Source of the DNA: Psychrobacter sp. bablab_jr014
GTDB lineage: Bacteria; Pseudomonadota; Gammaproteobacteria; Pseudomonadales; Moraxellaceae
Direction of reading: 5' to 3'
DNA length: 64,000 bases
NCBI RefSeq assembly: GCF_016464015.1
Contig: NZ_JACDXT010000005.1
Location: forward strand, 62,001 to 126,000
Both the position numbers and the translations under genes were made by a program. Below, piece after piece: positions 1 through 64,000 of the stretch. The notes below the pieces were generated by a model. That model searched no databases. It had not been told where the DNA came from and worked only from the letters and a program-made list of their open reading frames with translations. Numbering within the stretch: position 1 is the stretch's first letter; every line of letters begins with the position of its first letter.

Positions 1-835
1 GTACATCACGCGAGAACATGGCGCTGCTGACTGAAATGGGGGCAATCACTGCTGCCAAACCCACCACGCCTAAAGTGTTAAAAACATTCGAGCCGACGAT
101 GTTGCCCAATGCCATGCCATGCTCGCCACGGCGGGCAGCGGTGATGCTGGCGACCAGTTCGGGCAATGACGTCCCAACAGCAACAATGGTCAGACCAATA
201 ATCAATTCACTCAGACCCCACAAGGTCGCAAGCTCAATCGCACCCCAAACCACCGCGCGCGAGCTGATAACCAATAACAGCAAGCCAATCACGAGCGAAA
301 CGGTACTGCTTTTTACTTGCGCTTCAGACAGCTCATTTGCAGGCTCGGCAGTCGCTGTGGTATCTGCAAGTTGTGCGGCTACTTGTTCACGCTTGCCCAA
401 GACAATCTGCATGCCAAGCACACCTATCAGCATCAGCACCAGTAGCACACCATCTACCAAAGTCACGACACCATCATATAGCTGCCATGCGGCCACGCCT
501 GTCACGATTAACAATAAAGGCAAATCGCGTTTTACCACACCGCGCTCAACCAGCACGGGACTAATCAGCACGGTCAAACCAAGTATGAGCGCAATATTCA
601 TAATATTGGAGCCATAAGCATTACCCAGCGCCAGCTCAGGGCTGCCATCCAAGGCGGCTAAGGCTGAAACCACCATCTCAGGCGCAGAGGTACCCAGCCC
701 AAGAATCAAAACCCCAATCAAAAAACTGGGGACATTAAACTTTTGGGCAATCACGGTTGCCCCATCAATGAATTTATCCGCACTCCAGACCAGTACTGCC
801 AAGCCTGCCACGATGGCAAAGACCGCAAGCCCCAT
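1..835 (-). CDS. Calcium/sodium antiporter, CaxA/YrbG family (3' end outside window)
   Basis: Reading the minus strand from an ATG at 835 gives an uninterrupted membrane protein that runs off the left edge, so only the first 278 or so residues are seen. It exchanges Ca2+ for Na+ (or H+) across the inner membrane. Two copies of the signature alpha-repeat are visible: GLGTSAPEMVV followed by GNAYGSNIMN near residue 40, and AVGTSLPELVAS followed by GNIVGSNVFN near residue 225, in the inverted-duplicate layout of the NCX/CaCA family. A hydrophilic stretch (KREQVAAQLADTTATAEPANE) lies between the two halves. The start is supported by GGAG about 10 bases upstream. The gene is divergent from the ABC transporter operon at 1111. 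Whether Ca2+, Na+ or K+ is carried cannot be told from the sequence. Confidence 0.9.
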   Translation of the reverse strand, partial: MGLAVFAIVAGLAVLVWSADKFIDGATVIAQKFNVPSFLIGVLILGLGTSAPEMVVSALAALDGSPELALGNAYGSNIMNIALILGLTVLISPVLVERGVVKRDLPLLLIVTGVAAWQLYDGVVTLVDGVLLVLMLIGVLGMQIVLGKREQVAAQLADTTATAEPANELSEAQVKSSTVSLVIGLLLLVISSRAVVWGAIELATLWGLSELIIGLTIVAVGTSLPELVASITAARRGEHGMALGNIVGSNVFNTLGVVGLAAVIAPISVSSAMFSRDV

Positions 836-1063
836 GAGATTTTTACTCCTTATTACGCTGCTTTAAATACAGTCAGTGTCAAGGCGACACCAAACTATGA
901 AAAATGGTTAAAAACAACAACCTATGTGTTTGAAAACCGATAATAGCACGACTATTTGTATCGCCTTTTACATAAGCGTAAGTTTTTTGCTAACGATGAC
1001 CTCTTTACTTATTTATCACGATTTTACTTTTTATCTCTTAAATATTTCTTTTTTAAAAATTTT

Positions 1064-1100
1064 GATATAGTATAACATTGCTTTTATGTTATGTTATAAC
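1064..1100 (+). promoter_or_regulatory. Two Zur-box-like palindromes upstream of the ABC importer operon
   Basis: GATATAGTATAACATT at 1064-1079 differs by one base from the gammaproteobacterial Zur core GTTATAnTATAACATT. GTTATGTTATAAC at 1088-1100 differs by one base from GTTATAnTATAAC. The centres are 24 bp apart and the second box ends 10 bp before the start codon at 1111. TATAGT or TATAAC inside the first box could also be the -10 element, so bound repressor would block the polymerase. The match is to the consensus as I remember it. Binding by Zur is an inference. Confidence 0.55.
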
Positions 1101-1110
1101 GGAACTAAGT

Positions 1111-2691
1111 ATGAAAAAAACGGTCATTGTGTCTGCTTTACTGATACTGGCAGGGCTAGCGTGGTATGTGCTGAGTATGAACAGTACCGCAAAAACAGAG
1201 GCGGACAATACAAATACCGCTACAACAAAAACAAAGACAGGTAGCGAACAAGACTTGATTGTGGTCACGCCATGGGAGTTGACCTCACTCGAACCCAGTA
1301 CCACAGGCTTTATTTTTCAGCGGATGCAGCTGGCAGAAACCTTAGTCGATGCCAATCAAGATGCCCAGTTGCAACCGATGCTGGCAAAAAGCTGGTCGAG
1401 CAATGAGGCAGGAGATGTGTGGACGTTCGTACTGCGTGATGGCGTGCAGTTTCATAATGGCACGCCGCTGACAGCAGATGATGTGGTCAAAAGCTTGACC
1501 GTCGCGCTACAAAAACCGACCGCGCTCAAGGCAGCACAAATTGCCGATATTCGCGCTGTTGATGATAAGAGGGTCGAGCTGACATTGGGCAAGCCACTGA
1601 TGTCGTTGCCCGCCTATTTGGCTCACGCGACCAGCATTATTTTGGCAAACGAATCGTTTGCAGATAACGGCGAAGTCACAGAACTGATTGGTACAGGCCC
1701 GTATCAATTGATGGCCTTTGAGCCACCACAAAAGCTTGAGCAGCAAGCATTCGCCAACTATTGGGGCACACCTGCCAAGATTGGAAATATCAGCTATTTG
1801 GCCAACAGCCGCAGTGAGACGCGTACCCTGCTGGCACAAAGTAAGCCCAACTATTTGGTATTTACCCTAGATCCTGCGAGCCTCAACCGCCTGCAACAAG
1901 ACCCCAATGTACAAGTGCTGTCCAAGTCATTGGCACGCACCATTCAGTACAAAGTCAATGCCGATAATCCGCTGTTTAATGATGTCAACGTGCGCCAAGC
2001 GCTGAGCGATGCCATCGACCGCCAAGGTATCGCCCAATCCGTGATGCACTCTAAACAAGCCGTTGCCGAGCAGATTTTGCCATCTATTTTTGCCGATTGG
2101 CAAATCCAACCCTCAACCAAACAGCCTGACCCTGCCGCGATTAAGCAGCGCCTCATTGATTTGGGCTTTACTACCGATGACCAAGGCATGCTACAAAAAG
2201 ACGGCAAGCCCTTTAAATTCACCTTGCGCACTTTTTCGGACCGTCCTGAGCTGCCATTGATTGCCACTGCCTTACAAGCGCAGTGGAAAAAAATCGGCGT
2301 TGCAGTCGATGTGTCGGTAGGCAACTTTTCTGAGATTCCTTCAGGGCATCAAGATGGCAGCCTAGAGATGGCGCTGTATGCGCGCAACTATGGCATGACG
2401 CCCGACCCTGTTGGCTCGCTGCTTGAAGACTTTGCGCCCGCGGGTAGTGATTGGGGCGTCATGAACTGGCAGTCGCCAGAGCTGACCAAAGATTTGCAGG
2501 TCTTAGAAACCAGCAAAGCGCCTGAAAAGGCAATCAAACAGCAGGTCTCCAAGATCATTTATGAGGCGCGCCCTGTCACGCCTGTGGTGTATTACCAACA
2601 AAACGCCGCCGCGCATAATTCTTTACAAGGCCTCGAGATTGACGCGTTAGAGCGCAATTTTTATCTAAACAAGTTGTCGTGGGCAGAATAG
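1111..2691 (+). CDS. Nickel/peptide-type ABC transporter, periplasmic substrate-binding protein
   Basis: A 526-residue solute-binding protein of the SBP_bac_5 family (DppA/NikA/OppA type), which captures a peptide, metal or metal-chelate ligand in the periplasm and hands it to the permeases encoded next. Family hallmarks are the early segment LEPSTTGFIFQRMQLAETLV, the LAKSWSSNEAGDVWTF and FHNGTPLTADDVV region, and the GTGPYQL motif. The N-terminus MKKTVIVSALLILAGLAWYV is hydrophobic, with no lipobox cysteine and no clear cleavage site, so it could be an uncleaved anchor or a Sec signal. A TTG at 1078 is in frame upstream, but ATG 1111 starts a proper signal-like segment and is preferred. It is the first gene of a four-gene operon. 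The two Zur-like boxes suggest induction by zinc shortage, which would favour a zinc or metallophore ligand over nickel or peptides; this is inference. Confidence 0.88.
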   Translation: MKKTVIVSALLILAGLAWYVLSMNSTAKTEADNTNTATTKTKTGSEQDLIVVTPWELTSLEPSTTGFIFQRMQLAETLVDANQDAQLQPMLAKSWSSNEAGDVWTFVLRDGVQFHNGTPLTADDVVKSLTVALQKPTALKAAQIADIRAVDDKRVELTLGKPLMSLPAYLAHATSIILANESFADNGEVTELIGTGPYQLMAFEPPQKLEQQAFANYWGTPAKIGNISYLANSRSETRTLLAQSKPNYLVFTLDPASLNRLQQDPNVQVLSKSLARTIQYKVNADNPLFNDVNVRQALSDAIDRQGIAQSVMHSKQAVAEQILPSIFADWQIQPSTKQPDPAAIKQRLIDLGFTTDDQGMLQKDGKPFKFTLRTFSDRPELPLIATALQAQWKKIGVAVDVSVGNFSEIPSGHQDGSLEMALYARNYGMTPDPVGSLLEDFAPAGSDWGVMNWQSPELTKDLQVLETSKAPEKAIKQQVSKIIYEARPVTPVVYYQQNAAAHNSLQGLEIDALERNFYLNKLSWAE

Positions 2692-2705
2692 TGCTTTGAG
2701 CAGCA

Positions 2706-2743
2706 CAGCGTCTGTATGTAGGTAATACAACGTACAGACGCTG
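2706..2743 (+). other. Intercistronic stem-loop between binding-protein and permease genes
   Basis: CAGCGTCTGTA (2706-2716) pairs perfectly with TACAGACGCTG (2733-2743) around a 16-base loop. No T-run follows, so it is not an intrinsic terminator. In other importers such stem-loops protect the upstream mRNA and let the binding protein be made in excess over the permeases. Confidence 0.6.
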
Positions 2744-2819
2744 GTATGCATGGATATTCAGACAAGCCAAGTCAAGCATAAGTGGATAAGAACCAATTAA
2801 AAACAAATGATGGGATGCT

Positions 2820-3749
2820 ATGCCAAAGCTCATTTTACGTTATGTATTACAGCTGCTGCTGGTCGTATGGTCGGTGGGGACGCTGACCTTTGTGTTGACG
2901 CGCAGCTTGCCTGGCGATATGGCATATCGCATTACCGCCAGTCGTTATGGCTATGATCAGACAGATGCCGCTGCCGCCGCGCTGGTGCGCTCGGAGCTGG
3001 GACTGGATCAGCCGTGGTGGCACAGCTATATCAGCTGGTTTGGGGACTTGCTACAGCTCAAACTCGGTAACTCTTTGGTCAGTGGCGACCCTGTATGGGC
3101 GGAGATTGCGCATCAGTTTGGGCATACGCTGGCGTTGGCGCTCGTTGCGCTAGCAATGTCATTTTTTATTGGGCCGCCGCTTGGGCTACTCGCCGCGCAA
3201 AAGCCTAATGGCATCATTGACCGTTTGAGTTTGGTGGTCAGTACGGTGGTGCGCTCGTCACCGATTTTTATTGTCGGTATTGTGCTGATGTTGCTCTTTG
3301 CGGTGGAGGCCAAATGGCTACCTGCGGCAGGGTACGGCACGCCTGAACATTATATTTTGCCTGCACTGACGTTGGCCATTGGCTTATCGGCAGTGTCGAT
3401 GCGTGTCAGTCGGCATGCGATGGTACAGGTACAGACCTCGGAGTATTACACGTTTTCGCGCTTAAAGGGGCTGAGCGAATGGACGACCTTTTGTCGCCAT
3501 GGTCTGCGTAACGTGGCGATTCCAATTTTGACATACCACGCAGTGCAGCTGGTATTTTTGATTGAGGGCGTGGTGATTGTCGAGAGCCTGTTTGCGTGGC
3601 CAGGTAGTGGACACGCGCTGGTACATGCCATCGTTGCGCGTGATGTGCCGATGATTCAGGGTACAGCGCTCGTGATGGGGGCGATGTTTGTGATACTCAA
3701 CATCGTGGTGGATTTACTCAGTGCGCTGATCGACCCGCGTGTGGCGTGA
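2820..3749 (+). CDS. ABC transporter permease, DppB/NikB type
   Basis: A 309-residue inner-membrane permease that forms one half of the translocation channel. It opens with the typical LILRYVLQLLLVVWSVGTLTFVLTR-like first helix and carries the LPGDMAYRI segment of this family. Several further hydrophobic helices follow, and the cytoplasmic coupling region near residue 215 reads RLKGLSEWTTFCRHGLRN, equivalent to the EAA loop that docks on the ATPase. The C-terminal segment EGVVIVESLFAWPGSGHALV is also characteristic. Start ATG 2820 follows TGATGGGATGCT, a modest ribosome binding site. It lies 128 bp after the binding-protein gene with the stem-loop between them, and pairs with the second permease at 3819. 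Confidence 0.88.
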   Translation: MPKLILRYVLQLLLVVWSVGTLTFVLTRSLPGDMAYRITASRYGYDQTDAAAAALVRSELGLDQPWWHSYISWFGDLLQLKLGNSLVSGDPVWAEIAHQFGHTLALALVALAMSFFIGPPLGLLAAQKPNGIIDRLSLVVSTVVRSSPIFIVGIVLMLLFAVEAKWLPAAGYGTPEHYILPALTLAIGLSAVSMRVSRHAMVQVQTSEYYTFSRLKGLSEWTTFCRHGLRNVAIPILTYHAVQLVFLIEGVVIVESLFAWPGSGHALVHAIVARDVPMIQGTALVMGAMFVILNIVVDLLSALIDPRVA

Positions 3750-3818
3750 TATATATGCCGCTGATGCCTTTATTTTTTTATCTTCTTATCAGTATGCGTT
3801 GATTAAGACGCTGAGGTT

Positions 3819-4634
3819 ATGACTGTTTTGATGACTGCTTTTATTTCTATCAAAGACTTGTCCTTTGGCCAAAAGGTAGGTGGCGGGTTGTTCTTACTGC
3901 TGCTGGCATTTGCTTTTTTGCAGCCGCTGTATTATCCCATGGATGCCAGTACGCAAAATCTGGATAACACACTACAGGCGGCGAGCGTCAATCACTGGCT
4001 GGGTACTGACCATTTTGGCCGTGATATGCTGGCGCGTATTGCCTCGGCGATTCGTTTGTCGCTGACACTGATTGTACTGTCGGTCAGTTTTGCGCTGTTT
4101 TTTGGTTTGTTAGCAGGCGTGACCAGTGGCTATTTTGGCGGCTGGATAGACGCGGGGTGTAGCTTTGTGTGCGATATCATTATGGCACTGCCTGGGCTAT
4201 TGTTTGTATTGCTGTTCGCTGCCATCGCGCCCAATTCGTTTTGGGCGATGTATTTGGGCATCTCGCTCGTGCTGTGGGTGGAGTTTTTTCGTATGGTGCG
4301 GGCGATGACGCGCACCATTGCCAAAAGTGGCGAGGTTGAATGCTCACGCCTGATGGGTATGGACTTTTTGTACTGTTTTAAGCGCCACTTTTTGCCCAAA
4401 ATCTTACCTGTATTGGCGACGCTGAGCGCTTTTGCGGCAGCCAATGCAGTGCTGGCGTTGGCGACTTTGGGCTTTGTCAATGTGGGCTTGCGTCCACCGA
4501 CTGCCGAGCTGGGTCTGATGATGACCGAGCTGTTTCCTTATTATTACCAAGCGCCGTGGGTATTTTTGCAGCCCATTATTGCGGTATTTATTTTGGTCTT
4601 TAGCCTACAACTACTCTCAGGAAAAATACAATGA
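3819..4634 (+). CDS. ABC transporter permease, DppC/NikC type
   Basis: A 271-residue second permease of the importer. The family segment NHWLGTDHFGRDMLARI is at about residues 56-72, and the EAA-type coupling loop is near residue 180 (ECSRLMGMDFLYCFKRHFLP). At least five hydrophobic helices are visible. The last base positions overlap the ATG of the ATPase gene (ATGA at 4631-4634), which indicates translational coupling. The start is uncertain: ATG at 3819 lies only two bases after GAGG, whereas ATG 3831 or TTG 3828 would have a more normal or slightly long spacing, so the true protein may be 3-4 residues shorter. The role as partner of the 2820-3749 product follows from the operon. Confidence 0.87.
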   Translation: MTVLMTAFISIKDLSFGQKVGGGLFLLLLAFAFLQPLYYPMDASTQNLDNTLQAASVNHWLGTDHFGRDMLARIASAIRLSLTLIVLSVSFALFFGLLAGVTSGYFGGWIDAGCSFVCDIIMALPGLLFVLLFAAIAPNSFWAMYLGISLVLWVEFFRMVRAMTRTIAKSGEVECSRLMGMDFLYCFKRHFLPKILPVLATLSAFAAANAVLALATLGFVNVGLRPPTAELGLMMTELFPYYYQAPWVFLQPIIAVFILVFSLQLLSGKIQ

Positions 4635-6058
4635 CATCAATCAGCGATACGGTATTGGTCAGTACGGACACGCTGACTGTACAGACGAGGGCAGGACAAG
4701 TACTGGTTGAGCCAATCAGTGTGACGCTACATGCGGGACAAAACCTGACCATTTTGGGGGAGACAGGCTCGGGCAAGAGCTTGCTGGCACAGGCGATTAT
4801 CGGGGCATTGCCAAGCGAGCTGGTGACGACGGGGCGCATCTTGATTGAAAATCAGGCGTTAAGTGCCCGCCAGATGCGTGCCTATTGGGGCAGACGTATG
4901 GCGATGCTGCCGCAAGAGCCGAGCCGCTCCTTAGACCCGACCATGACCATTGCCCATCAGGTGTGGGAAAGCTGTCATTTGGTCGCCAAGCACAGCGCGG
5001 CAAAAAGTCGCACTTTGGCACAAGACAAGCTCACTGCGTTGGGGCTGGGCAAATTTACCCATTATTATCCGCATCAGCTCTCAGGCGGCATGGCGCAGCG
5101 CGCTTCTTTTGCCGTGACCATGGCGGGCGACGCGTACATCGTGATTGCCGATGAGCCGACCAAGGGGCTGGATGAAGCGAACAAACAAGCGGTGATAGCG
5201 CTGCTCCAACAAGTCGCCAAAGACGGCGGCACACTGCTCACCATCACCCATGATATTGATGTGGCAAAGGCGTTAAGCGCGGGTAGCAATGACCGCATCA
5301 TGGTGATGAAAAAGGGCAAACTCTTGGAGCAAGGTCTGGGCGCGCAAGTGTTAGAGCATCCGACCTCAGACTATGCCAAGCAGTTAATGGCAGCTGCGCC
5401 ACACCGCTGGCAAGCCCAAGACAAGACGCGTACCGAAGCGTCGCCGCTATTAGAAGTGCGCGACTTGGCGTTGGCACGTGGTAAGCGGGTATTGTTTGAT
5501 AAGCTAAATATCACTCTGCGCCCCTCTGAAGTGCTGGGCGTGGTCGGCGGTAGCGGTATTGGCAAAAGCTCCTTTGGTGATGCGCTGTGTGGACTCTTAA
5601 CCCCAGCAGGTGGCAGCATTGACTGGCAACAGCGACCCAAAGCACATCAAGTGCTCAAGCTGTATCAAGACCCGCCTGCCGCCTTTGCCCCGCACGTACC
5701 GCTACAAACCTTGCTCGATGATGTCATCCGTAAGCACAATCTAGACGCCAGCCGCATACCGTCCTTACTTGCCGCGCTCAAGTTGGACAAGGCTATTTTA
5801 AGCCGTAACGCGCTGAACGTGTCGGGCGGTGAACTACAGCGGGTAGCGATTTTGCGCGCGCTGTTGTTTGAGCCTGTCTTATTGTTCGCCGATGAAGTCA
5901 CCTCGCGCCTTGATCCGATTACCCAAAAAGAGACGCTCGATTTGCTGATAGCACAGTGCCAAACGCAAAACTGTACGCTGGTGCTGGTCAGTCACGACCA
6001 TGACGTGCTCAGGCACTATTGTCATCAGCTGATAGATTTGGAAGCGCTGGCGGCGTAG
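4631..6058 (+). CDS. Fused double ATP-binding subunit of the ABC importer (DppD-DppF / NikD-NikE type)
   Basis: A 475-residue protein carrying two complete ABC ATPase domains in one chain, replacing the two separate ATPases of classic Dpp/Nik systems. The first domain has Walker A GETGSGKSLL (about residue 45), signature LSGGMAQR and Walker B VIADEPTKGLD followed by the switch histidine in TITHDID. The second has Walker A GGSGIGKSS (about residue 308), signature VSGGELQR, Walker B LLFADEVTSRLD and LVSHDHD. A linker containing MAAAPHRWQAQDKT joins them, corresponding to the C-terminal tail of the first ATPase. It powers uptake through the two permeases. The ATG overlaps the stop of the preceding gene. 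No intrinsic terminator with a T-run follows; a hairpin repeat at 6095-6160 is the only structure. Confidence 0.9.
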   Translation: MTSISDTVLVSTDTLTVQTRAGQVLVEPISVTLHAGQNLTILGETGSGKSLLAQAIIGALPSELVTTGRILIENQALSARQMRAYWGRRMAMLPQEPSRSLDPTMTIAHQVWESCHLVAKHSAAKSRTLAQDKLTALGLGKFTHYYPHQLSGGMAQRASFAVTMAGDAYIVIADEPTKGLDEANKQAVIALLQQVAKDGGTLLTITHDIDVAKALSAGSNDRIMVMKKGKLLEQGLGAQVLEHPTSDYAKQLMAAAPHRWQAQDKTRTEASPLLEVRDLALARGKRVLFDKLNITLRPSEVLGVVGGSGIGKSSFGDALCGLLTPAGGSIDWQQRPKAHQVLKLYQDPPAAFAPHVPLQTLLDDVIRKHNLDASRIPSLLAALKLDKAILSRNALNVSGGELQRVAILRALLFEPVLLFADEVTSRLDPITQKETLDLLIAQCQTQNCTLVLVSHDHDVLRHYCHQLIDLEALAA

Positions 6059-6094
6059 CTATATAGTTAAGTCCTTGTAAAGTGGAGATAGTGA

Positions 6095-6160
6095 GATTAA
6101 ACGCTGTTTTTCGCAGCATCAAAAGACAGAGCCACAGCAAGCAAGAAAAGCAGCGTTTCA
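6095..6160. repeat. Dispersed hairpin repeat, copy 1
   Basis: AAACGCTG (6099-6106) pairs with CAGCGTTT (6151-6158). The loop TTTTTCGCAGCATC...CACAGCAAGCAAG is shared, in reverse complement, with the hairpin at 50361-50436, while the stem arms differ between the two but each pairs with its own partner. This looks like a REP-type or small non-autonomous element. It may also slow or end transcription of the importer operon. Confidence 0.6.
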
Positions 6161-6232
6161 TCGCGAGTATCTGTCTTGAGGTAGCTTTTTATTTACTGCT
6201 GACTATAAAAACCCAGCATAAAAAATGATTAA

Positions 6233-6272
6233 TATAAAAAAAGGGACGCACTCCATCAGAATGCGCCCCTTT
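6233..6272 (-). terminator. Intrinsic terminator of panD
   Basis: AAGGGACGCA (6241-6250) pairs with TGCGCCCCTT (6262-6271), with one mismatch. On the minus strand it is followed by a run of seven Ts, about 40 bases after the panD stop. Confidence 0.8.
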
Positions 6273-6313
6273 ATGTTTCATCCGATTTTTAGCACTTTTA
6301 GCAATAAACCGTC

Positions 6314-6694
6314 TTATGCCACTTGTACAGGAATGATGTTCGCGGTGTCTTTGACCGTGTTGTCTTCATTGCAGTACACCAGCTTTGGCAAATGCTGGTC
6401 GGCTTCGGCTTCATCCATCTGCGCGTAGGCACAGATAATCACGATATCGCCAAGGTCTGCCATGTGCGCCGCAGCGCCATTTAGCGAGATGATGCCTGAG
6501 CCTGCTTCAGCGCGGATGACGTAGGTGCGAAAGCGCTTGCCATTGGTCACGTTGTAGATATCAATCGATTCATTCTCACGCAGACCCGCGAGGTCAAGTA
6601 GGTCGCTGTCGATACCACAAGAGCCTTCGTAGTGCAGCTCGGCATGGGTCACGCGTGCGCGGTGGAGTTTGCATTTCAGCATGTTTAAAAGCAT
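6314..6694 (-). CDS. panD: Aspartate 1-decarboxylase proenzyme
   Basis: A 126-residue pyruvoyl enzyme that converts L-aspartate to beta-alanine for pantothenate and coenzyme A synthesis. The start at 6694 gives the canonical N-terminus [20 protein letters not shown], with a GGACG ribosome binding site; the frame stays open for 14 more codons upstream, but these have no counterpart in the family. The self-cleavage site is Gly24-Ser25 in HYEGSCGID; Ser25 becomes the pyruvoyl group. The conserved [10 protein letters not shown] and LNGAAAH segments line the active site. Length is normal for the family. It stands alone between pth and a terminator, rather than with panB/panC. Confidence 0.97.
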
Positions 6695-6851
6695 GGCTAA
6701 CGTCCTTTGTGTCACAATGTTTAAAACAGAGGTCAAAAGTAATAGGAACCAGTCCTAAATAAGTCGAGATTATACGCAGCCTATGCCCAACACGCCAGTA
6801 TCACCGAGCGCTGTCTATGGGCGGGCGCGTCACCCTCGCCATCATAGCGGG

Positions 6852-7433
6852 TCAGTCAGGCAGTTTAAAACCATTAATCTGTGAGCGCGCACGTTCAGTA
6901 TCACCATGGAGCAGGAGCGGCAAGGCATCAAATGCCGCCGTCAAGGCGCTATCAATCGCCGCTTGCTCGCCCTCAGGCGCTTTGGATAATACATGACCGC
7001 TAACCTTGGACTTGTGCCCAGGATGCCCAATGCCGATACGCAGACGATGAAAGTCACTGCCAATATGCGGCGTGATGTCGCGTAGCCCATTATGCCCGCC
7101 ATGTCCGCCGCCCGTTTTTAGCTTAATGCTGCCCGCTGGAATGTCCAGCTCATCATGGGCAATCAGTAGCTGACTGTTATCAATGTCATAAAAATTGACC
7201 ATCGGCACGACCGACTGTCCCGACTTATTCATAAAGGTCAAGGGCAGCAGCAAACGCACATCATGCCCATGTATGCGTCCACGTCCAGCAACGCCATGGA
7301 ACTTTTTTTCAGGGGTCAATTCAATATTGAACTGGTGTGCCAAATGCTGCACAAACCAAAACCCAGCATTGTGGCGGGTATACATATACTGCTGACCAGG
7401 GTTACCAAGACCGACGATGAGCTTTAAAGACAT
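6852..7433 (-). CDS. pth: Peptidyl-tRNA hydrolase
   Basis: A 193-residue cytosolic enzyme that cleaves the ester bond of peptidyl-tRNAs dropped from ribosomes and recycles the tRNA. The N-terminal signature LKLIVGLGNPGQQY and the catalytic region TRHNAGFWFV (His21, matching His20 of E. coli, with Asn11 as partner) are present. The second active-site motif LLIAHDELDIPAG carries the conserved aspartate, and GGGHGGHNGLRDI follows. It lies 226 bp downstream of rplY, separated by an intrinsic terminator, in the same orientation as in Pseudomonas. Confidence 0.97.
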   Translation of the reverse strand: MSLKLIVGLGNPGQQYMYTRHNAGFWFVQHLAHQFNIELTPEKKFHGVAGRGRIHGHDVRLLLPLTFMNKSGQSVVPMVNFYDIDNSQLLIAHDELDIPAGSIKLKTGGGHGGHNGLRDITPHIGSDFHRLRIGIGHPGHKSKVSGHVLSKAPEGEQAAIDSALTAAFDALPLLLHGDTERARSQINGFKLPD

Positions 7434-7546
7434 GACAATACTCTATGGCTGGAGGGTGAATAAAATGAGCGAACAAAGACAATTAAAAATAGGGGCGTGT
7501 ATAGAGCGTGTCTAATAAGATATTGATAGCATCAAAACCTACACGC

Positions 7547-7580
7547 TAAAAAAAACAGCAGGAGAGATTATCCCCTGCTG
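7547..7580 (-). terminator. Intrinsic terminator of rplY
   Basis: CAGCAGG (7556-7562) pairs with CCTGCTG (7574-7580), and the minus strand continues into eight Ts at 7548-7555. A second perfect hairpin, GACAAGC-caaa-GCTTGTC, lies just upstream on the transcript. Confidence 0.85.
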
Positions 7581-7659
7581 CCATGACAAGCCAAAGCTTG
7601 TCGTATGACGCATGACCTGTGGCAACAATGTGCCGCCACAAGACCATATTGTGACGTGA

Positions 7660-8322
7660 TTACTCTTCGTCGTTTTGCTCAGTAGCAGGTACGTCATCAG
7701 CATCAACGTCGTCAGCATCGTCTTCAACAGGCTCAACCGTTGGTGGCTGCATGTTAACGATAGTGCGGTCAGTACCGTCTTCTAGCTCAAGCTCATGAAT
7801 CACAGTGCCTTCTGGCAATACGATGTCTGATAGACGGTAAGTGTCGCCGATTTCCATGTTAGACACGTCAACTTCTAGGTATTCTGGAAGTTGTGATGGT
7901 AGGCAAACCACTTCAACGTCAGAAACAAGCGTAGATAGAACGCCGCCGTTTTTGGTGCCTGGTGCGTCTTCTTTACCAACGAAATGAACAGGTACGTTCA
8001 TGTGGATGGTCTGACCCTTAACGATACGTTGGAAATCAACGTGCATTGGGTAGCCTTTTGCTGGATGACGCTGCAAGTCTTTGATAACGGCCTGATGTAC
8101 TTCGCCGTTGACTTCGATTTTTAGAATGTGTGAGAAAAAGGCTTCGAATTCTAGCGCTTTTACCAATTCGTTGTTACGCAAAGCGATAGCGGTAGGCTCA
8201 GCGTCGCCACCGTAGATGATTGCAGGAACTAGGTTCTGCTTACGTAGGCGGCGGCTCGCACCTTTACCTTGCTGCTCAACAGAACGATCAACTGCAGTGA
8301 GTTCAAAATGATTCGTGCTCAT
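7660..8322 (-). CDS. rplY: 50S ribosomal protein L25, long Ctc form
   Basis: A 220-residue L25/Ctc-family protein that binds 5S rRNA in the large ribosomal subunit. The N-terminal L25 domain (about residues 5-95) contains the GKGASRRLRKQNLVPAIIYG segment and KALEFEAFFSHILKI. The C-terminal TL5/Ctc beta domain follows, including FVGKEDAPGTKNGGVL and DIVLPEGTVIHELELEDGTD. The tail is strongly acidic (DDADDVDADDVPATEQNDEE). This two-domain length is usual for non-enteric bacteria, while the E. coli protein is only 94 residues. It lies between prs and pth, as in Pseudomonas. A good -10 (TATAAT) sits about 120 bp upstream. Confidence 0.96.
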   Translation of the reverse strand: MSTNHFELTAVDRSVEQQGKGASRRLRKQNLVPAIIYGGDAEPTAIALRNNELVKALEFEAFFSHILKIEVNGEVHQAVIKDLQRHPAKGYPMHVDFQRIVKGQTIHMNVPVHFVGKEDAPGTKNGGVLSTLVSDVEVVCLPSQLPEYLEVDVSNMEIGDTYRLSDIVLPEGTVIHELELEDGTDRTIVNMQPPTVEPVEDDADDVDADDVPATEQNDEE

Positions 8323-8415
8323 GGATATAATCCTATAAAAAATAATAAAAGCGGCGCTTAAGGCTGCAAATTTGCGACCAATTCGACAGCGGGCGCGCTA
8401 AGATGTGCTGCAACC

Positions 8416-8470
8416 GACCAAATGGTCAGTACAGGCGCGCATTATACGCGTTTTTTTAACAAAAATAAAG
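8416..8470 (-). promoter_or_regulatory. rplY promoter with a downstream palindrome
   Basis: Minus-strand -10 TATAAT is at 8446-8441, with a weak TTTATT -35 about 17 bp upstream. GACCATTTGGTC, a perfect 12-bp palindrome at 8416-8427, lies just after the expected start point and could be an operator. Confidence 0.5.
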
Positions 8471-8474
8471 GTTT

Positions 8475-8509
8475 AAAGCCCCGAGAGCCATGTGGCCATC
8501 GAGGCTTTT
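8475..8509. terminator. Hairpin downstream of prs, probable terminator
   Basis: AAGCCCCGAGAGCC and GGCCATCGAGGCTT form an imperfect stem between prs and rplY. A clear T5 follows on the plus strand. On the minus strand, the direction of prs, the T-run is weak (TTTAAACC then TTTATTTTT), so its efficiency for prs is uncertain. Confidence 0.45.
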
Positions 8510-8535
8510 TACACAAAGTATGTTCTCAGTGCAGC

Positions 8536-9480
8536 TTATTCAAACATCGCGCTGATAGATTCTTCGTTGTTGATACGACGTAAGCTTTCAGCCAGCATCG
8601 AGGCGATAGATACTTGGCGGATTTTGCCGCAAGCTTTTGCTGCATCTGATAGTGGAATGGTGTCGGTCACAACCACTTCGTCGAGCGCTGACTCGTTGAT
8701 GTTGTTTAGCGCATTGCCTGACAATACAGGGTGCGTGATGTAGGCAAGCACGCGGCGCGCACCATTGTCTTTTAGCGCGGCAGCAGCTTTGCACAGTGTA
8801 CCTGCAGTATCGACCATGTCATCGACGATGACGCAATCACGGTCACGGACATCACCAATGATGTGCATCACTTGTGATTCATTGGCACGGGCACGGCGCT
8901 TGTCAATAATCGCCATGTCAGTATCGCCCAGTTGTTTCGCCATCGCACGCGCCCGCACCACGCCGCCCACGTCAGGTGAGACGACCATGATGTTGTCGTA
9001 TTCTTGCTTTTTCAAATCATTCAATAGCACAGGCGTGCCGTAGATGTTGTCTACAGGAATATCAAAGAAGCCCTGAATCTGATCTGAGTGCAAATCAACG
9101 GTCATGACGCGGTCGATGCTGACGATGTTTAGCATATCGGCGACGACTTTAGCAGAGATAGGCACACGGGCTGAACGAGGACGACGGTCTTGACGCGCAT
9201 AACCGAAATAAGGAATCACGGCAGTGATACGGCCTGCGCTAGAGCGGCGCAAGGCATCCGCCATCATCATGATTTCCATCAGGTTATCATTGGTCGGTGA
9301 GCAGGTCGGCTGCATGATAAAGACGTCTTTACCACGAACGTGCTCTTTGATTTCTACGGCGATTTCGCCATCAGAAAAGCGGGTAACATCTGCTTTGCCA
9401 AGCGGAATGTGTAGATGGTCGGCTACGGTTTTCGCTAATTCAGGGTGAGCATTACCTGTAAAAATCGCCAAATAAGGCAT
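8536..9480 (-). CDS. prs: Ribose-phosphate pyrophosphokinase
   Basis: A 314-residue class I PRPP synthase that transfers pyrophosphate from ATP to ribose 5-phosphate, making PRPP for purine, pyrimidine, histidine, tryptophan and NAD synthesis. Visible motifs are the flexible-loop region [16 protein letters not shown], the catalytic [22 protein letters not shown] and the PRPP-binding loop [10 protein letters not shown] near residue 220. The length is the family norm. The start [16 protein letters not shown], preceded by AGGACTT, agrees with homologues. It lies directly after two tRNA-Gln genes in a conserved ispE-tRNA-prs-rplY-pth order. Confidence 0.97.
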
Positions 9481-9575
9481 GACTGAAGTCCTATTGATTG
9501 ACTCAAGCAGCGACCGCTAAGCAGTGACAAACTGCTCAAATTAAGAAAGAAAAGATGGTGAAGTACTGCAGAAAA

Positions 9576-9651
9576 TGGCAGGGGTAGCTGGACTCGAACC
9601 AACGGATGTCAGGATCAAAACCTGATGCCTTACCAACTTGGCTATACCCCT
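9576..9651 (-). tRNA. tRNA-Gln (TTG), copy 1
   Basis: The minus strand folds as a complete 76-base tRNA with an encoded CCA. The acceptor stem is AGGGGTA/TACCCCT with discriminator G, and the T loop reads GGTTCGAGTCC. The anticodon stem is CAGG-TTTTGAT-CCTG, with anticodon TTG at 9616-9618, decoding CAA/CAG glutamine codons. It is identical to the copy at 9841-9916 and lies 95 bp upstream of prs. Confidence 0.96.
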
Positions 9652-9750
9652 GTATTGTATACCGCTTTAATGATAAGTCGTGAGGATGTCTTATCATGCA
9701 GTGTTTGCCGTAGTTTACGGCGTTCCCAAACAGTATGACGTTCGTTGCGA

Positions 9751-9780
9751 ACTATACCGAAGATGAGAAGGTGTTGTCAA
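9751..9780 (-). promoter_or_regulatory. Promoter for tRNA-Gln copy 1 (and possibly prs)
   Basis: On the minus strand TTGACA (9780-9775), an 18-bp spacer and TATAGT (9756-9751) match sigma-70 consensus well. It lies about 100 bp upstream of the tRNA. Confidence 0.65.
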
Positions 9781-9840
9781 TTGCTATCCAAAGATTGCTA
9801 CAAAAAGCGGCAATCAAGGCAATAGCAATAAAACAAAATA

Positions 9841-9916
9841 TGGCAGGGGTAGCTGGACTCGAACCAACGGATGTCAGGATCAAAACCTGATGCCTTACCA
9901 ACTTGGCTATACCCCT
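9841..9916 (-). tRNA. tRNA-Gln (TTG), copy 2
   Basis: Base-for-base the same 76-nt tRNA as the copy at 9576-9651, including the encoded CCA. The two are 189 bp apart and share orientation, but the spacer between them is not duplicated. Confidence 0.96.
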
Positions 9917-9929
9917 ATTGTGGCGACCT

Positions 9930-9957
9930 ATTATAAGTAAATTTTTAGATTTTGCAA
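9930..9957 (-). promoter_or_regulatory. Promoter for tRNA-Gln copy 2
   Basis: Minus-strand TTGCAA (9957-9952), a 16-bp spacer and a perfect -10 TATAAT (9935-9930), ending 14 bp before the tRNA 5' end. Confidence 0.65.
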
Positions 9958-10089
9958 CCCATTTTTGATTTTTTCTGGGATTTCTTTATCGTTATCAGAT
10001 GATGGCGTCAGTTTATTTTCATACAACTTGAGAATTAACAACAGTAAGATGAGCTGTACTTAGCGCCTCAAGTTACAAAAATGCGTATC

Positions 10090-11031
10090 TTACAAACTCC
10101 CCACCACATAACCCTGACAAGGCGCGTCTTTTACCCATCTTGCCAGTAGCGCCTTATCGTCCGCAAGATGCGCAGCAATCGGCAAAAATACCGCGCTGCC
10201 TGAGCCTGTCATGCGCGCGTGACCACCTGCTGTTGCCTCAAGCGTATGCAAATAATCGAGCGCCGCTTGTACAGGAGGCGCAAGCTCAGTCACGACAGGG
10301 GTGAAGACATTGTGATAGCGTGGACTGAGCGCCTCAGTAAACTGAGCTGTTTCGCTGATGACCGTTTGCGTATCAATCGGGGCAATATCGCGGCGCAGTT
10401 TGGGATGCGCGAATAGGGCAGCGGTGCTCGCGTGCGCGTTGGGTGTTAATAATAAATAGGTCTGCGCAGGCAAATCAATCGGCGTCAATACCTCGCCAAT
10501 ACCTGTGGCAATCGCGTCTTGACCAAAGATAAATATTGGCACATCTGCGCCCAAGCTGCGCCCGATGCTCAGTAGTGTCTCTGTCTGATACTTTAATTGC
10601 CACAAGGTATTAAGCGTCTGTAAGGTAGTCGCGGCATTGGACGAGCCGCCGCCCAAACCTGCGCCCATGGGCAAGCGCTTATCAATGGCAATCTTGATGG
10701 TAGCAAGGGTATCGGGTAAGCGCTTATCTTCAATAGCAGTACGTAATAAAGCGTGCGCTGCCTTAAAAATCAGATTATCACCGATATTTTGAGTAATAGC
10801 TTCTGCGCCGTCAATCGTGACGAGAGCGCGGCATAATGCCTCACTGTCGTTTATAAAAGGCTGGGTCGCCCCCGTATCACCGACCGTAAACTGCATCGTA
10901 TCGCCAAAATCTAGCAGCCGAAACACAGTCTGTAAGTCGTGATAGCCGTCACTACGCTTGCCTGTGATGTGCAAAAACAGATTGATCTTGGCAGGAGAAA
11001 AGCGGGTGATAATGCTTGGCGTGCGGTTCAT
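10090..11031 (-). CDS. ispE: 4-diphosphocytidyl-2-C-methyl-D-erythritol kinase
   Basis: A 313-residue GHMP-family kinase that phosphorylates CDP-methylerythritol in the non-mevalonate isoprenoid pathway. The substrate-binding N-terminus FSPAKINLFLHITGKRSDGY and the ATP-binding motif PMGAGLGGGSSNAATTL are clear, as is the C-terminal MTGSGSAVF. The frame is open 29 codons upstream of the chosen ATG at 11031, but that extension (containing LFSPFFLPYLLFG) has no counterpart in the family; ATG 11031 gives MNRTPSIITRFSPAKIN. The ribosome binding site is weak for either start. The gene lies between the lolB terminator and the tRNA-Gln pair. Confidence 0.95.
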   Translation of the reverse strand: MNRTPSIITRFSPAKINLFLHITGKRSDGYHDLQTVFRLLDFGDTMQFTVGDTGATQPFINDSEALCRALVTIDGAEAITQNIGDNLIFKAAHALLRTAIEDKRLPDTLATIKIAIDKRLPMGAGLGGGSSNAATTLQTLNTLWQLKYQTETLLSIGRSLGADVPIFIFGQDAIATGIGEVLTPIDLPAQTYLLLTPNAHASTAALFAHPKLRRDIAPIDTQTVISETAQFTEALSPRYHNVFTPVVTELAPPVQAALDYLHTLEATAGGHARMTGSGSAVFLPIAAHLADDKALLARWVKDAPCQGYVVGSL

Positions 11032-11152
11032 AGCAGTCGGTAGCCCAAATAATAGATATGGCAAAAAGAAAGGTGAGAAAAGATTGTAACCGCTTCGCGC
11101 GGTGGGGCAAAGATACAACGGATAAAAAGCGTGAATAACAAAAATACCAGTA

Positions 11153-11186
11153 TAAAAAAGGCAGCCGTTTATATAAAGGCTGCCTG
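11153..11186 (-). terminator. Intrinsic terminator of lolB
   Basis: AGGCAGCC (11159-11166) pairs perfectly with GGCTGCCT (11178-11185), and a T6 run follows on the minus strand. It lies about 55 bases after the lolB stop and separates lolB from ispE. Confidence 0.85.
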
Positions 11187-11239
11187 TTTAATCACATTTT
11201 TTAGCGCGTGTTTGTACAAACTTGGCTGAGTTTTGCCAA

Positions 11240-11863
11240 TCAGTTTTGATGGTTAATGGTCATCACAACTTTATAGCCTTGGCTTTGACGCGCCGTAATT
11301 TTGCTCGGCTTGGTGTCGTTGCCTGAGTAGCTAAAGCTCGCTTGCCATTCGCCATTGACTGCGCTGATGAGGCGGTTTTGCGCGTCAGTCTCGCTATTGC
11401 TATCTGAGGGTGCGGAGCGACCAGAAATCCAGTACGGCATTTGTGAGATGGGCGCTTGCCAGCCAGTAGCTTTTTGCAGCAAGGTTTCAGGGTCGTCTGC
11501 GGTCATCGTGCCTGTTTTTTCGCTGACAAGGGTTGCCGTTGAGCCATTGTATTCGATGTTGGTTTTGCCAATGCCCAGTGCGCCAATCAGCTCGATGGCA
11601 AAGCGGTCATCCTCTTGCGCCCACGCATAAAACGCACTGCCGCCTGTAGTGCCACTGTCACTTGGTACGGTCACGCCGATTTTACCATTGATATTAAAGT
11701 TCTCTAGCTTTTGCGGAATGCTGGTGGTGGGTGCGGTGGTGGCTTTGCCTGCCTGCATGGACTGACAGCCTGCAAGGGTCGCGATGGCTAATGTACCCAG
11801 CAAAACATGACGACAAAGACGCGCGGGCGTCCGCGCCACAAAAGTAGATAGATTCTGCTGCAT
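11240..11863 (-). CDS. lolB: Outer-membrane lipoprotein LolB
   Basis: A 207-residue lipoprotein that receives lipoproteins from periplasmic LolA and inserts them into the outer membrane. A basic, hydrophobic leader ends in the lipobox LAGC with Cys33 as the lipidated residue; the residue after it (Gln) permits outer-membrane sorting. The body shows the LolB pattern IPQKLENFNINGKIGV, GSAFYAWAQEDDRFAIELIGALGIG, QKATGWQAPISQMPYWISG and the closing SFSYSGNDTKPSKITA. Its place between the TPR protein and ispE matches Pseudomonas. Confidence 0.93.
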   Translation of the reverse strand: MQQNLSTFVARTPARLCRHVLLGTLAIATLAGCQSMQAGKATTAPTTSIPQKLENFNINGKIGVTVPSDSGTTGGSAFYAWAQEDDRFAIELIGALGIGKTNIEYNGSTATLVSEKTGTMTADDPETLLQKATGWQAPISQMPYWISGRSAPSDSNSETDAQNRLISAVNGEWQASFSYSGNDTKPSKITARQSQGYKVVMTINHQN

Positions 11864-12026
11864 AATCGTTCCTCAAAATGTTATCAAGTTCTTATAAAGT
11901 AATGCATTAATAGAATATTATTCAGCTTAGCCTACGCGGGTTTTGTTGCGCGGTTATGCGTGAGTGTTTATTTTTTTTGTATTGCCAGCATCATAAAATC
12001 TCCCAGCATGCTCAAACCATGCCAAC

Positions 12027-13898
12027 TTAATACTGTTGCACGCGGTCATTGATATTGTGCTGACCAAACGCAAAGCGCCGCTGCAAATCTTCGAGCAGAC
12101 TTTGCACTTTGGCCGTCTCGCCCATACCTTGATAAGCGCGCAGCAACAACACGCCTGAGCTTAAGGTGGGTAAGACATCGTACGGCGTTTGTAGATAGTC
12201 GATGACCTGCATATAGTCTTGCTGATTAAGCGCATTTTCGGCGAGTAGGTTGAGCGCTTCAAGATGTAAATTGCTGTCATAGCGCGGGTCGTCATAGCGC
12301 ACATTAATGATGCTTTGGGCAATGGTCAGCCCTTGTGATATGGTGCTTTCATGCGCCATGAGCAGCTGCGCGTAGCTGAGCTGATAGGCAAGATTGCTTG
12401 CATCAATATTTTGTAGATGCTGCAGCAAAGCGCGCTTAATGACATAGTCTTGCTGATTGTCCAAGAGCTGTACGCGAGCAAACAAAATCATCTCATTATT
12501 AGGATACTGACGATTGGCTACGGTCAGTAGGTGCAAAGCCTCATCGGTTTTTTGTCGTTGGCGCAAAATATCAGCTTGCAAGACATAGGTGTCAGGCGCA
12601 AAGACGCTAAATTGTGCCCGCAGCTTAACCACGGTAGCGATGGCCGCATCGAAGTTGTCTTCTAACAGCTCAAACGCCACCACTTTTTCACGCGCCGCCA
12701 GTACCAAGTCTTCACGCATCACCGCGTTTAAATAACGCTTTGCCATATCAATATTCTGCTGACGCTCGGCACTGATACCCAGATAATAATAGGCTTGGTC
12801 GGTATACATAGGCTGAGATACTAAGGTGTTGAGCAGCTGCTCAGCGCGGCGGTATTCTTCAATATCAAGTCCCACCAAAGCAGCAAGTAAGGTAATCTCA
12901 GCATCGTCGATAAAGCGCTCGTGCGCGTTTAATAACAGCGCCCACGCCTCGTGACTGCGCTTTAAATCAAGCAAATAGCGAATCTGATACAAGTACAAGC
13001 TCTTGCTGGCAGGATTGCGCAGACGTGCTTGGTCGATATAGGACAGCGCAGCATCAGGGCTGTCCATTTTGCGCAAAATATCGGTTTTTAAAGTAATAAA
13101 GGGTGCGTAATTGGGCTGGCGTGCTAAGGCACGGTCAATATGTACCAGTGCGTCTTTGGGTGCGTTTGCTTGTAGCAGCAGACCTGCTTTTAATACCGAT
13201 AGCGAAGCGTTTTGGGTACTGTCAATCGGCTCTAAAGCGATAAGTAGGGCGCGTTGGTCGGCTTCGGTAGTTGGGTAAATACCAATGAGAATCTCGCTCA
13301 AATCGGCGCGTGGGTCATAGCGTAAGATGCGATTCAAGGTTTTGCCCGCCAGCTCGTAATTGTGCGCCTTTAATGCCAAATGCGCGACATAAAACCACGC
13401 TGGCACGTGGTCGGGGTTTCTGTCCTGCCATGCTTTGGCAAAACGCAGCGAGGTGTTGACATCATCGTATTGCAGCGACAAGCCAAGCGCGCGCTCAAAC
13501 ACGGCTGTAGCGTCCTCTTTTAACGATTGCTGCTTGTATAATTGTAAGGCGCGCTCAGGGTCGCCGCGGTCGGCGGCAAATTCTGCCGCTAACAAAGCAT
13601 AAAGACTGGGTTGATTGCTTGGGTCACTGTCTGTCATTGTCTCGGCATTAACAACAGGCTCAACAGGCGCGGGCGACTCTACAGGCGCAACCGTACTACT
13701 GGGCGTTTTATGACCCAGTAGGCTACTTAACAAGGACGCATGCGCAGGCGCACTACAATACAGCCCTAATGCCAAAGCAAAGGCGCTAGGACGCTGAACT
13801 TGTGTGGCTAAAAATGACCAGATTTGCGCTTTGGTAACCCAGCGCGTCGAGGTACAGACGGTATACCACAAAGACCCAAGAGGCATCATAACTCGCAT
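12027..13898 (-). CDS. Tetratricopeptide-repeat protein, probably exported
   Basis: A 623-residue protein built mainly of TPR-like helical repeats (for example at about residues 145-185, 255-330 and 370-400, with the pattern of small and aromatic residues such as A..YYLGISAERQQNIDMAKRYL). The N-terminus contains a hydrophobic stretch ending AHAS around residue 54, so export to the periplasm is likely, although the leader is long. Starts at residue 1 or residues 4-5 are equally plausible. Pseudomonas has a TPR protein at the same place, upstream of lolB and divergent from hemA, so this is its positional counterpart. The function is unknown; a role in envelope assembly with LolB is only suggested by context. 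Confidence 0.85.
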   Translation of the reverse strand: MRVMMPLGSLWYTVCTSTRWVTKAQIWSFLATQVQRPSAFALALGLYCSAPAHASLLSSLLGHKTPSSTVAPVESPAPVEPVVNAETMTDSDPSNQPSLYALLAAEFAADRGDPERALQLYKQQSLKEDATAVFERALGLSLQYDDVNTSLRFAKAWQDRNPDHVPAWFYVAHLALKAHNYELAGKTLNRILRYDPRADLSEILIGIYPTTEADQRALLIALEPIDSTQNASLSVLKAGLLLQANAPKDALVHIDRALARQPNYAPFITLKTDILRKMDSPDAALSYIDQARLRNPASKSLYLYQIRYLLDLKRSHEAWALLLNAHERFIDDAEITLLAALVGLDIEEYRRAEQLLNTLVSQPMYTDQAYYYLGISAERQQNIDMAKRYLNAVMREDLVLAAREKVVAFELLEDNFDAAIATVVKLRAQFSVFAPDTYVLQADILRQRQKTDEALHLLTVANRQYPNNEMILFARVQLLDNQQDYVIKRALLQHLQNIDASNLAYQLSYAQLLMAHESTISQGLTIAQSIINVRYDDPRYDSNLHLEALNLLAENALNQQDYMQVIDYLQTPYDVLPTLSSGVLLLRAYQGMGETAKVQSLLEDLQRRFAFGQHNINDRVQQY

Positions 13899-14038
13899 TC
13901 TTTATCAAAAAAACAGTGCAATAACAAGATTATAAAAGTTTAATGACACATTAAACAATGGTACTCGTGTTACATGCTTTGGTCATCTGTGTTACAAGTG
14001 CGACACATATAGGTGGTGACGATAGACGCGCAGGAGTA

Positions 14039-14067
14039 TTAAATAAATCTGCCAATAATGCTATAAT
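14039..14067 (+). promoter_or_regulatory. Candidate hemA promoter with a long leader
   Basis: A perfect -10 TATAAT is at 14062-14067, with a poor -35 (TTAAAT) 17 bp before it. It implies a leader of about 190 nt. In that leader AGCCACC (14100-14106) can pair with GGTGGCT (14165-14171), and the 9-mer GGACGCCGC occurs twice. Confidence 0.45.
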
Positions 14068-14266
14068 ATTCCGCTTTATACACATCTTATACTATCTATA
14101 GCCACCCATATCTCCGATGTCTGGACGCCGCACATGATTTGCGCGCTCGGCAGCAGGCGATAGCGGTGGCTTATGTATCACGCATACGCATATCGGACGC
14201 CGCTACCAAGCTATAGGATTGGCTGGCGAGGCGATACCCCCGCGTTACAGTTATGGTTTATCAATA

Positions 14267-15634
14267 ATGAGATTAGTGGTCATTGGCGTCAATCACAAAA
14301 CTGCACCAGTCGCTTTGCGTGAGCGCTTGGCGTTTGTGGGTGACGAGGTGACAGAGGCGCTGAGCGGCCTAAAAACCCGCAGTGACGGCAGCGTCATTGT
14401 CTCGACCTGTAACCGTACTGAGCTGTATGCACTCGTACCGTATGAACAAGACAGCGATACAGACAGTGACAGCAATACATCCCGCCATAAAAAAAGCACG
14501 CAAAGCGCAAGTGGTAGCGTCAGTCATGCTGCCATGCAGCGGCATATTGGCCTATTAAAGCAGTGGCTGGCAGACTTTAAGCATTTGGCACTTGGTGAAA
14601 TTGACCCTTATCTGTACGTTTATCAAGACACGCACGCGCTGACCCATTGGCTACGTGTGGCAGCAGGTCTGGACTCGATGATACTGGGTGAGCCACAAAT
14701 CTTGGGGCAAATCAAAAAAGCAGTACAGACTGCGCAACAAGAGCAAGCGCTTAGCAATCAGCTCGGTTGGGTGATTGACCAAATGTTTGCCGCAGCAAAA
14801 CAAGTGCGTAATGATACCAGTGTCGGCGCGCAAGCAGTATCGCTCGGCTTTGCAGCAGCGAAATTGGTCACGCAAATCTTTGATGATATGTCAAAGCGCA
14901 CGCTGCTCGTGGTCGCGGCAGGCGAGATGAACCGTCTGGTCGCCACGCACATCGCGGGGCTGGGTGTTGGGCGCGTGATTATCTGTAACCGCAACCCTGA
15001 ACGCGCCGAACTCCTCGCCGCCGAGTTGCGCCAAGCGGGGCGCGAGGTGCGTACCGAGCCGCTATCGGCATTGCCTGAAGTGCTGGCAGAAGCGGACATC
15101 GTGAGCAGCTGTAGCGGCAGTATGGACGCGCTGATTGACAAAAGCATGACCCTGCGCGCTCTAAAGCGCCGCCGCTATCAGCCGATATTGATGATTGATT
15201 TGGCCGTGCCGCGCGACATCGATCCGACCATCAGCCGCATTGATGATGTGTATCTGTACTCGGTTGATGATTTGCAGCACGTGATTGCGGGTAATATCGA
15301 GCAGCGCCGCCAAGCCGCTGTAGACGCCGAGCTGCTGGTCAGTCAGCTGGTGGTAGAAATTGAGCGCCGCTTTCAGGTGCGCCAAGTGGGCAAAGACATT
15401 CAGCAATACCGTGAGCGCACGCACCAGCAGGTCGAAACGATTCTGAGTGCGGCACTGGCACAGTTTGAACAAGGCGACAGCCAAGCTGAAGACATCGTGA
15501 CCGAGCTGTCCCGCCGCCTGACCCAAACCTTGACCCACGCGCCATCAAAGCTGATGCGCAAAGCGGCGCGCGAGGGCGACAGCGAGCTGTTGGACTTTGT
15601 GGTCTCGGGGCTGAATGATGCTTATCGCCGCTAA
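14267..15634 (+). CDS. hemA: Glutamyl-tRNA reductase
   Basis: A 455-residue enzyme that reduces glutamyl-tRNA to glutamate-1-semialdehyde, the first step of C5-pathway haem synthesis. The N-terminus MRLVVIGVNHKTAPVALRER and catalytic Cys48 in VSTCNRTELY are clear. The tRNA-recognition motif LDSMILGEPQILGQIKKA, the NADPH domain (VVAAGEMNRLVATHI) and the C-terminal dimerisation helix follow. An upstream in-frame start at 14219 is less likely, because homologues begin at MRLVVIG; there is no strong ribosome binding site. An insertion of roughly 25-30 residues rich in Asp, Ser and Thr (DSDTDSDSNTSRHKKST) interrupts the catalytic domain after ELYALVP and explains the extra length over the 418 residues of E. 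coli HemA. Confidence 0.96.
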   Translation: MRLVVIGVNHKTAPVALRERLAFVGDEVTEALSGLKTRSDGSVIVSTCNRTELYALVPYEQDSDTDSDSNTSRHKKSTQSASGSVSHAAMQRHIGLLKQWLADFKHLALGEIDPYLYVYQDTHALTHWLRVAAGLDSMILGEPQILGQIKKAVQTAQQEQALSNQLGWVIDQMFAAAKQVRNDTSVGAQAVSLGFAAAKLVTQIFDDMSKRTLLVVAAGEMNRLVATHIAGLGVGRVIICNRNPERAELLAAELRQAGREVRTEPLSALPEVLAEADIVSSCSGSMDALIDKSMTLRALKRRRYQPILMIDLAVPRDIDPTISRIDDVYLYSVDDLQHVIAGNIEQRRQAAVDAELLVSQLVVEIERRFQVRQVGKDIQQYRERTHQQVETILSAALAQFEQGDSQAEDIVTELSRRLTQTLTHAPSKLMRKAAREGDSELLDFVVSGLNDAYRR

Positions 15635-15671
15635 CTGTTAATGTGTCGTTTCCTTTTTTAATTTTGCTTAT

Positions 15672-15700
15672 ACGCTGCTTTTTTATCGCAGCGTTTTTTA
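15672..15700 (+). terminator. Intrinsic terminator of hemA
   Basis: ACGCTGC (15672-15678) pairs with GCAGCGT (15688-15694), followed by TTTTTTA. Confidence 0.85.
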
Positions 15701-15899
15701 TTTGTGCCCGCTGACCTTTCTTCTTATCTATACCTTCTTTTCTTAACCTCAAAATGATAAATGCCCAGCGTGTAACCGCCAGTCACGCGGCTCTCAATTG
15801 TCATGCCTAGCTATCGGTGCTACCATCAAAGACGCAATAAATGACGATAATTGTCCCTTAATAACTTTCCGAATAAACAATGAAAACAAGGAGTGTGCC

Positions 15900-17039
15900 A
15901 TGCCTGCGTTACGCCACGATGTTGATCCTGATGGCTTGTTAGAATATTCCGTGGTCTATACTGACCGCGCGCTCAACCACATGTCGGCGATCTTTCAGAC
16001 GGTGATGACTGATCTGTCACGCGAGCTAAAATCGGTGTACCACGCGGCGGGCGTGGCGATTGTGCCAGGCTCGGGCACGTATGCGATGGAGGCGGTGGCG
16101 CGCCAGCTGGCGGCGGATAAGAAGTGCTTGATTGTGCGTAATGGTTGGTTTAGCTACCGCTGGACGCAGATTATTGAACGCGGCAAGATTACGGACGACA
16201 CCACCGTACTGACTGCCGAGCGCAAGGACGATACCGCCCAAGCGCCATTTGCACCTGTCGAGATTGACACGGTGGTCGCGTGTATTAAAGCGGACAAGCC
16301 TGCGGTGGTGTTCGCGCCACATGTGGAGACCTCGGCGGGCATTATCCTGCCTGATGACTATATTAAGGCACTGGCAGAAGCGGTACACAGCGTGGGCGGG
16401 CTGCTGGTCATTGACTGTATCGCCTCAGGCTGCGTGTGGCTAGATATGGAGGCCTTGGGCATTGATGTGCTGATTAGTGCGCCGCAAAAAGGCTGGAGCA
16501 GCACGCCGTGCGCGGGATTGGTGATGCTAAGCGAGCGGGCGATTGAGGCAGTGGACACGACCGAATCGGACAGCTTTAGCATTGATTTAAAACAGTGGCT
16601 AAACATCATGCGCGCCTATGAAAACGGTGGTCATGCCTATCACGCGACCATGCCGACCGACGGCTTGCGCCAGTTCCGTGACGTGCTGATGGAAGCAAAA
16701 AATATCGGTTTTGATAAGCTATATGACGCGCAGTGGGCGCTTGGTGAGCGTATCCGCGAGCGCTGCGAAGCACAAGGCTTTGCCAGTGTCGCCGCCGATG
16801 GCTACCGCGCGCCTGGAGTGGTGGTATCATATACCGAGCGCGAGGACATTCATAAGGGTCGCGCCTTTATTGATGCAGGCGTACAAATCGCCGCTGGTGT
16901 ACCGCTAAAATGTGACGAGCCTGAGAGCTTTCAGACCTTTCGCATTGGGCTATTTGGTTTAGACAAATTGACCGACGTGGACGGCGCGGTACAGCGCTTT
17001 GCTGATGCGCTTGATACGGTGTGCGCTTCTGCATCTTGA
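15900..17039 (+). CDS. Class V pyridoxal-phosphate aminotransferase
   Basis: A 379-residue fold-type I PLP enzyme related to alanine-glyoxylate and serine-glyoxylate aminotransferases. ATG 15900 is chosen over the open frame from 15798 because AAGGAG lies seven bases before it. The phosphate/glycine region PGSGTYAMEAVARQL (about residue 58), the cofactor-binding aspartate in LLVIDCIASGCVW and the Schiff-base lysine in ISAPQKGWSS (about residue 195) are visible. The segment GLRQFRDVLMEA follows. The exact amino donor and acceptor cannot be told. It is followed by a terminator, then by a split sulfur transporter, so a link to sulfur or serine metabolism is possible but unproven. Confidence 0.88.
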   Translation: MPALRHDVDPDGLLEYSVVYTDRALNHMSAIFQTVMTDLSRELKSVYHAAGVAIVPGSGTYAMEAVARQLAADKKCLIVRNGWFSYRWTQIIERGKITDDTTVLTAERKDDTAQAPFAPVEIDTVVACIKADKPAVVFAPHVETSAGIILPDDYIKALAEAVHSVGGLLVIDCIASGCVWLDMEALGIDVLISAPQKGWSSTPCAGLVMLSERAIEAVDTTESDSFSIDLKQWLNIMRAYENGGHAYHATMPTDGLRQFRDVLMEAKNIGFDKLYDAQWALGERIRERCEAQGFASVAADGYRAPGVVVSYTEREDIHKGRAFIDAGVQIAAGVPLKCDEPESFQTFRIGLFGLDKLTDVDGAVQRFADALDTVCASAS

Positions 17040-17071
17040 TACGCCGCCTTATTTTTCTGATGATTAAAAAA

Positions 17072-17108
17072 TAAAAAGTACCAAGTCATACAGGCTTGGT
17101 ATTTTTTT
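17072..17108 (+). terminator. Intrinsic terminator of the aminotransferase gene
   Basis: TACCAAG (17079-17085) pairs with CTTGGTA (17095-17101), followed by a T7 run. Confidence 0.85.
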
Positions 17109-17111
17109 ACT

Positions 17112-17160
17112 TTTATATTATACTTTATTATATAATGTATTATTATAATACGTTAAAATA
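17112..17160 (+). promoter_or_regulatory. AT-rich palindromic region upstream of the YeeE/YedE pair
   Basis: Almost pure A/T, with two perfect 10-bp palindromes, ATTATATAAT and TATTATAATA, side by side. ArsR-type sulfur sensors of the BigR/SqrR kind bind AT-rich palindromes before similar transporter genes, so an operator is plausible. A -10 element is easy to place but ambiguous here. Confidence 0.4.
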
Positions 17161-17195
17161 AACGATGTTAAGACAAGCAATCTGAGGGTAGCGCG

Positions 17196-17630
17196 ATGAT
17201 TGAAATAGACTGGCAAGCCTTTACGCCCACCTCGTTAGTGGGCGGACTTATTATAGGTGTCGCCACGGTACTGCTACTGCTCGGCATCGGGCGCGTGGCG
17301 GGTATTAGCGGCATTACCGCAAGTCTGCTCAAGCCCAAGCGGGTCGAGCTGTGGCAGGTATTGTTCGTGCTAGGGCTGTTCTTATCGCCATGGTGGTATA
17401 CCCTGAGCGCGCCATTGCCTGAGGTGACGGTGACTGATTCGATGTGGCTGCTGATTGTCGCAGGACTGCTCGTCGGCTTTGGCACGCGCCTTGGCTCGGG
17501 CTGTACCAGCGGGCATGGTATCTGCGGCAATGCGCGTCTGTCGCCGCGTTCGATGGTGGCGACACTGACCTTTATGCTGCTTGGTATTTTGACCGTGACT
17601 GTGATGCGTCATGGGCTGGGGATACTATGA
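17196..17630 (+). CDS. YeeE/YedE-family sulfur transporter, first half-size protein
   Basis: A 144-residue inner-membrane protein with about four hydrophobic helices. It carries the YeeE/YedE hallmark GFGTRLGSGCTSGHGICG, whose cysteine is thought to relay thiosulfate or a related sulfur species. The full-length family (about 350 residues) is split here into two consecutive genes, as in PmpA/PmpB-type pairs. TGAGGG eight bases upstream of ATG supports the start. The partner gene begins 64 bp downstream. The sulfur substrate and direction of transport are inferred from the family. Confidence 0.88.
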   Translation: MIEIDWQAFTPTSLVGGLIIGVATVLLLLGIGRVAGISGITASLLKPKRVELWQVLFVLGLFLSPWWYTLSAPLPEVTVTDSMWLLIVAGLLVGFGTRLGSGCTSGHGICGNARLSPRSMVATLTFMLLGILTVTVMRHGLGIL

Positions 17631-17694
17631 ATAAGGTCATGCAAAAACAAATAGCACAGCACAAAGTTAGCCTAAACAGTAAGGAGCGCGGACA

Positions 17695-18117
17695 ATGCTA
17701 AAAAATATCATCGGTTTGGTGGCTGGCTTGGTGTTCGGTTATGGTTTGCTGATATCGGGGATGACAGACCCTGCCAAGGTACGGGGCTTTTTGGACGTGT
17801 TCGGAGCGTGGGATATTTCCTTGGCGCTGGTGATGGGTGGAGCGCTGATACCCGCATTTATCGGCGTATGGCTGGCGCGGCGACAACAAGTCAGCTGGGC
17901 CGGCGAGACGATTGAGCTGCCCAGCAAGCGTACCTTGAGCAAACCTTTAATCCTCGGTGCGATGCTCTTTGGTATCGGCTGGGGGCTGGTTGGCATCTGT
18001 CCTGGACCTGCGTGGGTACTGCTCGGCACAGGACAGTGGCAAGCGCTGGTGTTTATCCCCGCGATGCTGGCAGGGATGCTACTCTATCAATGGCTTGAAC
18101 CGCGTATCAGTGGCTAG
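17695..18117 (+). CDS. YeeE/YedE-family sulfur transporter, second half-size protein
   Basis: A 140-residue membrane protein with four hydrophobic segments. Characteristic motifs are GLVFGYGLLISGMTDPAKV near the start and FGIGWGLVGICPGPAWVLLG near residue 100, matching the second half of YeeE/YedE, with a conserved cysteine. It forms an apparent complex with the preceding gene product, and AAGGAG lies nine bases upstream of the ATG. The TAG stop at 18115-18117 is the first three bases of TAGGGCGTGTCTTAG, the end sequence of the MITE-like repeats found elsewhere in the window. Confidence 0.88.
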   Translation: MLKNIIGLVAGLVFGYGLLISGMTDPAKVRGFLDVFGAWDISLALVMGGALIPAFIGVWLARRQQVSWAGETIELPSKRTLSKPLILGAMLFGIGWGLVGICPGPAWVLLGTGQWQALVFIPAMLAGMLLYQWLEPRISG

Positions 18118-18131
18118 GGCGTGTCTTAGTC
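18115..18131. repeat. MITE end fragment at a stop codon
   Basis: TAGGGCGTGTCTTAGTC matches the terminal sequence of the elements at 35241 and 52611 but has no matching second end. Its first three bases are the stop codon of the preceding gene. Confidence 0.5.
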
Positions 18132-18140
18132 TACATGACG

Positions 18141-19793
18141 CTAAGCACTCGTCTCGGCGGTATAGTCAATGGACTTGGCGGCTTGTCTGAGCTCAAATTT
18201 TTGTACCTTGCCCGTGCTGGTCTTGGGGATGGTGGCAAAGACAATGTGCTTGGGCACTTTAAAGCCTGCCAAGTGTGCGCGGCAATGCGCTTGTACCTCA
18301 TCGCGGGTCAGATGCGTGCCTTGATGCAGCTCAATAAAGGCAACGGGCACTTCGCCCCATTTGTCATCAGGGGCAGCGACCACCGCGCAGCTTTGTACTG
18401 CAGGCAGGGCGTACAATGTATTCTCAACCTCGATGCTGGAGATGTTCTCTCCCCCTGAAATGATGACGTCTTTGAGCCTGTCCATGATTTTGATATAGCA
18501 ATCGGGCTGTTTGACGCCCAAATCCCCTGTACGAAACCAACCGTCCGCGAATGCCGCTTCAGTTGCTTTACGGTTTTTTAAGTAGCCTTTCATCACCAGA
18601 TTGCCGCGTAAAGCCAGCTCGCCGACTTCTTTGCCGTCACTTGCTACAGGGTTACTCGTGCCTTGTTGAAACACCTCAAAGCCCGCCATCAGATGCGATA
18701 CCATCCCTTGGCGCGATTTTTTTTGCGCGCGCTCGGCGGTAGTTAATGCTGCCCATTCAGGATGCTCGGCGCAAATGGTCACAGGGCCGTATACTTCGGT
18801 TAAGCCATAAACGTGAGTGATGTGAAAGCCCATCGCCTCCATATTGCTCAGCATCGCCTCAGACGGTGGCGCACCTGCGACCCAGCCTTTGACAGGGTGG
18901 CTGATGGCGTCTTTTAATGCCTGATCGCCACTGGCAATGATGCTGTGTACCACAGGCGCGGCGCAATAATGGGTCACGCCATACTTAGCAATTAGGCGCA
19001 AAATCGTATCGGCATCAATCTTACGCAAGCAGACATTGACGCCCGCGCGCTCGGCGATGCTCCACGGAAAGCACCAGCCATTACAATGAAATAGCGGCAG
19101 CGTCCACAGATATATCGGATGCTTAGGCATGTCCCAATCTAAAATATTCGATAAGGCGTTTAACGTCGCGCCGCGATGGTGATACACCACGCCTTTAGGC
19201 TTGCCCGTCGTGCCTGAGGTGTAATTAAGCGCAATCGCGTCCCACTCATCTTGCGGCAGCTCCCAATTGTCCAAATCGGTTGCGCTGGCTACCAGCGCTT
19301 CATAGCTCATTAGCCCAAAGTCGTCCGTCTCAATCGCCGCATCGGTCGCTTGAATGATCATCAGCTGCGGAAAAGTTTCGGTCAGTAAGTCCACATAATC
19401 GGCAAACTCACTGTCGAGTATCAAGACCTTTGCCTCCGCATGCTGCAAGCAAAAACTGAGCGCATTGATATCCATGCGCGTGTTCAGCGTACACAGCACC
19501 GCGCCCGACATCGGCACGCCAAACGCACATTCCACCATCGCAGGCGTGTTCGGCAGCATTACCGCTACTGTATCGTTTTTATCGATACCCAGCTGCCGTA
19601 GACCGTCCGCCAGCTGGCGACAGCGCGTGTACGTCTCGCCCCATGTCTGCGTCAGCGCAGGATGGGTCAAATCATCATAAATAATCGCCGTCTGCTCAGG
19701 GTAGACCTGCGCGCTACGGATAAGAAAATCAATCGGCGTTAAGGGTTGGTAGTTGGCGTTATTTTTGCCAAGCGCGGTATGAAAGTCGGTCAT
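18141..19793 (-). CDS. Acyl-CoA synthetase (AMP-forming), fatty-acid/DmdB-like
   Basis: A 550-residue member of the adenylate-forming superfamily that activates a carboxylic acid to its acyl-CoA via an acyl-AMP. Core motifs are the P-loop YTSGTTGKPKGVVYHHRG (about residue 190), YGLTEVYGP, GWFRTGDLGV, the hinge region DRLKDVIISGGENISS and the C-terminal catalytic lysine in PKTSTGKVQKFEL. ATG 19793 with AAGGA is preferred over an upstream TTG at 19811. The sequence resembles medium-chain and methylmercaptopropionate-type ligases, but the substrate cannot be fixed. It is divergent from fadH, which fits a role in fatty-acid degradation. Confidence 0.9.
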   Translation of the reverse strand: MTDFHTALGKNNANYQPLTPIDFLIRSAQVYPEQTAIIYDDLTHPALTQTWGETYTRCRQLADGLRQLGIDKNDTVAVMLPNTPAMVECAFGVPMSGAVLCTLNTRMDINALSFCLQHAEAKVLILDSEFADYVDLLTETFPQLMIIQATDAAIETDDFGLMSYEALVASATDLDNWELPQDEWDAIALNYTSGTTGKPKGVVYHHRGATLNALSNILDWDMPKHPIYLWTLPLFHCNGWCFPWSIAERAGVNVCLRKIDADTILRLIAKYGVTHYCAAPVVHSIIASGDQALKDAISHPVKGWVAGAPPSEAMLSNMEAMGFHITHVYGLTEVYGPVTICAEHPEWAALTTAERAQKKSRQGMVSHLMAGFEVFQQGTSNPVASDGKEVGELALRGNLVMKGYLKNRKATEAAFADGWFRTGDLGVKQPDCYIKIMDRLKDVIISGGENISSIEVENTLYALPAVQSCAVVAAPDDKWGEVPVAFIELHQGTHLTRDEVQAHCRAHLAGFKVPKHIVFATIPKTSTGKVQKFELRQAAKSIDYTAETSA

Positions 19794-22434
<2,641 letters not shown>

Positions 22435-22502
22435 GGTGTAATATGATACTAGACTTTTACTTTAATCATTCATAAAGCAGTTTAGATGATAAGTAAAGAA
22501 GA

Positions 22503-23072
22503 CTATTCTACAGAACGATTTGGACTAACTTGCTTATAAGTTTTACCTTCTGGTACGGGTATGCAATCGACTTCTTTTTGAGACTCAGTAGGTTTACAGT
22601 ATCTCATCGTCTTAGTATATTGATATACCCTATCATAGACATGCTCACCTGCTGCTAGTGGCGTAAGGTATACACTACCCATATTTATTGACACTGGTGT
22701 ATTGATATCCAAAGCTGGCGTAAGTAAAGCTATGCCATCCACGTTAAATAAGCGACGCTGATATCCGTCGCCTTCAATCATGATATCAGCGTATTCATAA
22801 ATGAATTGCAGCTGTTCTCTATTGCGTCTATGTCTTTTATCATCTGAGACGACCATGGGTGGCAAGGTAAACTTGCCTGTGCTGTCAGAAGTCGTTTGAT
22901 GTTCATCCGTTAAGTAAATACTTACATCAGCAACAGGTTGCTGAGTTTCACTGTCTAGCAACTGGCCTGAAAGTGCTGGCGTGACGTAGTAATCAGTAGG
23001 CTCTAGTATCAAGCAAGCACTTAATGGAACCGTTAGCACACCGATAAAGGCAAATAGTTTATAAGGCTTCAT
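22503..23072 (-). CDS. Lipoprotein with carboxypeptidase-regulatory-like domain, candidate immunity protein 2
   Basis: A 189-residue predicted lipoprotein. ATG 23072, six bases after GGAG, gives a leader ending in LSAC, with Cys20 lipidated; the open frame extends further upstream without support. After it comes a beta-sandwich (transthyretin-like) motif, LSGQLLDSETQQPVADVSIY with TDSTGKFTLPP-like spacing. The C-terminal motif YCKPTESQKEVDCIPVPEG is nearly the same as FCQPNESQKEVNCMPLPDG in the neighbouring gene, so the two are tandem paralogues. The start overlaps the end of that gene by 14 bases. As the third gene after a PAAR-metallopeptidase protein, it is a good candidate for a periplasmic immunity protein. 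This role is inferred from context only. Confidence 0.78.
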   Translation of the reverse strand: MKPYKLFAFIGVLTVPLSACLILEPTDYYVTPALSGQLLDSETQQPVADVSIYLTDEHQTTSDSTGKFTLPPMVVSDDKRHRRNREQLQFIYEYADIMIEGDGYQRRLFNVDGIALLTPALDINTPVSINMGSVYLTPLAAGEHVYDRVYQYTKTMRYCKPTESQKEVDCIPVPEGKTYKQVSPNRSVE

Positions 23073-23607
23073 TTGTAACTCCATCTGGTAGTGGCATACA
23101 GTTGACTTCTTTTTGAGACTCATTAGGCTGACAAAATGTCATGTCATCAATGTACTCATCTTCAACATCGTTAATATCCACACCTTCTGGTAGCGGCTCT
23201 AAAAACACCTTACCCAAATGAATATGATATGGTACTTCTTCGGTATACTTTACTTCTAAAAATTTGAAGCCAGAATTGCTAAAGACTTTTCTTCTATAGC
23301 CTTCTTTATATAAATCCAAACCACCTTCAGTCATGAGGTTTATCCCCCTGCCAGTATCAGAGGTGGTATAATCCTCTTTATAAGAAGGTAGTCTAAAGTA
23401 CCCATTATGATCAGTCATTGTTGTATCTGCACTGGTTTGTAAAAGAGAAACGTTTTCTATGGGCTTATTGGTGGTTTTATCCAAGACTTGCCCAGTAATA
23501 ATTGGGGAGGCATAGCCATAGATGTCTTGTCCTGCTGAGCAGCTTAAAATACACAAAGAAACAAAAGTGCCAATAATTAAACTGCTTGATGTCCTAAATA
23601 TGCTCAT
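23059..23607 (-). CDS. Lipoprotein with carboxypeptidase-regulatory-like domain, candidate immunity protein 1
   Basis: A 182-residue predicted lipoprotein whose leader ends at LSC, with Cys23. It contains ITGQVLDKTTNKPIENVSLL and DHNGYFRLP, the core of a carboxypeptidase-D regulatory-like beta-sandwich. It shares the cysteine-containing C-terminal motif with its downstream paralogue. It begins 15 bp after the stop of the PAAR gene and overlaps the next gene, giving one operon. A periplasm-facing lipoprotein is what would be expected to neutralise a toxin that reaches the periplasm. The sequence is AT-rich like the rest of this cassette. I know no named family for it. Confidence 0.8.
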   Translation of the reverse strand: MSIFRTSSSLIIGTFVSLCILSCSAGQDIYGYASPIITGQVLDKTTNKPIENVSLLQTSADTTMTDHNGYFRLPSYKEDYTTSDTGRGINLMTEGGLDLYKEGYRRKVFSNSGFKFLEVKYTEEVPYHIHLGKVFLEPLPEGVDINDVEDEYIDDMTFCQPNESQKEVNCMPLPDGVTNEAL

Positions 23608-23622
23608 AAACGTGCTACCTTT

Positions 23623-25092
23623 TTATAAAGTAAGTTGCGATATCGCTAATAATCCAAGTACATCTTCTTCACTAGCGACCACTTTATCGTCATAATCCTG
23701 TGGATTCTGTTCAGCATATTTCATTAAATCATACTCACTACCTGTAGCAGTGTATGTGCCATTCACTGCTTGTAAGATAGTAGACGAGCCTTTATGAGTT
23801 TTGGAATAATGCTGCCCGCCATTGGCCAGTAATATCTCATGACCTATTTCATGTGCAAATACTCTTTTGAAAATCTTATCAGCGCTACTTTTCTGCCGAA
23901 ATCTCCATACTTGCTTACCGTGCGAATCAGTGAGTAGCAAATATCCAATATTATAATAAGTCATCCTTGATGCTTCCCAGTATCTAGAGCGTCCAGGTAC
24001 ACTATTAGTATTAAAGATAATATTCATTTTAGGCATGCTATTACGATCAGTAATCTCACACTTGGTAGATACTTGAAACTTCTCTCCATGAACATCGATA
24101 TCAAGTCGTTTACTTTTAATTGTATTGTGCTGACGGCTCCAGTAGCGGCTGACGCCTTGCTTAACCAAACTCTCAACCTCACTGTTGGTCAAATAATCAG
24201 ACATCTTATCCCTAAAGATTATAGGTCTATTGAGTTGATTTTGAGTTTGATTGCTAACCACCCTGTCAGGCACTATATCCCACTTCAATTCAGATATACT
24301 GACTCTGAGATTTGCAACTATGCGCTTTGCTTGTCTATCTATACTAATATCTATCCAATCTTGTTTTTTAAACTTAAATACAACTTTTTCTATATCGCTA
24401 GCTATAGTATTGCTACTCAAATCTGTAGCAGATACTTTTAGATCGACGCCAGCTAATAGAGCCTTGCTAGCATAGATATCACCAATAAAGCCATCCCACT
24501 CTAACGTAATAATATCACCTTTATTAAAAGTGCCAGATTTGGATGATAGGGGCGTTGGTGTCCCTGATACATCCAGCTTGAAGTTTTTGAATGAACCACT
24601 CTGCACTTTGACTTTGATATATATTTTGTCATATTTATCAGGAGCTGCATTTCTTGATGATTGTCCATGATGTCCTACATGGTTACGTGTTTTAATACCA
24701 TAGGGAGAAAACAAGTTGTTATTTAAATATACATCCTCAATACTAAAGTAACTACCACTATCACTTCCTTGATTTACGTCACCATAAGTCGCCATGTATT
24801 GCTCAGGTCGTTCAACTCCCATTACATCAAAATCCGACTCTGCAAAAGCTTGTTGAACAGCAATCAGCTTAGAGCCGCAGCTCGTTATGTCACCAGCACG
24901 TGCCACAGGTGCACCATCAATGACAAAGGCTGGGTCACCTGTGACAATCGTGACGACTTTTTTGCATTTTTTGCACTGTACTTTGTCACCTTTACGCGCT
25001 ACAGGAATACCATTAACCAATGTGTGTGCAGAACCCGTAATGACTGTGCCACCATGATCTGTTTTTGCGCCTACTGTAATATATGCAGCCAT
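23623..25092 (-). CDS. PAAR-domain protein with C-terminal zinc-metallopeptidase-like domain (candidate type VI effector)
   Basis: A 489-residue protein. Residues 1 to about 90 form a PAAR domain with repeated short beta turns (GAKTDHGGTVITGSAHTLVN, GDPAFVIDGAPVARAGDITSCG), the tip that caps a type VI VgrG spike. Residues 130-340 are beta-rich and unrecognised. The C-terminal domain carries HEIGH at 414-418, a zincin zinc-binding motif with Glu415 as catalytic base. His428 and His433 follow in GGQHYSKTHKG, and DLMKY (about 455-459) resembles a metzincin Met-turn. A peptidase acting in the periplasm is the natural reading. GGAAG lies seven bases before the ATG. Two paralogous lipoprotein genes follow in the same operon. 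No T6SS structural genes are in the window, so delivery would need loci elsewhere. Its base composition is more AT-rich than its neighbours. Confidence 0.85.
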   Translation of the reverse strand: MAAYITVGAKTDHGGTVITGSAHTLVNGIPVARKGDKVQCKKCKKVVTIVTGDPAFVIDGAPVARAGDITSCGSKLIAVQQAFAESDFDVMGVERPEQYMATYGDVNQGSDSGSYFSIEDVYLNNNLFSPYGIKTRNHVGHHGQSSRNAAPDKYDKIYIKVKVQSGSFKNFKLDVSGTPTPLSSKSGTFNKGDIITLEWDGFIGDIYASKALLAGVDLKVSATDLSSNTIASDIEKVVFKFKKQDWIDISIDRQAKRIVANLRVSISELKWDIVPDRVVSNQTQNQLNRPIIFRDKMSDYLTNSEVESLVKQGVSRYWSRQHNTIKSKRLDIDVHGEKFQVSTKCEITDRNSMPKMNIIFNTNSVPGRSRYWEASRMTYYNIGYLLLTDSHGKQVWRFRQKSSADKIFKRVFAHEIGHEILLANGGQHYSKTHKGSSTILQAVNGTYTATGSEYDLMKYAEQNPQDYDDKVVASEEDVLGLLAISQLTL

Positions 25093-25124
25093 GTCTAACT
25101 TCCAATGTATGCTATGGTTGATGA

Positions 25125-25170
25125 CAAAAAAATATCGCGAGTATCAATAAACGCGATATCTTTATGTCAA
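25125..25170 (-). promoter_or_regulatory. Promoter of the PAAR operon overlapped by an inverted repeat
   Basis: On the minus strand a perfect -35 TTGACA (25170-25165) is followed by GATATCGCG...CGCGATAT, an inverted repeat with arms at 25152-25159 and 25132-25139, and then seven Ts. Candidate -10s are TTGATA (17-bp spacer) or GATACT (19-bp spacer), both inside the loop of the repeat. The same structure also reads as an intrinsic terminator for lplA, whose stop is 140 bp upstream. Operator, terminator and attenuator readings are all possible. Confidence 0.5.
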
Positions 25171-25300
25171 ACTTAAGTCTGCTTATTATTGTAATAGATA
25201 TTAAGATTTTAGTATACAAAAGTTCTAAATATTATTGGTTAGACGAGGGGTTTGAATAGGAACACACTGAATAGTTATAAAAACTTGCATCTATAACCAG

Positions 25301-26317
25301 TCACCTAACCACTTCTCCAATCATCCACCCTTTAACATCACCCACTTGCGCGGCGAATTCAGGATGCGTATTTGCTAATGTATCCAAACATGCTGTAATG
25401 CCGTCTTGGCTGTATTTTGCGCCCGTCAAAGCTGCTTTTAACGCATCAATCAGCTCGACATTTAGCGCATCAGAAAAGATAACCACCTCACTAATCTGCG
25501 CCTGCGTCACGTCCAAATGCACATCCATCATGCCCCAATCAAAGCGCGTTTCGATATGGTGGGTAAATTCAGGCGTTTTGCCAAAACGCCAGTCCCAGTC
25601 CGCCATCTGTTGATAATAGGCGTTGAGCGTGGGCTGCTGAGCGAGGGTGGCTTCATCGAGCTGCTCGACCTTTGCTGTCTCGCCATAATAGGCACAAAAC
25701 GCGTCAATAATCGCACTGGATAAGAGTTCATGGGTGATGCTGTCATTAAATTCGCTCAAATTCGCCACACGGGCGCGCACCGATTTGATGCCCTTTGCTT
25801 TGAGCTTTAAGGGATGCGGGTTGAGGTAGTCGCCGAGCTTTTGCATATTGGCATTAACGAGTAGCGTGCCGTGATGAAAGCTGCGCTCGGCAGTGTGTTT
25901 AAAGGCACTGCCCGATATTTTGCGCTCACCGACCTGCATATCATTGCGCCCCGACAGCGTTGCTTCGATGCCGAGCGACTTTAGCGCGTTGATAATAATG
26001 GTAAAGTTCGCCATCTGGTCGTAGTCGGCTTTGGGCGACAAAAAAGTAAAGTTGGTATTGCCAAGGTCATGAAACACCGCACCGCCGCCGCTTTGTCGCC
26101 GCGCCAAAAATACATCGTCCGCCTGCATCTTATCGACCTTGCATTCTACCCATGGATTTTGCGCGCGCCCGATGACCACCGTTTCGCTATTGCGCCACAA
26201 AAACAGCGTGTGCGTGCTGGGGTCGCTGTCCTTACCAAGGCTTTGAAACAGCCAATCTTCGGTCGCAAGGTTAAACCACGGATTGGTGATGGCAGATTGT
26301 AAGATGCGTAGGGTCAT
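25301..26317 (-). CDS. lplA: Lipoate-protein ligase A
   Basis: A 338-residue enzyme that activates free lipoate with ATP and attaches it to the lysine of 2-oxoacid dehydrogenase and glycine-cleavage subunits. It shows the BPL_LplA_LipB fold motifs WFNLATEDWLF, the ARRQSGGGAVFHDLGNTNFTF loop (cited here in parts: RRQSGGGAVFHD), GRNDMQVGERKISGSAF with the conserved lysine, and HHGTLLVN. The accessory C-terminal domain follows. ATG 26317 (MTLRILQSAITNPWF) is preferred over the 12-codon upstream extension because homologues start there and AGGACA precedes it. Confidence 0.94.
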   Translation of the reverse strand: MTLRILQSAITNPWFNLATEDWLFQSLGKDSDPSTHTLFLWRNSETVVIGRAQNPWVECKVDKMQADDVFLARRQSGGGAVFHDLGNTNFTFLSPKADYDQMANFTIIINALKSLGIEATLSGRNDMQVGERKISGSAFKHTAERSFHHGTLLVNANMQKLGDYLNPHPLKLKAKGIKSVRARVANLSEFNDSITHELLSSAIIDAFCAYYGETAKVEQLDEATLAQQPTLNAYYQQMADWDWRFGKTPEFTHHIETRFDWGMMDVHLDVTQAQISEVVIFSDALNVELIDALKAALTGAKYSQDGITACLDTLANTHPEFAAQVGDVKGWMIGEVVR

Positions 26318-26805
26318 GGGTTGTCCTGTTATCGTGTTCTTATAAATGTACAAAGGTAAAGGTGATATGACCTATAGTAGCAGGTCGTGTTTGTAGATGA
26401 GTGCTCGTTGCATTCAAGCAAAGGATACGCCTTAATATAGTCAGTTCACGATAAAATCGATACAGCGAGATTAGACAGTACTTTCATTGCTGGCTATGAT
26501 GGTCTAGTAGATGAAATTTTATTGTTTATAAAGTCAACATTAAGCTTGTCTTCTATTCTCATAATTAATTTTTATAAGGTTCGTATATTAAACACTTGTC
26601 TTTCAATATCTAAAAAATCAGAGTAAACCCTTACTGTCAGTAGCTGTTTCCGTTTGTAATGCTGACTTGAATGCTACCTGATTCGCCCTATTAAAGGCGA
26701 GTATAAAATTAGTTTTACTAATGATTTTATAAGATTTTCTACATAAATTTGATACTTTTTATTATCAGTGCTCAGCATTGATATATAAAATAATAAGGAT
26801 TCCTT
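26318..26805. other. Intergenic region between lplA and the alkene reductase gene
   Basis: 488 bp, AT-rich. It must carry the divergent promoters. I see no RNA gene, repeat copy or clear operator. Confidence 0.4.
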
Positions 26806-27918
26806 ATGGCACATGACATTCTCTTTGAACCTGTACAAATGGGCGAGCAGACGCTAAAAAACCGCATTTTAATGGCACCATTGACCCGCTTGCGTGCGGT
26901 TGAGCCAGGAGATGTGCCCATCACATGGGCGTCAGAATATTACGCGCAGCGTGCAGGTGCAGGGCTGGTGATTACTGAAGCGACACAGGTCTCATTTCAG
27001 GCAAAAGGCTACGCAGGTGCGCCAGGTTTGCACACCGATGACCAAGTGACCGCGTGGAAAGCGATTGTCGATAATGTACATGCCAAAGGCGGCAAAATCG
27101 TCGTGCAGCTGTGGCATACGGGCCTTGTGTCGCATGCGAGCGTACAGCCTGAGCGTAAAGCGCCGATTTCGGCATCGGATGTCGATGTGGGTATTCGCAC
27201 CTCATTGCGTGATAGCGACAACCAAGCGATTCGTGTGGATGCCACGCCGCCACGTCCTGCCAGCCTTGAAGAGATTGAGCAAGTGATTGCCGATTTTGCC
27301 CACGCGACCAAATGCGCGCAAGAGGCGGGCTTTGACGGCATTGAGATTCATGGCGCGCACGGTTATCTACTGCATCAATTTTGGGCCGAGCACACCAATA
27401 AGCGCGATGACAACTATGGCGGCAGTCGTGAAAACCGCGCTCGTCTGATGCTTGGTGTTATTGATGCGTGTGTTGACGCGTGGGACGCGGCGCACGTGGG
27501 TATCCGCATCTCGCCACTCGGCACATTTAATAATGTCGAAGGAGGCTATGAAGAAGACGACAACATCTGGCTGATTGAGCAAATCAACAAGCGCAAACTC
27601 ATGTACTTGCACATCTCAGAGCCAGATTGGGCGGGCGGCACGCCATACAGTGACGACTTCCGTCAGCGCGTACGCGATGCTTTTGGTCAGCTAATCATTG
27701 CTGCAGGTGGCTATGATGCGGACAAAGCAGAAAAGAACATCAAAGCAGGCTATATCGACGCCGTTGCCTTTGGTCGTGACTATATTGCCAACCCTGATTT
27801 GGCGGAGCGCATTCGTATAGGCGCGCCATTGAACGAGCAGCACCCTGAGAGCTTTTATGGGGGCAGCACCGAAGGCTATACCGACTATCCATATTTAGAA
27901 GAACAAAAAGCTGGATAA
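26806..27918 (+). CDS. Alkene reductase, old yellow enzyme family (NemA-like)
   Basis: A 370-residue FMN-dependent NAD(P)H oxidoreductase that reduces activated C=C bonds and often nitro or nitrate-ester compounds. The (beta/alpha)8 barrel signatures are LKNRILMAPLTRLRA at the N-terminus, VQLWHTGLVSH, the substrate-binding HGAHGYLLHQFWAEHTNKR, YGGSRENRARL and the FMN-phosphate region near GRDYIANPDL. The length and the N-terminal pattern fit the NemA/OYE class rather than the YqjM class. AAGGA is eight bases upstream of the ATG. Its natural substrate is not evident from the neighbours. Confidence 0.93.
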   Translation: MAHDILFEPVQMGEQTLKNRILMAPLTRLRAVEPGDVPITWASEYYAQRAGAGLVITEATQVSFQAKGYAGAPGLHTDDQVTAWKAIVDNVHAKGGKIVVQLWHTGLVSHASVQPERKAPISASDVDVGIRTSLRDSDNQAIRVDATPPRPASLEEIEQVIADFAHATKCAQEAGFDGIEIHGAHGYLLHQFWAEHTNKRDDNYGGSRENRARLMLGVIDACVDAWDAAHVGIRISPLGTFNNVEGGYEEDDNIWLIEQINKRKLMYLHISEPDWAGGTPYSDDFRQRVRDAFGQLIIAAGGYDADKAEKNIKAGYIDAVAFGRDYIANPDLAERIRIGAPLNEQHPESFYGGSTEGYTDYPYLEEQKAG

Positions 27919-27961
27919 GCGCCAAGCGTCTTAATACGCCGACAAGCTGTATTTTCTTAAT

Positions 27962-27998
27962 AAAAAACCGCCTGCGCAAAAAGTAGGCGGTTTTTTTG
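27962..27998. terminator. Bidirectional terminator between the alkene reductase and pirin genes
   Basis: ACCGCCT and AGGCGGT pair around a loop of roughly ten bases, with a T7 run on the plus strand and TTTTTTATT on the minus strand. It serves two convergent genes. Confidence 0.85.
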
Positions 27999-28041
27999 TG
28001 GATTGTGACGGCTCACCTTATCGATAGTACCAAAGACTGGT

Positions 28042-29019
28042 CTATACGATCGCAGGCGCGTTGCCAAACACGCCGTTTTTATAATCGTGAAAGGCTTGCT
28101 CCAGCTCAATCCGCGTATTCATAACAAAAGGCCCATGCGCGGCGATAGGTTCGCCAAGCGGTTGACCACTCAGTAGCAACAGCTTAGTGCTAGAGTGGTT
28201 CGCCAGCATGTCCGCTGTGATAGACAAGCGTACCGTGTCATATCCATTGGGGTCAACTGCGCCATCTATCAATGCGCTACAGGTCGGTGCAGCAAACTGT
28301 ACCAAAGTCCCCGCACGGGCACGTGCGCCTTGTACCAGTACTTCACCTTCTTGCATTAAGATAAGTAGCGTATGACATTTAGGTACGTGTAGCTCAATAG
28401 TACCGATAGCATCAAGGGTAATATCCCACAGATTAATGGGCGAAAATGTGTCAATTTTAGCTTGTGCTTGTGCACACTCGCCAGCAATCAGGGTCACTGT
28501 GCCCAGCGACCTAGTGATGTCGTCATTATCATACAAAGGCAGGTTTGGCATTTGTTCTCGTTTGAGGCTTTGATAGCGCGGCGCGGTATGTTTATGCGCT
28601 TTAGGCAAATTGACCCACAGCTGCACGGTATTAAACACCCCACCTTCGCGGCTAAACTTAGGGGAATGAAATTCCTCATGCATGATACCGCTGCCTGCCG
28701 TTATCCATTGTATATCTCCATCTCGTAACGTGCCTTGACCGCCAATCGTATCAAAGTGACTCAGCTCGCCATGATAGATGACGGTAACGATATCAAAGCC
28801 TTTGTGCGGATGCAGACCGATACCATGCGGACGTTCTTCATAGTCAGGGTTAGGGGCAAAATAGGTGGGCTCGCCATAGTCGAGCAGTAAGAAAGGATCG
28901 GTATGCGTATGGTTAAACTGAGAGGTACCTGCTAAATGATTGATCACAGTCTTGACATAAAAGCCATCACCAATCCATTGGCTGGGTACATTATCATGCA
29001 GATGTTCAATTGCGCGCAT
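28042..29019 (-). CDS. Pirin family protein
   Basis: A 325-residue bicupin. The N-terminal cupin contains the pirin signature HPHKGFDIVTVIYHGEL followed by GGQGTLRDGDIQWITAGSGIMHEE, which supplies the three histidines and one glutamate that bind the metal. The second cupin, from about residue 215, lacks a metal site, as usual, and the C-terminal PLGEPIAAHGPFVMNT is typical of the family. Bacterial pirins have quercetin 2,3-dioxygenase activity or regulatory roles, and which applies here is unknown. The family average is about 280-300 residues, so this one is slightly long. Confidence 0.92.
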   Translation of the reverse strand: MRAIEHLHDNVPSQWIGDGFYVKTVINHLAGTSQFNHTHTDPFLLLDYGEPTYFAPNPDYEERPHGIGLHPHKGFDIVTVIYHGELSHFDTIGGQGTLRDGDIQWITAGSGIMHEEFHSPKFSREGGVFNTVQLWVNLPKAHKHTAPRYQSLKREQMPNLPLYDNDDITRSLGTVTLIAGECAQAQAKIDTFSPINLWDITLDAIGTIELHVPKCHTLLILMQEGEVLVQGARARAGTLVQFAAPTCSALIDGAVDPNGYDTVRLSITADMLANHSSTKLLLLSGQPLGEPIAAHGPFVMNTRIELEQAFHDYKNGVFGNAPAIV

Positions 29020-29295
29020 AGGTCAGCATCTCATAAAACGTTGTAAAGCTGTATTAATGAATCAGACCTATCATAAAATAAAAATTACATAGTAATGTAT
29101 AAAATGCTCGAAAAAAGTTGTTTTTTACAAAAAAACAAGTAACGTTTACTATTGCTTAAGGATTCACATCTGCCGATAGACTATCAGCTCATATAAATCA
29201 GCGGCTCAAAAACGAGGCAGTCAATGACTCATCGATTGGTATTTACAGACTCAATTCGCAAATAGCGCATCGATGAGCGCCTTTAAAGACCGTGA

Positions 29296-30570
29296 TTACT
29301 TTTTAGCCGCCAACGCTTGCGCGCACGCGTAGCTACTTGCCCATGCCCATTGAAAGTTATAACCACCGAGCCAACCTGTGACATCCAGCACTTCACCAAT
29401 AAAATACAAGCCCTTTTGCTGCTTACTTTCCATAGTTTTGGACGATACCTCATCGGTATTGACCCCGCCGCGTGTCACCTCAGCGGTGCGGTAGCCTTCG
29501 GTACCTGACGGCTTAAGCGTCCAGCCGTTTAATGTCTCGCCGAGCAGACGCAGCTGTTCGTCTTTGATATTGGCCAGCTCAGTATCACGATAGTCGTGCC
29601 ATAGGTGCGTTTGTAGGGCGCTTAATAGTTTTTTGGGCAGCTTGTCTTCTGTATATTCTGCCAGCACTGTGCGTACCAGCTGTTTTGGATGCTGCTGCTT
29701 ATGTGTTAATAATAATTCGCTGACGTCCGTCATGGGGAACAAATTAATCGTAATGGTTTCGCCTGTGTGCCAATAGTTTGACAGCTGGAGCATACTTGGG
29801 CCTGAGAGTCCGCGGTGGGTAAAGAGCAGCGGCAAGCGAAATGAAGCGCGCTCATTGCTCGCCACGACAGGGATACTCACGCCTGACAAACTGCGTATCA
29901 GCTCGCCGATTTGGTCGGTAAAGGTAAAGGGCACAAGGCTTGCGCTGCATGGCTCAATCTGATGTCCAAACTGCTCTGCCAACTGATAACCCAGTCCGCT
30001 TGCGCCCATGGTCGGGATAGACAGTCCGCCTGTGGCTACGACGACGGCGCGACTGTGATACGTCGTTCCAGTCTTATCCGTCACGGTAGATTTTTTATTG
30101 GCTTTGGGCGTGGTGCGAATGGCAAAGTGCGTGCCATCTGCCCCGTCCGCATTATCAGCGCTGAGGCTGTCAATCTGGGTATTCAAGCGTATCTCAATGC
30201 CAGCGCCTTGGCACTCGTTAAGCAGCATGGTCAAGATATCTTGCGCTGAATCATCACAAAACAGCTGCCCGTGCTCGCGCTCGTGATAGGCGATTTTGTG
30301 CCGCTCAACCATGGCGATAAATTCCCAGCTTGGGTAACGGCTCAGTGCCGACTTACAAAAATGGCTGTTGGCGCTGATAAAGTGCTCAGGCGCGACAAAA
30401 TAATTGGTAAAGTTGCAGCGTCCGCCACCAGACATCAGAATTTTTTTGCCTGCTTTGTTGGCGTGGTCGAGCACCAAAACACGCAGACCGCGTTGCCCTG
30501 CATGTAGCGCGCAATATAGTCCCGATGCACCTGCACCAATAATAATGACGTCATAAGAGGTTGGGGTCAT
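29296..30570 (-). CDS. NAD(P)/FAD-dependent flavoprotein, HI0933/YhiN family
   Basis: A 424-residue flavoprotein with an N-terminal Rossmann fold (DVIIIGAGASGLYCALHAGQ) and the family motif KILMSGGGRCNFTN about 45 residues in. The segment AVVVATGGLSIPTMGASGLGY and the C-terminal FIGEVLDVTGWLGGYNFQWA, which contacts FAD, complete the HI0933-like pattern. Family members are uncharacterised oxidoreductases. ATG 30570 with AGG upstream is chosen over a TTG five codons earlier. The gene is divergent from acs. Confidence 0.92.
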   Translation of the reverse strand: MTPTSYDVIIIGAGASGLYCALHAGQRGLRVLVLDHANKAGKKILMSGGGRCNFTNYFVAPEHFISANSHFCKSALSRYPSWEFIAMVERHKIAYHEREHGQLFCDDSAQDILTMLLNECQGAGIEIRLNTQIDSLSADNADGADGTHFAIRTTPKANKKSTVTDKTGTTYHSRAVVVATGGLSIPTMGASGLGYQLAEQFGHQIEPCSASLVPFTFTDQIGELIRSLSGVSIPVVASNERASFRLPLLFTHRGLSGPSMLQLSNYWHTGETITINLFPMTDVSELLLTHKQQHPKQLVRTVLAEYTEDKLPKKLLSALQTHLWHDYRDTELANIKDEQLRLLGETLNGWTLKPSGTEGYRTAEVTRGGVNTDEVSSKTMESKQQKGLYFIGEVLDVTGWLGGYNFQWAWASSYACAQALAAKK

Positions 30571-30795
30571 GAAGATACCTAACAAATAATTTTTTTAAAA
30601 AATAGTGAATATCAATAAATACGGTATTGGCGGGCGATTTCAAAACTCCCCATATATAGCAAGGGTTTGCGCGATTTGGGGGAAGGTTTTGTCTATTGTA
30701 GCATTTTGAGCAATGCCTTGTGACAACGGGGTTTGCGTGATTTTTCTGCGCCGTTTGGTAGTTGTGTTACCGCCCCTTGCAACCCCTTAACTTAT

Positions 30796-30864
30796 TTGTC
30801 AAACTATAGTCGACACGCTACTGTGCTGTACGTGACATTGGTATAAGGAAATCTTTGGTACAGC
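30796..30864 (+). promoter_or_regulatory. Candidate acs promoter with inverted repeat
   Basis: TTGTCA (30796-30801), a 17-bp spacer and TACTGT (30819-30824) form a moderate sigma-70 promoter. GCTGTAC (30825-30831) and GTACAGC (30858-30864) flank the region just downstream as an inverted repeat, possibly an operator or leader hairpin. The rest of the 392-bp gap shows nothing else that I can identify. Confidence 0.35.
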
Positions 30865-30962
30865 GTACAGTTGTGTCGGTATGTCTGACGACATTTTCTT
30901 AACGCGCCTGCGTTGATGCCGACATTCAAAAGAAATAACGATAATCGAAAAGGAATTTGACC

Positions 30963-32930
30963 ATGACTCAAAAGACGTTCCCCGTAACCGAAGCGTTTGC
31001 AAAAGCCGCGAATACCAATCCTGAACAATATCAAGCGCAATACGCTCAATCTGTCAATTCAGCAGAGGGTAGAGATGCTTTTTGGGGTGAGCGGGCAAAG
31101 CTAATCGATTGGATTAAAGAACCTACAGTGGTCAGTAATGTCAGCTACGATCTAGAAGATTTTCGCATTAAGTGGTTCGAAGATGGCGTGCTCAATATCT
31201 CTGTTAACTGTCTTGACCGCCATGTCAAAACCCAACCATTAAAGCCTGCCATCATTTGGGAAGGCGACCACCCCTCACAGCACAAAATCATCTCATTTAA
31301 AGAACTGCATGCCGAAGTCTGCCGCTTGGGCAATGCCATGCGTAAACTGGGCGTTAAAAAAGGCGATCGCGTTACCTTATATATGCCAATGGTGCCTGAA
31401 GCAATGATTTCTATGCTCGCCTGTGCGCGTATTGGCGCTGTGCATTCGGTCGTTTTTGGTGGCTTTTCTGCAGACAGCCTTGCCAATCGTATCGTAGACA
31501 GCCAATCAAAGCTGGTCATTACTGCTGACGAAGGCTTGCGCGGTGGCAAGCACACACCACTAAAAATGAACGTCGATCGCGCCCTTGATGTAGAAGGGAC
31601 AGACTGCGTTGAAAAAGTCATTGTGGTACACCGTACGGGCACTTCTATTCCTATGAGTGGTCGCCGTGACGCATGGTATCACTCGCTGGTTGATGGTCAA
31701 AGCGAAGTGTGCGAGCCAGAACCCATGAATGCCGAAGATCCTTTATTCTTGCTCTACACCTCAGGATCGACAGGCAAACCAAAAGGCGTCCTGCACACGA
31801 CAGGCGGCTACATTACTTATGCCTTATCGACATTCCGCGACGTCTTTGATGTCAAAGAAGACGACGTGTATTGGTGTACTGCTGATGTGGGCTGGATTAC
31901 AGGTCACACTTACACTACTTACGCGCCGCTTGCGAACGGTACGACAACGGTCATGTTCGAAGGCGTGCCAGAGTTTCCAACGTGGGCGCGTGTGGGCAAT
32001 ATCATTGACAAGCATGATGTGAGCATTTTATACACCGCACCGACTGCCATCCGCGCCATGATGAAAGAAGGCGATGCTTTCGTGCGTGAGTCTGCGCGTA
32101 ACAGCCTGCGTCTGCTCGGTAGTGTGGGCGAGCCGATTAACCCTGAAGCGTGGGATTGGTACTATCATGTGGTGGGCAATGCGCGCTGTCCTATCGTCGA
32201 TACATGGTGGCAGACCGAAACGGGCGGTATCTTGATGGCACCGCTACCTAATACGGTGGACTTGAAGCCAGGCGCTGCGATGAACCCGCTATATGGTATC
32301 CGACCGAATTTGGTCGATGAAAAGGGCAACATCTTAGAAGGCGCAACCGAAGGCAACTTGGTTATCAGCGACAGCTGGCCAGGTCAGATGCGCACCATTT
32401 ATGGCAATCATCAGCGCTTTTTAGAGGCTTATTTTAGTACCTATAAAGGTCACTACTTTACAGGCGACGGCGCGCAGCGTGATGAAGACGGTCACTACTG
32501 GATTACAGGCCGTGTCGATGACGTCTTAAACGTCTCAGGTCACCGCCTCGGTACAGCTGAAATTGAAAGCGCCTTGGTTGCGCACCCTGCGACCGCAGAA
32601 GCGGCCATTGTAGGTATGCCGCATCCGATTCGCGGTGAGGGGATTTGCGCCTTTATTATCCTAAAATCAGGTGAGCAGGACAGCAGCAATTTACGTGCTG
32701 AGCTGAACCGCCATGTGCGTACCGAGATTGGCCCGATTGCAGGACTGGATTCTATCTATATCGTTGATGCACTGCCCAAAACGCGCTCTGGCAAAATCAT
32801 GCGCCGCATCTTGCGTAAGCTGGCCGCTGGTCAAGACGACCAGTTGGGAGATTTGTCGACCTTGGCAGACAGCGATGTGGTTGAAACCTTGATTGAGGTG
32901 GTCAAAAAAGACCGTCTAGAGAAGGCATAA
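30963..32930 (+). CDS. acs: Acetate-CoA ligase (acetyl-CoA synthetase)
   Basis: A 655-residue AMP-forming enzyme that turns acetate, ATP and CoA into acetyl-CoA; it is the high-affinity acetate uptake route beside AckA-Pta. Motifs are [17 protein letters not shown] (P-loop), [10 protein letters not shown], the TWWQTETGG signature, [20 protein letters not shown] and the C-terminal [15 protein letters not shown], whose lysine is the regulatory acetylation site in this family. ATG 30963 has AAGGAA seven bases before it; the TTG at 30957 is less likely. The length is standard. Confidence 0.97.
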
Positions 32931-33001
32931 AGGTCATTGAAACGATTAAAGCGTCAATCAATCACAAAACGTTGACAATTTGCGCACCATAAGCCAATAA
33001 C

Positions 33002-33040
33002 AAAGCCATGCATCGTCGGATAGCATGGCTTTTTATTTTT
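33002..33040 (+). terminator. Intrinsic terminator of acs
   Basis: AAAGCCATGC pairs with GCATGGCTTT, followed by TTATTTTT. Confidence 0.85.
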
Positions 33041-33082
33041 AGATGAATGGTATAAGCACTATCATAAATAGAGGCGTACATC

Positions 33083-34219
33083 ATGACGGATACCAGTGCT
33101 CAGACAACACGTATTGCCATTATTGGTGGCGGACTGACAGGGCTAATCAGCGCCGCGCTACTACAGCGTGAATGGACAACGCAGCGTAACCATCCTTTGC
33201 GTATTACCGTCTTTGAAAAGTCACGTGGCGTTGGGCGCATGGCGACCCGTTATCGTAAACCGCAGACGAGCAGTAAGCAAGAGTGGCAATGGGCGATGGG
33301 GGTACAAAGCTTTAGCGCAAAATCAGACGCCTTTAAAGCCTTCATCGCACCATTTATTGATGCCAATATTCTAGCGCCGTGGCAGAGCCGTATTGCACAT
33401 ATTAAAGAAGCGCAAACTAAGACCGTAGATAGTATCAGCGCAAATATTAGAACGGAGACACCTGAGCATCCGCGCTATATCAGTAGCCCAAAAATGACCA
33501 GTTGGGGACGCGCCATTGCCGATAGTTTGACGCATACCGAGATTCAGTTTAAGACACGCATTGCGCCGCTGACTGACAGCATTTTAGATAATCAAGGTGC
33601 AACGCCGCGCACCAAGCTGTATGACGAGGAAGGCAGTAGCGTCGGTGTCTTTGACTGGTTTATTTGTACCGCGCCCAATGTACAGGCAGCAGAACTGTTT
33701 GCAGACACAAGTTTTACTGCTAAAGATAAGATATTAATCCCCAGCATGCAGGCATGTTATACCCTGATGCTGGGCTGGCAAGACAAAGCGCATCTGCCGT
33801 CATGCTTGCAAGAGAACATGCGTCAGTGGTCGGTATTGTCGCTCGCTGATGGTATTTTAGACAAGGTCTTTATTGAACATGACAAGCCTGAACACGGCCA
33901 TCTGCTGCCGAGCGTAACCATTCATGCGGACAATGCGTGGTCGGAGGTGCACGTAGATGATGACCAAGAGAGCGTACACACCCATCTGCTTAAAGCGGCG
34001 CAGCAGGTACTTGGCTGGACGAGCAACACCGCGCCTAACCACATTGATTTACACCGCTGGCGCTATGCCGCAACAACAGGCGAGCGCCTGAATGATGTGC
34101 CATTGATAGATAAGAATAAACGCTGGCTGGTCACAGGCGATTGGTGCGGTGCGGGCAGTATTGAGGCTTGCTATCAAATGGCAGCAGCAAGCATCACGGC
34201 TGTCATATCCGCATCATAA
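33083..34219 (+). CDS. FAD-dependent oxidoreductase, bacterial renalase-like
   Basis: A 378-residue flavoprotein. The N-terminal dinucleotide fold RIAIIGGGLTGLISAALLQ and the following VFEKSRGVGRMATR (usual family form GVGGRMATR, one glycine fewer here) identify the renalase-like amine-oxidase group. The C-terminal HRWRYAATTGE and WLVTGDWCGAGSIEACYQMA contact FAD and are typical of this group. Bacterial renalases re-oxidise faulty dihydronicotinamide isomers, and whether that holds here is unproven. GAGG lies about eight bases before the ATG. Confidence 0.82.
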   Translation: MTDTSAQTTRIAIIGGGLTGLISAALLQREWTTQRNHPLRITVFEKSRGVGRMATRYRKPQTSSKQEWQWAMGVQSFSAKSDAFKAFIAPFIDANILAPWQSRIAHIKEAQTKTVDSISANIRTETPEHPRYISSPKMTSWGRAIADSLTHTEIQFKTRIAPLTDSILDNQGATPRTKLYDEEGSSVGVFDWFICTAPNVQAAELFADTSFTAKDKILIPSMQACYTLMLGWQDKAHLPSCLQENMRQWSVLSLADGILDKVFIEHDKPEHGHLLPSVTIHADNAWSEVHVDDDQESVHTHLLKAAQQVLGWTSNTAPNHIDLHRWRYAATTGERLNDVPLIDKNKRWLVTGDWCGAGSIEACYQMAAASITAVISAS

Positions 34220-34308
34220 AGCGTCGTTATTATCAAAAAAGAACATTGAAAAAAGCGTAATGAAAAAGCATCAAGAAACGGATGAATAATAAGACATTAT
34301 CGTAAGAC

Positions 34309-34384
34309 AAAAAAAAGCCCGCAGAGGAGGAACTGCGGACTGAGGAAAGCATGACATTACTGGTTTTGTCGTCCCTTTGCCTTA
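34309..34384 (-). ncRNA. Putative small RNA upstream of pgsA
   Basis: A minus-strand terminator has no protein gene to serve: CCGCAG pairs with CTGCGG (34319-34324 and 34333-34338) and continues into GC then eight Ts at 34316-34309. Reading back, TTGATT (34418-34413), a 16-bp spacer and CATTAT (34396-34391) form a fair promoter, which gives a transcript of about 75 nt. On the RNA the terminator loop is UUCCUCCU (34332-34325), a perfect anti-Shine-Dalgarno sequence, as expected of an sRNA that blocks ribosome binding sites. No open frame lies within. Existence and targets are unproven. Confidence 0.45.
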
Positions 34385-34577
34385 CTTACCATAATGCCGT
34401 TAATCCTAATAAAATCAAGCGCTTGTCATCTTTGCTTACAACTTCTTAAGACCAGCGTATTTGCGGCATTGTGTTTTTAGCCAAGTGTTTGGCGGATTGC
34501 CCACAGATGGCATGACGTTCAGATGGAAAAGTGCTAAGCTATTTGCCATTACTATGACCACCATACAATGAGTTACC

Positions 34578-35243
34578 ATGACCGAGCGCTCGCAACCCAG
34601 TAATCAAAACGCGCAAAGCATTTTTAATTTGCCGAACAATCTGACCATCGCGCGTATCGTGATGATACCGCTGTTCATTGCGATTGCGTACTGGCCGCCT
34701 GCGCTTGGTATTGGTGTGCCGCTGATTCCTGACAATGTCATCGCCCGTGTGGGCATGAATGAGTTTAGCGACAGCTTACTGCGTCATGTGTTGCTGACCT
34801 TTGTGTTTGTACTCGCGGCAGTGACCGATTGGCTCGATGGTTACTTGGCGCGTAAGATGAACATCACCTCAGCCTTTGGGCGCTTTCTTGACCCTGTTGC
34901 CGACAAATTGATGGTCGCCGCCGCGCTCATTATTTTGGTGCAGTGGCACCCGAACATCATTATGGCGATTGCCGCGATTGTGATTATCTCGCGTGAGATT
35001 GCCGTTTCGGCATTGCGCGAATGGATGGCAGAGCTGGGCAACCGTACCAGCGTGGCGGTGTCGTATGTCGGCAAGCTCAAAACCACCTTTCAGATGATTG
35101 CCATCACGGTGCTGTTGTTAAATTGGGAATCGCTTGAATTGGTCGGCTATCTGCTGATGGTCGCCGCAGTGATATTAACCCTATGGTCGATGATGATTTA
35201 TTTAAAAGCAGCATGGCCGTATCTTAAACAAAGCGGTAGTTAG
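34578..35243 (+). CDS. pgsA: CDP-diacylglycerol-glycerol-3-phosphate 3-phosphatidyltransferase
   Basis: A 221-residue inner-membrane enzyme that makes phosphatidylglycerophosphate, the precursor of phosphatidylglycerol and cardiolipin. The CDP-alcohol phosphotransferase motif is complete: DWLDGYLARKMNITSAFGRF then LDPVADKL, with the spacing D-G-x2-A-R-x8-G-x3-D-x3-D. The N-terminus NLPNNLTIARIVMIPLFI and about five hydrophobic helices fit the family. There is an insertion between the first helix and the motif (VPLIPDNVIARVGMNEFSD). The TAG stop at 35241-35243 consists of the first three bases of a MITE-like element. Confidence 0.95.
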   Translation: MTERSQPSNQNAQSIFNLPNNLTIARIVMIPLFIAIAYWPPALGIGVPLIPDNVIARVGMNEFSDSLLRHVLLTFVFVLAAVTDWLDGYLARKMNITSAFGRFLDPVADKLMVAAALIILVQWHPNIIMAIAAIVIISREIAVSALREWMAELGNRTSVAVSYVGKLKTTFQMIAITVLLLNWESLELVGYLLMVAAVILTLWSMMIYLKAAWPYLKQSGS

Positions 35244-35414
35244 GGCGTGTCCCTAATTCAAGCGTTTATGACTAAATGGGCTAAAAATGGCTAAATCTTT
35301 GGCAAACGGTGTCAAATAGCTGGCCAATATCTTGATATTACCTGCGCTATTTTCCTTGTTTGCCTGCGATTTATCTCATTTTTATCACCATTTTTAAAAT
35401 AGGGACACGCCCTA
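35241..35414. repeat. MITE-like element, 174 bp, copy 1
   Basis: It has perfect 15-bp terminal inverted repeats, TAGGGCGTGTCCCTA (35241-35255) and TAGGGACACGCCCTA (35400-35414). The interior is closely related to 52611-52783 and, in reverse, to 45056-45230. It has no coding capacity. If TA is the duplicated target, the element proper runs from GGGCGTGT to ACACGCCC. The first three bases form the pgsA stop codon, and it sits between that stop and the pgsA terminator. Confidence 0.85.
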
Positions 35415-35440
35415 GTCAGCCCTGCAAAATAAATAGATAA

Positions 35441-35474
35441 AAAAAGCCAATCGCCATAAACGATTGGCTTTTTT
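35441..35474. terminator. Intrinsic terminator downstream of pgsA
   Basis: AAGCCAATCG pairs with CGATTGGCTT, with T6 on the plus strand and T5 or more on the minus strand. The MITE separates it from pgsA. Confidence 0.85.
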
Positions 35475-35621
35475 AATGGGAAATTATAAGAAAAGGCAAA
35501 CAAAAGATTGTTATATAGATTAAATAAAAGTAAAAATTACGTTATAATGTATTTTTTAGCAAACAAAAGAAAAGATAATTATTTTATTATTTTGATTTTA
35601 AGATATAGGGCAGAGAACAGT

Positions 35622-36383
35622 ATGCGCTTTAGCAAAAGTAAGTTGATGATAACAACAGTCGGACTGGCGCTTGTGGCAGGGTGCTCATCAAATTCCAATT
35701 ACCAAGTCAGTGAAAGTAACGCGCCAAGTATGCAGACAGCAGATGCGTCAGAACGTCTCGGTACGACATGGGGCGATGAGGTCAGCTCTAGTGTGCGCAG
35801 TGTCGATTTGCGCCGCGTCGATCAGACGCCAGTGGCACAGACACAGCTCAACTATGCCGACAAATATTATTATGGACAGCAAATCAACAGCATGTCGCTA
35901 TTGGGTGGTAAGGTTGAGATGTCCGTATTGGCTGACCGTGGCACACTGCCTATTTATCGTGATAATGGACAATATTATTTACAAGGCCATGCAGGCCAAG
36001 CCTATCGCTTGTATTATACGAACAACAGTAACCATACGTACGAGGTTGTTGCCAGCGTCGATGGGCTGAATGTTTTAAATGGTGAGGCTGCCAGTCGTTC
36101 TGCCAGTGGCTATGTGTTGTACCCACATGACGAGTTAGTTATTGAAGGCTTTCGCAAAAGCCAAAATGCGGTCGCATCCTTTATCTTTAGTACACCAAAC
36201 GATGCGTATGCCGCCAACACGCCATCAGGTTCAATCGATAATACGGGCGTTATTGGCACGGTGATGTATGAGCTGTATGACCCAAACAAACCGCGTCCCT
36301 ATTCACGTAATACCCAAGCACGCACACCGAACGCTTATCCAGCTGATGGCGGCAATCAGCGCTATGCCCAGCCGCCACAATAA
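35622..36383 (+). CDS. Conserved hypothetical lipoprotein
   Basis: A 253-residue predicted lipoprotein. Although the frame is open from 35508, ATG 35622 starts a clean leader, MRFSKSKLMITTVGLALVAGC, here ending at the lipobox Cys21. A Ser/Asn-rich stretch follows, then a domain (about residues 70-190) with KYYYGQQINSMSLLGGKVEMS and GHAGQAYRLYYTNNSNHTYEVVASVDG-type text (shown in part: YRLYYTNNSNHTYEVV), reminiscent of proteins in which a beta domain mimics a growth- or stress-related envelope protein. The C-terminus is rich in Pro, Asn and Gln and looks unstructured. I do not recognise a function. Single-gene unit bounded by terminators on both sides. Confidence 0.75.
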   Translation: MRFSKSKLMITTVGLALVAGCSSNSNYQVSESNAPSMQTADASERLGTTWGDEVSSSVRSVDLRRVDQTPVAQTQLNYADKYYYGQQINSMSLLGGKVEMSVLADRGTLPIYRDNGQYYLQGHAGQAYRLYYTNNSNHTYEVVASVDGLNVLNGEAASRSASGYVLYPHDELVIEGFRKSQNAVASFIFSTPNDAYAANTPSGSIDNTGVIGTVMYELYDPNKPRPYSRNTQARTPNAYPADGGNQRYAQPPQ

Positions 36384-36420
36384 AACGCCTTATAAATATA
36401 AACCATAAAAATCGCCCACA

Positions 36421-36452
36421 AAAAAAGCCCGCTATCCTAACGGGCTTTTTTA
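36421..36452. terminator. Bidirectional terminator
   Basis: AAAAAGCCCG pairs with CGGGCTTTTT. It lies between the convergent lipoprotein gene and the stress-protein gene. Confidence 0.85.
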
Positions 36453-36482
36453 TCAGCTGTGCTTGACGCATCACGGCACAGA

Positions 36483-36977
36483 TTAGAATGCGATTGAGTG
36501 GTTTTCGCCAACATTATCCGCTTTTTTGCCATCTTGTACGGCGGCAGCGGTCATTTTGAACATATTGACGACCGAGCTGCCGCTGAGCCAGTATTCTGCG
36601 CCGTGCGGTACAACTTTAATCAGCTGTACATTGGCATCTTCTTTACCTTGCTCAAAAAAGGCATTGTATACCGGTGACCACAGTTCTTCTAGTTTTTCTT
36701 GGTCATCGACCAGCTCGGCTTTACCTGTGATAGACACGTAGTCTTTGTCGTCTTGGCTGACGTAGGCGAGGTTAACTTGCGCTTGTTTTTGGATGTCTTT
36801 CACGGTTTCGGTGGTTTTGTCACCGATGAACCAAATTTCTTTTGCGCCCAGACTCGTTTCTGAGGTAGTCATTGGGCAAGCGTGGAGGTGGTCTTCAAAA
36901 GTGCGCGTGGTCATCATCGCATATTTGATGTCTTTGATGATGTCCTGAATCTTATCAATATGTTCTTGCTTATTCAT
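36483..36977 (-). CDS. General-stress-protein-26-like FMN-binding protein (pyridoxamine 5'-phosphate oxidase fold)
   Basis: A 164-residue split-barrel flavin-binding protein. The strands ACPMTTSE, LGAKEIWFIGDKTTETVKDI, QVNLAYVSQDDKDYVSITG and the following KAELVDDQEKLEELWSP match the general stress protein 26 family. The C-terminal AEYWLSGSS is typical too. Members bind FMN and are induced by salt or oxidative stress; the enzymatic role is generally unknown. AAGGACAAAG lies before the ATG at 36977. It is monocistronic, with a terminator downstream. Confidence 0.87.
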   Translation of the reverse strand: MNKQEHIDKIQDIIKDIKYAMMTTRTFEDHLHACPMTTSETSLGAKEIWFIGDKTTETVKDIQKQAQVNLAYVSQDDKDYVSITGKAELVDDQEKLEELWSPVYNAFFEQGKEDANVQLIKVVPHGAEYWLSGSSVVNMFKMTAAAVQDGKKADNVGENHSIAF

Positions 36978-37420
36978 AATCTTTGTCCTTATTCATTGTC
37001 ATTGTTATGTCGTTAGGGATGTCTTAATAAACTGGATACAGCATAGCGAGCAATACCGCCGCGTTTATATAGGCGCGCAGTAATGCGATGTTAGCGTTTG
37101 TAAGGTTTACGCATGTTTGGTAAAAAGTGCCTAAGAAATAGACAGATAGCGCAAAACTTATGGCACAAAAGGGATGAAAATAAAAAATAACGGATGCATA
37201 AGCGAAGAAGAAAAACGAAAGCACGGCAATACCAAAAAAAATAGAAAAGGCTAAAAAATAGTAGGCAAAAACGCCAGTCTGTTAGCAAAATTTGTCTAAA
37301 ATCATGCAGTCGCATGAATTTGAGGTGCTTTGTACCTGTTTCTTAGTGGGCTTCTTGTTATAATGCGCAGACCATTTACTTTGCATGGCAGTGATGCCTT
37401 GATCTTACGGATTATGCCTT
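36978..37420. other. Intergenic region upstream of purL
   Basis: 443 bp with A-rich tracts around 37160-37260. A perfect -10 TATAAT at 37359-37364 (with no good -35) probably starts purL transcription, giving a leader of about 50 nt. I see no PurR-type palindrome and no RNA gene. Confidence 0.4.
37359..37364 (+). promoter_or_regulatory. purL -10 element
   Basis: TATAAT about 57 bp before the purL start. The -35 is not convincing. Confidence 0.4.
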
Positions 37421-40400
37421 ATGATGACCATCGCCGGACTTTCTTTTCTGACCGATTTTCAGACGCAGCAGCTCATCAGCCAGTTTCAACAAAAAACTGA
37501 GCTGAACATCACGCAGATTAGCACGCAGCAAGTGTATGTGTTGCCTACCACCTTAAATAGCGACGACGAAAAAAAAGCCCTTGACCTATTAGGATTGGCG
37601 GAAAAAGGCAGCATCAATGCCCCTGCTGATAATGAGCGTCAAGTCATCGTCAGCCCGCGCTTTGGCACGATTTCTCCGTGGGCGAGTAAAGCGACCGATA
37701 TTTTTAATAACTGCGAGATTGACGTCAGCCGCATCGAGCGCGTGATTGTCTATACGCTGAGTACTGAAGCGGGCAGCAGCTTGCCAAGTCAATTGCCAGC
37801 CGCCGCGGAGCAGCTGCTCTTTGACCGTATGACCCAAAGTTTGGTCTACGATTTGGACGCGACCAGCAAGCTGTTTGACGACCATGCGCCAGCGCCGTTA
37901 AACCACGTTGACGTGATGGGCGAAGGTCGCAGCGCATTGGAGTCTGCAAACACCCAGTTTGGCTTTGCTTTGTCTGGCGAAGACATCGACTATCTGATGA
38001 ATGCTTATGTCAATGAATTGGGTCGCAATCCAACAGACGTTGAGCTGATGATGTTCGCGCAAGCCAACTCAGAGCATTGCCGTCATAAAATCTTTAATGC
38101 CCAGTGGACAATCGATGGCGAAGTACAGCCAAAATCATTGTTCCAAATGATTAAAAACACCCATCAGAACAACCCGCAAGGCATCTTGTCTGCGTATAAA
38201 GACAACGCGGCGGTGATGGAAGGCGCAGAAGGCTTGCGTTTTTATCCGCTACCGACTGACTTTACTGACGTGAATGCCACGCATCAGTATGGTTTTCATC
38301 AAGAAAATATCGATATCCTGATGAAGGTCGAGACGCACAACCACCCAACCGCGATTGCCCCGTATGCAGGCGCAGCGACAGGCTCAGGCGGTGAGATTCG
38401 TGACGAAGGCGCGACAGGTCGCGGCGGTAAGCCAAAGGCGGGCATGGCGGGCTTCCACGTCTCGCATCTACACATTCCAGAGCTGCCAGAAAAATGGGAG
38501 CAGTCAGGCGCGGTCAATACCAAAGACTACGGCAAGCCTGAGCGTATGGCGAGCAGCCTTGAGATTATGACCGAAGCGCCACTGGGTAGCGCCAACTTCT
38601 CAAACGAGTTTGGGCGTCCGAACCTATGCGGCTACTTCCGCAGCTTCCAACTCGACACCTCAGCGGCAAAAGACGGCAGCGAAATGCGCGGCTATCACAA
38701 GCCCATCATGCTGGCAGGCGGCTACGGCAACATCAAGCGCAACCTGATTGAAAAGAACGCCATTGCCGAAGGCGATCTACTCATCGTGCTTGGCGGTCCA
38801 GCGATGCAAATCGGCTTGGGCGGCGGCGCGGCGTCATCGGTAGACAGTGGTGAGCTGGATGAAGGTCTGGACTTTGCCTCTGTACAGCGTGACAACGCTG
38901 AGATGGAGCGTCGCTGTCAAGAAGTCATCGATCGCTGCTGGGCGCTCGCTGGCGCGGACAAAGACGGCAATGACAATGCGGACAACAACCCCATCGTCTC
39001 GATTCATGACGTGGGCGCGGGCGGTCTGTCAAACGCCATGCCTGAGCTCGTCAACGACCACGACATGGGCGCGCACCTCAACTTGCGCAAAGTGCCATCA
39101 CTTGAGGCAGGAATGTCACCGATGGCCATTTGGTCAAACGAAGCGCAAGAGCGTTATGTACTCGCGATTCGCCCTCAAAGCCGTGAGCAATTTGACGCCA
39201 TCTGTGCGCGTGAGCGCTGCCCGTACGCCATCTTGGGCGAGGCGACCGAAGTGCGTCAGCTGATCGTTGATGACGCATTGTTGCCAGAGCAGCCTGTCGA
39301 TATGCCGATGCAAGTATTGCTCGGCGGTACGCCGAAGATGCAGCGCAGCTTTAGCCGCGAAGAGAGCAGCCATCCTGCGCTTGATCTGTCAGACGTCGAT
39401 ATCAAAACTGCCGTCACTGACGTATTGCGTCACCCAACTGTCGCCAGCAAGTCTTTCTTAATCAGCATTGGCGATCGCTCAATCACAGGTATGGTGGTGC
39501 GCGATCAGTATGTCGGTCGCTATCAAGTACCTGTCGCCGACTGCGCGGTAACCGCATCAGCGCTGCTCGGTCTAGACGGTCAGCCAATGACGGGTGAAGC
39601 GATGAGCGTGGGCGAGCGTACGCCTGTTGCCCTAATCAGCCCAAAAGCCTCAGCACGTCTTGCGGTCGGTGAAGCCATCACCAACATCGCAGGCGCGTCT
39701 GTCCGTCAGCTGTCTGACATCACCATGTCAGCAAACTGGATGGCAGCCTGTGGCGATGATACTGAGGACGCGGCACTGTTTGACGCAGTACACGCCATCG
39801 GCGAAGAGCTGTGCCCAGCACTTGGCATCGCGATTCCTGTCGGTAAAGACTCGCTATCGATGCGTGCCAACTGGAGTGATGACGCGGGTGACAAATCGGT
39901 CGTCTCGCCAATGAGCCTTGTCATCACTGCCTTTGCCCCTGTCAGTGACGTGAGCCGCACACTCACGCCTGAGCTGGTCAACGGCGACAGCGCGCTATAT
40001 CGTCTGGATTTATCAAAAGGTCAGCTGCGCCTTGGTGGCTCAATCCTTGCGCAAACCATGAGCCAGCTCGGTAACGACTGCCCAGACTTGGCGGAGGCGA
40101 GCGACCTTGTGAACTTCTTTAACTTTATCCAAGCGGGTAATGCAGCAGGCGTTATCAGTGCCTATCACGACATTGGTGATGGTGGCTTACTGGCAAGTGT
40201 CGCGGAAATGCAATTCACCAGCCGTCAGGGCATCAAGCTGTCATTAACCGATGACAACCTGCTCGGTCAGCTGTTCAGTGAAGAGCTGGGCGCGGTCATT
40301 CAGGTCTTACCTGAACACATCGACGCCGTGACCGCCCTTGCGGACAAGCACAACGTCACCGATATGCTGAGCCTCATCGGTCACAGCTGTGAAGGCGACC

Positions 40401-41410
40401 GCCTGATCATCGAGACGCCAACGCAGCAAGGCGACGCCGCGCTGGACTTTGCGCGCAGTGAGCTACAGCAAGCGTGGACGCAGGTCAGCTACGAGATTGC
40501 CCGCCGCCGTGACAACCCAGAGAGCGTGCAGCAAGAATTTGACCTCATCAGTGATACGAGCCATCAAGGTCTGATTGCCGCGCCGAACTTTGAGCTGGAT
40601 AAAGCCATCGAAGCGCCGTATCTCAACAGCCGCACCAGCCGTCCAAAGGTCGCCATCTTGCGCGAGCAGGGCGTCAATGGTCAGCTAGAGATGGCAGCAG
40701 GCTTTACCCAAGCAGGCTTTGAAGCGGTCGATGTACACATGAGCGACCTACTCAAAGGGCGCGTTGATCTACGTGACTTTGACGGTCTGGTCGCCTGTGG
40801 TGGCTTTAGTTACGGTGATGTACTGGGCGCAGGCTCAGGCTGGGCGAACTCTATCTTGTTCCATGACGAGCTGCGTATGCAATTCGTGCGCTTCTTCGCT
40901 CGCCCTGAAACCTTTAGCCTTGGCGTGTGTAACGGGTGTCAGATGATGTCACAGTTAAAAGACCTTATCCCTGGCGCGGACAATTTCCCACGCTTTATCG
41001 CCAATAAGTCAGCGCGCTTTGAAGGGCGTACGGTCAACGTCAAGATTGAGCGCACCAAGTCGATCTTGCTCAAAGGCATGCAAGACAGCATCCTACCGAT
41101 TGCGGTCGCGCACGGTGAAGGCTACGCGACGCTAAACGCCACCGACATCGACGGTATGGAAAAACACGGTCAGCTGGCGATGCGCTATGTGGACAGCCAA
41201 GGTCGCCCAACTGAAACCTACCCGCTGAACCCGAACGGCTCTATCGGCGGTGTCACGGGTCTGTGTAGCACTGACGGGCGCGTGACCATCATGATGCCGC
41301 ACCCTGAGCGTAACCTACGCGCCTACAACCACAGCTGGAAACCACAAGAGTGGGACAACGATGGCGCGTGGATGCGTATGTTCCGCAATGCGCGTGCATG
41401 GCTGCGCTAA
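37421..41410 (+). CDS. purL: Phosphoribosylformylglycinamidine synthase
   Basis: A 1329-residue single-chain FGAM synthase, fourth step of purine synthesis, which uses glutamine and ATP to convert FGAR to FGAM. The N-terminal domain, linker ([18 protein letters not shown]), two AIR-synthase-like halves ([29 protein letters not shown]) and the C-terminal glutamine amidotransferase are in the usual order. The amidotransferase nucleophile cysteine lies in [13 protein letters not shown] near residue 1170, and the partner histidine and glutamate are in [11 protein letters not shown]. Length is close to the 1295 residues of E. coli PurL. ATGATG at 37421 leaves a one-residue ambiguity in the start. 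Confidence 0.97.
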
Positions 41411-41436
41411 GCTAAGCGTATACAGTGATTGAGTAA

Positions 41437-41468
41437 TAAAAAAAGGTGGGCTAAGGCTCACCTTTTTT
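41437..41468. terminator. Terminator of purL
   Basis: AAAAGGTGgGC and GGCtCACCTTTT pair with T6 on the plus strand and T-rich sequence on the minus strand. Confidence 0.8.
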
Positions 41469-41532
41469 GTGTTTAAATATTAAAGCTATCTCTAAATTCT
41501 ATAAAAAACAGGTACTAATAGTTAATCAGCTA

Positions 41533-42024
41533 TTATTTTACGCATTTGATATTGTGATCTAAGCTTGCTTTTCTAAGAAGATCGAACTTTTCCATTTCCA
41601 TCTTTTGCTTGTAGGTTGTAGAGCGCAAATATCCCGATGTTTTATTATAAAAACTCACTTGAGTTTTACTGTCATCAATCTCGGAAAATACGGTATGTTC
41701 TGACACATTAGCACCTTCTAAGATACTTAATGTCGCTAGCTTATTTTTTCTATCTAAGTTTGATGAGACACTTATGTCAGGCGTGGTATTGGTGATGGTA
41801 ACTGGCGTACCATTTGCATAAACGGTGATGGGATAACTGACGCCGCTTTTTGTTGCACAGCGTAAATAGTAGTCTTTAGCATTGGCATAGGCATCTATAT
41901 AGTTGACAGGCAGTTGAACCGTCTGCGGTGTGGTTTTTTCCAGTTTGTCCAAGCTGCTGGTCGTCGCACAGCCTACTAGGGTAAGAGATAAGGTAAACAA
42001 GGACAATAAGGCGGCTTTATTCAT
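41533..42024 (-). CDS. Hypothetical lipoprotein
   Basis: A 163-residue predicted lipoprotein. ATG 42024 gives MNKAALLSLFTLSLTLVGC with lipobox LVGC and Cys19; the 14-codon extension upstream has no support. The mature part shows YIDAYANAKDYYLRCATKS, a PITVYANGTPVTITNTTPDISV beta stretch and a charged helical C-terminus (YKQKMEMEKFDLLRKASLDH). It has two further cysteines (in LRCAT and IKCVK) that could form a disulfide. The gene starts 38 bp after the stop of the upstream lipoprotein, so the two form an operon. I do not recognise a family. AT-rich relative to purL. Confidence 0.65.
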   Translation of the reverse strand: MNKAALLSLFTLSLTLVGCATTSSLDKLEKTTPQTVQLPVNYIDAYANAKDYYLRCATKSGVSYPITVYANGTPVTITNTTPDISVSSNLDRKNKLATLSILEGANVSEHTVFSEIDDSKTQVSFYNKTSGYLRSTTYKQKMEMEKFDLLRKASLDHNIKCVK

Positions 42025-42062
42025 AATGCTAAATCCATAAACGGTAAAAGAATGAAACACAA

Positions 42063-42707
42063 TCAATTAACTTTTTGACTGATTACTTTATCTTTGAAGA
42101 TACCAATTTCTTTACTGGCAATTTCATCTTTTAAAATAATGGAGTCTCTATCCATTCTCGAGAGTCTATTATCCTGTTCATAGGTATAAACATGAATGGA
42201 TAGAACACCTTCTTTCACTTTAAAAACACTGATATAGTCAGTACTTGGCTTATAATCTATTGCAGGTAATACGATATCACTCTTCTTCCTATCCCTAGTC
42301 GTTAGTTGACCAAGTTCAACAACATGTTTACCAGCAGGAATTTTAACTTTCGCTGTTGCCATTTTCGCTGCATGAATATACCACCCAGAGTCAAAAAATA
42401 TTGAATGGGCGTATTTTTTTACAGGTATACCATCAACAGCGTAAATGCCATATGGATTAGGAGCATAGAAATTATCAGTTCGATAGTCTCTGACCAACTG
42501 TAAATTGGTAAAAGTAGCATATTTTTTAGATGAGTCTGTTACCAATTGGTCAGAGTAAACAGCGACTTTTTGTTCTTCAGATAAGCCTTTGACGTCTAGT
42601 CGAGAGCTTTCATTTTGTGGCGTGGCTGCTGTATTTCCTGACATGGTCGTACAGGCGCTGAGCGCGGTAGCCGCTAGCATAATGGCGGACAGGTATCTTA
42701 TTTTCAT
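42063..42707 (-). CDS. Hypothetical lipoprotein
   Basis: A 214-residue predicted lipoprotein with leader MKIRYLSAIMLAATALSAC and Cys19. The mature protein has LVRDYRTDNFYAPNPYGIYA, VDGIPVKKYAHSIFFDSGWY and KVKIPAGKHVVELGQL, a beta-sandwich-like pattern; the last segment resembles the P-GxHxVE pattern of small PEGA-type or similar surface lipoproteins. A family assignment is not possible by eye. AAGGAAATT precedes the ATG. It forms an operon with the shorter lipoprotein downstream. The segment is AT-rich and lies between purL and a long non-coding gap. Confidence 0.68.
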   Translation of the reverse strand: MKIRYLSAIMLAATALSACTTMSGNTAATPQNESSRLDVKGLSEEQKVAVYSDQLVTDSSKKYATFTNLQLVRDYRTDNFYAPNPYGIYAVDGIPVKKYAHSIFFDSGWYIHAAKMATAKVKIPAGKHVVELGQLTTRDRKKSDIVLPAIDYKPSTDYISVFKVKEGVLSIHVYTYEQDNRLSRMDRDSIILKDEIASKEIGIFKDKVISQKVN

Positions 42708-43001
42708 AATTTCCTTGACTGTTTAGATCGATAACATGAGATAAGGAACGATTGTGTTTAGTTATGAGATCAACAACTAAAACTGGAGATAAGAAATAAG
42801 GACTGCGTATAAACTTTTTAAAGCAGCAAGATATTTCTAAACAAAATTATATCGAATATTGTCGATTTTACTATCATTTTTATAGACACTTGCGCATATA
42901 TGTTGAGTGATACAGATGCAGAAATTACTTTTATGCTAAAAATCAAAAACTTAGCGGATTAATATTTAAAATACTTTAAAATTAATAACTGGAGGTGCTT
43001 A
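42708..43001. other. AT-rich intergenic region
   Basis: About 290 bp of AT-rich sequence with no recognisable structure apart from likely promoters for the lipoprotein pair. Confidence 0.4.
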
Positions 43002-43134
43002 ATGATTGTATCTGTAGTACAAGAAGAAGCGACAGGGTGTTGTTCTAGACTCAGCCAACTATTTACCATCTAATGTGCGAACGGATTTTAATGCTATGCA
43101 GCCACAATGGTATATAGAGGTCACGCGTAGCTAA
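43002..43134 (+). pseudogene. Possible frameshifted short gene remnant
   Basis: A strong ribosome binding site (GGAGGT) is followed by ATG 43002 and the peptide MIVSVVQEEATG, which soon stops. In the +1 frame from about 43036 the sequence continues as VVLDSANYLPSNVRTDFNAM and QPQWYIEVTRS, ending at TAA 43132-43134. Joined by one base shift, these give a plausible 44-residue peptide. It may be a decayed gene end, a small gene with a frameshift, or chance. Confidence 0.3.
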
Positions 43135-43200
43135 TGGTCTGATATCTTCGAATCATTTTTAATAATGTATGCACTATAAGACGAGTTAATAAGCAGCACC

Positions 43201-44031
43201 TCAACCCCCATACTTCCTATTCAATGCCTGCAATATCGCATACGTCTCCGCATCTATCTCCCCTGTCGGCTGCTCTGGACGAAAGTGCAGCTGAAAGGCA
43301 TAGACCACATCGCGGCTGGCTTTGTCCCATGTATCGGTGTCGTTCATCGGGTAGCCATAGTCCCGAAAGGCTTGCTTGATTTCCTGTACGCTCGGCGCGA
43401 CCAAGGTACGCCGATTTAGAAATTCTGCCTTGTCCGCCTCGTCATACCACGCGCCAATGCCGTATTCTTGATACAGGTGCTGCCACGGGAACTGTGCGCC
43501 AGGGTCGATTTTGCGCGAGGGTGCCATGTCCGAGTGGGCGATGATGTGCGTGGGGTCGATGCGGTAGCGGGTGGCGAGATCATTGACCAGTTGGGCGACT
43601 TTTTTGATTTGTAGCGCATCAAAGGGGACAAAATGCGCGTACGGGTGATAGCCTTTTTGTCCGCGATATTCGGGCGCGATGCCCTCATTGACGATTTCGA
43701 TGCCGATGGACGTATCGTTGAGTACGCTGCGCCCCGCAAAGCTGCCAGCCCCCGCGTGCCAAGCGCGTTCGCTGTTGGGCACGAGCTGATAGATGCGCGC
43801 ATCGGGTTGTTTGAGGATCAGATAGTGCGCACTGACGCGCTCTTCGGTTAGGATGCGTAGCGACTCGGCATCGTTTTCGGCAGTGTAGTGCAGGATGATA
43901 AACTGGATGCGCTCGTTTTTGCCTGTGGCTTGGTAGCTGGTGCTGTCGATGCTATAGCGCGGTGCAGGTGTGGTGCAGCCGATTAAGGTCAGGGCGCAGG
44001 CACTGGCAAGTAAAATGAGGCGTTTGGTCAT
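43201..44031 (-). CDS. amiD: N-acetylmuramoyl-L-alanine amidase, AmiD-like lipoprotein
   Basis: A 276-residue lipoprotein with leader ending LIGC (Cys19), then an amidase_2 zinc domain and a C-terminal peptidoglycan-binding domain (about residues 205-276: VQEIKQAFRDYGYPM, VVYAFQLHFRPEQPTGEIDA). Zinc ligands are visible as the histidine in ILHYTAEND, the histidine in IIAHSDMAP and the aspartate in RKIDPGAQFPW. It cleaves the amide between MurNAc and L-alanine in periplasmic or outer-membrane-side wall fragments. The lipobox separates it from cytosolic AmpD, and the length equals that of E. coli AmiD as I recall it. ATG 44031 is preferred over a longer open frame. Confidence 0.9.
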   Translation of the reverse strand: MTKRLILLASACALTLIGCTTPAPRYSIDSTSYQATGKNERIQFIILHYTAENDAESLRILTEERVSAHYLILKQPDARIYQLVPNSERAWHAGAGSFAGRSVLNDTSIGIEIVNEGIAPEYRGQKGYHPYAHFVPFDALQIKKVAQLVNDLATRYRIDPTHIIAHSDMAPSRKIDPGAQFPWQHLYQEYGIGAWYDEADKAEFLNRRTLVAPSVQEIKQAFRDYGYPMNDTDTWDKASRDVVYAFQLHFRPEQPTGEIDAETYAILQALNRKYGG

Positions 44032-44074
44032 GGCGAGCGTCCGTATTTTGAGCATGGGTTTGGTTAGGTTTGGC

Positions 44075-44821
44075 TTAAGACTGCGGCGCTATGTCTTGAT
44101 CGCTCTTTTTAATCTTCTTCTTAAGCCCTTTTTTCCAGCTCTCCTCCAAGCATTCAATCGCAAGCCACGACTCGATGACCTCGGGCGCGTGCTTTTCTTT
44201 ACTGTTGGTCAGTTGCCACAAGGCGGCTAGCGTGGCAAACGGATAGGGGCGCTCGATTAGATATACAGGGATGTCAGCGGTAATTTCGCCTTTTTGCACG
44301 ACTTCATAATACCAGCCTGAGATGCCTTGTTTGCTTATCCATGCGGCGATGTTGGGCACTTTGGTATAGTTGCCGATTTTATCATTGATTTTGTAGCAGG
44401 GGCGGCGCGGCTGCACCACACGCAGGCGTACAGCGTCGGCTGACGCATCGCCGTATTGATAGACATCGCCGATGCAGACGTTGCGTTCATCAAGCGCGGG
44501 CATGTCGCCTATCGGCATGGTTGTCAGGTTTTCGCCCAAGCTGCCAATTTCTACGTTTAAATCAAACTGTTCATTAATACGCGCATAGGTGGCGGTGGGC
44601 ATTTCGTGCACCGCTTTCAGCACGCCGCCGTGATGTTTATAGTCGGCTTGCTCATCAGTGACCAGCCCCAAGTTATTGACAGCGATAGGGGCGTTGACGG
44701 GCGTTTTATTAATGGCGCTCAGCTCGCCACGGGTAAAGGGCACCGCTTTGCCTGCGCGCACACAGGTGAGTAGAGCGATGGGCTGGGATAGGTCGCTGGT
44801 GTTTGCGTGAGTGCTTGGCAT
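44075..44821 (-). CDS. MOSC domain-containing protein, YiiM-like
   Basis: A 248-residue protein with a MOSC domain, the fold shared with molybdenum cofactor sulfurases. Motifs: DYKHHGGVLKAVHEMP (about residue 60), IGSLGENLTT, NVCIGDVYQYGDA, VRLRVVQPRRPCYKIN with the conserved cysteine, and the YiiM tail GISGWYYEVVQKGEI. YiiM-type proteins reduce N-hydroxylated compounds with a molybdenum cofactor, and that role is inferred here. The C-terminus is lysine-rich (KKGLKKKIKKSDQ). AGGATTACTC precedes the ATG. It ends 43 bp upstream of amiD on the same strand. Confidence 0.88.
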   Translation of the reverse strand: MPSTHANTSDLSQPIALLTCVRAGKAVPFTRGELSAINKTPVNAPIAVNNLGLVTDEQADYKHHGGVLKAVHEMPTATYARINEQFDLNVEIGSLGENLTTMPIGDMPALDERNVCIGDVYQYGDASADAVRLRVVQPRRPCYKINDKIGNYTKVPNIAAWISKQGISGWYYEVVQKGEITADIPVYLIERPYPFATLAALWQLTNSKEKHAPEVIESWLAIECLEESWKKGLKKKIKKSDQDIAPQS

Positions 44822-44987
44822 GAGTAATCCTTAGAATAAGAAGACAATAAGCAGAGGGCTAAAAAGTGCGGAGAGAGGATTTGTTGCGATGATTGATGAC
44901 AGTAGCGTTTGATGATAACAAGCGATTAAACATTTATCTAATATGATCTCATGTCCTATTGTACAACGCCGAGCTTCATAACAAGCA

Positions 44988-45021
44988 AAAAAAAGACCAG
45001 CGGTATAGGCTGGTCTTTTTA
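44988..45021. terminator. Bidirectional terminator downstream of rsfS
   Basis: AAAGACCAGC pairs with GCTGGTCTTT with T5 or more on both sides. The MITE at 45056-45230 lies between it and the rsfS stop. Confidence 0.85.
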
Positions 45022-45055
45022 TGAGGTGGCCAGTGTGTACTGGCAGCGGATGGCT

Positions 45056-45230
45056 TAGGGCGTGTCATTAATTAGATAGCGAGACTTAAAATGAGATAAA
45101 TCGTAGTCAAACAAGGAAAAAATTGCAGAGAATATAGACATATTCACAAAATTTTTGACGCTGTTTGGCAAGATTTAGCCCGTTTAAGACCGCTAAATGA
45201 GTCAATGGGCTAATTGATGAGACGTCCTTA
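45056..45230. repeat. MITE-like element, 175 bp, copy 2 (reverse orientation)
   Basis: The ends are TAGGGCGTGTCATTAATTAG and CTAATTGATGAGACGTCCTTA (imperfect inverted repeats). The interior, read in reverse, shares the CTAAATCTTGCCAAAC and TTTTCCTTGTTTG-CGATTTATCTCATTTT blocks with copies 1 and 3. Its right end supplies the rsfS stop codon (TAA on the minus strand, 45230-45228). The most diverged of the three copies. Confidence 0.75.
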
Positions 45231-45629
45231 GTTGCGGCGACCTGCTTTTTTCTCACGTGGGGTTGCGACCAGCTCCGCGAGGCTTTCAGACGATGACCAC
45301 AGACCTTCTAGGTCGTAGAATTCGCGTGCTTGAGGCATCATCATATGCACGACGACTGCGCCTAGATCAATCAGCGTCCAGTCAGAGTCGTTGCCGCCTT
45401 CGCGACCTAATGGCATAAAGCCTGCTTTTTTGGCTTCAGCGCCAAGGCTGTCGGCGAGGGCGCGTACGTGACGCTTTGAAGTACCGTCAGCGATGACGAT
45501 GCGTTCCATCACGTCGGTGAGGTTTTCGACATTGAGCACGGTGATGTTTTTGGCTTTCATGTCTTCTAGGGTTTCTTTAACGAGGGCTAGGCATTCATTC
45601 AGACGAGCTTCGGTCATGGTTTCGGTCAT
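45228..45629 (-). CDS. rsfS: Ribosomal silencing factor RsfS
   Basis: A 133-residue protein that binds ribosomal protein L14 and blocks subunit joining in stationary phase or starvation. The family pattern is clear: LVKETLEDMKAKNITVLNV, VMERIVIADGTSKRHVRALAD, GRDGGNDSDW-like GREGGNDSDWTLIDLGAVVVHM and REFYDLEGLW. The C-terminal tail ATPREKKAGRRN is basic and ends at a stop codon contributed by a MITE end. An alternative start four codons in (second Met) cannot be excluded. It follows nadD, the usual partner. Confidence 0.96.
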   Translation of the reverse strand: MTETMTEARLNECLALVKETLEDMKAKNITVLNVENLTDVMERIVIADGTSKRHVRALADSLGAEAKKAGFMPLGREGGNDSDWTLIDLGAVVVHMMMPQAREFYDLEGLWSSSESLAELVATPREKKAGRRN

Positions 45630-45759
45630 AGATATCAGTCTCTTTTGGTATCGGTAACTTTATGGTCATCTTTTGGCCCATTATCAAGAGCATGGATAAG
45701 ACGAACAAGAATACAGTGAGCCAGCCACGTGCGGTATGCAGGGCTGCAATGCGTTGATT

Positions 45760-46506
45760 TTAACGGAATTTGCCTGCGGAATATAGTTGATGCTCAATAA
45801 TATATTGATAAACACGGCGATGTAGGATGCTGGGTGCATTTTGAGATGCGCTATCAGGGTCGCTGAGCGCTTCGCGTACGCGTGTGCTGGACATGGCAGG
45901 TATCGGGCGGGGATCGATATAGATCATCCCTTTGCCTGTTTTCCATGGCGTGAGCAGGGAGGTGACTTCGGGTACGATGCGCGATTGTAAAGGCTTTGGT
46001 AGCGCTTTGCTTAATTCGTACGCGTCAATACTGCCTGTATAGGCACGGTCTGTCGTCTCAAGACTGCGGTCAAATATCCACAGATGCACATGATTGACCA
46101 GCGCCAAGCCTTCGCGCCATTTATCGAGTGTGCGTGCGCTGTCCATGCCCATAATAAATATTAAGCAGTCGTGTGGATAGCGCTCGCGTAAGGTGCGCAC
46201 GCTGTCAATACTATAGACAGGCGGCGTCTGCCACAGCTCCAGCTCACTGACTTCGATGGTCGTGCCCATGATGGCTTGGCGTATCATGGCCAAACGGTGG
46301 CTGGGAGCGCTGCTCTCGTCTTTGAATGGCGAGCGCGCATTAGGCAAGAGGGAGACAGAGACCGTTTGCTGCGGGGCATGCCAGCGCTGTAATGTCGCGT
46401 ACACGGCCTGCGCCATTTGCAAATGCCCTTGATGAATCGGGTCAAAAGAGCCGCCCAAGTAGGCACGAATCGCAGGCGGGCAGAGCAGTGGAGCAGCAGT
46501 TGGCAT
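45760..46506 (-). CDS. nadD: Nicotinate-nucleotide adenylyltransferase
   Basis: A 248-residue enzyme that adenylates nicotinate mononucleotide to deamido-NAD. The nucleotidyltransferase motif GGSFDPIHQGHLQMAQ lies near residue 18, LLPNARSPFKDE and FIMGMDSARTLDKWREG follow, and the C-terminal AMSSTRVREAL is the (S)STxxR ATP motif. The N-terminal MPTAAPLLCPPAIRAY is slightly long, and the ribosome binding site is weak. It is directly upstream of rsfS, 130 bp apart, a common arrangement. Confidence 0.95.
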   Translation of the reverse strand: MPTAAPLLCPPAIRAYLGGSFDPIHQGHLQMAQAVYATLQRWHAPQQTVSVSLLPNARSPFKDESSAPSHRLAMIRQAIMGTTIEVSELELWQTPPVYSIDSVRTLRERYPHDCLIFIMGMDSARTLDKWREGLALVNHVHLWIFDRSLETTDRAYTGSIDAYELSKALPKPLQSRIVPEVTSLLTPWKTGKGMIYIDPRPIPAMSSTRVREALSDPDSASQNAPSILHRRVYQYIIEHQLYSAGKFR

Positions 46507-46577
46507 GGGATATCACTTGTGATCAAAAAATAAAAGCGCGTATAAAAACGCGCCTATGATAGCAAATTTATGACAAT

Positions 46578-46614
46578 AAAAAGGGTACAGCCAGTCATTA
46601 ATCGTGCTGTACCC
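46578..46614 (-). terminator. Intrinsic terminator of pta
   Basis: GGGTACAGC (46583-46591) pairs with GCTGTACCC (46606-46614), with TTTTTATT after it on the minus strand, seven bases past the pta stop. Confidence 0.85.
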
Positions 46615-46621
46615 ACCATTG

Positions 46622-48769
46622 TTAAATGGCGTCACTGTCTGCCTGAATGGCAGTCAAGGCGATGGTGTAGATAATGTCATCCACCAAGGCCCCGCGTGAT
46701 AAATCATTGACAGGCTTATTTAACCCTTGCAGCATGGGGCCGACACTGACCACATTGGCGCTACGCTGCACCGCTTTGTAGGTCGTGTTGCCTGTATTTA
46801 AGTCAGGGAAAATAAACACGTTGGCTTGACCTGCTACGGGTGAGTTGGGTGCTTTTTGTTTGCCCACGCTCATGACTGAGGCGGCATCGTATTGTAGCGG
46901 GCCATCAACCATCAAGTCAGGCGCCCGCTCACGTACAATACGTGTGGCCTCAGTGACTTTATCCACGTCCGCGCCCGTGCCTGATGAGCCTGTCGAATAG
47001 CTGATCATCGCGACTTTTGGCTCAATACCAAAGGCGGTCGCCGACTGCGCCGATTGAATGGCAATCTCGGCAAGCTCAGCCGCGCTTGGGTCAGGGTTAA
47101 TTGCGCAATCGCCATACACCACCACTTGTTCAGGCAGCAGCATAAAAAATACCGACGATACTAAGGAATACTGCGGCGCAGTCTTAATCAACTGAAAGGC
47201 GGGGCGTACGGTGTTGGCAGTGGTGTGTACTGCGCCTGAGACAAGACCATCGACTTCGCCAAGCTGAAGCATAATTGTCCCCAAAAACACCGTATCGAGC
47301 AGCTGCTCAGCGGCGACAGGCTCGCTGGTTTTGCCACGGCGGCGCTCGACCACCGCCTTGATGTATTTAGGCATATCCACATCAGCAGGGTCGATAATTT
47401 CTAAGCCCTCAGGCATCGTCAAATCACGATTTTTAATCACTTGCTCGACGTCTGCACGCTTGGCGAGCAGCACGCAGTTGGCGATACCGCGACTTTGACA
47501 AATACACGCCGCTTCAACCGTACGCGGTTCGTCGCCTTCGGGCAGGACGATGCGTTTTTTGGCGTGTTGGGCTTTTTTGACCAGCTGATGACGAAACGCA
47601 GACGGCGATAAGCGCGGGGTGTAGCTGTGGCTAAAGTAATCTTTTATCCAGCTTAAGTCCAAATGCGCCGCCACATAGCGGGTGACTTCTTGTGCGCGGT
47701 CAATATCATCGCTCGGTATCTCAGCGCTGATGTTAAGTAAGTTTTGTACCGTCTCAAAGCTGTCGGTCTCAACCTGCATAATCGGTATGCCTGTCTTGAG
47801 CGCCGATTGCCACAGCTCCGTAACCGTATCGTTGGGCGCGATGCCGCCTGTCAACACCAAACCTGCCAAAGGGATACCGTTGATGCACGCCAGCGCCGCT
47901 GCCAGCAGTAGCTCATCACGATCCCCAGGCACGACAATCAACGTGCCACGTTTAAACACCGAATCCACTCGCGCGACCGAACGCGCGGTTAGGCTGATGT
48001 TATTCACACGGCGCGACTTTGCCTCACCGACATTGATCCATGTCGCACCAAGCGCCATGGCAATATCCCAAGTACGCGGCACGGATAAGGAGTTGCTAAA
48101 CGGCACAACGCCAATCAAGCGAAACTGCTCGGTATAAAAGTACGGCGACTGCTTTTGTACCGCACGGATAAAGGTATCATCGAGACTGACCATCGCCTCA
48201 CCAGGCGCGACAGGCTGACTCTCAAAGGTGTTTGGCACATCATGCACCCGCATCAAAATACAGCCAAGTGTACGGTCGCTGGCGACGCTGCCAAAATCGC
48301 GCGCGTGTACGTCGAGCTTGTCCGCGAGCTGTTCAGGGTGCTGCATATCAACGGTGCTGACAAAAATAACTTTGGCATCTAACGCATGCGCCAGCGCGCG
48401 GTTAATCTGCGAGGCGTAAGACGCTTCGGTAGTCGGCACCAAGCCTTCACAAATCACCACGTCATAATCATCACCCAACTGATGATAGTTGACCACCACT
48501 TCTTCCATCAAGTCATCCATATTGTCATCGCCCAGCATTCGCTCAACGTGTTGGCGATTGATAGACGGCGGCGGCTGTAGCCCAAACGCATGGGTAATCA
48601 GCGTGCTGGTACTGTCTAAGCTATTTTGCCTGTCTAAGGTGTCCTCTTGCAAAAACGGCTTCATAAAACCCGCTTTGATACCGTTATAATCAAACGCGCG
48701 AATCAGTCCGAGCGCCGCTGAGGTCACGCCGATACCGCGACTGATGGGAACAAGTAAAATGGTCTGCAT
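46622..48769 (-). CDS. pta: Phosphate acetyltransferase, long form
   Basis: A 715-residue enzyme interconverting acetyl-CoA and acetyl phosphate. The N-terminal BioD-like/DRTGG regulatory part starts QTILLVPISRGIGVTSAALG and includes the DRTGG-type segment (ISLTARSVARVDSVFKRGTLIVVPGDRDE, seen around residues 240-270). The C-terminal catalytic PTA domain carries KKRIVLPEGDEPRTVEAA, GLVSGAVHTTANTVRPA, MISYSTGSSGTGADVDKV and GPLQYDAASV. ATG 48769 with GGAG six bases upstream is chosen; the 25-codon extension is not conserved in style. It lies 113 bp after ackA in the same direction. Confidence 0.96.
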   Translation of the reverse strand: MQTILLVPISRGIGVTSAALGLIRAFDYNGIKAGFMKPFLQEDTLDRQNSLDSTSTLITHAFGLQPPPSINRQHVERMLGDDNMDDLMEEVVVNYHQLGDDYDVVICEGLVPTTEASYASQINRALAHALDAKVIFVSTVDMQHPEQLADKLDVHARDFGSVASDRTLGCILMRVHDVPNTFESQPVAPGEAMVSLDDTFIRAVQKQSPYFYTEQFRLIGVVPFSNSLSVPRTWDIAMALGATWINVGEAKSRRVNNISLTARSVARVDSVFKRGTLIVVPGDRDELLLAAALACINGIPLAGLVLTGGIAPNDTVTELWQSALKTGIPIMQVETDSFETVQNLLNISAEIPSDDIDRAQEVTRYVAAHLDLSWIKDYFSHSYTPRLSPSAFRHQLVKKAQHAKKRIVLPEGDEPRTVEAACICQSRGIANCVLLAKRADVEQVIKNRDLTMPEGLEIIDPADVDMPKYIKAVVERRRGKTSEPVAAEQLLDTVFLGTIMLQLGEVDGLVSGAVHTTANTVRPAFQLIKTAPQYSLVSSVFFMLLPEQVVVYGDCAINPDPSAAELAEIAIQSAQSATAFGIEPKVAMISYSTGSSGTGADVDKVTEATRIVRERAPDLMVDGPLQYDAASVMSVGKQKAPNSPVAGQANVFIFPDLNTGNTTYKAVQRSANVVSVGPMLQGLNKPVNDLSRGALVDDIIYTIALTAIQADSDAI

Positions 48770-48882
48770 AACAGCTCCTAAACAGATGGCACAGTCCACC
48801 TGATGGCAGAAATAAAGGTCGAAAAGTAAATCAGGCGAGGGCATAAGTTGCCCATGATCCAGCGATCACACCAATGAGCAGG

Positions 48883-50094
48883 CTAAAGCGCCTCCATGCC
48901 CAATGCCGCGCGCGTCTCTTGCGCGATGCGGCATTCTTCATCGGTCGGTATCACCCACAGCTCAAGGGCGCTGTCTTCGGCATGAAAACTGCCCTCAGCA
49001 CCGCGAATCAGCGCATTATTTTTATCATCATCAATCTTAATACCAAAGTGACGCATGACCTTTAAAATACGCGCACGCGTGTCGGCGGCATTTTCACCGA
49101 TGCCGCCTGTAAACACAATACCTGTCAGCTCAGGCAGGGCGCAGCTGAGCGATGCCAAATATTTGCCCGCGCGATAGCAAAACATCTCAATCGCTAGCGC
49201 CGCATCGTCATCGCCATCGGCTGCTGCTTGCTCAATCATACGCATGTCATTGGACAGCCCTGAAATGCCAAACAGCCCGCTTTGGTTGTTGAGCATATCG
49301 TTGACTTCTTCAAGGCTCATGTTCAGCGTGCGCTTTAGGTGAATGTGCAAGCTTGGGTCCACATCACCACTACGCGTGCCCATCATCAGACCCTCAAGCG
49401 GCGTCAAGCCCATGCTGGTGTCCAGACTCTCGCCATCATAGACCGCAGTTGCCGAGCAGCCATTACCCAGATGCGCGGTCAGCCAGCCGTGCTTGCCTGT
49501 CTTATCGGTTAGTTGGCTTGCGCGGTCAGAAACATAGGCGTGTGAGGTGCCATGAGCACCATAACGGCGGATACGGTGCTCATCATACAGCGCTTTGGGC
49601 ACAGGATAGCGGTAGGCCACAGGCGGCATGGTCTGGTGAAATGCGGTATCAAACACCACCGCTTGTGGTACATTAGGATAAATGGCTTCAACCGCTTCTA
49701 CGCCCAGCGCATTGGCAGGGTTGTGCAGGGGTGCTAAGATTTTTAGGCGCTTGATTTCTGCCAATACGTGCGGGGTCACGCGCTCGGCTGCCGAAAATTC
49801 GCGTCCGCCATGCACCACACGGTGCCCGACCGCTACAAAATGATACTGCTCAAGCAAGCCCAAAATCTTTTGTAAGGCCAACTGGTGCTGACCGCCAGGG
49901 ATGCTAATCTCTTGCGACTCCCCTGCCAAATTCTTGTGCTTAATGTGCGCCGTGTCCAAGCCGAGGTTTTCTGCCAAGCCTGTGATGCGCGTGCGGTTGT
50001 CAGAGCTAATCAGCGCGTATTTGATAGAAGACGACCCACAGTTAAGCACCAATGTGGGGTCAATGAGATCATTTGTAGTGGAGCGGTCAGTCAT
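48883..50094 (-). CDS. ackA: Acetate kinase
   Basis: A 403-residue kinase interconverting acetate + ATP and acetyl phosphate, partner of Pta. Family signatures are VLNCGSSSIKYAL near the N-terminus, HRVVHGGREF, the second acetokinase signature DTAFHQTMPPVAYRYPVP, RYGAHGTSHAYVS with the catalytic arginine nearby, HLGNGCSATAVYDG, DTSMGLTPLEGLMMGTRSGD and the C-terminal FTGGIGENAA. AAGGACATACT precedes the ATG. Upstream lies a long repeat-bearing gap. Confidence 0.97.
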   Translation of the reverse strand: MTDRSTTNDLIDPTLVLNCGSSSIKYALISSDNRTRITGLAENLGLDTAHIKHKNLAGESQEISIPGGQHQLALQKILGLLEQYHFVAVGHRVVHGGREFSAAERVTPHVLAEIKRLKILAPLHNPANALGVEAVEAIYPNVPQAVVFDTAFHQTMPPVAYRYPVPKALYDEHRIRRYGAHGTSHAYVSDRASQLTDKTGKHGWLTAHLGNGCSATAVYDGESLDTSMGLTPLEGLMMGTRSGDVDPSLHIHLKRTLNMSLEEVNDMLNNQSGLFGISGLSNDMRMIEQAAADGDDDAALAIEMFCYRAGKYLASLSCALPELTGIVFTGGIGENAADTRARILKVMRHFGIKIDDDKNNALIRGAEGSFHAEDSALELWVIPTDEECRIAQETRAALGMEAL

Positions 50095-50360
50095 AGTATG
50101 TCCTTATAAAATGAATGGTACAGCGAGCGTCTTATTACACGTATTTAAGCGCTTTAGGCAGGCATTATTGCTGCGCTGCTAAGTCATCAAGCGCCAAAGC
50201 GTTACGCATAAAATACGCGCATTTTTATTGTTATAGTCAGGTCTTTTTAAAATAGGTATCGCGAAAAAAGCCGTGTCATCAGGTCTATTGATTAAGGCAT
50301 AGCCTCTAATCTTGAATCTATAGCAAAGCCCAAATAAAACTGATATAGCATCAAAAACAC

Positions 50361-50436
50361 GCAAGATTAAAGGCTATTTTCCTTGCTTGCTGTGACTTCG
50401 TCTCCAGATGCTGCGAAAAATAGCCTTTAATCTTGC
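50361..50436. repeat. Dispersed hairpin repeat, copy 2
   Basis: GCAAGATTAAAGGCTATTTT (50361-50380) and its exact reverse complement (50417-50436) form a perfect 20-bp stem. The loop CCTTGCTTGCTGTGACTTCG...GATGCTGCG is the reverse complement, with changes, of the loop at 6107-6150. Confidence 0.75.
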
Positions 50437-50875
50437 TGTATCATTTTTAAATTGACTTGACTATAACTACATAAATATAAAATAGCCAAGTAGCATACGC
50501 TACTATTGGCATATACAAACTGCCAAATCACTATAAGCGGGCATGAACCCTGCCGTCAAGTAGCAAAACGTGAGGTTGGGCGCGTCTGTACGGCTTTATG
50601 GTCGGCGCTTGATGCGTGTGGACGGTCACCGTTATGAACGCATAAGCGTTTGAATTGAAGACACGCCCTAAAACATCAAACAACAAAATTGTTGTTTAAT
50701 CCCTGCAATCCACGCAAAGTATTGTCGATTAATGCTATGATAAAACGCCTATACACAGCGCCTCTATTTGGCGCTGTTATTGTACCAAAATAGGTCGCCG
50801 AGGCTGATAAATAGCGGTTGGTGAATCGCGGCTGATGAATTATAGGTACGCTGCTATCTTTTGTAAGGGTGTGTT
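50437..50875. other. Gap upstream of lptM with a MITE end
   Basis: The 781-bp gap between ackA and lptM contains the hairpin repeat and, at 50641-50670, the reverse complement of TAGGGCGTGTCTTCAATTC plus about ten related bases, a MITE end. A weak partner (TTGGGCGCGTCT, about 50575) could mark the other end of a degenerate element. No gene or RNA is evident. Confidence 0.5.
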
Positions 50876-51133
50876 ATGTCGTCTTCTATTAAAAATAAGC
50901 CATCTGTTGATGTGCGTGTGCTGCGTCTTATTGGCATGCTATGTATTGGCAGCAGCTTGGTTGTCGGCTGCGGTCAAAAGGGCGACTTGTATTTGCCTGC
51001 AGGCAGTGCCAGCTCTGAGAGTAAGCAAATGATTGAAAGTGGCAGCAGTCCACAAGATGATGCCTTTGCGCGTGTGGACGATGAGCCGATGACGGACTTG
51101 CCAAGCGCGAGCAGCGACCCCAACGACTATTAA
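50876..51133 (+). CDS. lptM: LPS translocon maturation chaperone LptM-like lipoprotein
   Basis: An 85-residue lipoprotein. The leader ends in VVGC (Cys32), and the mature part starts CGQKGDLYLPAG, the LptM/YifL hallmark (CGxKGxLYLP). LptM helps oxidise and assemble the LptDE lipopolysaccharide translocon. The rest is a Ser/Asp-rich tail without predicted structure. It precedes lysA and dapF exactly as the equivalent small lipoprotein gene does in Pseudomonas. GGGTGT precedes ATG 50876. Confidence 0.9.
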   Translation: MSSSIKNKPSVDVRVLRLIGMLCIGSSLVVGCGQKGDLYLPAGSASSESKQMIESGSSPQDDAFARVDDEPMTDLPSASSDPNDY

Positions 51134-51156
51134 TGCCGGTTGATTTATTTCGCGTC

Positions 51157-51210
51157 AGATCTTAATGGCTTAGATCTTAATATTTGAGGTCTTAATAGCT
51201 CAGGTCTTAA
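51157..51210 (+). repeat. Four 15-bp-period direct repeats upstream of lysA
   Basis: The motif aG(A/G)TCTTAA recurs at 51157, 51172, 51187 and 51202, at exact 15-bp intervals. It could be a regulator-binding array or slippage-generated sequence. Confidence 0.65.
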
Positions 51211-51269
51211 AAATATAGGCGAGAATGCGCCGTAATTTTTGAATGTTTGAACAACTTAGAGATATCGTT

Positions 51270-52613
51270 ATGAGTAATTGTGAAGCTGCCACTGTGAGCA
51301 CCCAAACTGAGGCAGGATTGTATATTGATGCTAATGCCTTAACCCAGCATTTGCCAGCGCTTAGCTATCAAGGCGATGCGCTACAGATTGAGTCGGTCAG
51401 TATTAAGGATTTGGCACAGACTTACGGCACGCCCTGCTATGTGTATTCAAAACAGGCAATACTAGACGTGTACCATGCCTATAGCACGCATTTTGCCAAG
51501 ATTGACCATCAGATTTGCTATGCGGTAAAGGCCAATTCAAACCTTGCTGTCTTAAGCGTATTGGCAGAGGCGGGCGCAGGCTTTGATATCGTATCACGCG
51601 GCGAGCTGATGCGTGTATTGGCCGCAGGCGGGCAGGCGTCACGTGTGGTCTTTTCAGGCGTGGGCAAAACACCAGCGGACATCGAATATGCGCTGGGTCA
51701 AGGCATCGGCTGCTTTAATGTAGAATCTATCAGCGAGCTGTCTATCATCAATGACGTGGCACAAAAGCTGGACAAAAAAGCGCCAATTTCACTGCGCGTC
51801 AATCCTGATGTGGATGCCAATACCCACCCATACATTTCGACAGGTCTAAAAGACAACAAATTCGGCATCTCTCACGATAAGGCAATTGCGGTTTATAAAG
51901 ATGCCGCGCAAATGTCGCACATTGATATTCTAGGTATCGACTGCCATATTGGTTCACAGTTGACGCAGGTTGAGCCATTTGTTGCCGCGCTTGATAAATT
52001 GATTGAGCTGATTGAGCAGCTACGCGCTAAAGGCATTGCGCTCAAACACATTGATTTGGGCGGCGGCTTGGGCGTGCGCTACATTGATGAGCAGCCTGTG
52101 AGCGTTGCTGATTTTGCCGCTGCTTTGTTGCCAAAATTGCAAGACTTGGGTTTGAGCGTGTTCTTTGAGCCAGGTCGCAGTATGGTAGCGAATGCAGGTA
52201 TTTTGATTACTGAAGTCAATATCTTAAAGCCCACCGAGCACAAAAACTTTGCCATCGTGGATGCAGCGATGAACGATTTGATTCGTCCTGCCTTGTATCA
52301 AGCCGAAATGGCCGTTATCCCCAGTACCTTGCCTAAAAAGGATGTGGACGCTGAAAATGCAGAAGCGTGGGACATTGTTGGCGCGATTTGTGAAACGGGC
52401 GACTTTTTGGCAAAAAATCGCGTACTGTCATTGGCGGTCGGCGATTTGCTCGCGGTGACAGGTGCAGGCGCGTATGGGTTTAATATGAGCAGCAACTACA
52501 ATACGCGTCCACGCGCTGCCGAAGTGATGGTATCAGGCAGTCAGCATCAGCTTATTAAGCCGCGCGAAACGGTTGAGGCACTCTACGCTGATGAGCAGCT
52601 GTGGCAAAGCTAG
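51270..52613 (+). CDS. lysA: Diaminopimelate decarboxylase
   Basis: A 447-residue PLP enzyme that makes L-lysine from meso-diaminopimelate. Markers: the PLP lysine in CYAVKANSN (about residue 90), FSGVGKTPADIE, NPDVDANTHPYISTGLKDNKFG, HIGSQL, DLGGGLGVRY, EPGRSMVANAG, CETGDF with catalytic cysteine, and GAYGFNMSSNYN. An upstream ATG at 51243 adds nine residues but has no ribosome binding site, whereas AGAGA lies about eight bases before 51270. The TAG stop (52611-52613) is the start of a MITE-like element. Confidence 0.96.
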   Translation: MSNCEAATVSTQTEAGLYIDANALTQHLPALSYQGDALQIESVSIKDLAQTYGTPCYVYSKQAILDVYHAYSTHFAKIDHQICYAVKANSNLAVLSVLAEAGAGFDIVSRGELMRVLAAGGQASRVVFSGVGKTPADIEYALGQGIGCFNVESISELSIINDVAQKLDKKAPISLRVNPDVDANTHPYISTGLKDNKFGISHDKAIAVYKDAAQMSHIDILGIDCHIGSQLTQVEPFVAALDKLIELIEQLRAKGIALKHIDLGGGLGVRYIDEQPVSVADFAAALLPKLQDLGLSVFFEPGRSMVANAGILITEVNILKPTEHKNFAIVDAAMNDLIRPALYQAEMAVIPSTLPKKDVDAENAEAWDIVGAICETGDFLAKNRVLSLAVGDLLAVTGAGAYGFNMSSNYNTRPRAAEVMVSGSQHQLIKPRETVEALYADEQLWQS

Positions 52614-52783
52614 GGCGTGTCTTCAATTCAAACGTCTACGACTAAATGGGCTAAAAATGGCTAAATCTGCGGCAAACGGTGTCAAATAGCTGGTCAATAT
52701 CTTGATATTATCTGCGCTATTTTCCTTGTTTGCCTGCAATTTATCTCATTTTTATCACCATTTTTAAAATGAAGACACACCTA
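52611..52783. repeat. MITE-like element, 173 bp, copy 3
   Basis: The left end is TAGGGCGTGTCTTCAATTC and the right end GAAGACACACCTA, imperfect inverted repeats. The interior is nearly identical to copy 1 over about 140 bp (differences include cttt/ctgc and ggcc/ggtc). It begins inside the lysA stop codon and lies between lysA and its terminator. Confidence 0.85.
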
Positions 52784-52863
52784 ACAAAAGCGACATTAAG
52801 CACTAAGCGATTGTGCAGCCTGATATGCGCTTTATTTACCATTGATAACTGACTTACGATTGT

Positions 52864-52896
52864 CCCATTGTTGCCAAAACGATGGGATTTTTCATC
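52864..52896 (+). terminator. Intrinsic terminator of lysA
   Basis: TCCCAT and ATGGGA form the stem around a loop of roughly 15 bases, followed by TTTTT. It separates lysA from dapF. Confidence 0.7.
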
Positions 52897-53030
52897 ACTA
52901 TACGCCAAGCTAACGATACCTCGAGATAACAATGGCTGCTGGGCGCAGCGCGATGACGGCGTGCATTACCATTGCAACATACAGCGTGCTACTATTAGGC
53001 ACAGATAAAAACAGAACAGGATACATGGAT

Positions 53031-53918
53031 ATGTTAATTGAGTTTACCAAGATGCATGGGCTGGGCAATGACTTTATGGTTATTGACTTGGTCACGCAGC
53101 GCCTTGATTTAACTACTGAGCTGGTACAGCTTTTGGGTGACCGCCATTTGGGCATTGGTTTTGACCAGCTGCTTGTGGTAGAGCCACCGATGCGCCCTGA
53201 TGTTGATTTTAGCTATCGTATTTTTAATACTGACGGTAGTGAAGTCGAGCAGTGCGGCAATGGCGCCCGCTGTTTTGCCCGTTTTGTACAAGCGCGCAAG
53301 CTGTCGTTTAAACAGCGCATCCGTGTGGAGACAGCAAGCGGCGTGATTACCTTGACTACTGACCGTTATGGCTGGGTTGAGGTGGACATGGGTAAACCAA
53401 AATTCGAGCCGTCCGAGATTCCATTTACCCCCAAAGCGATTACCAAAATCCAAAATGCCTATCATTTGGATGTGGCGGGCAAGCCTGTACAGCTGTATGT
53501 AGCCAATATGGGCAATCCGCACGCCGTTATCCGTGTTGATGATGTGCTCGACGCCGATGTTGAGACACTCGGTCGTGCGATTGAGTCGCACCCTGCATTT
53601 CCTGACAAGGTCAATGTTGGCTTTATGCAAGTCATGAATCAGCGTCATATTCGTCTGCGCGTCTATGAGCGCGGTGTGGGCGAGACCCAAGCCTGCGGTA
53701 CAGGCGCGTGCGCAGCGGTTGCAATAGGCGTACGTGAAGGTTGGCTGGACGAAGGCGCGGATATTCGCGCCCAATTATACGGCGGCAGTCTCGTGATTCG
53801 CTGGCAGCCAGGCTATGCTGTCATGATGACAGGCCCGACCGCTTTCGTTTATGAGGGCGTCTTTAGTCCTGATGGTTTGATGGCGCAAGCTGGCATTAAA
53901 CCCCCATCAAACGCGTAA
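53031..53918 (+). CDS. dapF: Diaminopimelate epimerase
   Basis: A 295-residue cofactor-free racemase that converts LL- to meso-diaminopimelate for lysine and peptidoglycan. The two catalytic cysteines are in [13 protein letters not shown] (about residue 78) and [13 protein letters not shown] (about residue 223), with [13 protein letters not shown] at the N-terminus and NMGNPHAV in the middle. Three starts are possible: 52932 (long), 53025 and 53031. AGGA is nine bases before 53031 and only three before 53025, so [14 protein letters not shown] is chosen. xerC follows after 11 bases. Confidence 0.96.
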
Positions 53919-53929
53919 TAAAACCGTAC

Positions 53930-54961
53930 ATGGACACCAAGCGCCCGCGGTCTGAGCGTCTATTAAAAGACGCCAGTGCCACACAGCCCATAGCGAACGA
54001 CAGCGCCGACAGCCTTGCTTTTGATGCACTGATGTCGCCTGTCGAGCGCTGGCTTGCGACCCTTGCGCGCGAAAACCACTCCCTACATACCCAAACTGCC
54101 TATCATGCTGCCGTGGCTCAACTGGCGCGGCATCTGTGTGCCCAGCGTTTGACATGGACGCGCTGTGATAAGCGCCAGCTTGCCAAACACGTCACTCATC
54201 GCCTTGAAGAAGACGGCTTGAGCCTTGCCAGCATGCAGCAAGCGCTGTCCGCGATTCGGCATTTTTATGGTTGGCTGATTGATGAAGGGCAGGCACGTAT
54301 CAATCCTGCGCTTGGCTATCAGCTGGCACGCGGCGCACGTGCGCTGCCCAGTATTGCTGATATTGACGTCATTACCCAGCTGCTTGACCAGCCTGCGCCC
54401 GACACGCCCAATCAAACACGGCTGTGGCTGCGTGATAAAGCCATGTTTGAGCTGCTCTACAGCAGTGGCCTACGTGTCAGTGAGCTTGTGACCCTTGATA
54501 TGCATGACCTTGACCCAGCGCGCCAACAAGTGCGCGTCACGGGCAAAGGCAACAAAGTCCGTCTTGTGCCTGTCGGTGCGCGTGCGCTGGCGGCCATTGA
54601 GCGCTATTTGCCGCACCGCGCCTTGTGGAGCGAGCATGTGGACGAGGCACTGTTTATCAGCGAAAAGCTCGGCAAGCGCTTGACCACCCGTGCTGTACAG
54701 CAACGCCTTAAAGTCGCGGCAAAACGTGCAGGCATCGACCAAAACCTATATCCGCACTTATTGCGCCACTGCTTTGCCTCACACATGCTCTCAAACAGTG
54801 GCGATTTGCGCGCGGTGCAAGAGATGCTTGGGCATGCCGACATTGGCACAACGCAGATTTATACCCACGTCGATTTTGCCCGTTTGACCCAAGTCTACGA
54901 CACCGCGCACCCGCGTGCGTCTCGCCAAAAACCGCGCACTAAGCCAAGCGATGGCAATTAA
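53930..54961 (+). CDS. xerC: Tyrosine recombinase XerC
   Basis: A 343-residue site-specific recombinase that works with XerD at dif to resolve chromosome dimers. The N-terminal SAM-like DNA-binding domain (about residues 35-130) starts SPVERWLATLARENHSLHTQ. Catalytic residues are the arginine in YSSGLRVSELV, the lysine in TGKGNKVRLVP, HLLRHCFASH (His and Arg), GHADIGTTQIYTH with Tyr311 as the nucleophile. The extra length over E. coli (298) is a disordered N-terminal tail. It follows dapF tightly; the DUF484 gene seen between them in other bacteria is absent. Its 3' end overlaps a convergent gene by 23 bp. Confidence 0.96.
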   Translation: MDTKRPRSERLLKDASATQPIANDSADSLAFDALMSPVERWLATLARENHSLHTQTAYHAAVAQLARHLCAQRLTWTRCDKRQLAKHVTHRLEEDGLSLASMQQALSAIRHFYGWLIDEGQARINPALGYQLARGARALPSIADIDVITQLLDQPAPDTPNQTRLWLRDKAMFELLYSSGLRVSELVTLDMHDLDPARQQVRVTGKGNKVRLVPVGARALAAIERYLPHRALWSEHVDEALFISEKLGKRLTTRAVQQRLKVAAKRAGIDQNLYPHLLRHCFASHMLSNSGDLRAVQEMLGHADIGTTQIYTHVDFARLTQVYDTAHPRASRQKPRTKPSDGN

Positions 54962-55826
54962 AAATCGGTAGCGCCTCACGTCCTTTTTCTTGTGCCGCGT
55001 TATCCAGCGTTGCCATCACTAACGCATAGTCTTGTGCTGCCTCATGGTCTGCCAATGCACTGTGGCTATAATCTGCTGCTATCGTGCCATCATGACGTGT
55101 TATCGCGCTGTGTCCCCACGTCTCACGCGCCGCCTGCTTGGGATACTGATGCGTGCCGCCTTGGGCGGCGCCAATCACCATACATTGACTGTCGAGCGCC
55201 CGCGCTTGCAAAAGTAGTGACCAATGCGCTTGTCCTGTTAAATACGTAAATGCCGAGGGCGCGCTCACTATATCGCTGCCTGCTTGACGCAGCCGCTGCG
55301 CTAGGGCAGGAAAGCGCAAATCAAAGCACACCATCATGCCCAAATGAAAGGTCGCGTCATCCAGTCTAATCGGTGCGACCACCGTTTTTGTGCCCGCCTC
55401 AAAGGTCGCCGCCTCATTATAGCTGCCCGTATCGTCCGCCACTGTCGCTTGAAACAGATGAATCTTGTCGTAGCGTGCCACTTGCGAGCCATCAGGCGCG
55501 AACAGTTGACTGACTTGACGCAAGCGCTCATTGGGCACAGGCATCCCATCAGGGCGATAGGGGCAAGGCAATGTCCCTGCGAGCAGATGTATTTGATGCT
55601 GCGCGGCAAGCTGTGCCAGCGAGCTTGATAAGGCATCAAATTGCTCAGCAGTTGCCGTTTGTGCCCCCATGCTACAGCAGTTTTCAGGCAGTACCACGAG
55701 CTGTGCGCCTTGTATGCTTGCGTCTTTTACCGCCTGCGCGATGGTTTCGAGATTTTTTTTAATGTCTTGTTGGCTGTTCATTTGCACCGCAGCTACAGAC
55801 AAGGTACGGTCAGTAATGGATCGCAT
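54939..55826 (-). CDS. Carbon-nitrogen hydrolase, nitrilase superfamily (Nit1/omega-amidase-like)
   Basis: A 295-residue hydrolase with the complete Glu-Lys-Cys triad: Glu48 in VVLPENC, Lys121 in ARYDKIHLF and Cys167 in GMMVCFDLRFP. The N-terminal LSVAAVQMNSQQDIKKNLET is typical. It resembles the Nit1 group (deaminated glutathione amidase) more than true nitrilases, because of the CFDLRFP context. The substrate is inferred from family only. The last 23 bases overlap the end of xerC on the opposite strand. Confidence 0.9.
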   Translation of the reverse strand: MRSITDRTLSVAAVQMNSQQDIKKNLETIAQAVKDASIQGAQLVVLPENCCSMGAQTATAEQFDALSSSLAQLAAQHQIHLLAGTLPCPYRPDGMPVPNERLRQVSQLFAPDGSQVARYDKIHLFQATVADDTGSYNEAATFEAGTKTVVAPIRLDDATFHLGMMVCFDLRFPALAQRLRQAGSDIVSAPSAFTYLTGQAHWSLLLQARALDSQCMVIGAAQGGTHQYPKQAARETWGHSAITRHDGTIAADYSHSALADHEAAQDYALVMATLDNAAQEKGREALPIFNCHRLA

Positions 55827-55938
55827 AATGCTCCTTAATCTTGTGTGAATTAAAAATTAACCATAAACTGTATGCCAATAGACGCCACTGTGCGCCTTTT
55901 GCGCGTATTTTTCTAGGCTAACGCATCATTGCATACAT

Positions 55939-56207
55939 TAGGGCGTGTTGACCATTCGACCATGGCACTGACAGCGACTATTTTTTAGGCGATTCGAGGT
56001 TAAAAATAATAAGTTTAGTCATTCTAAGCGTTTATATTTAACGATGAAGCGGCAAAAAAGAGTCCTGTCCCTGCGGGCTGATGCTAAAATTGCCCCATAC
56101 TGCGTTGCAAATCTCGCTAAGGCATCTGCATTATCGTCGCTTTGCGCCTTGTCTGGAACAATTTTAGCGATCAGCAGTGCCTATTTGCGAATGTTCAACA
56201 CGCCCTA
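55939..56207. repeat. Second MITE-like element, 269 bp
   Basis: TAGGGCGTGTTGACCATTCG (55939-55958) and CGAATGTTCAACACGCCCTA (56188-56207) are 20-bp inverted repeats with one mismatch. The first ten bases equal the ends of the 174-bp family, but the interior is unrelated. No credible gene is inside. It lies between a nitrilase gene and a histidine kinase gene. Confidence 0.75.
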
Positions 56208-56338
56208 CATTGGACAAAAGCTGTGCTACTTTTATTTTTAAAAAGTGCTTTGTGCATGTAGCACGCCAGCCAAATGATAAGCCGCTACCTTAATATCTGC
56301 ATCGACGTGTCTGACACGTTAAGACAGGATTGCTATTC

Positions 56339-59179
56339 ATGAGACAGTACCAGTCATTAAAACGCTTGCTTTTGTTTTATACAACGACGCTCGTTATTAT
56401 GCTGGTGCTCTATTACACGATGATGATAGCGACCATGCAGCGCGCGTACCAAGAGCGTAGTGAGATGATTTTTTCAACCTTGGTGTATGAGCTTAGCGCC
56501 ATAGGCGTGCCTAGCGACCAAGCCATCAAACGTATTTTGGCAAGACCTATTTTAGAAGATATCAGCTATCAGCTGGTGTTTATGCAACCTTCAGGGCAGA
56601 CAGCGGTATACAATCATATCGATCCAAAAGAACATGATATTGCAGGTATTAGTTTTCCCACTATCAACAATCAGTCGACGTCTGATATCAGTGCCTATCA
56701 TCTTACACATCATTATTTAATTGGTCATATTAATCTAAAAGATGGGCAACAGGTATATACCGTCATCTGTCACGAGCATCCTGACATACCGTGGTTACAT
56801 TATGAGATATGGCTGCCGTTAATCACAGTGACGGCACTGTTTTTTATCGCACTACTCTATCTACTGCAGCGGCGCAATAGCTGGGCACGCCTGCTAAACT
56901 ACGTTGATGCCATCACGACAGGCAAGCGCAATACGTACTCACCCTTACTTTTAGACGACTCTGAACCGACCTCGGAGTTTTTACATTTGGGCCACTCGCT
57001 TAGCCGTATCAGTTATCAGCTCAATAGTAAGCATCGCCGAATTCAGACCTTAACACACCGCCTTGAGCGGCTGGTTGAGCGAGCACCACTACCGATGCTA
57101 ATGATGTCAAGGCATGGCCAAGTTAGCTTTTTTAATCAGCGCTTTGAGCAGCTATTCACCACGTCATTTGGACGCGATGCCAGCTATACCTTGACTGATT
57201 TTTTGATTGGGAGTGATAAAGCCACACAGCAGTATTTAAGTCAGCCTGAAGCATTGCGCGTCAGTCGTACTCTACTGGTCTATGGCGCACTCGATAAGCA
57301 AGCGTATCAGTTACAAATCACCCCTTGGTTCACTGAATATGGACAGGTGCATGGATTTACAGTGATGCTGGATAATGTACAGCACTTTGTCACTGAGCGT
57401 AAGCAGCTTCAGCAGCAAAACGCTCAGCTGCTTGACCAGCTTTCAGATATGAGCCGCTTAAAATCTGTCTTAGGGCATGAACTGCGCACCCCGCTCAATG
57501 CCATCATTACTACCTTAGATACAGTGAATGTCGACAGCTTGTCTGAGAGTAATAAAGAGGTTTTCGATATTTTAAGCGAATCCAGCCAGTTTATGTTGAC
57601 CATGTTAAATGACCTACTGGATATGGCAAAAATCGAAGCGGGCAAAATGGACATTCTTTATGATGATGTGGACGTTTTGGCACTTAGCCAACATCTATGC
57701 GACCTTATGACTGCCAGTGCGTGGCGCAACAACGTAGAATTACTGCACTTTTTTATGCCTGATGCACCGCGTCACATCTCAACCGATGGCAGCCGTTTGC
57801 GCCAGATTATGATTAATCTGCTCGATAATGCCATTAAATTTACCTCATCTGGCTATGTTGCATTAATTATAGAGCGCGTCAGCTCAGAGTATGTCAACCA
57901 TCTTATCAGTACACCAGCTTTATCAGACTCAAACAAAGGTGCGAAGGAACAAAAAAATGCCAATACCTTGGCCGCTCATGCCATCCAAATATGGCAAAAA
58001 CAGCATCATCATCCGCCTAGCAGCTGGTTGCATATTCGGGTAGAGGATACAGGTATTGGTATCAACGAAGACGAGCAGGCGCATTTGTTTTCTTATTTTG
58101 GTCAAGCCAATACTCATATTGGACACCAATTTGGGGGTACTGGCTTAGGACTGGCTATTTCGAACAATTTTGCCCAGCTGCTTGGCGGATTTATTCGCGT
58201 ACAAAGTGAAAAAGGTATGGGTAGTACTTTTCATTTATACTTGCCATATTACGCAGATAAGCCGCAGCTGGCCTATCCCGCGTCCCCAGCTATTCGCTCG
58301 GTACATTTGGTCGCTATCGTCAATCAGCACGTTACCGCTAATGCACTAAACAAGCTTTGTAAGCAGTTGTCCGTGAGCGTCAAGACCTTTGTGGGTTTTG
58401 ACTCGACGGCGCAGCAGCATATCGAACAGCTCTTATACAACCCTTCACAAACGCACGCCCCTGTGTTACTGCTGGACTATGAGTATTACGAACGCTATCA
58501 AAAAGACCTTAAGGACAATGGTCTGTCTGACCAATTAACACCCTTATATAAAAATAAGACACTCCCTGCCTTACTTCTTAGCATGAAGTCTGAACGCGGT
58601 ATCCCATCTATCTTTATCGAAGATTTTGATGGATTTTTGACCAAGCCTTTGGACGTCACTTTGTTGCTCTCTGAGCTGGTGCGTGTGACCCAAGCTACGC
58701 GCCGATACCTAACTGTCGTACCTGCAGCCGTACCTGAAAAAGACGTACCACCCGCATCTCATGCAGTTACTGAGGCCGCCAAACTACCTATAGCTATACC
58801 CGAAGAAAAGCCCTTAATCTTGGTGGTTGAGGACAACTTAACCAACCAAAAAATCACCGTAAAAATGCTCGAGAAGCTCGGCTATCGCAGTTTGGTTGCC
58901 GCTGATGGTCAGCAAGCGCTCACTGCCCTCAAAACACAAAGAGAAGATATTTCGCTGATTTTAATGGATTGCCGTATGCCTGTGATGGATGGCCTAGAAG
59001 CTACCGCCGCGATTCGCGCGCTTGGTGACAATATCAGCATCATCGCCTTGACAGCCAACAGTAGTGATGAGGACTGCAAGGCATGCTTTGCTGTCGGTAT
59101 GAATGGATTTTTGACCAAGCCTGTCAATAAAAACAAACTACAAGAAACCTTGCAGCAGTTTTTGGCGCGCAGTGAATAA
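56339..59179 (+). CDS. Hybrid sensor histidine kinase with degenerate receiver and C-terminal receiver domain
   Basis: A 946-residue inner-membrane hybrid kinase. Transmembrane helix 1 is at about residues 10-33, a periplasmic sensor region follows to about 155, and helix 2 is WLPLITVTALFFIALLYLL. A PAS-like domain follows (about 240-350), then a coiled coil and the HisKA box GHELRTPLNA with phospho-acceptor His380. The ATPase domain has NLLDNAIKF, EDTGIGINED and GGTGLGLAISNN. About residues 645-785 resemble a receiver with a missing acceptor aspartate pattern. The C-terminal receiver has VVEDN and the acceptor Asp877 in LMDCRMPVMDG, with FLTKPV. There is no Hpt domain, so a separate phosphotransfer protein would be needed. 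The BarA/GacS group is the nearest architecture. The ATG at 56339 has AGGA about ten bases upstream. Confidence 0.9.
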   Translation: MRQYQSLKRLLLFYTTTLVIMLVLYYTMMIATMQRAYQERSEMIFSTLVYELSAIGVPSDQAIKRILARPILEDISYQLVFMQPSGQTAVYNHIDPKEHDIAGISFPTINNQSTSDISAYHLTHHYLIGHINLKDGQQVYTVICHEHPDIPWLHYEIWLPLITVTALFFIALLYLLQRRNSWARLLNYVDAITTGKRNTYSPLLLDDSEPTSEFLHLGHSLSRISYQLNSKHRRIQTLTHRLERLVERAPLPMLMMSRHGQVSFFNQRFEQLFTTSFGRDASYTLTDFLIGSDKATQQYLSQPEALRVSRTLLVYGALDKQAYQLQITPWFTEYGQVHGFTVMLDNVQHFVTERKQLQQQNAQLLDQLSDMSRLKSVLGHELRTPLNAIITTLDTVNVDSLSESNKEVFDILSESSQFMLTMLNDLLDMAKIEAGKMDILYDDVDVLALSQHLCDLMTASAWRNNVELLHFFMPDAPRHISTDGSRLRQIMINLLDNAIKFTSSGYVALIIERVSSEYVNHLISTPALSDSNKGAKEQKNANTLAAHAIQIWQKQHHHPPSSWLHIRVEDTGIGINEDEQAHLFSYFGQANTHIGHQFGGTGLGLAISNNFAQLLGGFIRVQSEKGMGSTFHLYLPYYADKPQLAYPASPAIRSVHLVAIVNQHVTANALNKLCKQLSVSVKTFVGFDSTAQQHIEQLLYNPSQTHAPVLLLDYEYYERYQKDLKDNGLSDQLTPLYKNKTLPALLLSMKSERGIPSIFIEDFDGFLTKPLDVTLLLSELVRVTQATRRYLTVVPAAVPEKDVPPASHAVTEAAKLPIAIPEEKPLILVVEDNLTNQKITVKMLEKLGYRSLVAADGQQALTALKTQREDISLILMDCRMPVMDGLEATAAIRALGDNISIIALTANSSDEDCKACFAVGMNGFLTKPVNKNKLQETLQQFLARSE

Positions 59180-59202
59180 ATGGCGATGACAGACCCTAAA
59201 AA

Positions 59203-59230
59203 ACGCACGTCTGCTGCGTGCCCTTTTTAT
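59203..59230 (+). terminator. Terminator of the hybrid kinase gene
   Basis: GCACG (59205-59209) pairs with CGTGC (59217-59221), then CCTTTTTAT. Short stem, so moderate support. Confidence 0.55.
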
Positions 59231-59249
59231 TAAAACGAATAAACACCGA

Positions 59250-59921
59250 CTATTTTAAAAACCCTGTCTTTGCCAAAAAGGCTTCGTCAATACCACCTTG
59301 GGTGCTTGCTGTATCGCTACGGGTCTGTGGTTTTAGCAACAAACGCTCCAAGTAACGCGCCACAATATCCACCTCTACATTGACCTTGCTGCCAACGAAC
59401 CAATGCTTGGCGATGTTGGTCATCTGTGCGGTATGCGGGATGATGTTTAAGCACACGATATTGTCACGTACCAAATTGGTGGTCAGGCTAATGCCATCGA
59501 GCGTGATAGAGCCTTTGGTCGCAGTATAATGCGCCAACTCATGCGGAATCTCAATCTCGATATAGATAGAGCGCGCGTCTTTTTTCAGCAATTTTACCGT
59601 ACCCACGCCATCCACATGACCTGCAACAATATGTCCGCCAAAGCGTGTGGTCGGCAGCATGGCTTTTTCTAAATTGACACTATCCCCTACTTGTAGCGTC
59701 GCTAGCGCCGTGCGCTGTATTGTTTCACGTGAAACATCAACTGCATAATAGTCTTTGCCGAACTCAACCACCGTCAAACAAATACCGTTGGCAGCGATGG
59801 AATCGCCCAAAGACACATCGCTAAAGTCTAAGCTGTCAGACGCAACCACCAAACGGATATCGCCACCTGTAGGCTGCATCGCTCTGACCGTACCCATACT
59901 CTCAATAATGCCTGTAAACAT
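59250..59921 (-). CDS. ribE: Riboflavin synthase, alpha subunit
   Basis: A 223-residue trimeric enzyme that dismutates two lumazine molecules to riboflavin. The two homologous lumazine-binding halves are visible: MFTGIIESMGTV and IAANGICLTVVEF in the first, GHIVAGHVDGVGTV and SITLDGISLTTNLV in the second. Start ATG 59921 gives the universal MFTGII. The sequence encoding VSRETIQRT contains a perfect parS palindrome at 59721-59736. The usual codons there encode residues such as SPETLRRT, so the DNA site seems to shape the protein. Confidence 0.95.
   Translation of the reverse strand: MFTGIIESMGTVRAMQPTGGDIRLVVASDSLDFSDVSLGDSIAANGICLTVVEFGKDYYAVDVSRETIQRTALATLQVGDSVNLEKAMLPTTRFGGHIVAGHVDGVGTVKLLKKDARSIYIEIEIPHELAHYTATKGSITLDGISLTTNLVRDNIVCLNIIPHTAQMTNIAKHWFVGSKVNVEVDIVARYLERLLLKPQTRSDTASTQGGIDEAFLAKTGFLK
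59721..59736. other. parS, ParB-binding site (perfect)
   Basis: TGTTTCACGTGAAACA is the 16-bp consensus parS palindrome without mismatch, inside ribE. parS sites cluster near oriC, in keeping with mnmE and yidC in the same segment. Confidence 0.9.
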
Positions 59922-60268
59922 AACCACCCCATACTCATTTGTTAAAAAACCTGTGGATAACTCTGTGACCTACCTGTATGTTCCACGCTTTTTAGCTAGG
60001 TTTCATAAGTTATCCACAGCTTATTATTCGTTAAAGCGTTTTTATTAAAATCATATATATCAATTATAAGTTGCTGATTTTAAATATATTTTTACTTAAA
60101 TATAAATTATTCATCTTGGAAAATGTTCCATGTGAAACCTTTTGCTAAAAGTTATACACAGTTTCATGTGAAACCTTCTATTCGCTGTTTTATACAACAT
60201 TTATCCCCAGTGGGACAGCATTACAGCGTTTTTTGTGTTACTAAATAGCATTGCTGTATCAAACAGCC
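59922..60268. other. DnaA-box and degenerate parS cluster in the ribE-ribD gap
   Basis: A 347-bp AT-rich gap with TGTGGATAA (59952-59960), TTATCCACA (60010-60018) and TTATACACA (60152-60160), all matching the DnaA-box consensus TTATNCACA, plus near matches TTATCCCCA (60201-60209) and TTATACAAC (60190-60198). An AT-rich stretch at about 60045-60115 could unwind. Degenerate parS-like sequences are at 60124-60139 and 60160-60175 (13/16 each). It could be the replication origin or a DnaA-titrating or regulatory cluster near it. Confidence 0.7.
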
Positions 60269-61324
60269 TTATAATGGCTTAAAAACCATCTTTATATCAT
60301 TTCCAATACGCTCATGACTGCTGCAGTCAAAGCGCAGTTGCTCAGTAAGGGAAAGCGGATGATAGTCCACCATCGGCCTGGCTGCATCGCCGAGCAAACA
60401 GGGGGCTTGGTAAACAATCAGCTCATCGACCAATCCTTGTGCCAAAAAACTGCCCGCCACTTGCGCACCTGCCTCGACCAAGACATCGTGACAGTGATGC
60501 GTGTGCACCAAGTCTTGTAACAGGGTCGTTAAGTCGTCTGTTCGCCAAAATACAGTGTCCTCTTTACGACACAGCTGATACGCGGAATCATCCGCCAGCG
60601 CCAAACGGTGGCGTCTGTCGAGTATCACGACTTTGGGCTGTGGGATACTTGACATATCCACGCCAAGCTGTAATGAGCGTACATTGAGCGCTGGATTGTC
60701 CGCAATCACCGTCTGACTGCCCGTGACAATCGCGCCACTACGCGCCCGTAAATGCTGCACATCTTGGCGCGCAGCGTCTGAAGTAATCCATTTTGAGCTG
60801 CCATCTGCCATCGCGGTACGTCCATCGAGGCTGGTGGCGATTTTTAGGCGCACGTACGGCATTTGCGTACGCATCACCTTAAGAAACCCTGTATTAAGCG
60901 CTTCTGCTTGCGCGGTCATGACGCCGACGGTGACTTGGATGCCTGCAGCTTCTAGCATCGCTACGCCGCGCCCTGAGACTTGCGGATTGGGATCCAGCCC
61001 TGCAATCACCACGCGCGCCACTTGTGCGGCAATCAAGGCTTTGGCACATGGCGGTGTGCGTCCTGTATGGCTGCACGGCTCCAAGGTGACATACGCAGTC
61101 GCCCCCATTGCAGCGTCTCCAGCCTCAGCGAGCGCATACACCTCTGCGTGTCCTTTGCCCGCCTTTGGGTGAAAGCCTTTTCCGACAATCTGCCCGTCTT
61201 TTACCAAGACACAGCCGACCGCAGGATTGGGGCGAGCGGTGTATAGCCCTCGCTTAGCCTCTTCAATCGCTAGCATCATAAAATAGCGGTCGCTGGCGTG
61301 TATAGCGCTGCTTTGCTCAGTCAT
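60269..61324 (-). CDS. ribD: Bifunctional diaminohydroxyphosphoribosylaminopyrimidine deaminase / 5-amino-6-(5-phosphoribosylamino)uracil reductase
   Basis: A 351-residue enzyme for the second and third steps of riboflavin synthesis. The N-terminal deaminase has the zinc motifs GHAEVYAL and LEPCSHTGRTPPCAKAL. The reductase domain from about residue 150 shows MPYVRLKIATSLDGRTAMADG and GAIVTGSQTVIADNPALNVR. A tail beginning QAPCLLGDAARP follows. It sits 347 bp upstream of ribE in the same direction, separated by the DnaA-box region, and 87 bp after nrdR. Confidence 0.95.
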   Translation of the reverse strand: MTEQSSAIHASDRYFMMLAIEEAKRGLYTARPNPAVGCVLVKDGQIVGKGFHPKAGKGHAEVYALAEAGDAAMGATAYVTLEPCSHTGRTPPCAKALIAAQVARVVIAGLDPNPQVSGRGVAMLEAAGIQVTVGVMTAQAEALNTGFLKVMRTQMPYVRLKIATSLDGRTAMADGSSKWITSDAARQDVQHLRARSGAIVTGSQTVIADNPALNVRSLQLGVDMSSIPQPKVVILDRRHRLALADDSAYQLCRKEDTVFWRTDDLTTLLQDLVHTHHCHDVLVEAGAQVAGSFLAQGLVDELIVYQAPCLLGDAARPMVDYHPLSLTEQLRFDCSSHERIGNDIKMVFKPL

Positions 61325-61411
61325 ACGTATTTATTGTCCGTGCTCGGTGTTTGTTTAAATAAGGGCACTGATGTGCTTAGCTTCTGGGCGATAACAGCTA
61401 TTATCTTGCGA

Positions 61412-61903
61412 CTACAGCGTCTTTTCGCCCTCTACAACGTTATCGGTCTTGTCACTGGGACGAATATTCGCCAGTTCCTTTTGAAAGGCATCAATGTCTT
61501 GAAAGTCGCGATAGACACTGGCAAAACGCACATAGGCAACGTCGTCCAAATCTTTGAGCTCACTCATGATAATTTCGCCCAAAACATTGCTACTCACTTC
61601 ACGCTCACCCATTTGGCGCACACGCTTTTCGATACGGCTAATCATCGCTTCTTGCTCATCGATAGTAATCGGGCGCTTTTGTAGTGGCAGCATGACTGAG
61701 CGGCGTAGTTTTTCATTGTCATACGGCTCTATTTTGCCACTAGATTTAATGATACGTGGCATGACGACCTCAACCATCTCAAAGGTAGTAAACCGCTCCT
61801 GACAGACGCTACAGACGCGGCGGCGACGCACTTGCGCGCCATCAGCAGCAAGGCGTGAATCGATCACTTTGGTCTCTGACGCGTTGCAATACGGACAATG
61901 CAT
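61412..61903 (-). CDS. nrdR: Transcriptional repressor NrdR
   Basis: A 163-residue repressor of ribonucleotide reductase genes that senses nucleotides. The N-terminal zinc ribbon has [17 protein letters not shown] and [17 protein letters not shown] with four cysteines. An ATP-cone follows ([22 protein letters not shown] to [19 protein letters not shown]). ATG 61903 after GAGGA is chosen; seven upstream codons are not in homologues. Placed upstream of ribD, as usual. Confidence 0.97.
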
Positions 61904-61936
61904 ATTTTTCCTCTTTATCCACAAATGGATGAACGT

Positions 61937-63340
61937 TTACTTACCAATACAAAAGCTGCCGAAGATTTTGCCAAGTAAATCGTCAGCACTAAACGCGCCT
62001 GTAATCTCGCCAAGACTTTGCTGCGCTTGACGCAGACTCTCGGCGACCAGCTCCCCTGCGGCAAACACCACCAGCTGCTCGTGTGCGGCGTCCAAATGCG
62101 CGCTAGTGCGTCTGAGTGCATCCAAGTGCCGCGTACGCGCAATCAGGCTGTTTTCGGCAGGATGAAAGCCCACTTTATCGCACAATGCATCAACCAATAC
62201 CTCAATACCTTGATTGGTTTCACATGAAACATTGACATGGGTATAGCCCGATTGAGTGACCAACACCGCTTCATCGGTATCGCCAAGTAAGTCGCTTTTG
62301 TTGGCAATCATCAATAGACGCTTGGCATCAGGAAGCGTGCCAAAAAGTTGCTCAGCAAGCGCCAACACACCATCGGTGCCCGCAATATCACGGGTACGGT
62401 CATAGACCATCAGCAGCAAATCCGCTTGCGCAATCGCAGCGCGGGCGCGCTCAATACCAATACGCTCGACCGTATCCTCCGTCTCGCGCAAGCCTGCTGT
62501 ATCAGTCAAATGCAGCGTCAGCCCTTTTAAAACGACAGTTTCTTGTAGCGTATCACGGGTTGTGCCTGCCACATCGGTGACAATCGCGCGCTCTTGTCCT
62601 GCCAAGGTGTTCAGTAGGCTGGATTTGCCTGCATTGGGACGGCCTGCCAACACCACATGAATGCCGTCACGTAGCAACTGACCTTGCTTTGCGGTATCTA
62701 AGACTTGGGCGATTTTCGCTTGAGTCTGCTCAAGCTTGTCTTGAATCACGCCATCTGACAAAAAGTCCACATCCTCTTCATCAGGAAAATCAATCGCCGC
62801 TTCGACATGCAGACGTAAATGAATCAATTGCTCAAGCAGTGCATTAACCTTGGTTGAAAACTCGCCACTCAATGAACGAATCGCACTGCTCGCCGCTGCC
62901 GCGCTGGTGGCATCAATCGCATCAGCAATGGCCTCTGCCTGTACCAAATCGAGCTTATCATTATCAAAAGCGCGGTAAGAAAACTCACCTGCATTGGCTT
63001 GGCGCGCCCCCAGCTCAAAGGTACGGGTTAATAGCAAGCTTTGTAATATGGTGCCGCCATGCCCTTGTAGCTCAATCACATCTTCGCCTGTAAACGAATG
63101 CGGCGCTTTAAAATACAGTACCAACCCTTCATCAATCACACTGCCATCTGCTTGATAAAAACGGCAGAAGTTTGCAAGCCTTGGCGTAAAGGATTTTTTG
63201 CGTGTCAATTGACACGCAATATCATATGCACGCGCGCCCGATAAGCGAATAATACCGACCCCGCCGCGCCCTTGAGGCGTCGCAATGGCAGCAATGGTCG
63301 CTTGCTGAGGCTGAGAAGAGGCACTGGAAGATTCGGTCAC
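61937..63340 (-). CDS. mnmE: tRNA uridine-5-carboxymethylaminomethyl modification GTPase
   Basis: A 467-residue GTPase (TrmE) that with MnmG modifies uridine 34 of several tRNAs. The N-terminal folate-binding part reads ATIAAIATPQGRGGVGIIRLSG. The G domain is inserted in the helical domain: P-loop AGRPNAGKSSLL, switch VAGTTRDTLQE, DTAGLRET, NKSD. The C-terminal CIGK is the family signature with the catalytic cysteine. The start codon is GTG at 63340 with AGGA six bases upstream. A degenerate parS-like palindrome (GGTTTCACATGAAACA, 62216-62231) lies inside. Confidence 0.96.
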   Translation of the reverse strand: MTESSSASSQPQQATIAAIATPQGRGGVGIIRLSGARAYDIACQLTRKKSFTPRLANFCRFYQADGSVIDEGLVLYFKAPHSFTGEDVIELQGHGGTILQSLLLTRTFELGARQANAGEFSYRAFDNDKLDLVQAEAIADAIDATSAAAASSAIRSLSGEFSTKVNALLEQLIHLRLHVEAAIDFPDEEDVDFLSDGVIQDKLEQTQAKIAQVLDTAKQGQLLRDGIHVVLAGRPNAGKSSLLNTLAGQERAIVTDVAGTTRDTLQETVVLKGLTLHLTDTAGLRETEDTVERIGIERARAAIAQADLLLMVYDRTRDIAGTDGVLALAEQLFGTLPDAKRLLMIANKSDLLGDTDEAVLVTQSGYTHVNVSCETNQGIEVLVDALCDKVGFHPAENSLIARTRHLDALRRTSAHLDAAHEQLVVFAAGELVAESLRQAQQSLGEITGAFSADDLLGKIFGSFCIGK

Positions 63341-63435
63341 AACAATCCTATGAGGCTATTTTAAAGTACCCATTATAGACGCCTGCACCCCTACTGACAA
63401 AACAAACTTCGTCACAGCAAGTATCCATTTCCCAT

Positions 63436-63466
63436 AAAAAAACCACCGCCGTAGCGATGGTTTTGT
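63436..63466 (-). terminator. Intrinsic terminator of yidC
   Basis: AACCACCG and CGATGGTT form a stem with one mismatch, followed on the minus strand by seven Ts. Confidence 0.7.
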
Positions 63467-63481
63467 ATGACAAAAAGCGGT

Positions 63482-64000
63482 TTAGTCAACCACTTTTACT
63501 GTGCGGCGCTTTTGTTCTTCTTCAACCTTCTTATTGACGATGTACTGCTGCGTCATACTAAACAAGTTGTTCACGGTCCAGTACAGTACCAAACCTGCTG
63601 GGAAGAACAGCATAAACGCGGTGAAGATAATCGGTAAAAACTTCATCACTTTGGCCTGCATCGGATCGGTTGGCTGTGGGTTCAGCTGCTGCTGTACGAA
63701 CATCGACACACCCATAAGCAGTGGCAAGATAAACCAAGGATCCATCGCCGATAGATCTTGAATCCATAAAATCCATGGCGCATGGCGCAGCTCAACACTT
63801 TCGACCAATACCCAATATAACGCTAAGAAAATCGGCATCTGCATAAGAATCGGTAGACAGCCCGCCATTGGATTGACCTTCTCTTCTTTGTAGATGTTCA
63901 TCATCTCTTGAGACATCTTCATGCGGTCATCGCCATGCTCTTCTTTTAGCGCTTGTAAACGCGGCGCAATAGCACGCATTTTCGCCATAGAATAGTAGCT
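63482..64000 (-). CDS. yidC: Membrane protein insertase YidC (C-terminal part, continues outside window)
   Basis: The last 172 codons of a YidC/Oxa1-family insertase. Characteristic text is [82 protein letters not shown] and [17 protein letters not shown], covering the last three or four transmembrane segments. It inserts and folds inner-membrane proteins with or without SecYEG. The 5' part of the gene, including any large periplasmic domain, is beyond the right edge. It is followed by mnmE on the same strand, the origin-proximal rpmH-rnpA-yidC-mnmE order. Confidence 0.95.

Follow-up and report, generated by a model that had tools for sequence, protein, structure and literature searches.

Three full copies of a short repeat lie in the window, the 64,000-nucleotide stretch of the Psychrobacter sp. 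bablab_jr014 genome (hereafter the home genome) analysed here, and each has one boundary in the stop codon of a gene. The pgsA-like gene (34578–35243, plus strand) ends in a TAG (35241–35243) formed by the left TA together with the initial G of the adjoining element; this copy (35241–35414, plus strand, including the flanking TA duplications) is 170 bp long, belongs to the CCCTAA subfamily and has the target TTAG. The copy at 45056–45230 (minus strand), which by sequence reading is diverged, belongs to the ATTAA/ATCAA subfamily and has an imperfect right end, meets rsfS (45228–45629, minus strand) at its TAA stop (45228–45230, minus strand). The lysA-like gene (51243–52613, plus strand), a member of the Orn/DAP/Arg decarboxylase family, has its TAG stop (52611–52613) at the boundary of a full copy of the TTCAA subfamily (52611–52783, plus strand), the right end of which is seemingly one base short. 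The families of these genes were assigned by Pfam, which places the pgsA-like product in the CDP-alcohol phosphatidyltransferase family; inside these families, we take the genes to be pgsA and lysA. Read directly, the element proper measures 169–171 bp in the three copies and 173–175 bp with the flanking TAs. Gene prediction placed no genes inside them, and Rfam at the gathering cut-off returned only two tRNAs for the whole window. A terminator-like hairpin lies beyond each copy, as the first-pass annotation had proposed in placing the elements between stop and terminator: downstream of rsfS (44990–45020, minus strand) and lysA (52862–52888, plus strand) the scan found it in the direction of the gene, while for the one past pgsA (35440–35474), which is flanked by a T run on either side, the scan gave the minus strand only. 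A comparable hairpin is also present downstream of pgsA in G053, the nearest relative sampled.

The same annotation had counted four stop codons occupied by elements. At pgsA, lysA and rsfS the coincidence is exact; at the fourth, that of a DUF6691/YeeE-like gene (17695–18117), there is a short end match only, the motif TAGGGCGTGTC (18115–18125, plus strand), which adjoins the stop as a possible solo end and is not established as an element. No partner end was found within 260 bp, and the motif is present at this stop in the home genome and G053 and absent from 28 of the 30 loci examined. We rejected this site as a fourth copy because it consists of an end motif alone, which G053 also has; the motif may reflect chance or an old remnant. 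A further solo end fragment identified in the end search (50642–50670, also given as 50642–50668, minus strand) is intergenic and lies outside any stop.

On the basis of their sequence, we classify the elements as MITEs, i.e. small non-autonomous transposons, of the genus Psychrobacter with ends of the IS5-family, IS427-group type. The ends span about 15–18 bp and start with GGGCGTGTC. The home genome holds at least 40 copies of 169–171 bp with inverted ends, a lower bound because BLAST scored 40 of 107 first-look candidates, and one relative (G026) has 282 ends; TAGGGCGTGTC has 87 occurrences in the former, compared with one for the backward-read pattern. The elements are thus short, multicopy and non-coding with terminal inverted repeats, as the first-pass description of them as MITE-like implied, and their ends and target duplication match those of an autonomous element. 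Insertion sequences of 837–844 bp with MITE-type ends are indeed present in the genus, in agreement with the earlier suggestion that an autonomous element with the same ends be sought. All seven copies examined have their terminal 15–22 bp in common with MITE subfamilies and carry a pair of overlapping transposase frames; these insertion sequences are flanked by YTA/TAR. The single 859-bp copy examined has one 262-aa frame. The size of about 830–865 bp, the two overlapping frames and the 2-bp duplication are those of the IS427 group, and an IS5-type DDE transposase is indicated by matches above cut-off to PF13586 and PF01609 in an 84-aa piece of the decayed, 826-bp home copy, the piece that was scanned. 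The draft home genome yielded no intact insertion sequence whose ends match. Alignments between MITEs and insertion sequences are confined to the ends except for one chance-level internal match, and the longest, to a single insertion sequence, spans 68 bp at 69% identity. G000:C35:174514, which carries a 262-aa frame, was rejected as a parent because its locus, L074, contains no ends within one mismatch.

A close described relative is ISPssp5, an 837-bp IS5/IS427 element of the Psychrobacter plasmid pP32BP2 with IRL GGGTGTGTCATCAATTA, IRR GGGCGTGTCATCAATTA (inverted repeats GGG(T/C)GTGTCATCAATTA) and a TA direct repeat (Table 1, PMC6514802). It matches the MITEs of the ATCAA subfamily, the one nearest to the rsfS copy, at their ends. 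In the plasmid record, ISPssp5 is flanked by CTA/TAA. Unlike the MITEs, it carries two overlapping transposase genes, and insertion sequences of this type resemble the MITEs mainly at their ends. The Paracoccus IS427-group insertion sequences, from a different host lineage, are 832–865 bp long with two overlapping ORFs and presumed frameshifting, and 10 of the 11 listed have a 2-bp direct repeat; the text examined describes no such MITE (PMC3281130). MITEAba12 of Acinetobacter is likewise a Moraxellaceae MITE thought to be mobilised by a resident insertion sequence, but is 113 bp long with ends GGCTTTGTTGCACAAA and 9-bp duplications, and no target motif is reported in the part of the paper used here (PMC6382973). 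RUP of Streptococcus pneumoniae is likewise a MITE with a TA target, paired with the resident IS630-Spn1, but has a length of 107 bp and IS630-type ends (PMC2229807). Among the open-licence papers that the literature searches listed, we found no account of the Psychrobacter MITE family and none of IS427-type elements inserting into stop codons.

The target is YTAR and its central TA is duplicated, which is narrower than the TA target initially proposed. In the home loci retrieved, 84 of 91 GGGCGTGTC ends follow TTA or CTA; because the retrieval pattern for most of these loci required TA, the informative figure is that of Y before TA, 84 of 87. Among 151 paired elements from five genomes, the target is TTAG in 51, CTAA in 39, CTAG in 35, TTAA in 20 and another sequence in 6. 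Per non-interior YTAR site, this corresponds to 0.076 insertions for CTAG, 0.043 for TTAG, 0.036 for CTAA and 0.009 for TTAA, i.e. TTAA is used 4–8 times less than the other three. Comparison of occupied and empty sites, as proposed in the first-pass annotation, gave an exact empty rsfS site in G053, with the TA present and CTTAG|TTG at the position of the MITE (CTAA/TTAG); the pgsA and lysA sites of G053 are uninformative as empty sites because those stops differ. We compared the stop contexts at 30 loci for each gene, with the home locus counted among them. No genome besides the home genome has an end of this MITE at the pgsA, lysA or rsfS stop, and the three genes end at most three codons away from where they end in the home genome. 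The earlier proposal that insertion into TAA or TAG recreates TAG and is harmless was right: the position of the gene ends and the empty rsfS site show the protein to be essentially unchanged, and the TA together with the first G of the element recreates TAG.

To quantify the use of stop codons, we counted elements with both ends found in six samples, i.e. the home genome, G026, G046, G020, G019 and a set of named loci, using genes predicted by a home-made model rather than curated annotation. For G026, 99 ends were followed from the 100 listed of 282, and for G046, G020 and G019 the 20 regions used for each cover part of the listed ends; of 80 named loci listed, 20 that were in the sample already and 15 with shared 60-mers were dropped, the latter by a crude rule that can be triggered by the MITE repeat itself. 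Excluded unpaired ends numbered 31 in the home genome, 19 in G026, 10 in G046, 3 each in G020 and G019 and 10 in the named loci, and those adjoining a predicted stop were four in the home genome (including lysA and YeeE), one in G020 and one in the named loci. The window contributes the pgsA copy alone, as automatic pairing missed or misplaced the lysA and rsfS copies because of their imperfect right ends; two home copies that have no TA at one end are also outside the 38 paired there. The resulting 193 paired elements, which would include any sites shared between species by descent, comprise 27 in stops, 163 in intergenic regions (62 of them within 50 bp downstream of a stop) and 3 in gene interiors, and the YTAR control sites comprise 499, 6168 (1301 within 50 bp) and 12940, respectively. 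Gene interiors are strongly depleted (OR 0.01; 3 observed, 125 expected), and sites near gene 3' ends are enriched relative to other intergenic sites (Mantel-Haenszel OR 2.38, 1.72–3.29). Predicted genes with a YTAR stop make up 420 of 880 in five genomes and 95 of 203 in the home genome. The five-genome results were stable at gene-score cut-offs of 5, 12 and 18.

The first-pass annotation had explained the stop pattern by a preference for stop codons or a special selection on them. A transposase, or a host factor such as a terminating ribosome or a transcription complex, that steers insertion to stops would account for the excess over intergenic YTAR sites (Mantel-Haenszel OR 2.05, 1.35–3.12), which was not significant outside the home genome (OR 1.49, p = 0.2, four genomes) or in the named loci (OR 1.47, p = 0.52). 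The excess disappears when the control is restricted to YTAR sites 20 or 50 bp behind genes or less, which is close to the comparison within 50 bp of gene ends that had itself been suggested: for stops against their neighbouring legal sites the OR is 1.09 (Mantel-Haenszel, 95% CI 0.68–1.75) at 50 bp, 0.91 at 20 bp and 1.30 at 100 bp, with all intervals including 1. In the four other genomes the OR against near-3' sites is 0.86, and in G046 stops hold none of 19 elements. In the home genome, stops hold 11 of 38 automatically paired elements compared with 74 of 930 non-interior YTAR control sites, which is more than chance. Relative to the other samples there is a further, nominal excess, which is post hoc, with the window having been picked for its stop pattern: the share of stops among stop-or-near-3' insertions is 11 of 24 compared with 16 of 65 elsewhere (p = 0.07), or 13 of 26 compared with 16 of 65 when lysA and rsfS are added by hand (p = 0.026). 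Stop against near-3' sites at home gives p = 0.045 with these two added and p = 0.24 without the window copies. Together, we regard steering to stops as highly improbable. That the elements are conserved 3' regulatory repeats rather than transposons, as a foldable repeat near gene ends might suggest, is hardly conceivable given that the pgsA, lysA and rsfS stops elsewhere lack a MITE end (30 loci per gene), that the rsfS site exists in exact empty form and that the ends match those of insertion sequences.

We also considered that stop-adjacent copies are retained by positive selection, with a hairpin in the 3' UTR that would act in mRNA stabilisation or processing or prevent read-through. A transcribed MITE can, according to folding predictions, form a single long hairpin from the stop onward: the pgsA and lysA copies fold as whole-element hairpins (-63.8 and -54.4 kcal/mol, z about -7), and the two ends pair in 144 of 145 copies tested, which remained from 163 copies of 160–176 bp once a similarity cut had been applied and duplicates removed. 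When the pgsA stem is projected on the 145 copies, its inner part is 92.7% paired compared with 38–53% when slid, and 5 of 47 inner pairs have double changes in at least three copies compared with 1–2 when slid. That elements are enriched in the 50 bp past gene 3' ends is also in line with such a role. However, paired ends are expected anyway from recognition by the transposase, the projected structure derives from the single pgsA copy, RNAalifold gave no long shared hairpin for the same 145 copies, and avoidance of genes and promoters accounts equally well for the location. Selection for the hairpin therefore appears very unlikely. The combined scenario, in which YTAR insertion makes stops safe harbours, a long RNA hairpin extends from the stops of housekeeping genes and some lineages, for instance that of the home genome, retain the copies at stops for 3' control of the mRNA, would be unlikely as well.

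Very probably, the target rule together with the loss of harmful copies explains the location at gene ends with no extra preference for stops. We infer that transposases of the IS5-family IS427 group move the MITEs in trans via the ends that start with GGGCGTGTC. The transposase would insert at YTAR and duplicate the central TA; about half of predicted stops are a TAR preceded by Y and are legal targets, in which the TA plus the G that starts the element rebuilds TAG and leaves the protein unchanged. Copies in gene interiors and, less so, other intergenic copies would be lost by selection, the simplest reason for their rarity, and surviving copies would concentrate at and just past gene 3' ends, stops included. 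Because about half of the stops are YTAR, TAG is regenerated and interiors are avoided, a stop pattern would appear even with no preference for stops. A bias towards gene 3' ends at the time of insertion may also contribute.

We conclude that some copies sit harmlessly in stop codons, in the samples counted at a frequency no higher than at YTAR sites just past genes. The near-3' control that removes the apparent preference for stop codons provides a worked example of this kind of comparison, and an abundant Psychrobacter repeat family is now linked to IS427-group insertion sequences. A simple rule, i.e. a YTAR target, a duplicated TA and an element starting with G, would be sufficient for a mobile element to settle harmlessly in stop codons.

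Three copies of a MITE-like element (169–171 bp plus flanking TAs) adjoin stop codons in the window, namely those of a pgsA-like gene (35241-35414), of rsfS on the minus strand (45056-45230), and of a lysA-like gene (52611-52783), with gene families assigned by Pfam. The first-pass annotation had described such elements as sitting exactly in the stop codons of four genes; the exact junction holds at these three, but the YeeE-like gene (17695-18117) terminates in TAGGGCGTGTC with no second element end within 260 bp, and among 30 loci examined this motif is present at the gene end only in the home genome and in its nearest sampled relative, G053. The proposed position between stop and terminator is supported by a terminator-like hairpin past each of the three elements, the one at pgsA being listed on the minus strand only. 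Elsewhere in the window, the minus strand carries two near-identical tRNA genes at a spacing of 265 bp (9569-9651 and 9834-9916).

Among the 91 ends in the retrieved home loci, 84 follow TTA or CTA. As TA was already part of the pattern used to retrieve most of these loci, only the pyrimidine before TA (84/87) is informative. The left flank YTA, the element start GGG, and the right flank TAR together imply that TA is duplicated, and G053 carries an exact empty rsfS site with the element position within TTAG/CTAA, both in agreement with the suggested TA target. The targets of 151 paired elements from five genomes were TTAG (51), CTAA (39), CTAG (35), TTAA (20), and other words (6), TTAA being the least used per non-interior site (0.009 vs 0.036–0.076 for the rest). 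Because TA followed by the first G of the element gives TAG, insertion can recreate a stop codon, as had been proposed; at rsfS the stop is TAA and the terminal element bases are altered. Compared over 30 loci for each gene, counting home itself, all four genes terminate no more than three codons from their home end and, therefore, the insertions do not truncate the proteins and appear harmless in this respect.

The 2.88-Mb home genome contains TAGGGCGTGTC 87 times and the same pattern read backwards once. BLAST with the pgsA copy, in which 40 of 107 candidates were scored, gave at least 40 home copies (45 matches, five of which were already listed places on the other strand). Five home contigs (L022, L038, L051, L066, and L071) start inside the element; the assembly thus breaks at repeats, and copies are probably undercounted. 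A longer end pattern matched in 55 of 60 genus genomes, home genome included, and G026 has 282 ends with a shorter motif. A named collection gave at least 108 matching stretches and, because all 80 among the matches listed are from Psychrobacter, the family is placed in this genus; copies with 74% identity also occur on three plasmids of Moraxella osloensis. Subfamilies are set apart by the letters after GGGCGTGTC (e.g. CCCTAA, TTCAA, CTCAA, ATCAA), and 47-bp elements with little beyond the two ends and with YTA/TAR flanks (L037 1528-1574, L055 1506-1552, L058 1477-1523) are perhaps the smallest mobile form. Among the papers listed by literature searches, no description of this Psychrobacter MITE family appeared.

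Insertion sequences with the same ends are present in the genus. Specifically, 837–844 bp insertion sequences in other genomes are flanked by YTA/TAR, have two overlapping transposase frames in 7/7 copies examined, and in these seven copies continue after GGGCGTGTC with ATCAATTA, TTCAATT, CTCAATT or CCCTAAT. The home genome has a decayed 826-bp insertion sequence (G000:C56:2363), of which an 84-aa transposase piece matches PF13586 and PF01609. ISPssp5, entered in Table 1 of PMC6514802 as IS5/IS427, 837 bp, with a TA direct repeat, is of the same type. The three window MITEs resemble these insertion sequences at the ends, mostly over 15–22 bp exact or near-exact; longer matches (up to 68 bp) are weak. 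With IS427-type ends and TA duplication, the family consists of MITEs of a known kind. On Acinetobacter pittii plasmids NZ_CP027659.1 and NZ_CP029006.1 a transposase piece is 91.5% identical; the insertion sequence may have been transferred between Moraxellaceae genera on plasmids. A further IS5-type insertion sequence of ~859 bp with ends GGGCGTGTTGAAC (L277-L281, L287) has a single 262-aa transposase frame in the one copy examined and is flanked by YTA with TAG, TAA or TAC.

The pgsA and lysA copies are predicted to fold end to end (−63.8 kcal/mol, z −7.0, and −54.4 kcal/mol, z −6.8, respectively). In single-sequence folds the two ends paired in 144 of 145 copies, as is expected from transposase recognition, and the pgsA stem was retained in most cells (145 copies); RNAalifold, applied to this set, failed to find the long hairpin.

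To test stop-codon placement, we excised every paired element computationally and compared the class of the site thus recovered with those of the remaining YTAR sites in that retrieved DNA, using gene predictions from a home-made codon-pair model rather than curated annotation as the reference. Stops held 11 of 38 elements in the home genome (controls: 74 stop, 856 intergenic), 6/54 in G026, 0/19 in G046, 3/21 in G020, 3/19 in G019, and 4/42 in 45 named loci. The pooled 193 elements, which may include insertions shared by descent between species, comprised 27 in stops, 163 intergenic, and 3 interior, against 499, 6168, and 12940 controls. Selection or a preference for stops had been suggested, and stops are indeed in excess over intergenic sites (Mantel-Haenszel odds ratio (OR) 2.05, 1.35–3.12) but not over YTAR sites in the 50 bp that follow a stop (OR 1.09, 0.68–1.75). 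The five-genome conclusion was unchanged at gene-score cut-offs of 5, 12, and 18. The excess over intergenic sites was not significant in the four non-home genomes (OR 1.49, p = 0.2) or in the named loci (OR 1.47, p = 0.52). The home tests tell against an absence of preference; they are post hoc, and the window was chosen for its stop-codon pattern. Stops against near-3' sites gave p = 0.045 after manual inclusion of lysA and rsfS and p = 0.24 without the window copies, and home against other samples gave p = 0.07 (p = 0.026 after the same manual inclusion).

Gene interiors are nearly empty (3 elements observed, 125 expected) and YTAR sites in the 50 bp after a stop are occupied more often than those elsewhere between genes (OR 2.38). 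From this location we infer selection, i.e. loss of harmful insertions; an insertion-time bias towards gene 3' ends may instead be responsible. The YTAR target rule is satisfied by the stops of 420 of 880 predicted genes, and such a rule, satisfied by about half of stop codons, would together with loss of harmful insertions yield the observed placement. We consider target rule plus loss of harmful insertions the simplest reading, and conclude that the stop-codon placement is real and that its explanation is ordinary, with no special preference for stops.
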